NCBI GenBank assembly: GCA_009699505.1 | Contig: WLOB01000005.1 | Span: forward strand, 1-33,788 | Direction of reading: 5' to 3' | Length of the DNA: 33,788 nucleotides | Origin: Actinomycetota bacterium | GTDB taxonomy: Bacteria > Actinomycetota > Thermoleophilia > Solirubrobacterales > Solirubrobacteraceae | Part shown: piece by piece, positions 1 through 33,788 of the stretch | Numbering within the stretch: position 1 is the stretch's first letter | Layout: each line of letters opens with the position of its first letter | Position numbers and translations under genes: made by a program | Notes under the pieces: generated by a model | Database searches by the model: none | Told to the model about the DNA's origin: nothing | Seen by the model: the letters and a program-made list of their open reading frames with translations, nothing else

Positions 1-1
1 G

Positions 2-913
2 CAGCTGTCCCTCGACGCCGTCCGCGAGCTCCGGGGCAACAAGAGCTTCGTCGTGCACCTGTACGGCGCCTACACCGGCACGGACGAGGCCGCGGCGAGC
101 CGGCTGCTGCGCGACGCCCGCTGGTGGTCCGACCACGGCATCCAGGTCGAGATGGTCCTCCGCTACCGACCCGCCCGCCGCGCGCTCGCCCCGGGCTACT
201 CCTCGTGGGTCCGGTGGACGGCCAAGCGCCTCGCGCGCATCCGGCGCGTCGTCGCGATCCAGGTCGGCAACGAGGCCAACAGCCGGGACGCCGCGGCCGC
301 CGCGGACGGCGCGTACCCCGGCGCGGTCACCCGGATCGCCCGCGCCGTGCCCGTCGCCCGGCGGGCCGTCGTCGGCGCGGGACGCCGCGACATCGGGATC
401 GGCGTGAACTGGGCCGCCGGTCGGCGGCCGTGCAGCTCCGGGTCGTTCTGGCGCGGGCTGCGCAAAGCGGGCGGCCGGTCGTTCTCCCGCTCCGTCGGCT
501 GGGTCGGCGTCGACGTCTACCCCGGCACCTGGACCGGGCCCTCGCGCTCCGCCACCCCGACCCCCGCCCAGGTGGACCGGGTCATCACGAGCACGCTGCG
601 CTGCGCCCGGAAGCGGCACCTGCCGGCGGCCGGCCTGGGCCGCCGGGTCTCCCTCACGGTCGCCGAGACCGGCTACCCGACCGACCCGTCGCGGTCGGAG
701 GAGCTCCAGCAGACCGTGCTCGTGTCGACGGTCGGCGCCGTCCTGCGCGTCGCCGGGCGCTACGGCGTGACCGACCTGCGGTGGTTCGCGCTGCGCGACG
801 CCAACACGGGCAGCGGCCAGCTCGAGAACGGCTACGGGCTCGTCCGCGACGACGCCACCCGCAAGGCCGCGTTCTGGACCTACCGCGACCTGGTGGCCGG
901 CAGCGGGCGGTGA
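2..913 (+). CDS. Clan GH-A-like glycoside hydrolase, 3' part
   Basis: The reading frame is open from the left edge, and residues before the GTG listed at 53 look like ordinary coding sequence, so the true start lies outside the window. The visible part resembles the second half of a TIM-barrel glycoside hydrolase. A strand ending IQVGNEAN has an Asn-Glu pair (Glu codon 272-274), as in the acid/base position of clan GH-A. A later strand VAETGYPT (Glu codon 665-667) fits the nucleophile, and WFALRDAN follows as in the last barrel strands. Substrate cannot be told from this fragment; a role in glucan or cell-wall polysaccharide turnover is only a guess. It converges with the DUF305 gene. The fold assignment is by motif only, and a catalytically inactive relative is possible. 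Confidence 0.6.
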   Translation, partial: QLSLDAVRELRGNKSFVVHLYGAYTGTDEAAASRLLRDARWWSDHGIQVEMVLRYRPARRALAPGYSSWVRWTAKRLARIRRVVAIQVGNEANSRDAAAAADGAYPGAVTRIARAVPVARRAVVGAGRRDIGIGVNWAAGRRPCSSGSFWRGLRKAGGRSFSRSVGWVGVDVYPGTWTGPSRSATPTPAQVDRVITSTLRCARKRHLPAAGLGRRVSLTVAETGYPTDPSRSEELQQTVLVSTVGAVLRVAGRYGVTDLRWFALRDANTGSGQLENGYGLVRDDATRKAAFWTYRDLVAGSGR

Positions 914-936
914 GCCGCGGCCGGCCCGCCGCCCGC
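903..936. terminator. Possible weak bidirectional hairpin terminator
   Basis: GCGGGCGG (903-910) can pair with CCGCCCGC (929-936) across the end of the hydrolase gene, just before the converging DUF305 gene. There is no U-tract. In DNA this GC-rich such pairings arise easily, so support is weak. Confidence 0.25.
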
Positions 937-944
937 CGACGCGC

Positions 945-1640
945 CTAGGCCTCCGGCACGCCCCCGGCGGGCGAGGCCGCCCCGTACCAGCGGGTGCGCC
1001 AGGCGTTCATCCGCTCGATCTCCTCCGTCTGCGCGTCGACGATGGCCTTCGCGAGCCGTCGCAGCTCCGGGTCGGTGCCCCTGGCGATCTCGGCGCGCGC
1101 CATCACGATCGCCCCCTGGTGGTGGGGGATCATCTCGTCGATGAAGGCCCGGTCGAACGGCTCGGCCGACGCGAGCGCCCCCATGTCCATCGACATGCCC
1201 ATGTCGTCCATGGACACGCCGAGCGTCGCGGCGTCGTCGGCCATCGCCGAGCCGCCGTGCGCGCCGTGGTCCATGCCGCCGTGGGACGGCATGGCGGCGA
1301 TCTTCGCGCCGAGCCGGCGGGCCGCCGAGCGCATCTGCGCGATCTCCGTGCCCTGCTCCTCGGTGATGGTGCGGGCCAGCGCGGCGATCTGCGGCCGCTC
1401 CGCGCGGTCGGGCGCGTAGCCGGCCATCTGCACCGCCATCTGGTGGTGCGGGACCATCTGCGACACGAACGCGCGGTCGACGGCGCCGGCCGCGGCCTGC
1501 GCGCCGGTGGTCGTCCCGGCGCCGGCCGACGCGGGCGTCGTGCCCGCGTCGTCGTCGCCCGAGCCGCAGCCCGTGACCGCCAGCGCGGTCGTGGCGGTGA
1601 CGCCCAGCAGGGCGGTGAGGCGGGTGATGGAGGTCTTCAT
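945..1640 (-). CDS. DUF305 lipoprotein with duplicated HHQ motif
   Basis: The protein has 231 aa from the ATG at 1640, which has GAGGAG about 6 nt upstream; the track's longer start at 1964 runs through poor coding sequence. The N-terminus is a lipoprotein signal ending in VTGC (lipidated Cys about residue 25) and a short Ser/Asp/Gly/Thr linker, so the protein should be anchored outside the membrane. Two DUF305 half-repeats follow, marked FVSQMVPHHQMA and FIDEMIPHHQGA. Between them is a His/Met-rich segment (MDHGAHGG, MDDMGMSMDMG). DUF305 is a ferritin-like helical family often found near copper or metal-handling genes, and the His/Met spacer would suit metal binding, but the function is not established. 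The next gene upstream on this strand encodes a His-rich membrane protein and may be functionally linked. Confidence 0.85.
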   Translation of the reverse strand: MKTSITRLTALLGVTATTALAVTGCGSGDDDAGTTPASAGAGTTTGAQAAAGAVDRAFVSQMVPHHQMAVQMAGYAPDRAERPQIAALARTITEEQGTEIAQMRSAARRLGAKIAAMPSHGGMDHGAHGGSAMADDAATLGVSMDDMGMSMDMGALASAEPFDRAFIDEMIPHHQGAIVMARAEIARGTDPELRRLAKAIVDAQTEEIERMNAWRTRWYGAASPAGGVPEA

Positions 1641-1671
1641 GGGTGCTCCTCGTGGTCGATCGTCGTGGGTG

Positions 1672-1696
1672 CGCGCCGCCCGTGGACGGGCGCGCG
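1672..1696 (-). other. Strong hairpin upstream of the DUF305 gene
   Basis: GCCCGT (1678-1683) pairs with ACGGGC (1686-1691) over a 2-nt loop. The stem is extended by CGCGC/GCGCG with a single bulged C. It lies between the small membrane protein gene and the DUF305 start on the same strand, where it could act as a terminator or leader structure. Copies of GGGTGCTCC flank it. Confidence 0.4.
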
Positions 1697-1737
1697 TCGG
1701 GTGCTCCGCCGGCCACGGGGGCCGACGGTGCGGGCGA

Positions 1738-2136
1738 TCAACGACGGAGGACGGCGTGCCGCAGCCAGAGCGGGCTCGACCGGGCCCGCGGCAGCGGGAC
1801 GGTCGGCACGAGGCGGAGGACGAGGGGCCCGGACGACCGGGTCGGTCGCGGCAGCGGCCGGCGGCGCCGGCGGCGGGCCACGGCCGCGACGAGCCCGACG
1901 ATCGCGACCGCGGAGACGATCGTCCCGACGCACGTGGCCGCGGCGGCCACGCCGTGGTCGTCACCGTGCATCGCGGCCATCCCGTGCGGGAGGCCGTGGT
2001 GGAGGACGACGGACGCGCCGAGGACGAGCACCGCCAGGAGCGCCGTCAGACGCCGGTCGGTCCGCGCGAGGTGCGCGCGGATGGCCATCGGGCCCATGTG
2101 GATGTTGTACCCGTCCCGTCGCGCGGAGCGCCCCAC
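1738..2136 (-). CDS. Small His-rich membrane protein, uncharacterised
   Basis: The ORF gives up to 132 aa from a GTG at 2136. An internal ATG at 2097 (MGPMAIRA) is an alternative start giving 119 aa; neither has a clear ribosome binding site. Two hydrophobic helices are visible, LTALLAVLVLGASVVL and VGTIVSAVAIVGLVAAV. The loop between them is rich in His and Met (LHHGLPHGMAAMHGDDHG). A basic Arg-rich tail follows. The gene lies about 97 nt upstream of the DUF305 lipoprotein gene on the same strand, which suggests a shared role, perhaps with metal ions on the outer face. It resembles short actinobacterial membrane DUF families (perhaps DUF6153-like), but I cannot assign a family with certainty. 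Confidence 0.55.
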   Translation of the reverse strand: MGRSARRDGYNIHMGPMAIRAHLARTDRRLTALLAVLVLGASVVLHHGLPHGMAAMHGDDHGVAAAATCVGTIVSAVAIVGLVAAVARRRRRRPLPRPTRSSGPLVLRLVPTVPLPRARSSPLWLRHAVLRR

Positions 2137-2314
2137 CGAGGGCGCCGATCACGCCCTCGGCCCTCGCTGAGGACCGCGGTGCGTCGCGCGTCGCGGCCGC
2201 GGACCACCCGGCGGGGGCACGCTCCGGCGATTCCCACGCCGCTCCCAGCCGGTGCTCAGGGGCGGGCCCGATGGTGTGGGCGAGGCGCGGGAGACCCCGC
2301 CGCCGACCAGCAAC

Positions 2315-2320
2315 AGGAGA
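2315..2320 (+). promoter_or_regulatory. Ribosome binding site fixing the start at 2326
   Basis: AGGAGA lies 5 nt before ATG 2326. It places the start at the signal peptide MTPRIRK and not at the upstream starts proposed by the ORF track (1507, 1119). Confidence 0.8.
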
Positions 2321-2325
2321 GACCC

Positions 2326-2994
2326 ATGACCCCTCGCATCCGCAAGGCCGCCGCACTGGCCTCCACCGTCGTCGTCCTCGGCGGCGCCGGGATCGGCGTC
2401 GCCAGCGCCGCCGACACCACCACGTCCACCACGTCCACCACGTCGACGTCCAAGACGACCCGCGGCGACCGCGGGCCGGGCCTGCGCACGGCCGAGCTGA
2501 CGACGATCGCGAAGGCGCTCGGCGTGACCACGGCGAAGCTGCAGGCCGCCACGGACGCCGCGAGGCCGGCGAAGCCGACCGGGACCCGAGCGGACCGCGG
2601 CGCCGACCGGGCCGCCGAGATCGCGAAGGCCCTCGGCGTCGAGACCGCGAAGGTCGGGACCATCCTCGAGGCGAACCGCCCGGCGAAGCCCGCCGGCGCG
2701 CAGGACGGCACCCGTCCGGCCGGCGGCCCGGGCCGCGGCGGCCCCGGCCCCGGCGGCCCGCGCGGCGGTGCCCGGCCCGACGACACGAAGCTGATCGCCG
2801 CCCTGGCGAAGGGCCTGGGGATCGAGGAGGCGACGGTGAAGACCGCGCTCTCGAAGGTCGCCGCCGCGCACGAGGCCGAGCACGCCGAGCGCGACACCGC
2901 CCGCTACGCCGCCGTCGCGAAGTCCCTCGGGCTCGAGGCCGCCGACGTCCGCAAGGCGTTCGAGGACGCCCGCCCGGCGCGCCCCACGACGTAG
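2326..2994 (+). CDS. Secreted protein with four helical repeats, unknown function
   Basis: The protein has 222 aa. It starts with a Sec signal peptide (basic MTPRIRK, hydrophobic core, probable cleavage after ASA at residue 28) and a Thr/Ser-rich stretch. Four copies of a roughly 22-residue unit follow, of the form IAKALGVxxAKV: about residues 57-78, 95-117, 154-177 and 192-214. The first two are separated by Pro/Lys/Arg linkers. A Gly/Pro/Arg-rich spacer (about 130-150) divides the second from the third. Each unit looks like a small helix-turn-helix fold with a conserved LG(V/I/L) turn. I do not recognise an enzyme or binding motif. The protein should be extracytoplasmic. It converges with the PHA operon and has no obvious operon partner. 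The gene is secure because of codon bias, signal peptide and RBS; the function is open. Confidence 0.8.
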   Translation: MTPRIRKAAALASTVVVLGGAGIGVASAADTTTSTTSTTSTSKTTRGDRGPGLRTAELTTIAKALGVTTAKLQAATDAARPAKPTGTRADRGADRAAEIAKALGVETAKVGTILEANRPAKPAGAQDGTRPAGGPGRGGPGPGGPRGGARPDDTKLIAALAKGLGIEEATVKTALSKVAAAHEAEHAERDTARYAAVAKSLGLEAADVRKAFEDARPARPTT

Positions 2995-3001
2995 CGCCGC
3001 C

Positions 3002-3799
3002 TCAGCCCGCGCGACCCGGCGCGGGCTGCGCGTCGCGGGCGGCGTCCGGCTCCAGCTCCGGCTCGGCCAGCGCCGCCGCGACCGCCCGGTAGACCTTGCG
3101 GTTGACGACGAGGCCCACGTGGCTGCCGGTGACCTCGACGTTCGTCGCGCCCGGCGTCACGCAGCCCTCCCACTCCACGACGCCGTCGCCGCGGGAGTAG
3201 ATGCTCGTCAGCCGCACCGCCGGGTCGGCGGGCGCCCGGAACGCCTGCGCGAACGGGCAGTCGCAGAAGAGCGTGAAGCAGCCCGGCCGCCGGCTCCGCC
3301 CCAGCGCGCCGAGCGTCAGGCGCGTGCCCGTGACCGCCGCCTGGGTCGGCACGCTGATGCCGAGCATCCCGTTGAGGTCCGACCCCACGGACACCGCGTG
3401 CGACACGAGCTCGGGGTGCTCGGCGGCGAGCGCCCGGACGTAGTGCCCGCCGCGGCTGTGGCCGATCACCGCGACCCGCCGGCCGTGGCGGTCGTGGGCC
3501 CGGCGGACGGCGCGCAGGACGCGGTCGTACGCCCGGTCGGAGCAGTCCGTGTTCGTGAGGAAGCCCGCCGTCGACGGCCGGTGCCCGATGCGGTGCAGCC
3601 AGAGCGCGAGCGCCGACAGCGTCTGGTCCCCGGCGAGGAAGCCGGGGACGAGCACGACGGGGCGCCCGTCGCCGCGCGGCACGCCGGTCGGACGCAGGAA
3701 GAGCGGATCGACCGACAGCCGCCAGGCCTCGAGGACCCATCGGGTCTCCGCGACCGGGCGCCCCCACCAGCCGGGGTGCTCGTCAGCTCCCGCGGACAT
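3002..3799 (-). CDS. Lipase-like alpha/beta hydrolase
   Basis: The protein has 265 aa, with an alpha/beta-hydrolase fold of the bacterial lipase/esterase type. VVLVPGFLAGD is the oxyanion-loop strand. The nucleophile elbow is GHSRG (Ser115), with probable partners Asp205 (YSRGDGVV) and His227 (GSHVGL). There is no clear signal peptide, so it is probably cytosolic. Its ATG at 3799 lies 17 nt inside the end of the PHA synthase gene, so the two are likely translationally coupled and it is the last gene of the operon. In this setting it may act on PHA, its oligomers or acyl esters. A general esterase role is equally possible. It ends in an acidic/Ala/Pro tail at a hairpin shared with the convergent gene. 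Confidence 0.8.
   Translation of the reverse strand: MSAGADEHPGWWGRPVAETRWVLEAWRLSVDPLFLRPTGVPRGDGRPVVLVPGFLAGDQTLSALALWLHRIGHRPSTAGFLTNTDCSDRAYDRVLRAVRRAHDRHGRRVAVIGHSRGGHYVRALAAEHPELVSHAVSVGSDLNGMLGISVPTQAAVTGTRLTLGALGRSRRPGCFTLFCDCPFAQAFRAPADPAVRLTSIYSRGDGVVEWEGCVTPGATNVEVTGSHVGLVVNRKVYRAVAAALAEPELEPDAARDAQPAPGRAG
3003..3028. terminator. Hairpin between convergent genes
   Basis: CAGCCCGCGC (3003-3012) and GCGCGGGCTG (3019-3028) form a perfect 10-bp stem with a 6-nt loop. The stem includes two bases of the lipase stop codon and sits 8 nt after the stop of the secreted repeat protein. It could end transcription from both sides, though there is no U-tract. Confidence 0.55.
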
Positions 3800-5495
3800 A
3801 GTCCCCCGGGGCCTCGGCCGTCGGCGGGTGCTCCGCGGAGCCGGGCTCGGTCGGCGCCGGCACGCGGTCGCCGGAGCGCTCCGCGAGCCACGCCTCGTGG
3901 TCCGTCCACCACGAGCCCGTGCGGATCGCCGCGGCGGCCTCCCACTCCGCCGGGTCGCCCGGGTGCTCGTCGGCGACGCGGAAGCTCGACCGGCTCTTCG
4001 GCGACGGCGGGTTGACGAGCGCCTGGATGTGGCCGCTCGTGGAGAGCACGAAGCGTGGCGTCCCGCCGAGCACCTGGGTGCTGCGGTACGCGTTCTCCCA
4101 CGGGACGATGTGGTCCGTGCTGCCCGCCACGACGTAGCTGTCCTGCTTCACCGACCGCAGGTCCACCGGGGTCTCCAGCACGGTGCGCTGCCCGGGCTGG
4201 ATCAGGTCGTTCAGCATCGCCATCTGCACGAAGTCGCGGTGCAGGCCGTGCGAGAGCCGCACCGTGTCCTGGTTCCAGAAGAGGACGTCGAACGCCGGCG
4301 GCGCCTTGCCGAGGAAGTAGTTGTTGACGACGTAGCGCCAGATCAGGTCGTTCGGGCGCAGCCACGCGAACACGCCGGCCAGGGACGCGCCGTCGAGGTA
4401 GCCGCGCCGCGCGGAGTCGGCCACCGCGGCCGCGGCGATCTCGCGTCCGACGAGCGCCGCGGTCGTGCCGGCCTGGCGGTGGTCCAGCGCGCAGACCATG
4501 AGCGTCAGGCTCGAGACGAGGTCGCCGCGGTCCGTCGCCGCCAGATGGGCGAGCGTCGCGGCGGAGATGATGCCGCCGGAGCACGCCGCCAGCACGTTGA
4601 CGGCGTCGCTCCCGGCGATCTCGGACGCGGCCTCCCGCGCCTCGATGACGGCCGCCGCGTACGTGTCGAGGTCGAAGTGCGAGTGCTCCTTCTCCGGGTT
4701 GCGCCACGAGATCATGAAGACGCGATGCCCGGCCTGGACGAGGTGCTCGACGAAGCTGCGGTCCTCCGCCAGGTCGAGCACGTAGTACTTGTTGATCGTC
4801 GGCGGGACGACGAGCATCGGCCGCTCGAAGACCTCGTCGGTCTGCGGCGCGTACTCGAGGAGCTCCATGACGTCCGTGCGCAGGACGACCGAGCCCGGGG
4901 TCCGCGCGACGTTGCGGCCGATCTCGAACTTCGAGGTGTCGACGGTGGCCGGCAGGCGCGGGGCCTTGGCGATGTCGCGGACGAACCGCCGCGCGCCGAG
5001 CACGAGGTTCGCGCCGCCCCGGTCGATCGTCTCCTTCAGGACCTCGGGGTTCAGCAGCGGCAGGTTCGTGGGGGAGAGCAGGTCGTGGACGTTCTCCGCC
5101 ATGAAGCGGATCTGCCGCTCCGTGCGCCAGTCCAGGTCGGCGTCCTCGATCAGGTCGTCGACGGTGCCGCCGAGCGCGAGGTACGTCTGCAGCACGCGGC
5201 GCAGCGCCCAGTTCTCCGACCACGCGCGGTCGCGGAAGCGGCCGTCGCCCTTGGCGGGCGCCAGCTCGGAGGAGCCCGCGACGACCTGCGCCAGCTCGAC
5301 GCCGAGGCCGCCGACGCGCCTGGCCGTGGTGCGCGGCCGGCGCGCCAGGCCGGCGGCGGTGCGCAGGATCGGACCGGGCCGGGCGAAGCGGGTCGCGCGG
5401 CCGCCCGAGACGTTCTGGGTCAGGAGCGTGTCCATCGCCGCGGTGCGGCGGCTGCGCGGCGCCCGCTTCGCGTCCGTGCTCTCCGTGGCGCTCAC
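3783..5495 (-). CDS. phaC: Poly(3-hydroxyalkanoate) synthase
   Basis: The protein polymerises (R)-3-hydroxyacyl-CoA into polyester granules with release of CoA. It has 570 aa from a GTG start at 5495, a length typical of class I synthases. The start is chosen because the GTG overlaps the MaoC stop as GTGA; the track's extension to 5828 reads through the MaoC gene. The lipase-like box is AACSGG, with Cys305 in place of the usual Ser. The other catalytic residues fit Asp461 (GSTDHIVPW) and His489 (TSGHIQALVNPP), with spacing close to Cys319/Asp480/His508 of the Cupriavidus enzyme. WRNPEKEHSHFDLDTY and NYFLGKAPPAFDVLFWN are typical of the family. There is no PhaE or PhaR partner nearby, supporting a single-subunit enzyme. 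Confidence 0.93.
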   Translation of the reverse strand: MSATESTDAKRAPRSRRTAAMDTLLTQNVSGGRATRFARPGPILRTAAGLARRPRTTARRVGGLGVELAQVVAGSSELAPAKGDGRFRDRAWSENWALRRVLQTYLALGGTVDDLIEDADLDWRTERQIRFMAENVHDLLSPTNLPLLNPEVLKETIDRGGANLVLGARRFVRDIAKAPRLPATVDTSKFEIGRNVARTPGSVVLRTDVMELLEYAPQTDEVFERPMLVVPPTINKYYVLDLAEDRSFVEHLVQAGHRVFMISWRNPEKEHSHFDLDTYAAAVIEAREAASEIAGSDAVNVLAACSGGIISAATLAHLAATDRGDLVSSLTLMVCALDHRQAGTTAALVGREIAAAAVADSARRGYLDGASLAGVFAWLRPNDLIWRYVVNNYFLGKAPPAFDVLFWNQDTVRLSHGLHRDFVQMAMLNDLIQPGQRTVLETPVDLRSVKQDSYVVAGSTDHIVPWENAYRSTQVLGGTPRFVLSTSGHIQALVNPPSPKSRSSFRVADEHPGDPAEWEAAAAIRTGSWWTDHEAWLAERSGDRVPAPTEPGSAEHPPTAEAPGDYVRGS

Positions 5496-5983
5496 GACGT
5501 CCCCTCCATCACGCGGTAGAGGACGTTCGCGACGCACGCGGGCTTCGCGGCGTCCTCGATCTCGAAGGTCAGGGTGAGGGCGAGCTGGCCCGTCCCGTCC
5601 TTCGCCTGCACGTCGTCGAGCGTCGCCCGCATCCGCACGCGGCTGTCGACGGGCACCGGCGCGACGAACCGCAGCCGGTCGATGCCGTAGTTCATCGCCA
5701 TCGCGAACCCGGAGAGGTCGACGATCTGCTCGAGCAGGGTCGGGGCCAGCGCGAGGGTGTAGTAGCCGTGGGCGATCGTGCCGCCGAAGGGCGTGCTCGC
5801 CGCCCGCCCGGGATCCGTGTGGATCCACTGCCGGTCGCCGGTGGCCTCGGCGAACGCGTCGATCGTCTCCTGGGTGATCGTCGACCAGCCGGAGACGCCG
5901 AGCTCGTCACCGACGCGGTCGGCGAGCTCGGCGAGGCTGAGGGACTGCGGCGTCCCGGTGGGCGTGACGGTGCTGTCGGACAT
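5492..5983 (-). CDS. MaoC-like (R)-specific enoyl-CoA hydratase
   Basis: The protein has 163 aa and a hot-dog fold MaoC/NodN domain. The hydratase motif is GDRQWIHTD, with Asp50 and His55 as the catalytic pair seen in PhaJ-type (R)-hydratases, followed by TPFGGTIAHGYYTLAL. A likely ribosome binding site (GGAG) precedes ATG 5983. The gene overlaps phaC by 4 bp (GTGA), so the two should be made together. The natural role is to turn trans-2-enoyl-CoA from beta-oxidation into (R)-3-hydroxyacyl-CoA for PhaC. This is inferred from family and context. A general MaoC-type dehydratase in fatty-acid breakdown is the alternative. Confidence 0.85.
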   Translation of the reverse strand: MSDSTVTPTGTPQSLSLAELADRVGDELGVSGWSTITQETIDAFAEATGDRQWIHTDPGRAASTPFGGTIAHGYYTLALAPTLLEQIVDLSGFAMAMNYGIDRLRFVAPVPVDSRVRMRATLDDVQAKDGTGQLALTLTFEIEDAAKPACVANVLYRVMEGTS

Positions 5984-6026
5984 AACGCTCCGGAGGTCGG
6001 GCGGGGATCGAGGACGGGGGCCGGGC

Positions 6027-7010
6027 TCATCCGCGACCCAGGAGTCGCAGGGCGAGGTCGCGCTGGTTGCGCACGAGGCCGGTCTGCAGGGCGAAGGGCC
6101 GCGTCAGGCGCTCGACCGCCCGATCGCGCGCGGTCGCCTCGACCGGCGGCTCCGTGCCGCGGACGTCCGCGAACCAGGACCGGCAGAGCTCGGCGGTGCC
6201 CTCGGGGTCCTCGAACGGGAACGCGTGGCCGCCGGGCAGGACCTCCAGGCGCGAGCCCGGGATCGCGGCGGCCATCGTGCGGGCGTTCCGGACCGGGCTC
6301 ATCGCGTCGAGCTCGCCGTGGGCGACGAGCGTCGGGCAGCGGATCGACGCGAGGTCGGTGCGCCGGTTGAAGCACGACGCCGCGAGCGCCTGCGTCGAGG
6401 CGACCCAGCTCCCGGCCCGGCCGACGAGGAACGGGCGGACGGCGGCGTCGAGCGTCGCGGGGTCCGCGGACGCGCGGAACGCGGGGGAGAAGAGGAACGC
6501 GGCGGGCCAGAGCCGGCCGCGGCGGGCGGAGTCCCGGGCGAGGGTCGCCAGCGTCCGCGCGCCCTCGGCCGCGCCGGGCGTCGCCGACAGCGGGCCGCCG
6601 GACCAGCCGCCGACGAGGGCGAGGGACCGCACGCGCCACGGCATCCGGACCGCGAGCTCGATCGCCACCGCCGCGCCGAGCGACACGCCGATCACGTGGG
6701 CGGACCGCACGCCGCACGCGTCGAGCACGCGGGCCGCGTCCGCGGCGAGCATCGCGACGGACACCGGGCCGGCCCAGCCGCCGGAGCGGCCCGCGCCGCG
6801 GTGGTCGAAGAGGATCGGCCGCATGCCGTCGGGCAGGACGCCGGCGAACGGGCGGAAGATCGCGGTGGAGATCGTCCAGCCCGTGATCGCCAGGACGGCC
6901 TCGCCGTCGCCCGTGGTCTCGACGTGCAGCCGCGGGCGACCGGGGGTGCGCAGCGCGCGCACCGGGGGCACGGAGGGGAGGGCCTGGTCGTGGGGACGCG
7001 GGGTCGGCAT
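6027..7010 (-). CDS. Alpha/beta hydrolase, first gene of the PHA operon
   Basis: The protein has 327 aa and is an alpha/beta hydrolase. Motifs in order are AITGWTIS (oxyanion region), FDHRGAGRSG, nucleophile elbow GVSLG (Ser110), Asp235 (HGELDAMSP) and His262 (PGGHAFPFE). A C-terminal tail of about 40 residues ends RNQRDLALRLLGRG. No signal peptide is seen. It is followed after 43 nt by the MaoC gene on the same strand, so it probably heads the four-gene operon. Intracellular PHA depolymerase, thioesterase or 3-hydroxyacyl ester hydrolase are reasonable roles, but the sequence alone does not choose. No clear ribosome binding site precedes ATG 7010. A TACGGT at about 7109-7114 (minus strand) is a possible -10. 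Confidence 0.8.
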   Translation of the reverse strand: MPTPRPHDQALPSVPPVRALRTPGRPRLHVETTGDGEAVLAITGWTISTAIFRPFAGVLPDGMRPILFDHRGAGRSGGWAGPVSVAMLAADAARVLDACGVRSAHVIGVSLGAAVAIELAVRMPWRVRSLALVGGWSGGPLSATPGAAEGARTLATLARDSARRGRLWPAAFLFSPAFRASADPATLDAAVRPFLVGRAGSWVASTQALAASCFNRRTDLASIRCPTLVAHGELDAMSPVRNARTMAAAIPGSRLEVLPGGHAFPFEDPEGTAELCRSWFADVRGTEPPVEATARDRAVERLTRPFALQTGLVRNQRDLALRLLGRG

Positions 7011-7373
7011 CGACGGTCGCGGCGCCCCGTGGGGGTGCGTCGCCGCAGGCGCTCGGGCCGCCGCTCGGGGCGGGGGCGGGGGTCGCCGGACGGGGACGCC
7101 GCGAGGTCACCGTACGCGCGCCCCGGACGGCCTCGGGTGTGCGGCCGTCCCCCTCCCGGCCACGCGCGGGGTGGCACTGACCCATGGCCGGACGGACGGT
7201 CCCACCGGGCCGGGGGGGTGGCTCCGGCGGTCCGCGGCCGGCGGCCCGACGACCGGGGGTGGTCGTCGTGCGCCGCCCCGTCCGGGGAGGCCCCGACGGC
7301 CGGGTGGTCCGCGCGCCGGCCGTCCGCCGACGCGGGGCCCGGAGCGGTCCTGGTCGCGACCGCAACGGCACCT
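7011..7373. other. Non-coding spacer between PHA operon and dctA
   Basis: No credible gene is seen here. ORFs in this stretch are Pro/Arg/Gly-rich and lack start signals. It should hold the leftward promoter of the PHA operon and, further right, the control region of dctA, listed separately. Confidence 0.6.
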
Positions 7374-7391
7374 ACGACCACAACGACCACA
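7374..7391. repeat. Tandem 9-bp direct repeat upstream of dctA
   Basis: ACGACCACA occurs twice head to tail, directly before the CRP-like palindrome and about 95 nt upstream of the dctA start. Paired direct repeats of this kind are typical response-regulator sites. The DcuR-like regulator encoded downstream is the obvious candidate, by inference only. Confidence 0.45.
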
Positions 7392-7393
7392 AG

Positions 7394-7409
7394 CGTGACG
7401 CGGGTCACA
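7394..7409. promoter_or_regulatory. CRP/FNR-family-like operator
   Basis: CGTGACGCGGGTCACA matches the CRP-family pattern TGTGA-N6-TCACA at all positions but the first, with a perfect GTGA-N6-TCAC palindrome. It lies 74 nt before the dctA start. C4-dicarboxylate uptake is commonly under catabolite or cAMP-type control, so regulation by a Crp/GlxR-like protein is plausible. A possible -10 (TAGCTT, 7418-7423) is close enough that the site could also overlap the promoter and repress. Confidence 0.55.
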
Positions 7410-7467
7410 GAGCGGCCTAGCTTCTTCGACCAGCGCTGCGACGACCGTCGTGGCACCCGCAACCCGC

Positions 7468-7472
7468 AGGAG
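7468..7472 (+). promoter_or_regulatory. Ribosome binding site for dctA
   Basis: AGGAG lies 10 nt before ATG 7483. It supports that start over the ORF track's GTG at 7450. Confidence 0.6.
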
Positions 7473-7482
7473 CGCGACGGAC

Positions 7483-8934
7483 ATGACGATCACCGCACCG
7501 GCCGCCACGGCGTCCGCCACACCCCCGGCCAAGGTGCCATGGCGCCGCAGGCTCTACACCTGGGTCATCGTCGGCATCCTCGCCGGCGGCGTCCTCGGCG
7601 CGCTGGCCCCGGGCTTCGCCGCGAGCCTCGAGCCGCTGGGCACGTCCTTCGTCAGCCTGATCAAGATGGTGATCGCGCCGATCATCTTCTGCACGGTCGT
7701 CGCCGGCATCGGCTCGCTCGACTCGCTGCGCAAGGTCGGCCGCATCGGCGGCAAGGCGCTCCTGTACTTCGAGATCGTCACGACGATCGCCCTGGTCCTC
7801 GGGCTCGTCGTGATGAACGTCCTGAAGCCCGGCGTCGGCGTGCACGCGGACCCGTCGAAGATCGAGGTCAGCGAGGCGGTCTCGGGCTACATCGGCCAGG
7901 GAGAGTCGCAGCAGTGGTACGAGGTCATCACCCACATGATCCCGTCGAGCGTCGTCGGCGCCTTCGCGGAGGGCGAGATCCTCCAGGTGCTCTTCTTCTC
8001 GGTCCTCTTCGGCGTCGCGCTGAACCTCATGGGCCCGACGGGCAAGCCGATCGCGGCCGGCGTCGAGCGGCTCTCGCAGGTCTTCTTCAAGCTCGTGAAG
8101 ATCATCATGTACGCCGCGCCCGTCGGCGCGTTCGGCGCGATGGCCTACACCGTCGGCGAGTACGGCACGGACGCGCTGACGAGCCTGCTGAAGCTCATCC
8201 TCATCTTCTACGGGACGTCGCTCTTCTTCGTCTTCGGGATCCTCGGCACGATCTGCTGGAGGAACGGGGTGAACATCTTCAAGCTCCTGCGGTACATGAA
8301 GGACGAGCTGCTGATCGTCCTGGGCACGAGCTCCTCCGAGTCCGTCCTGCCGAACGTCATGCGCAAGCTCGAGCACCTCGGCGCGTCGAAGCAGGTCGTC
8401 GGTCTCACCGTCCCGACGGGCTACTCGTTCAACCTCGACGGCACCGCGATCTACCTGACGCTCGCCGCCCTGTTCGTCGCCCAGGCGCAGGACGTGACGC
8501 TCGGCCTCGGCGCGCAGCTCGGCCTCGTCGGCATCCTGCTCCTCACCTCGAAGGGCGCCGCCGGCGTCACCGGCTCGGGCTTCATCGTCCTCGCCGCGAC
8601 GCTCTCGTCGCTGGGCACGGTGCCGGTCGCCGGGATCATGCTGATCTTCGGCATCGACAAGTTCATGTCGGAGTGCCGCGCGCTGACGAACGTCGTCGGC
8701 AACAGCGTCGCCTCCATCGTCGTGGCCCGCTCCGAGAAGCAGTTCGACGAGGAGCGCGCCCGCCTCGTCCTGAACGGCGAGCTGCCGTACGTCGCGCCGA
8801 TCGAGGACCGGCTCCGGCCGCCGGCCGAGGACGATGCCGCGGTCGACGCGCCGGGCACCCCGGTCGACGAGGACCGCGGCGTCCCGGCCCCGGCCCCGCG
8901 GCCCGGGCTGGCGACCCCGGCGGGCGTCGCCTGA
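7483..8934 (+). CDS. dctA: DctA-type C4-dicarboxylate:cation symporter
   Basis: The protein has 483 aa and belongs to the DAACS (SLC1-like) family, which takes up succinate, fumarate and malate with Na+ or H+. Family signatures are clear: MVIAPIIFCTVVAGIGSL near the N-terminus, the re-entrant loop SSSESVLPNVMRKLEHLG, GYSFNLDGTAIYLTLAALF, and MSECRALTNVVGNSVAS in the last transport helix. Eight membrane helices and two hairpins are expected. The C-terminus carries an extra 40-50 residue Pro/Ala/Asp-rich tail. A DcuS/DcuR-like two-component system follows on the same strand, which is the usual partner arrangement for sensing dicarboxylates and inducing the transporter. DctA is favoured over a glutamate carrier by the SSSESV and FNLDGTAIY motifs. 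Substrate choice is by family. Confidence 0.92.
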   Translation: MTITAPAATASATPPAKVPWRRRLYTWVIVGILAGGVLGALAPGFAASLEPLGTSFVSLIKMVIAPIIFCTVVAGIGSLDSLRKVGRIGGKALLYFEIVTTIALVLGLVVMNVLKPGVGVHADPSKIEVSEAVSGYIGQGESQQWYEVITHMIPSSVVGAFAEGEILQVLFFSVLFGVALNLMGPTGKPIAAGVERLSQVFFKLVKIIMYAAPVGAFGAMAYTVGEYGTDALTSLLKLILIFYGTSLFFVFGILGTICWRNGVNIFKLLRYMKDELLIVLGTSSSESVLPNVMRKLEHLGASKQVVGLTVPTGYSFNLDGTAIYLTLAALFVAQAQDVTLGLGAQLGLVGILLLTSKGAAGVTGSGFIVLAATLSSLGTVPVAGIMLIFGIDKFMSECRALTNVVGNSVASIVVARSEKQFDEERARLVLNGELPYVAPIEDRLRPPAEDDAAVDAPGTPVDEDRGVPAPAPRPGLATPAGVA

Positions 8935-8971
8935 GCGGCGGCGCGCGCCGCCGACCGACCCGCGTCCCGTG

Positions 8972-9009
8972 CGCCCCGTCCGCCCCGTCCGCCCCGTGCG
9001 GGCGGGGCG
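8972..9009. repeat. Three 9-bp repeats ending in a hairpin
   Basis: CGCCCCGTC is repeated at 8972 and 8981, and the third copy at 8990 ends in G in place of C. CGCCCCG of the last copy (8990-8996) can pair with CGGGGCG (9003-9009). The unit lies 38 nt after dctA and may weaken read-through into the sensor kinase gene. There is no U-tract. Confidence 0.4.
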
Positions 9010-9090
9010 CGGTCCGTCCCGGGGACGGTCGATCCGGCCGGCCGTCGCCCGCTGCCCACCCCCGCACCGAGCACCTGGAAGCATGGCCCC

Positions 9091-10710
9091 GTGTCCCGCC
9101 GCCGCCTGATCGACCGGAGCCTCGCGACCCGGCTGCTCGGGCTGCAGCTCGTCGTCGTCGCGGTCGTCGTCGCCATCGGCGCGGCGGTCGCGATCCACTC
9201 GGCGCGGGAGGCGACCTACGACCGCCACCGCGACGAGACGCAGGCCGTGGCGCGGATCCTCGCGATCGAGCCGACGGTGCCCCGCGCGCTGGAGGGCCGG
9301 GACGCCACCCGCGCGCTGCAGCCGCTGACGGAGCGGATCCGCCGGGCGACCGGGATGTCGTTCATCACCGTGATGCGCCCGGACCGCACGCGCGTCACCC
9401 ACCCGGACCCCGGGCTGATCGGCCGGCCGTTCGTCGGCCGGATCGCCCCCGCGCTCGCCGGGGACGAGTTCACGGAGCGCTACACCGGCACCCTCGGCCG
9501 GTCCGTGCGGACGGTCTCGCCGCTGCGCGACGGGTCGGGGCGCATCGTCGGGCTCGTGGCGGTCGGCGTCACGCTCGACCGCATCGGCGACCTGGCGGCG
9601 GAGCAGCTCCCGGCGCTCGTGCTGCTGGCGCTGGCGACGTTCGCGGTCGGCGGCACGCTCTCCGTCCTCCTCGCGCGACGGATCAAGCGGCAGACGCTCG
9701 GCCTGGAGCCCGGGCGGATCACCGCGCTCTACGAGCACCACGACGCGACGCTCCACGCAATCGGCGAGGGCGTCCTCGTGACGGACGCCGCCGGCCGGCT
9801 GACGCTCGCCAACGACGAGGCCCGCCGGCTGCTCGGGCTGGGCGAGGACGCCGAGGGCCGGCCCGTCGCCGCGCTCGGCCTGGCGCCGGACCTCGCGACG
9901 CTCCTGGCGGACCGCGACCCGGTGCGCGACGCGACCCTCGTCGTCGGCGACCGCCTGCTGCTGGCCGCGCACACCCCGACCACGGTCGACGGGCGTCCCA
10001 CGGGCACGGTCACGATCCTGCGCGACCGCACGGAGCTCGAGGCGCTGGGCCGCGAGCTCGACGCCGTCCGCGGGATGACCGACGCGCTCCGCGCGCAGGC
10101 GCACGAGGCCGCCAACCGCATGCACACGATCGTCGGCCTGGTCGAGCTGGGACGCACGGACGAGGCGGTGCGGTTCGGCAGCGACGAGGCGTCGTTCGCG
10201 TCGGACCTGCTCGCCGACCTCGAGGCGCGGATCGACGAGCCGGCGCTCGTCGCCCTCGTCCTGGGCAAGGTCGCCGTGGCCCGGGAGCGCGGCGTCGCGC
10301 TGCGGGTCGCCGAGGACGGCGAGGTCCCGTCGACCGGGCTGCCGGCGGCGGACCTCGTGACGATCGTCGGCAACCTGCTCGACAACGCGATCGACGCGGC
10401 GGCGGTGCGCGGCGACGGGCACGTCGACCTTGTCCTGGGCGTGGTCGACGACGAGCTGGTGGTCGAGGTCGGCGACGACGGGCCCGGGCTGCCCGCGGGC
10501 GCGGCCGACCGGCTGTTCCGCGCCGGGTTCACCACGAAGCCCGCCGGCGCGGGTGGCCGGGGCGTCGGCCTGGCGCTCGTGGCGGGCGCGGCGGAGCGGC
10601 TCGGGGGCAGCGTCGCGGCGGAGGACCGCCCGGGCGGCGGCGCGTTGCTGCGGGTGCTGCTGCCGCTCGGGCACGCGGTCGCGACGGGGACGACGGAGGC
10701 GGGACGATGA
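9091..10710 (+). CDS. DcuS/CitA-like sensor histidine kinase
   Basis: The protein has 539 aa from a GTG, with GGAA about 10 nt upstream. Membrane helices lie at about 15-37 and 173-195 and flank a periplasmic (extracytoplasmic) PAS/Cache domain of the CitA/DcuS type with ATGMSFITVMRPDRTRVTHP and LIGRPF, typical of citrate/C4-dicarboxylate sensors. A cytosolic PAS domain (about 215-315) follows. The H-box LRAQAHEAANRMHTIVGL has the likely phospho-accepting His338. The N-box is GNLLDNAIDAA, followed by DDGPGLP and GRGVGLALV of the ATPase domain. It presumably senses extracellular dicarboxylates and phosphorylates the downstream regulator, whose ATG overlaps its stop (ATGA). Confidence 0.9.
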   Translation: MSRRRLIDRSLATRLLGLQLVVVAVVVAIGAAVAIHSAREATYDRHRDETQAVARILAIEPTVPRALEGRDATRALQPLTERIRRATGMSFITVMRPDRTRVTHPDPGLIGRPFVGRIAPALAGDEFTERYTGTLGRSVRTVSPLRDGSGRIVGLVAVGVTLDRIGDLAAEQLPALVLLALATFAVGGTLSVLLARRIKRQTLGLEPGRITALYEHHDATLHAIGEGVLVTDAAGRLTLANDEARRLLGLGEDAEGRPVAALGLAPDLATLLADRDPVRDATLVVGDRLLLAAHTPTTVDGRPTGTVTILRDRTELEALGRELDAVRGMTDALRAQAHEAANRMHTIVGLVELGRTDEAVRFGSDEASFASDLLADLEARIDEPALVALVLGKVAVARERGVALRVAEDGEVPSTGLPAADLVTIVGNLLDNAIDAAAVRGDGHVDLVLGVVDDELVVEVGDDGPGLPAGAADRLFRAGFTTKPAGAGGRGVGLALVAGAAERLGGSVAAEDRPGGGALLRVLLPLGHAVATGTTEAGR

Positions 10711-11387
10711 GCATCCGGACCCTGGTGGTCGACGACGACGCGCACGTCGCGGGCGTCCACCGCGAGTTCGTCGAGCGGACGCCCGGGTTCGTGCCCGTCG
10801 GGGTGGTGCACCGCGGCGCGGAGGCGCTGGGCGCGATCGCCGCCGGGGGCGTCGACCTCGTCCTCCTGGACCTCTACCTGCCCGACGTGCACGGCCTCGA
10901 GGTCTGCCGGCGACTGCAGGCGGGCCAGGGCGAGCGGCCCGACGTCATCGCCGTGACCGCCGCCCGCGACGTCGCGACGGTGCACCGCGCCGTGGGCCAC
11001 GGCGTCGTGCAGTACCTCGTCAAGCCGTTCTCGTACGCGACGTTCCGCGACAAGCTCGAGCGCTACGCCGCGTTCCGCAGCACCGTCTCGGCCGGTGCCC
11101 GCGAGGCGGACCAGGGGGCGGTCGACGCGCTGCTCGGCGGCCTGCGCGGCTCGTCCCTGCCGACGCTGCCCAAGGGCCTGTCGCGTCCCACCTACGACCT
11201 CGTCGCGAAGGCGCTGCAGGGCACGGAGGGCGAGCGCTCCGCGGTCGAGGTCGCCGACGCGTGCGGCATCTCGCGCGTGACCGCCCGCCGCTACCTCGAG
11301 CACCTCGTCGGCGAGGGCCGCGCCGAGCTCTCCATGCGGTACGGCAGCTCGGGGCGCCCCGAGCACCGCTACGGCTGGGTGCGCTGA
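10707..11387 (+). CDS. DcuR/CitB-like response regulator
   Basis: The protein has 226 aa. The receiver domain has the acidic patch DDD (residues 9-11), phospho-acceptor Asp55 (LVLLDLYLPD), Thr84 and Lys106 (YLVKPFSY). The linker and C-terminal half contain a winged/HTH segment, AVEVADACGISRVTARRYLEHL, as in CitB/DcuR regulators. The ATG overlaps the kinase stop as ATGA, so kinase and regulator are translationally coupled. Likely target: the dctA promoter, where a 9-bp tandem repeat lies at 7374-7391 (inference). It converges with the siderophore-locus phosphopantetheinyl transferase across a hairpin. Confidence 0.9.
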   Translation: MSIRTLVVDDDAHVAGVHREFVERTPGFVPVGVVHRGAEALGAIAAGGVDLVLLDLYLPDVHGLEVCRRLQAGQGERPDVIAVTAARDVATVHRAVGHGVVQYLVKPFSYATFRDKLERYAAFRSTVSAGAREADQGAVDALLGGLRGSSLPTLPKGLSRPTYDLVAKALQGTEGERSAVEVADACGISRVTARRYLEHLVGEGRAELSMRYGSSGRPEHRYGWVR

Positions 11388-11405
11388 GGCCCGTCGGGTC
11401 CGGGA

Positions 11406-11446
11406 CGCCGGGCGGGCGCGCCGAGCACCGTCGGGTCCGCCCGGCG
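11406..11446. terminator. Hairpin between convergent genes
   Basis: CGCCGGGCGG (11406-11415) and CCGCCCGGCG (11437-11446) form a perfect 10-bp stem with a 21-nt loop, between the response regulator and the phosphopantetheinyl transferase. It may end transcription from both sides. GAGCACCGTC followed by GGTCC-like sequence recurs at about 11428 and 11462. Confidence 0.5.
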
Positions 11447-11469
11447 CAGCGCGGGACCGCGGAGCACCG

Positions 11470-12192
11470 TCAGGTCCCGGGGCGCCGACCGGGCACGACG
11501 ACCGTCGGCTCGACGCCCCGCGGCGCCCGGACGGCGACCGCCCCGAGGTGCTCCGGGCCCGCATCGACGTCCAGCACGTGCAGGCCGTCCGCCGCGACGC
11601 CCCGCGTGCCGGCCCACGCCGTGCTGTGCTCGTGCAGCGGCTCGGCCAGGCCGACGCCGCGGGCCTTCGTCGCGGCCTCCTTGCGGACCCACACGCGCAG
11701 GAGCGCCGCGGACCGGTCGGTCGCGGCGACGACGAGCCGCCGCTCGTCGGGGTGCAGCTCCGGCAGCAGACCCTCCAGCTCGGCGGCCGGCCGGTCGCGC
11801 GGCTCGACGTCGACCCCGACCTCGTGCGCCGCCAGGGCCACGACGGCGAGCCCCGCGGCGTGGCTCAGCGAGACGTGCAGGCCGGGGGCCTGCGGCAGCA
11901 CGGGCCGGCCGTGCGGCTCGCCGCAGGAGGGACAGGGCGCGGCGCCGAGCACGACCTCGCGGGGGGCGACGCCCAGCACGGGCGCGACCACGCTCCGCAG
12001 CCCGACGTGGGCGACGAGGTAGAGGTCGCGGTCCGCGGCCCGGCGGAACGCCGCGGCCCGCTCGCGCTCCTGGGCGGACAGCACGCCCGAGGCCTCCCGC
12101 GCCGCGGCGACCGCGTCGGCGGTGACCGGCAGGCGGCGGAGGCGGACCTCGCCGGGCGGCGGCGGGACCGTCCCGTCGCCCGCCGGGGTCAT
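11470..12192 (-). CDS. Sfp-type 4'-phosphopantetheinyl transferase
   Basis: The protein has 240 aa. It moves the phosphopantetheine arm from CoA to the active-site Ser of carrier domains, here most likely the three PCPs of the nearby NRPS. Family signatures are CPSCGEPHGRP (about 87-97), HVSLSHAAGLAVVAL, the metal-binding VGVDVEP (Asp128, Glu130) and WVRKEAATKARG (Trp168, Lys171, Glu172, Lys176). Size and motifs fit the Sfp/EntD type and not the short AcpS type. ATG 12192 overlaps the stop of the upstream ABC gene (ATGA), so it is the last gene of an ABC-ABC-PPTase operon driven from the iron-box promoter at 15.77 kb. Iron repression is therefore expected (inference). Confidence 0.93.
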   Translation of the reverse strand: MTPAGDGTVPPPPGEVRLRRLPVTADAVAAAREASGVLSAQERERAAAFRRAADRDLYLVAHVGLRSVVAPVLGVAPREVVLGAAPCPSCGEPHGRPVLPQAPGLHVSLSHAAGLAVVALAAHEVGVDVEPRDRPAAELEGLLPELHPDERRLVVAATDRSAALLRVWVRKEAATKARGVGLAEPLHEHSTAWAGTRGVAADGLHVLDVDAGPEHLGAVAVRAPRGVEPTVVVPGRRPGT

Positions 12193-14000
12193 CGCTCCCG
12201 CGCGGAGGCCCAGGCACCCCAGAGCCGCGCGTAGGGGCCGCCGGCCGCCACGAGCTCGTCGTGGGGGCCCTGCTCCACGACGCGGCCGGCCTCGAGGACG
12301 ACGACCCGGTCGGCGGTCGCGGCCTGCTTCAGCCGGTGCGCGACGACGAGCGCCGTGCGTCCCGCGAGGGCGCCGTCGGCGGAGCGCTCGAGCTCGCGGG
12401 CGCCGGCGCTGCCGGACTCCGCCGTGGCCTCGTCGAGGACGGCGACGAGCGGGTCGCGCAGGACGAGCCGCGCCAGGGCGAGCTGCTGCGCCTGCGTCGT
12501 CGTCGGCTCCCGCCCGCCCTCGCCGACGACCGTCGCGAGGCCCTCGGGGAGCGCCCGCACCCAGCCGTCCGCGCCGACGGTGGCCAGCGCCGCGTGCAGC
12601 TCGTCGTCCGTGGCGTCCGGGCGGGCCAGGCGCAGGTCGTCGCCGAGGGTGCCCGCGAAGACGTGGACCTCCTGGGTGACGAGGAGGACGGTGTCGGCCG
12701 CCCGGGTCGGCCCGAGCTCGTCGAGCGTCGCCCCGCCGATCAGGATGCTGCCGCGCGTCGGGCGGTCGATGCCGCAGACGAGGCGCGCCAGGGTCGTCTT
12801 GCCCGCGCCGGTGGTGCCGATCAGGGCGACCCGCTCGCCGGGCGCGATCCGCAGGTCGACGTCGTGGAGGACGGGGTGGCCGGGGACGTGCTCGTGGCCG
12901 ACGCCGCGCAGCACGACCTCGCCGTCGCGGGCCGTGGCCGGCTCCGCGGGGTCCTCGGGCGGCTCGATGCTCGCGACGCCGACGAGGCGGGCGAGCGCCG
13001 TCGTCGCCTCCTGGATGTCGTCCACGAGCATGAGGAGCGTCCCGATCGGGTCGAACGCGCGGTGGAAGTAGAGCGCGCCGGCGGTCGCCGTGCCGACGCT
13101 GATCGTGCCCGCGTCGACGAGCAGGAAGCCCGCGACGACGACCGCCGAGAGCCCCACGAGCTCGGCGCCGTTGAGCTTGGGGAACATCCGCGCCAGCAGG
13201 CGGAACCCGTGGAGCGCCTCGTCGCGCGCCGCGCCCGAGGTCTCGCGGACGCGCTCCAGGCGGGCGTCCCCGATCCGCAGGGCCCGCGACGTCGGCGCGC
13301 CGGCGAACGCGTCGAGCAGCTGCTGGGTGCGCTCGCCCTCGAGGACCCGCTGGCGCCGGTAGACGGGGACGGCGTCGCGCAGGTAGGCGCGCAGGGCGAG
13401 GACCTGGATCGGCGCGGCGGCCAGCGCCGCGAGCGCGAGGCGCCAGTCCAGGACGACGAGCCCGACGACGGTCAGGCCGACGGTGAGGCCGGCGCCCGCG
13501 ATCGTCGGGACCGTGGCGGAGATCGCCCGGGAGACGATCTCGACGTCGCCGCCGATCCGGCTGAGGAGGTCGCCGGAGCCCGCCCGCTCCACCCGCCGCA
13601 GCGGGATCCGGAGCGCCCGGCCGACGACGCGTTCGCGCAGGTCCGCCAGGACGGACTCGCCCAGGCGCACGACGAGCTGGCCGCCGACGCCCGTCAGGAG
13701 CGCCTGCACGAGGGCGGCCGCGAGGAGCAGGCCGGCGGCGACGGCGAGGTCGCCCGTGCCGCGGTCGTCGGCGACGATGTCGACGACGAGGCCCAGCAGC
13801 GGCGGCACCGCGAGCCCCGCGGCGGCGCCGCCCACGAGCACGAGCAGCGACGCGAGCCCGAGGCCCGGCCGGTCGGCGACGAGGCGGGCGACGACGCGGC
13901 GGGCCTCGCGCGGCTCGGCCGTGGGCAGCAGGTCGGCGGTGGCGACGGGGCGCCCGCCGTCGGGGCGGCCGCCGGTCGCGGGAACGTCCGGGGCGCTCAC
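12189..14000 (-). CDS. ABC exporter half-transporter A (intact ATP site, degenerate signature)
   Basis: The protein has 603 aa: an N-terminal exporter-type membrane domain (about 45-330, six helices expected) and an ATPase domain (about 355-603). Walker A GTTGAGKTT (Lys401), Q-loop Gln443, Walker B VAVLDEAT (Asp523, Glu524) and H-loop His555 are intact. The signature LSGGQ is replaced by PTTTQ (about 499-503). The GTG start overlaps the previous gene's stop (GTGA), so it should pair with half-transporter B. Context and the coelichelin cluster (CchG/CchI exporters) suggest siderophore export. An IrtAB-like import role is the alternative, but no siderophore-interacting reductase domain is present. 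Confidence 0.88.
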   Translation of the reverse strand: MSAPDVPATGGRPDGGRPVATADLLPTAEPREARRVVARLVADRPGLGLASLLVLVGGAAAGLAVPPLLGLVVDIVADDRGTGDLAVAAGLLLAAALVQALLTGVGGQLVVRLGESVLADLRERVVGRALRIPLRRVERAGSGDLLSRIGGDVEIVSRAISATVPTIAGAGLTVGLTVVGLVVLDWRLALAALAAAPIQVLALRAYLRDAVPVYRRQRVLEGERTQQLLDAFAGAPTSRALRIGDARLERVRETSGAARDEALHGFRLLARMFPKLNGAELVGLSAVVVAGFLLVDAGTISVGTATAGALYFHRAFDPIGTLLMLVDDIQEATTALARLVGVASIEPPEDPAEPATARDGEVVLRGVGHEHVPGHPVLHDVDLRIAPGERVALIGTTGAGKTTLARLVCGIDRPTRGSILIGGATLDELGPTRAADTVLLVTQEVHVFAGTLGDDLRLARPDATDDELHAALATVGADGWVRALPEGLATVVGEGGREPTTTQAQQLALARLVLRDPLVAVLDEATAESGSAGARELERSADGALAGRTALVVAHRLKQAATADRVVVLEAGRVVEQGPHDELVAAGGPYARLWGAWASARER

Positions 14001-15769
14001 GAGAGCACCGCCGCCCGGTAGGCGTCCTCGCGCTGCACGAGCTCCGCGTGGGTGCCCTCGGCGACGACGCCGTCGTCGCCGAGGAGGACGACGCGGTCGC
14101 AGGCCGCCAGCAGCGACGGGCTCGTGGCGACGACGACCGTGGTGGCGCCGTCGCGCAGGCGCCGGACGCCCGAGGCGATGCGCGCCTCGGTCACCGCGTC
14201 GACCGCCGTCGTCGGCTCGTGCAGCACCAGGACGGGCGGGGAGGCCGCGAGCGCGCGGGCCAGGGCGACGCGCTGGCGCTGCCCGCCGGAGAGCGACCGG
14301 CCGCGCTCGCCGACCTGGCCGTCGAGGCCGCCGGGGATCGCGCGGACGGCCTCGTCGGCGCCGCTCGCGTCGAGGACCGCGGCCAGGTCGTGCACGGGCC
14401 CGGCCGCCGCCAGGACGTTGTCGCGGACGGTGCCGGAGAAGAGCGCCGCGTCGTGGTCGGCGACGAGGACCAGGCCGCGCGCGTCGTCCAGCGCCAGGTC
14501 CGAGGTGGGCCGGCCGTCGACGCGCAGGGCGCCGGGTGGTGCCTCGCCGCGGTGGGCGAGCAGGTCGACCAGCGCGGACGAGGCGGCGGGATCGGCGGCG
14601 ACGACGCCGAGGTGCTCGCCCGCGGCGACCTGCAGGCCCGGCGTGCCGGCGGGGGTGGGGGCGACCGCGAGGGCGACGGCGGACGGGACGGCCTCGGCGC
14701 GCCCGCGAGCCGGCTCCGCGGCGCGCGGGTCCTCGCGGTCCGGCGCGGCCTGCAGGAGCGCCGAGACGCGGTCGGCGGCGGCGCGCGACTCGGCCAGCAG
14801 GGTGCTCGCGAAGGCCAGGCGCTGCAGCGGGCCGACGAGGAACTGCGTCAGGCCGACCGCGGCGACGAGCTCGCCGATGCTGATGGTGCCGTCGAGCGCG
14901 AGGCGCCCGCCGACCCAGGCGACGATCGCGAGGAACGCGCCGCTGATGAGGACGTTCGCGCCGAGCAGCAGGTTCTGGGCGACCCCGGCGCGGACGGCGG
15001 CGTCGAGGGCGCGACGGCTCGCGACGCGGTAGCGCTCGGCGCCGGCGCGCTCCGCGCCGATGCCCTTCAGGACCCGCAGGCCCGACGCCAGGTCGGTCGC
15101 CACGCCCGCGGCCTCGGCGGCGCGCGCCTGGTCGACGCCGCTGCGGCGCTCGAGCGGCCGCGCGAGGAGCTGCAGCGCGTAGAGGAGCGGCGGCGTGCCG
15201 AGGAGGACGAGCAGCCCGAGCGGCAGCGACGTCGCGAGCAGCACCGCGGCCGTCACGACGATCGCGGCGATCGCGGCCCCGCCGACGCTCACGGCCTCGA
15301 GGACGTCGACGGTGCGCCGCGCGTCGGAGCCCGCGACCGTCACCTGCGCGCCGGCGGAGCCGCCGACGTCGGCCCGGACCGCGCCCGGCCGCGGGGGCGC
15401 GGCGATGCCCGCGGCGGCGAGGACCCGGCGGGCCAGCGCGGTGCGCAGGTCGTGCTCGCCGCGCTCGAGCCCGCCGACGAGCGTCAGCAGCTGCACCCGG
15501 TAGGCCGTGGTCAGGAGCGCGAAGAGCAGGGCGAGCACCACGATCCAGAGGACGAGCTCGCCGGCGTCGCGGCGCTCGATCGCCCGGTCGACGAGCACGC
15601 CGATCAGGACGGGGACGAAGGCCTCGCAGGTCTGGTGGACGACCCCGCCGAGGGTCGAGACGACGGCCGGGCGACGGCGCTCGCGCAGGACCTGGCGCAG
15701 CAGCGGCCGGCCCCCGGCGGCGGGCACGGCGGGACCGTCCGCCCCGGGGGAGAGGGCGGGGGTGGACAC
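13997..15769 (-). CDS. ABC exporter half-transporter B (intact signature, degenerate ATP site)
   Basis: The protein has 590 aa from GTG 15769, with membrane domain about 40-330 and ATPase domain about 365-590. LSGGQRQRVALARAL (493 on) is intact. Walker A has decayed to VAADPAASSA, with no Lys or Gly pattern. The Walker B Asp is His517 (LVLHEPT), the Q-loop Gln position is His, and the H-loop His is Thr549. With half-transporter A this leaves exactly one complete composite ATP site. The start codon abuts an iron box (15770-15788). TAGCCT lies 7 nt before the GTG, so a leaderless mRNA is likely. It is the first gene of an operon with half-transporter A and the PPTase, divergent from the NRPS. 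The track's 4486-aa ORF includes it but is otherwise antisense noise. Confidence 0.88.
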   Translation of the reverse strand: MSTPALSPGADGPAVPAAGGRPLLRQVLRERRRPAVVSTLGGVVHQTCEAFVPVLIGVLVDRAIERRDAGELVLWIVVLALLFALLTTAYRVQLLTLVGGLERGEHDLRTALARRVLAAAGIAAPPRPGAVRADVGGSAGAQVTVAGSDARRTVDVLEAVSVGGAAIAAIVVTAAVLLATSLPLGLLVLLGTPPLLYALQLLARPLERRSGVDQARAAEAAGVATDLASGLRVLKGIGAERAGAERYRVASRRALDAAVRAGVAQNLLLGANVLISGAFLAIVAWVGGRLALDGTISIGELVAAVGLTQFLVGPLQRLAFASTLLAESRAAADRVSALLQAAPDREDPRAAEPARGRAEAVPSAVALAVAPTPAGTPGLQVAAGEHLGVVAADPAASSALVDLLAHRGEAPPGALRVDGRPTSDLALDDARGLVLVADHDAALFSGTVRDNVLAAAGPVHDLAAVLDASGADEAVRAIPGGLDGQVGERGRSLSGGQRQRVALARALAASPPVLVLHEPTTAVDAVTEARIASGVRRLRDGATTVVVATSPSLLAACDRVVLLGDDGVVAEGTHAELVQREDAYRAAVLS

Positions 15770-15788
15770 CGGGGTTAGGCTACCCTTG
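15770..15788 (-). promoter_or_regulatory. DtxR/IdeR-type iron box for ABC operon
   Basis: CGGGGTTAGGCTACCCTTG (plus strand) matches about 14 of 19 positions of the DtxR/IdeR consensus TTAGGTTAGSCTAACCTAA, and 13 of the last 15. On the minus strand it contains TAGCCT, a -10 element 7 nt before GTG 15769. Bound Fe-repressor would block the promoter. Confidence 0.75.
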
Positions 15789-15823
15789 CGCCGCCGGCGG
15801 GGGAGTCCGGCCCGCCGCGAACA

Positions 15824-15842
15824 TCGTGTTAGGGTCACCGAA
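15824..15842 (+). promoter_or_regulatory. DtxR/IdeR-type iron box for NRPS
   Basis: TCGTGTTAGGGTCACCGAA matches about 13 of 19 consensus positions (12 of the last 15). Its last base is the A of the NRPS ATG. TAGGGT (15830-15835) is a -10 six nt before the ATG, implying a leaderless mRNA whose promoter is the operator itself. Confidence 0.7.
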
Positions 15843-18800
15843 TGACTGGGACGTGCCCCCCCGAGCGCCCCGAGTCCCGCCAGGACGACGAGCGGCACCG
15901 TCTCCTCGTGGAGCTCGCCACGGACGACCGCGTCGTGGTCGACGAGACGTGGCCCGCGGCGTTCCTGCGCCGTGCCGCCGAGCGCCCCGACGCGGTCGCC
16001 GTCGTCTGCGAGGAGCAGGCCTGGACGTACGCCGAGCTCGACGCCCGCTCCGCCCGGATCGCCCGCGAGCTCCTGCGCCGCGGGGTCGGTGCCGAGGACG
16101 TCGTCGGGGTCGCCGTGCCGCGCTCGTGCGACATGGTCGCCGCCCTCCTCGGCGTGATGCGCGCCGGCGCGGCGTACCTGCCCCTCGACCTCGACCACCC
16201 CGCCGAGCGCGTCGCGTACATGCTGGAGGACGCCGGGGTGCGGGCCGTCCTGACGACCGCCGCCCTGCGGGACGACCTGCCCGCGGTCGACGGCCTGCGG
16301 CCGGTCCTGCTCGACGCGTTGCCCGCGGGGGCGGCCCCCGCCGCCGCCACCGCCGCCCCCGACCCGGCCGGCCCCGCCTCGATCCACGCCGCCGCCTACG
16401 TCATCTACACCTCCGGCTCGACGGGCCGGCCGAAGGGCGTCGTCCTGTCGCACGAGGGGATCGGCAGCCTGATCGCCACCGCCGTCGACCGCCTCGGCGT
16501 GGACGGGGACAGCCGCGTCGTGCAGTTCGCGTCCGTCGGCTTCGACGTCGCGGTCTGGGACCTCTGCATGGCGCTCGGCGTCGGCGGGCGCGTGGTCGTC
16601 GTGCCGTCGGACCGCCGCGTCGCCGGCCCCGCGCTCACCCACTACATCGCCGACCACGGCGGGACGCACATGATCCTGCCGCCGTCGCTCGTCGGCGCGC
16701 TGCCCGACGACTGCACGCTGCCGGACGGGGCCGTCCTCGTCGTCGGCACGGAGGCCGTCCCCGCCGCGGTCATCGCCCGCTGGGGCGCGCGGCTGCGGGT
16801 CGTCGTCGCCTACGGGCTGACGGAGGCGACCGTCAACTCGACCCTGTGGACGGCGCGCCCCGACCACGAGGGGCCCGTGCCGATCGGCGTCCCGGACCCC
16901 AACACCCGCTGCTACGTCCTGGACGAGGCGCTCGAGCCGGTGCCGGTGGGGACGGAGGGCGAGCTCTACGTCGGCGGCCGCGGCCTCGCGCGGGGCTACC
17001 TCGGGCGGCCGGCCCTGACCGCCGGGCGGTTCGTCGCCGACCCGCACGCCGCGGCGGCCGGGATCCCCGGCGCCCGCATGTACCGCACGGGCGACCGGGC
17101 GCGGTGGCGGCCCGACGGGACGATCGACTTCCTCGGCCGCGGCGACGGCCAGGTCAAGGTCCGCGGCCACCGCGTCGAGACGGGCGAGGTCGAGGCCGCG
17201 CTCGTGCGCCACCCCGGCGTGCGCCAGGCGGCGGTCGTCGTGCGCGAGGACGCGGCCGCGGACGGGCCGGCGGTCGCCCGGCTCGTCGGCTACGTCGTCC
17301 CCCGCGACGCCGCGGACGCCCCGGACCCCGCGGTGCTGCGCGACCACGTCGCCGCGGCGCTGCCCGCGGCGATGGTGCCCTCCGCGGTCGTCCTCGTCGA
17401 GGGCGCGCTGCCGCTGACCCCGAACGGCAAGCTCGACCGTCGGGCGCTGCCGGCCCCGGACTTCTCCGCGCTGGCCGGCGACGACGCGCCGCGGGACGAG
17501 CGCGAGCGGGTCGTCGCCGAGCTCGTCGCCGCCACGCTCGGGCTCCCGCGCGTCGGGATCCACGACGACTTCTTCGCCCTCGGCGGCGACAGCATCGTGG
17601 CGATCGGCCTCGTCGGCCGCGCCCGGGAGGCCGGGCTGCTCCTGCGCCCGCGCGACGTCTTCGACCGCCGCACGCCGGCGGGGCTCGCCGAGGTCGCCCG
17701 CGAGGCGCACGGCACCGTCCACGACGACGACGGCGTCGGCCACGTGCCCGCCACGCCGATCGTGCACTGGCTGCGCGAGCTCGGCGGCAGCATCGGCGCG
17801 TTCCACCAGGGCGTCCTCCTGCGCGCCCCCGCGGACCTCCACGACGAGGGGCTGCGCACGCTCGTCCAGGCCCTGCTCGACCACCACGACCTGCTCCGCG
17901 CCCGGCTGCACCGCGGCGACGGCTGGAGCCTCGACGTCCTGCCGCGCGGCGCCGTCGCCGCGGTCGACGTGCTGCACCGGGTCGACGTGGGGGAGGAGCC
18001 GGACGCCCTGCGCCGCGCGACCGCCGCGGCCCGCGCGGCCGGCGTGGCGCGGCTCTCGCCCGACGCCGGCCGGACGATCGACGTCACCTGGCTGCGCCCG
18101 GCCGACGGCGGCGAGGGCCGGCTGCTCGTCCTGGTCCACCACCTCGTCGTCGACGGGGTGACGTGGCGCGTCCTGCGCGAGGACCTCGAGCGGGCCTGGT
18201 GCGCCGTCGTGGAGGGCCGCGGTGTGACGCTCGCCCCCGTCGCCACGTCCTTCCGCACCTGGGCGCGACGCCTGCAGGCCGCCGGCACGACGGGCGCCCG
18301 GCGCGGGGAGCTCGAGGGGTGGCGGGACGTCGCCGCGACGCCGGACCCGCTCCTCGGCGACCGCGCGCTCGACCCGGCGCGCGACCTCGTCGGCGGCTCC
18401 GGGGCGCTCGAGGTGCGGCTCGGCCCCGACGACGTCGAGCCGCTCCTGGGCCGCCTGCCCGCGAGCTACCGCGGCACGGTCAACGACGTGCTCCTGACCG
18501 CCCTGGCCGTCGCGGTCGACCGCTGGCGGGCGACGCGCGGCGTGGCCGGCGCGGGCGCCCCCGTGCTCGTCGACCTGGAGGGCCACGGCCGCGAGGACGT
18601 GTTCGAGGACGTCGACGTCGCCCGCACGCTGGGGTGGTTCACGACCGTCTTCCCCGTCCGCCTGGCGCCGGGGTCGGTCGACTGGGCGTCGTTCGTCGAC
18701 GGCGGCGCGGCGGCCGGCGACGCGCTGCGGCGCGTGAAGGAGGGCCTGCGCGCCTTCCCCGACCGCGGCCTCGGCCACGGCGTCCTGCGCCACCTGGACC

Positions 18801-21800
18801 CCGTCACCCGCGACGAGCTCGCCGCACCCGGCGACCCCCAGGTCCTCTTCAACTACCTCGGCCGCTTCGGGATCGAGGGCGACGCCCCGTGGACCCCGGC
18901 GCCCGAGGAGGTCCCGCTCGTCGACCTGCGCGACCCGGGGATGCCGATGGCGCACGTCCTCGACGTCGACGCGCTCGTCTCGGACGCCCCGGACGGCCCG
19001 CACCTGCGCGCGACGTTCTGCTGGGCCACCGGCGTGCTCGACGAGGAGCGCACCGGGCAGCTCGCGGCGCTCTGGCTCGACGCGCTGCGCGGCCTCGCGC
19101 GCCACGCCGCCCGCGTCGGCGACGTGCCGCTCGCGCCGTCCGACGTCCCGCACGTCGACGTGGACCAGACCGAGCTCGACGGGCTCTCCGCGCTGGTCCC
19201 GGACCTGCAGGACGTGCTCCCGGCCACCGCCCTGCAGGAGGGCCTGTTCTTCCACGCCGTGACGGGCGAGCCCGGCGTCTACGTCGTGCAGCAGGCGATC
19301 GACCTCGCCGGCCCGGTCGATCCGGGGGCGCTCCGCGGGGCGCTCGAGGCGCTCGTCGCGCGCCACCCGGCCCTGCGCACCGCGCTGCACCAGCGCGAGG
19401 ACGGCCGGGTCGTGCAGCTCGTCGCGCGCGCGGTGGAGGTGCCCTGGCGCGAGGAGGACGCGGCGGACGCCGGCGACGACCGCACCGCGGACGGATCCGA
19501 GGACCACGCCGCAAGCACCCACCGCGAAGGCGCCGCGACCGGGCGTGCCCTGGCCGACCCCGAGGCGCGCGCCGACGCGGTCGCCGCCGCGGAGCGCGAC
19601 GCCGGCTTCGACCTGGAGCGCCCGCCGCTCGTGCGCGGGGCGCTCGTCCGCCTGGGGCCGGACCGCCACCGCCTGCTCCTGACGCTGCACCACGTGATCT
19701 CGGACGGCTGGTCGGAGGCCGTGCTGCTCGACGACCTCGTCGCGGGCTACGCGACCCCGGCCGCCGCCCCCGTCGTCGGCGGCACGGGCGTCCACCGCGA
19801 CTACGCGGGCTGGGTCGCCGCGCGCGACCGCGACGCCGCCCGCGACGCGTGGCGCACCGCGCTGGCCGGCCTGGACGGGCCGACCCGCACCGTGCCGGCC
19901 GACGCGACGCCGACGACGGTGCGCTTCGACGTCGCGTCGGCGGAGCTCGACGAGGAGCGCACGGCCCGCCTCGTCGCCGCCGCCCGCGCGCTCGGCGTCA
20001 CGCCGAACACCGCCGTCCAGGCCGCGTGGGGCCTCGTCCTGGGCCGCCGGACCGGCCGGGACGACGTCGTCTTCGGCACGACGATCTCGGGCCGTCCGCC
20101 CGAGGTCCCCGGCCTGGACCGCGCCGTGGGCCTCTTCATCAACACGCTGCCCGTCCGGGTGCGCCGGGCGCCCGACGACACCCTCGCGGGCCTCGTCGGC
20201 CGGCTGCAGGACGAGCAGGCCGAGCTGCTCGACCACCAGCACCTCGGGCTGGCCGAGGTCGGCCGTCTCGCCGGGCACGCGGAGCTCTTCGACGCCCTCT
20301 ACGTCTTCGAGAACCACGCACGGGCGGCCCCGGAGCGCGACGTCACCGACGACGTCCGCATCACCGGCTTCGCGACCCGCGACGCCGACCACTATCCGCT
20401 GACCCTCGTGGCCACGCCGGGCGAGCGGCTGTCGTTCCTGCTGAAGCACGACCTCGACCACGTCGACGTCGCCGCGGGCGCGCGCCTGCTGGGCGAGGTC
20501 GTCGCGATCCTCGACGCGCTGGCCGAGACGCCCGAGGCCCGCGTGGAGGAGGTCGTCGGTGCTGCCGACGATGCAGTCGCCGGGGCCGACGCGGCCGAGC
20601 GGGAGGCCGTCCGCGCGCTGGGGACGGGCGCGCCCGCGACCACCCCCGCCGCGGCCACCCTGCACGCCGCCTTCGCCGCGCAGGTCACGCGGACCCCGGA
20701 CGCCGACGCGGTCCTCGCCGAGGACGCCCGCCTGACCTACGCCGCGCTCGACGCCCGCGTCGACGCGCTCGCGGCGCGCCTGCGCGAGGCCGGGGTCGGT
20801 CGGGACGCCGCGGTCGCCGTGACGGTCCCGCGCTCGGCCGAGCAGCTCGTCGCCCTCCTCGCGGTCCACCGCGCCGGGGGCGCCTACCTGCCCGTCGACC
20901 CGGAGTACCCCGAGGAGCGGCGCCGGCTGCTGCTCGAGGACGGCGGGGCGCGGGTCCGCGTCGAGCCCGGTGCGGACGGTCGCGCGGTCGTGGTCCGCAG
21001 CGACGGGGCGGACGGGGCGCCCCGCGGTGCCGCGGCCCACGCCACGGGCGAGGCGGGTGCCGGGCCCGACGACGCCGCCGCGATCCTCTACACGTCCGGC
21101 TCGACCGGGCGGCCGAAGGGCGTCGTCCTCACCCACCGGGCGCTCCACGCGTACCTGACCTGGTCGCAGGAGCAGCACCCGCTCGGCGCCGGCGACCGCA
21201 TGGTGGCGAAGGCGTCCATGAGCTTCGACATGGCGCTCGCCGAGCTGCTCGCGCCGCTCCTGGTCGGCGCCGCCGTGGTCGTCGCGCCGCCCGGCGCGCA
21301 GCGCGACCCGGCGCAGATCGCGGCCCTCGTCCGCGACGAGCGCGCGACCTCGATCTGGTTCGTCCCCTCCATGCTGGGCGCCTACCTGGCCGTCGCGGAG
21401 GAGACCGGCGACCCGACCGCGTGGTCGGGCCTGCGCCGCGTGCTGGCCGGCGGCGAGGCGCTCACGACGGACCTCGCGGAGCGCTGGCGCACGGTCACCG
21501 GCGTGCCGCTGCACAACGTCTACGGGCCGACGGAGACCGCGGTGCAGGTCTGCCACCGGACGCCGGAGCCGGGCGACGGCGCGCAGGACCGCGACGTCGT
21601 GCCGATCGGCCGGCCGCTCCACGGCCTGCGCCTGCACGTGCTCGACGGCCGGCTGCGCCCGGTGCCGGTCGGCGTCGACGGCGAGCTGTACGTCGCCGGC
21701 GACCAGCTCTCCCGCGGCTACCACGACCGCCCCGCGCTGACCGCGGCGCGCTTCGTCGCCGAGCCCGGGGGCCCGGCGGGCTCGCGGATGTACCGCACGG

Positions 21801-24800
21801 GCGACCTCGTCCGCTGGGCCGCCGACGGCGCGCTCGAGTTCCGGGGTCGCACCGACCACCAGGTCAAGCTCCGCGGCAACCGCGTCGAGCCCGGCGAGAT
21901 CGAGGCCCGGATCGCGCGCCTGGACGGCGTCGCCCAGGCCGCCGTCGTCGTGCGGGACGCGGCGCCCCGGCTCGTGGCGTACGTCGTGCCCGGCCGCGGC
22001 GGCTCCCGGTCCGGGGCCGCGGCGACCGGACCGGCACGCCTCGACCCCGACGTGCTGCGCGCCGCGGTGGAGGCCGTCCTGCCCGCCGCCCTCGTCCCGG
22101 ACGCGTTCGTCGTGCTGGACGGCCTGCCGCTGAGTCCGAACGGCAAGGTCGACCGGGCGGCGCTGCCCGCCCCGGCGCGCGGGGCCGGGCGGGCGACGGG
22201 ACGGGACGAGGCGGACCGGGCCACGACCTCGCAGGACGGCCTCAGGCGGTCCGCCGACGACGTGGCCGCGGCGTCCCCGGCGGTCGTCGACGTCCTGCGC
22301 GAGGTCTTCGCGGACGTCCTCGGCCTGGACGACGTGGCGCCGGAGGACGACTTCTTCCGCCTCGGCGGCGACTCCATCCTCTCCATCACCGTCACGATCC
22401 GCGCGCGTCGCCGCGGCGTCCACGTGCAGGCGCGCGACGTCTTCCGGCACCGCACGCCCGCGGCGCTCGCGGCGGAGGCCCGCGTCGAGCCCGGCGACGA
22501 CGCCGCGCCGAACGGGGCGACCACGCGGCCCGGGGCGACCGCCGCCGCCGCGACGGCCGCCGGCGCTCCCACGGACCCGGCCGGTCCCGGCGCGCGCCCC
22601 GACGACGGCGTCGGCCCCGTGCCGCTCCTCCCGATCGTGCACCGCCTGCGCGAGGCGGGCGGGACGATCGACCGCTTCGCCCTGTCCATGCTCGTCGCGG
22701 TGCCCGCCGGGGCGACCCGCGACGAGCTCGCGGCGACCCTGGGGGCGGTCGTCGACCACCACGCCGGCCTGCGGCTGCGCCTGGACCACCCCCACCCCGC
22801 CGCGTGGGCGCTCGACGCCGGCGCGCCCGGGAGCGTCGACGCCGGCGGGCTGCTGCGGCGCGCGGACGCCGCGGGCCTGGCCGGCGCCGCGCTCCGCGAG
22901 CTCGTGACCGCGAACTCCGACGCGGCTGCCTGCCGCCTGGACCCCGGGGCCGGCCGGACCCTCGACGCCGTCTGGCTCGACGCGGGTCCCGACCACGACG
23001 GTCGGCTCGTCCTGACCGTCCACCACCTCGCCGTCGACGGGGTCTCGTGGCGCATCCTCTTCGAGGACCTCGCCGCCGCCTGGGAGGCGGTCCGCGCCGG
23101 CACGACGCCGGAGCTCGAGCCCGCGACGACCTCGCTGCGCCGGGCCGGCCGCGCCGCCGCCGAGGCCGCGGGCACCCCGGAGCGCCTGCGCGAGCTGTCG
23201 CACTGGGAGGCCGAGCTGCGCCCCGGCGCCGAGCTCGTCCCGGGCGCCGCGCCGCAGGGCACGACGGCCTCGATCGTCGCCACCGCCACCGAGGTCGGCC
23301 CGGCCGACACCGCCGCGCTCCTCACCGACGTCCCGGCCGCCACCGGCTCCGACGTCACCGAGGTGCTCCTCGCGGCGCTCGCGGTCGCCGTCGCCCGCTG
23401 GCGCGCCGGTCGCGGCGACGGGCCCGCCCCGCTGCTCGTCGACCTCGAGCGCCACGGCCGCGACCCCCTCGCACCCGACGTCGACCTCTCGCGCACCGTC
23501 GGCTGGCTCACGAGCGTGCAGCCCGTCCGCCTGCCCGGGGTCGACCCGGCCGACGTGCTGTCCGCGCTGCGCGGCACCGTCGAGCGCGTCCGCGCCGCGC
23601 CGGAGAACGGCGTCGGCCACGGGCTGCTGCGGCACCTCGACCCGCAGGGCGCGACGGTCCTGCGCGGCGCGGCGGCCGCCCAGGTCCAGGTGAACTACTT
23701 CGGCCGGTTCCCCGCGTCGACGGGCGCCCCGTGGACCCCCGCGCCGGAGCAGGACGCGCTCGTCCCCGGCGGCGACCCCGGCCAGGCCCGGCCGCACCTG
23801 CTCGAGCTCGACGTCGTCGGCGAGGAGCGCCCGGGCGGCACCGTGCTGCGCGCGACGTTCTCCCGCACCACGGACGACCTGGGCGACGACGACCTCGCCG
23901 CGATCCGCGACGGCTGGGCGACGGCGCTGCGCGAGCTGCGCGCCGCCGCGGACGGGATCGTCCCGGAGCTCCGCGCCGCCGACCTGCGCACGGTCGGGCT
24001 GACCCAGGACGAGCTCGACCTCGTCGTGGACCGCAGCCCCGTCCCGGTCGACGACGTCTGGTCGCTTGCGCCGCTGCAGGAGGGGCTGTACTTCCACTCC
24101 GTCTTCGACGCCGGCGACCTCGACCCGTACACCCTGCAGACGGTCTACGAGATCGACGGCGGCGTCGACCTCGACCGGCTCCGCGCGGCCTGCGCAACGC
24201 TCCTGCGCCGCCACGCCGTGCTGCGCGCCGCGTTCCAGTCCGACGGGCTGCCGCGGCCGGTGCAGGTCGTCGGCCGCGACGTGGCGATGCCGATCCGCGA
24301 GCTCGACCTCGCCGACGCCACGCCCGAGGAGCGCCGCGCCGAGCTCGAGCGGGTCCTCGCCGCCGACCGGGCGGAGCGCTTCGACCTGGCGGCCCCGCCG
24401 CTCTTCCGCATGCTCGTCGTGCGCCTGGGCGGCGGTCGCGACCGGCTCGTCGTCACGAACCACCTCGTCCTCTGGGACGGCTGGTCGCAGGGGCTCTTCC
24501 GCGACGAGCTGCTGACCCTCCTCGCGTCCGCGGGCGACGACGCGGCGCTCGACCCGACCGGCTCCTACGCCGACCACCTCGCGTGGCTGGCCGACCGCGA
24601 CGTCCCCGCCGCCGAGGAGGCGTGGCGGACGGCGCTCGCCGGCTTCGAGGAGCCCACCCTGATCGGACCCGCCGGGCGCACGGACCCCGTGCTGCCCGAG
24701 AGCCGCCGGACCGCCCTGACCGCCGCCCTGACCGCGCGCCTGACGGACGCCGCGCGCGACGCGGGCGTGACGCTGAACGCGGTGCTGACCGCCGCCTGGG

Positions 24801-27598
24801 GCCTCGTCCTGGGCAGCACGCTCGGCCGCGACGACGTCGCGTTCGGCGTCACCGTGGCCGACCGCCCGGCCGAGGTCGACCGCGTCGAGCGGATCCTCGG
24901 CCTCTTCATCAACACGGTCCCCGACCGCGTGCGCCTGCACCCGGCGGAGACCGTCCGCGAGCTGCTGCGCCGCCGGCAGGACGAGCGGACCGCGCTCATG
25001 GGCCACGAGCACCTCGGCCTCGGCGCGATCCAGCGCGCCGCGGGGACGGGGTCCGGTGCGTTCTTCGACACGCTCTTCGTCCTGCAGAACTTCGGCGGCG
25101 CGGACGACGCGTCGCTGGCGGAGCTGCGCGAGCGTCACGGTGCGCAGGTGGTCGGCGGCGTCGACGCGACGCACTACCCCCTGACGCTCGTGGCGACCCC
25201 GGGCCCGCGCCTGCGGCTGCTGCTCGACCACCGCCCGGACGTGCTGGACCGCGACGCGGCCGAGACGATCCTGGCGCGCTACGTCGCCGTCCTCGAGCGG
25301 CTCGTGGACGACCTCGACGCGCCGACGGCCCGGATCGACGTCCTGCTCGACGCGGAGCGCGCCGACGACGAGGCCGCGTGGGCCGTCGCCGACCGCGACG
25401 TCCCCGACGACACGGTCGCCGAGCTGCTCGCCGCGCAGGCCGCGCGGACGCCGGACCTGCTCGCCCTCGTCTCCGGCGACGAGCGCCTGACGTACGCCGA
25501 GCTCGACGACCGCGTCCACCGCTTCGCCCGCCTGCTGCTCGAGCACGGCGCCGGCCCCGAGGCGACGGTCGCGCTCGCGCTGCGCCGCTCCTCCGACGCC
25601 GTGGCCGCCCTCTTCGCGGTCCTGGCGACGGGCGCGGCGTACCTGCCCATCGACCTCGACCACCCCGCCGAGCGCATCGCGCTGATGCTCGAGGACGCCG
25701 CCCCGGTGTGCGTGCTCACGACGAGCGGTGCGGCGCGCGCGCTGCCGGACGACGGGACGCGGGCGGCCGCGCCGTCGCCGCAGGACGGCGGCGACCCGGA
25801 GTCGTGCGACGACACCGGATCGGCGCCCGTCGGCCCGCGGTCGGCCGGCGGAGCCCTCCCGGTCCCGCGGGTCCTCCTCGACGACCCCGCGGTGGTCGAC
25901 CGGCTCGCCGCGCTCCCGGGCACCCCGCTCGACGACGACGAGCGTCCCGGGTTCGCGCCCGGCACGCCCGGCCGGCTCGAGCACCCCGCCTACGTCATCT
26001 ACACCTCCGGCTCGACCGGTCGCCCGAAGGCGGTGGTCACCCCGCACCGCGGCCTGACGAACATGCAGGTCAACCACCGCGAGGCGATCTTCGAGCCCGT
26101 GATCGCCGCCGCCGGCCGCCGGCTGCGGATCGCCCACACGGTCTCCTTCGCGTTCGACATGTCGTGGGAGGAGCTGCTCTGGCTCGTCGAGGGCCACGAG
26201 GTCCACGTCTGCGACGAGGACCTGCGCCGCGACGCCGAGGCCCTGGTCGCCTACTGCGACGCGTACCGCATCGACGTCGTGAACGTCACCCCGACCTACG
26301 CGCACCACCTCTTCGACCAGGGGCTGCTCGACGGGGCGGGGACGTCGTCGACGGCCGACGATCCCGCGGACCGGTCCGCGCGGGCGGGGGACGCGGCTCC
26401 GGCCGACGTCGTCGCCGACCACGGGGCGTCGGCGGACGACGCGGTCGCCGGTACGGCGCCGGGACGGGAGCACCGCGCCCACCGGCCGGCCCTCGTCCTG
26501 CTCGGCGGCGAGGCGGTCTCCGACGCCGTCTGGACCCGGCTGCGCGAGACGGACGGGACCCTCGGCTACAACCTCTACGGGCCGACGGAGTACACGATCA
26601 ACACGCTCGGCGCGGGCACGGACGAGAGCGCGACCCCGGCGGTCGGGCGCCCGATCCTGAACACCCGCGCGCACGTCCTCGACGGGGCGCTGCGGCCCGT
26701 GCCGCCCGGCGCGCCCGGGGAGCTCTACATCGCCGGGATCGGCCTGGCCCGCGGGTACCACGACCGGCCGGCGCTGACCGCCGCGCGGTTCGTCGCCGAC
26801 CCGTTCGGCGCGCCCGGCGAGCGCATGTACCGCACGGGCGACCTCGTCCGGCGGCGCGCCGACGGCATCATCGACTTCCTCGGCCGCACGGACGACCAGG
26901 TCAAGATCCGCGGCCACCGGGTCGAGCTCGGCGAGGTCGAGTCCGCGCTCGACGACCTGCCCGGTGTGGCGCAGGCGGCGGTCGTGGTCGACGCCGGGGC
27001 GACCGACGGCGGCGCGCCCGGGGTGGGCGACGGGTCCGCCGCGACCGGCGACGGGCGCGCGGCCGACCGTCCGCCCGCGGCCGGCGATGGGCCCGCGGGC
27101 GACGGCGCGGCCGGGACAGCGGCGGGTGCCGCGGCGCCCGCGGTGGCCCGGCTGCTCGGGTACGTCGTGCCGGACGGCGAGGCGCCCGACGACCTCGGCG
27201 GACGCCTGCGCGACGCGCTGAAGGACCGCCTGCCGGAGTACATGGTCCCCGCCGCCGTCGTGGTCGTCGACGCCCTGCCGCTGACGATCAACGGCAAGCT
27301 CGACGTGCGGGCACTGCCCCGCCCCGAGCTCGACGCGGGTGGCGCGGGCGGCGCGCCGTCCACGCCGGACGAGGAGCTCGTCGCGGCGCTCTACGGCGAG
27401 GTCCTGGGCCTCGACCGCGTCGGCGTCGAGGACTCGTTCTTCGACCTCGGCGGCCACTCCCTGCTCGCCGTCCTGCTCGTCGGCAGGGCACGTAAGCGCC
27501 TCGACGTCGCCGTCAGCGCCCGCGACGTCTTCGAGCAGCCGACGGTCGCGGGCCTCGCGGCGCGGCTGAGCGCGCGGCGCGCGGAGGCCGGGGACTGA
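15842..27598 (+). CDS. Trimodular hydroxamate-siderophore NRPS (A-T-E, C-A-T-E, C-A-T)
   Basis: 3918 aa. Module 1: A1 (about 33-540; [11 protein letters not shown] at 189, catalytic Lys530), PCP1 LGGDS (Ser584), E1 (HHLVVDG from His766, NYLG at 1004). Module 2: C2 (from about 1120; HHVISDG, His1283/1284), A2 (about 1607-2115, Lys2102), PCP2 LGGDS (Ser2178), E2 (HHLAVDG from 2394, NYFG at 2618). Module 3: C3 (from about 2734; NHLVLWDG, His2874), A3 (about 3192-3830, Lys3819), PCP3 LGGHS (Ser3873). It ends there with no thioesterase, reductase or terminal condensation domain. Codes read by hand against GrsA: A1 DVWIVGAVNK, A2 DMAWLGVVQK, A3 DMENLGLINK; the last is the known N5-hydroxyornithine code. 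Two E domains predict D-D-L stereochemistry. The architecture equals that of CchH (coelichelin). Acidic Ala/Gly/Asp-rich inserts interrupt C2 and A3. A leaderless start at the iron box is likely. Confidence 0.93.
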
Positions 27599-27617
27599 CC
27601 CGCGGCGGGCCGGTCCC

Positions 27618-27652
27618 GTCCGGCGCCGGCCGGACCCGCCACCGGGCGGGTC
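27618..27652. terminator. Two adjacent hairpins after the NRPS gene
   Basis: GTCCGGC (27618-27624) pairs with GCCGGAC (27629-27635), and GACCCGCC (27633-27640) pairs with GGCGGGTC (27645-27652), each over a 4-nt loop. They overlap by three bases, so they may be alternatives. They directly follow the NRPS stop. Confidence 0.5.
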
Positions 27653-27658
27653 GGGGGG

Positions 27659-27694
27659 CGCCCTACCCCGTCCGTCAGCCCACGGGGTAGGGCG
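27659..27694. terminator. Bidirectional hairpin overlapping the formyltransferase stop
   Basis: CGCCCTACCCCGT (27659-27671) and ACGGGGTAGGGCG (27682-27694) form a perfect 13-bp stem. The 10-nt loop holds the formyltransferase stop codon (27675-27677). It sits between the convergent NRPS and formyltransferase genes, so it can serve both. Confidence 0.65.
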
Positions 27695-28628
27695 TCAGGT
27701 AGCCGCCCATGCGGGTGAAGTACTCCGCGCCCGTCATCACGGTGCCGTCCGGCGTGCGGAGCCGCTGGATCACGAGGCCGCGGTTCAGCCCCTTGTGCGG
27801 CTGCGGGCCCGCGACGATCGCGACGCCGTCGCCCTCGCGGTAGAAGATCCGCCCGCCCGTGCCGCCGTAGACCTGGCGGGAGACCGAGGCCTCGAGGATG
27901 CCGATCCGCTCCGTGCCCCGGTGCGTGAACGCGTTGGGGTACGGGTCGGTCTGGGCGCGCACGAGCCGCTCGAGCTCCTCCGCCGGCCACGACCAGTCGA
28001 TGCGGTTCTCCTCGTCCGTCCGCTTGTGGAAGAACGACGCCTGCGAGAGGTCCTGCGGGATCGGCGTGTAGTCCCCGGACTCCATCTTCTCGAGCGACTC
28101 GAGGGTCAGCGGGCCGAACAGCGCGAGCGTCTTGTGGAAGAGGTCCGCGGTCGTGTCCGTCGGGCCGACCTCGACGCTCGCCTGCCCCACGACGTCGCCC
28201 TGGTCGAGGCCCGCGCTCATGAGGTGGGCGGTGATCCCGACCTCGGGCTCGCCGTTGACCAGCGCCCAGTTCAGCGGCGCGAACCCGGCGTACTTCGGCA
28301 GGAGCGCGTCGTGCGTGTTCAGCGTGCCCAGGCGCGGGATCGAGAAGATCTCCGGCGCGATCCACCGACGCCAGTTGATCGCCACCGCGACGTCGGCGTC
28401 GGCCTCCCGGATGCGGGCGGCCAGCTCGTCGTCGTTCGGGATCTCGCGCTCCACGACGGGGATCCCGTGCTCCCGGGCGAGCTCGCCGACGTGGTCGTTC
28501 CAGATCCCCTCGTACGGGTCGTCCCCGTCGGGGTGCGTGACGAGCAGGACGACCTCGTGGCGCGACGCCAGGAGCTTCGTCAGCAGGTCGTGACCCCAGG
28601 TCTGGTAGCCGAAGAGGACGATGCGCAT
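27675..28628 (-). CDS. N5-hydroxyornithine formyltransferase (Fmt-like)
   Basis: The protein has 317 aa and is of the Fmt/ArnA formyltransferase fold. The catalytic triad is visible as Asn104, His106 (LNTHDALLPKYAGFAPLNW) and Asp142 (SAGLDQGDVVG), close to Asn108/His110/Asp146 of E. coli Fmt. A C-terminal OB-like domain follows (IDWSWPAEELERLVRA). Its place beside an ornithine N-hydroxylase and a CchH-like NRPS argues for 10-formyl-THF-dependent formylation of N5-hydroxyornithine, as for CchA and FxbA, and against initiator Met-tRNA formylation. ATG 28628 shares its A with the stop of a 16-codon upstream ORF (TGATG) and has GGAGG 7 nt upstream. The track's longer 583-aa form reads through the promoter and antisense to the thioesterase. 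Confidence 0.9.
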   Translation of the reverse strand: MRIVLFGYQTWGHDLLTKLLASRHEVVLLVTHPDGDDPYEGIWNDHVGELAREHGIPVVEREIPNDDELAARIREADADVAVAINWRRWIAPEIFSIPRLGTLNTHDALLPKYAGFAPLNWALVNGEPEVGITAHLMSAGLDQGDVVGQASVEVGPTDTTADLFHKTLALFGPLTLESLEKMESGDYTPIPQDLSQASFFHKRTDEENRIDWSWPAEELERLVRAQTDPYPNAFTHRGTERIGILEASVSRQVYGGTGGRIFYREGDGVAIVAGPQPHKGLNRGLVIQRLRTPDGTVMTGAEYFTRMGGYLTPYPVG

Positions 28629-28678
28629 CAGCGGGCCTCCGGGCGGTCGGGGTGGCTGGGCGGGGCGAAGGGGGACAT
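28628..28678 (-). CDS. Putative 16-codon leader peptide of the formyltransferase
   Basis: ATG 28678 on the minus strand opens a 16-codon frame (MSPFAPPSHPDRPEAR) that ends in TGATG, its stop sharing an A with the formyltransferase ATG. The start lies directly at the edge of the iron box. TACCCT, a fitting -10, is 7 nt upstream, the same geometry as the ABC operon start. A leaderless mRNA would begin on this codon, and ribosomes would pass to the main gene by termination-reinitiation, helped by GGAGG inside the leader. The ORF is too short for coding statistics. It could be a chance frame in a short 5' UTR. Confidence 0.5.
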   Translation of the reverse strand: MSPFAPPSHPDRPEAR

Positions 28679-28697
28679 CGAAGTTAGGGTAGCCTGA
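28679..28697. promoter_or_regulatory. Shared DtxR/IdeR-type iron box, formyltransferase and thioesterase
   Basis: CGAAGTTAGGGTAGCCTGA matches about 13 of 19 consensus positions. It gives a -10 on both strands: TACCCT leftward, 7 nt before ATG 28678, and TAGCCT (28690-28695) rightward, 5 nt before GTG 28701. One bound repressor would close both divergent promoters. Confidence 0.7.
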
Positions 28698-28700
28698 TCC

Positions 28701-29504
28701 GTGCGGACGGCGCATCCTCCGGTGCCCCCGCCCCTCACCGTGACCTCCTCCTCGCCGTCCCCCTGGATCCGCCGCTACCGGCCCGCGTCGGAGGGCCGCA
28801 CGCCGCTCGTCTGCCTCCCCCCGGCCGGGGCGTCCGCCTCGTTCTTCGCCGCCCTCTCGCGGGACGCGCCGGCCGCGGTCGACCCGTGGGCGATCGCCCT
28901 CCCCGGCCGCGAGGCGCGCCTCGGCGAGCCCGCGATGACCACGATGGCCGTGCTGGCCGACGCGGTCGCGGGCGAGCTGGTCGACCGGCTCGACGGGCCG
29001 GCGGTCCTGCTCGGGCACAGCATGGGTGGCTCCGTCGCCCACGAGGTCGCCCGGCGGCTCGAGGCCCGGGCCGCCGGCTCCGTCCTGCACCTCGTCGTCG
29101 GCGGCCGCGGCGGCCCCGCGACCCAGCGCGCGCTGCGCCCGGACGGCGTGCCGGACGACGCCGCGCTCGTCTACGGGCTGGCCGCGGCCGGCGACACGCC
29201 GCGCGAGCTGCTCGAGGACCCCGACGTCCTCGACCTCCTGCTGCCGCCGCTGCGCGCGGACTATGCGCTGCTCGCCGCCTACGTCCCCGACGACGCCCCG
29301 CGCCTCACGGCCGGCATCACGGCGGTCGTCGGGCGGGACGACCCGACGACGACCGAGGCCGGCGTCGCGACCTGGGCGGCGGCCACCGACGGGCCGTTCG
29401 ACGCCCGCACCGCCCCGGGCGGGCACCTCTTCCTCGCCGAGCGCACCGATGAGGTCGTCGCGGCAATCGCGGCGGCCGTCGCGGGCGCGGCCGACCGGGC
29501 CTGA
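28701..29504 (+). CDS. Stand-alone (type II-like) thioesterase
   Basis: The protein has 267 aa of the GrsT/type II thioesterase family: LVCLPPAGASASFFAAL, AIALPGREARLGEP, nucleophile elbow GHSMGG, a late Asp (VVGRDDPTT) and His (APGGHLFLAE). Such enzymes remove wrong or stalled acyl groups from PCPs. Because the NRPS has no terminal release domain, this protein may also free the finished peptide. That is inference, by analogy with the separate hydrolase CchJ in the coelichelin cluster. The GTG at 28701 follows the iron box by 3 nt, suggesting a leaderless start. GTGs at 28722 and 28740 would also keep the whole domain. Confidence 0.88.
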   Translation: MRTAHPPVPPPLTVTSSSPSPWIRRYRPASEGRTPLVCLPPAGASASFFAALSRDAPAAVDPWAIALPGREARLGEPAMTTMAVLADAVAGELVDRLDGPAVLLGHSMGGSVAHEVARRLEARAAGSVLHLVVGGRGGPATQRALRPDGVPDDAALVYGLAAAGDTPRELLEDPDVLDLLLPPLRADYALLAAYVPDDAPRLTAGITAVVGRDDPTTTEAGVATWAAATDGPFDARTAPGGHLFLAERTDEVVAAIAAAVAGAADRA

Positions 29505-29571
29505 CCGGGCGGACGCCGACGGCGCAGGGCCCCGGGGCAGGTCCGATTGCGTCTCCCATCGGCCCCGACCG

Positions 29572-29586
29572 GCGGACGCCGTCCGC
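29572..29586. other. Short hairpin before the mbtH promoter
   Basis: GCGGAC (29572-29577) pairs with GTCCGC (29581-29586) over 3 nt in the 176-nt gap between thioesterase and mbtH. It may insulate the mbtH promoter from read-through. Support is weak. Confidence 0.3.
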
Positions 29587-29609
29587 GGGCGGCCGACGTT
29601 CGGGTCCCC

Positions 29610-29628
29610 TTCTGTTAGGTTGCCCGAA
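29610..29628 (+). promoter_or_regulatory. DtxR/IdeR-type iron box for mbtH operon
   Basis: TTCTGTTAGGTTGCCCGAA matches about 13 of 19 consensus positions in the same register as the other three boxes (GTTAGGnTnnCC). TAGGTT (29616-29621) is the likely -10. Unlike the others it lies 52 nt before its gene, leaving room for a normal leader. Confidence 0.6.
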
Positions 29629-29669
29629 GAACACGCGACCTCCCGTCGTAGCTCGATCCCCCCATCCTC

Positions 29670-29673
29670 GGAG
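29670..29673 (+). promoter_or_regulatory. Ribosome binding site for mbtH
   Basis: GGAG lies 7 nt before ATG 29681. This is the only rightward gene of the siderophore locus with a conventional leader. Confidence 0.55.
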
Positions 29674-29680
29674 CTGCCGC

Positions 29681-29935
29681 ATGACGAACCCCTTCGACGA
29701 CCCCGACGGCACCTTCTCCGTGCTCGTCAACGACGAGGGCCAGCACTCCCTGTGGCCCGCGTTCGCCGCCGTCCCCGACGGCTGGACCCCCGTCCTCGAG
29801 GGCGCCACGCGCGACGACGCGGAGCGGTGGGTCGAGGAGCACTGGACCGACCTGCGCCCGGCGTCCCTCGTGCGCGAGCACGAGGCGGCGACCGTCGCGG
29901 ACGCCCCGGCCGCCGGGACCGGGGGTGCCGCATGA
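29681..29935 (+). CDS. mbtH: MbtH-like NRPS accessory protein
   Basis: The protein has 84 aa. It contains the family core NPFDDPDGTFSVLVNDEGQHSLWP and VPDGW, and a C-terminal EEHWTDLRPASL. MbtH proteins bind adenylation domains and are needed for their folding or activity; here the partner should be one or more A domains of the adjacent NRPS. His stands where Tyr is common in the QYSLWP motif. A short Ala/Gly tail extends the usual 65-75 residues. The stop overlaps the ATG of the ornithine monooxygenase (ATGA), coupling their translation. It is the counterpart of CchK in the coelichelin cluster. Confidence 0.95.
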   Translation: MTNPFDDPDGTFSVLVNDEGQHSLWPAFAAVPDGWTPVLEGATRDDAERWVEEHWTDLRPASLVREHEAATVADAPAAGTGGAA

Positions 29936-31233
29936 GCACGGAGCGCCGCGAGCCCGCGGTCGACGTCGCCGGGATCGGCTTCGGTCCCTCCAACCTGTCG
30001 CTCGCCATCGCCCTGCACGAGACGGAGGGCACGAGCGCCCGCTTCTTCGAGCGCCAGGCCGAGTTCGGCTGGCACCGCGGGATGCTCCTCGAGGACGCGA
30101 CGATGCAGGTGTCGTTCCTCAAGGACCTCGTGACGATGCGCGATCCCGCGAGCGACTTCAGCTTCGTGTCGTACCTGACGGACCGCGGGCGGCTCGCCGA
30201 CTTCATCAACCGCAAGACGCTCTTCCCGCTGCGGATCGAGTTCCACGACTACCTCTCGTGGGCCGCGGCCCGCGTGGACGACCTCGTCTCCTACGGGTCC
30301 GAGGTCGTCGACGTCCGCCCGGTCGAGGAGGACGGCGAGGTGCACGCGTTCGACGTCGTCGCCCGCGAGCCCGACGGGGGCACCACGGTCACCCGCGCCA
30401 CCACGGTCGTCGTCGGCTGCGGCCTGACGCCGGTCGTCCCCGCGGGCGTGGCCTGCTCCGCTCGGATCTGGCACACGTCGGAGCTGCTCGGCCGCGTCGA
30501 CGAGCTCGCCGGGAGCGACCGGACGCCGGAGCGGTTCGTCGTCGTCGGCGCCGGCCAGAGCGCGGCGGAGGCCGTCGACCACCTCTACCGCCGGTTCCCC
30601 GACGCCGAGGTCTGCTCCGTCTTCTCGCGCTTCGGGTACTCCCCGGCGGACGACTCGCCGTTCGCCAACCGCGTCTTCGACCCCGAGGCGGTCGACGAGT
30701 TCCACCGCGCCCCGGAGAGCGCGAAGCGCGACATCCTCGACTACCACCGCAACACGAACTACTCCGTGGTCGACGGCGACCTCATCGAGTCGCTCTACGC
30801 CGCGCACTACCAGGAGCTCGTGGAGGGGCGCGAGCGGCTGCGCATCATGAACGTCTCCCGGGTGACGGAGCAGGTCGAGGGCGAGGACGGCGTGCGGCTG
30901 CACGTCGAGAGCTCCACGACGCTCGAGACCGAGGTCCTCGACTGCGACGCCGTCGTCTACGCCACGGGCTACCGGCCGACGGACCCCGTCGCGCTCCTGG
31001 GCAGCGCGGGCGGGCTCGTGGCGCTGGAGGACGACCTGCCCGTCGTCGAGCGGGACCACGGCCTGCGGCTGCGCGTCCCGACCGCCGGGGCCCGCCTGTT
31101 CCTGCAGGGCGCGGACGAGCACGCCTTCGGCCTGACCTCGACGCTGCTGTCGACCGTGGCGGTGCGCGCGGGCGAGATCGCGGGCGCCATCACCGGGGCG
31201 AAGGGCCCCGTGGCGGCGGGCGTCGGCGACTGA
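29932..31233 (+). CDS. L-ornithine N5-monooxygenase
   Basis: The protein has 433 aa and belongs to the PvdA/SidA/CchB flavin N-hydroxylases, which use FAD, NADPH and O2 to make N5-hydroxy-L-ornithine in the cytosol. Motifs are the FAD site GIGFGPSNLSLA (about 14-25), MQVSFLKDLVTMRDP, the NADPH site GAGQSAAE (206 on), HRNTNYSVVD (Asn274 region, typical of ornithine enzymes) and ATGYRP (344 on). The NTNYSVVD motif and the hydroxyornithine code of NRPS A3 both favour ornithine over lysine. ATG 29932 overlaps the mbtH stop (ATGA). Its product should feed NRPS module 3 directly and the formyltransferase for other positions. Confidence 0.95.
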   Translation: MSTERREPAVDVAGIGFGPSNLSLAIALHETEGTSARFFERQAEFGWHRGMLLEDATMQVSFLKDLVTMRDPASDFSFVSYLTDRGRLADFINRKTLFPLRIEFHDYLSWAAARVDDLVSYGSEVVDVRPVEEDGEVHAFDVVAREPDGGTTVTRATTVVVGCGLTPVVPAGVACSARIWHTSELLGRVDELAGSDRTPERFVVVGAGQSAAEAVDHLYRRFPDAEVCSVFSRFGYSPADDSPFANRVFDPEAVDEFHRAPESAKRDILDYHRNTNYSVVDGDLIESLYAAHYQELVEGRERLRIMNVSRVTEQVEGEDGVRLHVESSTTLETEVLDCDAVVYATGYRPTDPVALLGSAGGLVALEDDLPVVERDHGLRLRVPTAGARLFLQGADEHAFGLTSTLLSTVAVRAGEIAGAITGAKGPVAAGVGD

Positions 31234-31270
31234 GGGCGGCGTCGGCGCGGAGCGCGGCGCCGCCAGGAAC

Positions 31271-31276
31271 TACCCT
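31271..31276 (+). promoter_or_regulatory. Probable -10 element of purK
   Basis: TACCCT lies 9 nt before the purK ATG with no Shine-Dalgarno sequence between, which suggests a leaderless or very short leader. It lacks the GTTAGG half of the iron boxes. Confidence 0.45.
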
Positions 31277-31285
31277 CTGCCCCGC

Positions 31286-32461
31286 ATGGCCGAGCTCCTG
31301 AACCCGCGCCCGCCCGCCCCCGACGACGCCCCGCGCCGCCCGCGCCTCGGCGTCCTCGGCGCCGGCCAGCTGGCCCGCATGGACCAGCAGGCCGCGATCG
31401 CGCTCGACGTCGACCTGCGCCTGCTCGCCGACGGCCCGTCCGACGCGGCGGTGCTCGCGGGCGCGGAGGCGCTCGTCGGCGACCACGGCGACCTCGAGGT
31501 CCTGCGCGCGTTCGCCTCGGGCGTCGACGTCGTGACCTTCGAGTTCGAGGGCGTCGACAACGCGCTCCTGCGGACGCTCCAGGACGAGGGCCACCGGCTC
31601 GTCCCCGCCCCGGCGGCGAAGCTCTACGCCCAGGACAAGCTGCACCAGCGACGCGGGCTCGGGCGGGCCGGCTTCCCCGTGCCGCCGTTCGAGCACGCGC
31701 GGACCGCCGTCGACGTCGCCGAGTTCGCCGCCACCCACGGCTGGCCGGTGGTGCTGAAGGCCCCGCGCGGCGGGTACGACGGCCGCGGCGTCGGCGTCGT
31801 TCGCGACGCGCGGGAGGCCGCGGCGTTCCTGGCCCCGCTGCCCGACGGCGCCCTGGTCGAGCCGGCGCTCTCGATCCAGCGCGAGCTCGCCGTGCAGGTC
31901 GCCCGCACGTCGGACGGCGCGACCGCCGCCTACCCCGTCGTCGAGACGGTCCAGCACGAGGCGATGCTCCGCGAGCTCGTCGCCCCGGCCGAGATCGACG
32001 ACGCGCTCGCCGCCGAGGCCTCCGACCTGGCCGTCCGGATCGTGGAGCACATCGGCGGGACGGGCCTGATCGCGGTCGAGCTGTTCCTCACCCCCGACGG
32101 GCTGCAGATCAACGAGCTCGCGATGCGCCCGCACAACTCGGGCCACTACTCCATCGAGGGCGCGGTGACCTCGCAGTTCGAGCAGCACGTGCGCGCCGCG
32201 CTGGACTGGCCGCTCGGCTCGACGGCGCTCGTCGCGCCCGCCGCGGTCACGGTGAACGTCGTCGGGCCGGAGGACGGCAGCGATCCCCGCGAGCGGCTGC
32301 CGGCGGCGCTCGCCGTGCCGGGCGCGCACGTCCACCTCTACGGCAAGGGCGCCCGCCCGGGCCGCAAGCTCGGGCACGTCACCGCCCTGGGGCCCGACGT
32401 CACCACGGCCCGCGCCACGGCGTGGCGGGCCGCCGAGATCCTCGAGGGGACGGCCACGTGA
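31286..32461 (+). CDS. purK: N5-carboxyaminoimidazole ribonucleotide synthase
   Basis: The protein has 391 aa. PurK joins bicarbonate to AIR using ATP, giving N5-CAIR in purine synthesis. It has the ATP-grasp family start [12 protein letters not shown], then [26 protein letters not shown] (ATP lid region) and the metal/ATP site [37 protein letters not shown], all typical of PurK. The N-terminus has about 20 extra Pro/Ala-rich residues before the first strand, so a start further in is possible. purE follows 97 nt downstream on the same strand. These are housekeeping genes and mark the right-hand border of the siderophore locus. Confidence 0.95.
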
Positions 32462-32547
32462 GCCGCCGACCCACGGTCGGTCGCCCCGTCGTCCCGCGTC
32501 CCGCGTCGGCCGCGACCCGTCCGTCCGCCCTCGTCACCACCGCCATC

Positions 32548-32552
32548 AGGAG
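32548..32552 (+). promoter_or_regulatory. Ribosome binding site for purE
   Basis: AGGAG lies 6 nt before ATG 32559 and confirms this start. Confidence 0.65.
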
Positions 32553-32558
32553 CACCGC

Positions 32559-33065
32559 ATGAGCCAGCCCGTCGTCGGGATCGTCATGGGCAGCGACTCG
32601 GACCTGCCGACCATGCTCGCCGCCGCCGAGGCGCTGGGCGAGTTCGACATCGCCCACGAGGTCCGCGTCGTCTCGGCGCACCGGGCGCCGCGCGACATGA
32701 TCGCCTACGGCACCGAGGCCCACGGGCGCGGGATCCAGGTCATCATCGCCGGCGCCGGCGGGGCGGCGCACCTGCCGGGGATGCTCGCCTCGACGACCCC
32801 GCTGCCGGTCATCGGCGTGCCCGTCCCGCTCAAGCACCTCGACGGCATGGACTCCCTCCTGTCCATCGTCCAGATGCCCGCGGGCGTCCCCGTCGCGACC
32901 GTCGGCATCGGCAACGCCCGCAACGCCGGCCTGCTCGCCGCCCGGATCCTCGCCACGGGCGACCCGGAGCGCACCGCGGCCATCCTCCGCGCCCAGGAGG
33001 CCCTGCTCGCCTCGTCCCACGAGAAGGACGCGCGGGTCGCGCGGGAGACGGGGCGCGAGGACTGA
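32559..33065 (+). CDS. purE: N5-CAIR mutase, class I PurE
   Basis: The protein has 168 aa. It converts N5-CAIR to CAIR, the step after PurK. Motifs are [25 protein letters not shown] (catalytic His), [14 protein letters not shown] and [33 protein letters not shown], which define class I PurE, the type that works with PurK. A short charged tail ([14 protein letters not shown]) extends past the core. It lies 97 nt after purK and probably shares its transcript. Confidence 0.96.
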
Positions 33066-33079
33066 GGGGCGCGGGGCCG

Positions 33080-33433
33080 TCAGACGCCGCGGCGCCGCTG
33101 CACGTCCAGGACGATGATCGCGCCCGACACCGTGGCCGCGAGGGCGGCGCCGGGGCGGGGGATCGTCCGCGTCGCGAAGGCGTGCCAGAACACGACCTGG
33201 TCGAGCGCCTGGATCGGCAGGAACGCGTCCTTCGCCGCGGGGTCGTCCTGCAGGGCGCGGGCGGCGATGTAGGCGTTGCGCGCCGCGAACAGCCCGAGCG
33301 CGAAGCGCGTGGCGCCCGTGACGTCCTCCGGTGCGACGCCGAAGAGCCGCAGGAACGGCCGGGGTGCGGCGACGCTCCCGAGGGCCACCGTCCCGGCGAT
33401 CGCGGCCATGGTCGTCGTCGCGCGGTCCGGCAT
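33080..33433 (-). CDS. Small four-helix membrane protein, unknown
   Basis: The protein has 117 aa from ATG 33433, with GAGG about 8 nt upstream; the track's 203-aa version adds Arg/Pro-rich noise. It has hydrophobic stretches at about 8-24, 43-60, 70-88 and 95-110. It contains LRLFGVAPEDVTGATRFALGLFAARNAYIAARAL, with a conserved-looking RxxxGLFAARN segment. This recalls short DUF4267/DUF4345-type membrane proteins, but the assignment is uncertain. It converges with purE with only 14 nt between stops. Confidence 0.65.
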   Translation of the reverse strand: MPDRATTTMAAIAGTVALGSVAAPRPFLRLFGVAPEDVTGATRFALGLFAARNAYIAARALQDDPAAKDAFLPIQALDQVVFWHAFATRTIPRPGAALAATVSGAIIVLDVQRRRGV

Positions 33434-33494
33434 GCCGCCATCCTCGCCGACGGACGGAGGCGCGTGGGAATGGGGCGGGTGAGGACGCGTGGCC

Positions 33495-33511
33495 GGGGCG
33501 GGTCGGGCGGG
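33495..33511 (+). other. G-quadruplex motif 1
   Basis: Four G-runs with loops of 1-2 nt (GGGGCGGGTCGGGCGGG). Short loops favour a stable quadruplex on the plus strand, upstream of the small membrane protein gene. Confidence 0.5.
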
Positions 33512-33523
33512 TCGAGCGTGGAC

Positions 33524-33540
33524 GGGACGGGCGGGTCGGG
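33524..33540 (+). other. G-quadruplex motif 2
   Basis: GGGACGGGCGGGTCGGG has four G-runs with 2, 1 and 2 nt loops, 12 nt after motif 1. Confidence 0.5.
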
Positions 33541-33571
33541 AGTGGTCGGGGCGGCGACGGAGGCGCCTGCC

Positions 33572-33627
33572 GTGCCGTTCGTCGGTCTCGCCGGACGGTG
33601 GCATCCGAGATCGACGCGCGGCACGCC
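33572..33627. repeat. REP-like palindromic element, copy A
   Basis: This 56-bp unit is about 73% identical, without gaps, to the copy 60 bp downstream. Its arms TGCCGTTCGTCGGTCTCG and CGAGATCGACGCGCGGCA pair at 15 of 18 positions, forming a long hairpin. Confidence 0.55.
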
Positions 33628-33631
33628 CTAC

Positions 33632-33687
33632 GTGCGGAACGTCGACCTCGTCGGGCGGCGGGGCTCGAGATCGACGTTCGGCAGGCC
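33632..33687. repeat. REP-like palindromic element, copy B
   Basis: This is the second 56-bp unit, separated from copy A by 4 nt. Arms TGCGGAACGTCGACCTCG and CGAGATCGACGTTCGGCA pair at 16 of 18 positions. Substitutions between the copies partly keep the stem paired. Confidence 0.6.
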
Positions 33688-33788
33688 GCATCGCCGACCG
33701 CCGGCGCCCCGCGCGGCCCGGCCGGCGGCCCGGGCTGCCGCGGCCGGCGGCCGCCGTCGCCTCCGCCGACGGCCCCGGCCAACCCGGC

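What the first reader, a model, noticed from the sequence alone, without database searches (positions are those of the whole stretch)
11470..31233. Coelichelin-like siderophore locus with two unrecognised A-domain codes
The NRPS has the CchH module order and partners equivalent to CchA, CchB, CchG/CchI and CchK, seen directly by motifs. A3 reads DMENLGLINK, the known hydroxyornithine code. A1 (DVWIVGAVNK) and A2 (DMAWLGVVQK) do not match the formyl-hydroxyornithine or threonine codes I recall for CchH. The inferred product is a D-X, D-Y, L-hydroxyornithine hydroxamate peptide, probably with a formylated hydroxyornithine, and likely a new variant.
Basis: partly seen in the sequence, partly recalled or inferred. 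Interest (0 to 1): 0.8.

Follow-up and report, generated by a model that had tools for sequence, protein, structure and literature searches.

The report
Patulibacter iron-scavenger peptide synthesis cluster
This is a gene cluster in the bacterium Patulibacter that almost certainly makes a new small iron-grabbing peptide related to coelichelin and foroxymithine, and comparing it with about 100 relatives shows that the enzyme domain which adds the unusual amino acid hydroxyornithine has lost the catalytic histidine that other such domains keep.

Summary
11470-31233 is a hydroxamate-siderophore locus: PPTase, two ABC exporters, a three-module NRPS (A-T-E-C-A-T-E-C-A-T), formyltransferase, thioesterase, MbtH and ornithine monooxygenase, with four iron-box-like operators at its promoters. 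The organism is a Patulibacter MAG. CchH-type NRPSs extracted here read DINYWGGIG/DFWNIGMVH/DMENLGLIN, so A1 and A2 do differ from CchH. But A1 is not unrecognised: DVWI[VIL]GA[VT]N is the module-1 code of dozens of four-module NRPSs, many encoded beside a formyltransferase, so N5-formyl-N5-hydroxyornithine is the likely substrate. A2 (DMAWLGVVQ) is new: it descends from serine-type A domains and was seen only in two Patulibacter. Trees place the NRPS in the four-module (foroxymithine-like) lineage, without module 4 and its terminal C domain; it is not a CchH orthologue. The unreported point is C3: its HHxxxDG motif reads HLVLWDG. In the sample 91 of 102 C domains before a hydroxyornithine A domain lack that catalytic His, against 2 of 195 others (both Cy-like); all 11 exceptions are the last A-containing module of their ORF. 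I infer that these C domains acylate the hydroxylamine nitrogen, forming the hydroxamate. New variant of a known kind.

The parts
11470..12192 (-). Sfp-type phosphopantetheinyl transferase that would arm the NRPS carrier domains
   Evidence: Pfam ACPS 7e-11; also next to the cluster in the E1 relative, 76% id
12189..14000 (-). ABC exporter, CchG/CchI-like
   Evidence: Pfam ABC_membrane + ABC_tran; 44-48% id to exporters flanking CchH-type NRPSs
13997..15769 (-). second ABC exporter, CchG/CchI-like, overlapping the first; GTG start at 15769 read from sequence
   Evidence: Pfam; sequence
15774..15788 (+). iron-box-like operator, exporter promoter
   Evidence: GTTAGGNTNNCCTAA, 2 mismatches; window 9 matches vs 1.37 expected, 0 of 100 shuffles reach 9
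15828..15842 (+). iron-box-like operator abutting the NRPS start
   Evidence: 1 mismatch; conserved in L026
15842..27598 (+). three-module NRPS A-T-E-C-A-T-E-C-A-T
   Evidence: Pfam, domain mapping
15938..17461 (+). A1, code DVWIVGAVN(K): fhOrn-type
17735..19054 (+). E1, HHLVVDG motif intact
19163..20533 (+). C2, canonical HHVISDG
20648..22186 (+). A2, code DMAWLGVVQ(K): unassigned, serine-derived
22610..23896 (+). E2, HHLAVDG motif intact
24041..25315 (+). C3, condensation domain without the catalytic second His; AF2 model pLDDT 86.9, fold of a normal C domain
24458..24481 (+). motif NHLVLWDG (HHxxxDG site); Leu2875 (24464-24466) in place of the catalytic His
25403..27334 (+). A3, code DMENLGLIN(K): N5-hydroxyornithine
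27675..28628 (-). CchA-like N5-hydroxyornithine formyltransferase
   Evidence: Pfam Formyl_trans_N/C; N104, H106, D142 invariant in the alignment
28683..28697 (+). iron-box-like operator between formyltransferase and thioesterase
   Evidence: 1 mismatch
28701..29504 (+). stand-alone thioesterase (GHSMG), release or editing
   Evidence: Pfam Thioesterase 2e-39; motif
29614..29628 (+). iron-box-like operator upstream of MbtH
   Evidence: 1 mismatch
29681..29935 (+). MbtH-like protein, CchK-like
   Evidence: Pfam MbtH 1.5e-24
29932..31233 (+). ornithine N5-monooxygenase, CchB-like; ATGA overlap with MbtH
   Evidence: Pfam Lys_Orn_oxgnase 2e-110; start

Best explanation
An iron-regulated NRPS cluster making a hydroxamate peptide siderophore. 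Ornithine is N5-hydroxylated by the monooxygenase and partly formylated by the formyltransferase (inferred from families). Module 1 loads and epimerises N5-formyl-N5-hydroxyornithine, module 2 adds and epimerises an unidentified residue X from a serine-derived pocket, module 3 adds L-N5-hydroxyornithine. The His-less C3 joins the D-fhOrn-D-X acyl chain to the N5-hydroxylamine of hydroxyornithine rather than its alpha-amine, making the internal hydroxamate; a hydroxylamine is unprotonated at neutral pH, so no general-base His is needed (mechanism inferred). The stand-alone thioesterase releases the product and the ABC pair exports it. Product: D-fhOrn-D-X-(N5)L-hOrn, possibly capped by a second D-fhOrn on the free alpha-amine as in coelichelin, which would give three hydroxamates.
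For: Gene content. Iron-box-like operators at all four promoters. A1 groups with module-1/module-4 A domains of the four-module lineage, 99-100 SH-aLRT, many encoded beside a formyltransferase and monooxygenase. A2 nests in the serine A2 clade, 100 and 98. C3 belongs to one His-less clade shared with CchH-type and exochelin-like NRPSs (wider sample). 91/102 C domains before hOrn lack the His vs 2/195 others; all 11 exceptions are the last A-containing module of their ORF. Direct alignment to the PvdL C domain puts Leu on the catalytic His without a gap. The only C/E-family domains found in each of four Patulibacter/Siliceabacter genomes are those of this NRPS, so no fourth module in trans was found.
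Against: No chemistry: product, X, linkage and stoichiometry unproven. The N5-linkage of hOrn in coelichelin, exochelin, erythrochelin and foroxymithine is from my own knowledge, not checked in a source here. His loss can be one evolutionary event (AU test), so the statistics are not independent. A trimodular product with only two hydroxamates would be a weak chelator. The own MAG is about 75% complete.
Confidence: 0.7

Rival explanations
1. A true coelichelin cluster (CchH orthologue) with drifted A1 and A2 codes.
For: Same domain order and similar length; same kinds of partners.
Against: Trees put C3 and A1 with the four-module lineage, not with CchH (97-100 SH-aLRT); A2 groups with serine, not threonine, domains.
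Confidence: 0.07
2. C3 is catalytically dead and the hydroxamate forms by uncatalysed or thioesterase-assisted attack of the hydroxylamine on the upstream thioester.
For: Catalytic His absent; hydroxylamines are strong nucleophiles at neutral pH (general chemistry).
Against: The domain keeps an intact predicted fold, the DG motif and clade-specific conserved residues such as D2867, W2878 and R3131, so it is probably under selection; several such NRPSs have no TE found at the end of the line.
Confidence: 0.2
3. C3 makes an ordinary alpha-amide with a non-His mechanism; His loss is drift in one lineage and says nothing about linkage.
For: His loss may be a single event; the contribution of this His varies between C domains (general knowledge).
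Against: Conserved as non-His through 71 deduplicated members, while hOrn modules in other C clades, within the same NRPSs, keep it (L269, L271, L272-L276).
Confidence: 0.15

Closest known systems
Coelichelin cluster (cchA-K, CchH)
   Same: A-T-E-C-A-T-E-C-A-T NRPS, A3 code DMENLGLIN, His-less C3, MbtH, paired ABC exporters, formyltransferase and monooxygenase, iron-box-like operators
   Different: A1 DVWIVGAVN not DINYWGGIG; A2 DMAWLGVVQ not DFWNIGMVH; other phylogenetic lineage; no CchCDEF importer or CchJ-type esterase in the window; stand-alone TE and PPTase present
Four-module fhOrn/haOrn-Ser-hOrn-fhOrn/haOrn NRPSs (foroxymithine/erythrochelin type by module logic, from my own knowledge; named organisms here: Actinorugispora, Amycolatopsis jejuensis, Wenjunlia, Actinophytocola)
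   Same: Closest by C3, A1 and A2 trees; A1 code, A3 code, His-less C3; formyltransferase beside monooxygenase
   Different: Module 4 and the terminal C domain absent; position 2 recoded from serine
Exochelin-like NRPSs (L230-L233, L277-L279)
   Same: fhOrn start, hOrn modules preceded by His-less C domains
   Different: Five or more modules with beta-Ala-type and Thr codes

Membership tests
Hydroxamate peptide siderophore NRPS cluster | Ornithine N5-monooxygenase, N-acyl/formyltransferase, NRPS with hOrn code, exporter, iron-regulated promoter | tested here: met
   (iron regulation inferred from operators only)
Coelichelin (CchH) | Trimodular A-T-E-C-A-T-E-C-A-T | tested here: met
Coelichelin (CchH) | A codes DINYWGGIGK / DFWNIGMVHK / DMENLGLINK | tested here: not met
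   Only A3 agrees; codes extracted from CchH-type relatives L210-L219, L250, L268
Coelichelin (CchH) | Phylogenetic grouping of C3 and A domains with CchH | tested here: not met
Coelichelin (CchH) | CchCDEF importer and CchJ esterase in the cluster | tested here: not met
   Absent from the window; the contig ends at both window edges, so elsewhere in the genome is untested
Four-module foroxymithine/erythrochelin-type lineage | DVWI[VIL]GA[VT]N module 1 and tree position | tested here: met
Four-module foroxymithine/erythrochelin-type lineage | Fourth module (DVF[IV]LGAVN) plus terminal C domain | tested here: not met
   NRPS ends after T3; the C/E domains of this NRPS are the only ones found in four genomes
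Four-module foroxymithine/erythrochelin-type lineage | Product with diketopiperazine and N5-linked hOrn | not testable with these tools
   needs chemistry

The most novel reading that the evidence does not exclude
Loss of the catalytic His in HHxxxDG marks a distinct subtype of NRPS condensation domains that bond the incoming peptide to the N5-hydroxylamine of hydroxyornithine (hydroxamate-forming C domains), so that linkage in hydroxamate siderophores can be read from sequence; Patulibacter C3 is one of them.
Probability: 0.5. Interest if true: 0.7.

Novelty: new variant of a known kind. Interest (0 to 1): 0.5.

Why it matters
It adds a siderophore cluster from Patulibacter with a new residue at position 2 and a shortened assembly line, showing how three- and four-module hydroxamate siderophores may interconvert. 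The His-less C domain pattern, if it means hydroxamate formation, would let genome miners predict how hydroxyornithine is linked, explain how assembly lines choose between two nucleophiles on one residue, and give a natural test of what the C-domain His does.

Tried and rejected
Whole A3 domain as a genome query gave nothing at 1e-140; replaced by a 68-residue hOrn core. Full-text search for the code strings found no paper. Searches for a description of His-less or hydroxamate-forming C domains found none (PMC10212144 read), but the library lacks most subscription papers. Convergent loss of the His: the tree put L272/L274 (SELILLDG/SQLILLDG) apart, but holding all His-less rows together gave a higher likelihood, p-AU 0.64, so two origins are not claimed. 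Substrate of A2 could not be assigned: neither the code nor the tree names it. The hypothesis that every hOrn module has a His-less C was rejected: 11 terminal ones keep the His. A fourth module in trans was looked for and not found. The iron-box pattern used was refined after seeing the hits, which used the recalled IdeR consensus, so its statistics are somewhat optimistic.
Full report
What is there. The window is one whole contig (C445) of a 4.37-Mb, 75%-complete MAG; the nearest named records are Patulibacter MAG E1 (L033) and Patulibacter medicamentivorans (L034). Between 11470 and 31233 lies a siderophore locus: PPTase, two ABC exporters, NRPS, formyltransferase, thioesterase, MbtH, ornithine monooxygenase. 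purK and purE follow at 31286-33065.

The NRPS. 3918 residues, A-T-E-C-A-T-E-C-A-T, ending after the third carrier domain with no TE. Both E domains and C2 have HHxxxDG.

Comparison with CchH. NRPSs of about 3650 aa with the same layout occur in about 40 of 199 Streptomycetales genomes (from frame length and hOrn core). Ten Streptomyces cases, two Lentzea and Nonomuraea gerenzanensis were read: DINYWGGIG, DFW[NC][IV]GMVH (DVWCIAMVH in one Lentzea), DMENLGLIN. I take these as coelichelin synthetases from architecture, length and recalled codes; no named S. coelicolor sequence was available. So A1 and A2 of the window differ from CchH.

A1 is a known kind. DVWI[VIL]GA[VT]N opens dozens of NRPSs in Streptomyces and Pseudonocardiaceae, and DVF[IV]LGAVN sits in their module 4; position 2 is usually the serine code DVWHFSLVD, position 3 DMENLGLIN. 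Formyltransferase and monooxygenase genes lie next to many of them. In the A-domain tree the window's A1 falls among these module-1 domains (99 and 100 SH-aLRT), well apart from DINYWGGIG. With a formyltransferase in the cluster, fhOrn is the best reading.

A2 is the real unknown. It lies inside the serine A2 clade (100), in a divergent subclade (98) with DVLDFGAVQ, DVLSFGAIQ, DPQDFGVVQ and DAWTSGFVQ. Position 2 has therefore diverged widely in relatives of this lineage; DMAWLGVVQ was found only in the window and the E1 MAG.

Lineage. C3 groups with P. medicamentivorans and Siliceabacter (99) inside the four-module set (97), not with CchH. These three-module NRPSs lack module 4 and the terminal C domain of their relatives. 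The four C/E-family domains of this NRPS are the only ones found in each of the four Patulibacter/Siliceabacter genomes. I infer loss of module 4, or an ancestral three-module state, giving a CchH-like layout independently.

The C3 motif. C3 reads NHLVLWDG at the HHxxxDG site. Alignment with the PvdL C domain of known structure puts Leu2875 on the second, catalytic His with no gap; that this His is the active-site residue is stated in PMC10212144. An AlphaFold2 model of C3 (pLDDT 86.9, pTM 0.84) matches solved C domains (TM up to 0.87 over the query). Over all loci read, 91 of 102 C domains before a hydroxyornithine A domain have L, F, M, V or Q there, against 2 of 195 before other A domains; those two carry a D-x-D-type motif like that of heterocyclisation domains. 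The sample is centred on hydroxyornithine NRPSs and its members are related, so the Fisher p is not a probability of independent events. The His-less domains form one clade in the first tree (100). In the wider set one small group (SELILLDG/SQLILLDG) stood apart, but one origin is not rejected. The 11 exceptions are all the last A-containing module of their ORF; the ones checked in the trees lie outside the His-less clade, L245/L247 as its sister in the first tree and L269/L240 among other C clades. Several NRPSs hold both kinds (L240, L269, L271-L276). Clade-specific residues include D2867, W2878, N2979, R3049 and R3131.

Why this may be. From my own knowledge, in coelichelin, exochelin MS, erythrochelin and foroxymithine the residue before hydroxyornithine is joined to its N5 as a hydroxamate. 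In kineochelin the last residue is a C-terminal cyclised N5-hydroxyornithine (PMC13238742), where the chain must enter at the alpha-amine; I could not read its NRPS. The sequence pattern fits: His absent where the hydroxylamine is the nucleophile, present where the amine is. A hydroxylammonium has a pKa near 6, so a base is not needed. This is inference; no source describing it was found in the open library.

Regulation. The recalled IdeR consensus, then the core GTTAGGNTNNCCTAA, hits the promoters of the exporter pair (15774), NRPS (15828), formyltransferase/thioesterase (28683) and MbtH-monooxygenase (29614); 9 strand matches vs 1.37 expected. Relatives carry similar sites at matching genes, and CchH loci have them too.

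Verdict. Observation confirmed; interpretation partly supported. My estimates: siderophore cluster about 0.95; A1 = fhOrn about 0.8; D-fhOrn-D-X-hOrn backbone about 0.75; N5-linkage at hOrn about 0.6; extra fhOrn as in coelichelin about 0.4.

Noticed in passing
window 7450-11387: Dicarboxylate symporter (SDF) followed by a sCache/PAS sensor kinase and a DpiA-like response regulator: a citrate/dicarboxylate-type two-component system just upstream of the siderophore locus.
   Followed up: no
window 3002-5983: PhaC-type polyhydroxyalkanoate synthase with a small alpha/beta hydrolase and a MaoC-like hydratase on the minus strand.
   Followed up: no
L283-L310, last domain of many of the NRPSs: Four-module relatives end in a C domain whose HHxxxDG reads HY, GY or similar (e.g. 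MHYLGVDEW): another His-less C domain, perhaps for diketopiperazine release.
   Followed up: partly
window, A3 domain (about 25403-27334): The window's A3 is about 100 residues longer than in the E1 relative (L026) owing to low-complexity Ala/Asp/Gly-rich inserts; the NRPS frame is about 94 residues longer overall.
   Followed up: no
L035-L059 (Lentzea and others): In many Lentzea records a CchA-like formyltransferase and ornithine monooxygenase lie back to back with no NRPS found within 10 kb; in L. nigeriaca the CchH-type NRPS is on a contig of a different length.
   Followed up: partly
L025 3447-6766: In the E1 Patulibacter MAG several unrelated genes lie between the monooxygenase and purK, where the window has none.
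   Followed up: no
L230-L233, L277-L279: Exochelin-like NRPSs (fhOrn, beta-Ala-type code, hOrn, Thr, hOrn and a further residue) in genomes of the order that holds Pseudonocardiaceae and Mycobacteriaceae relatives.
   Followed up: partly
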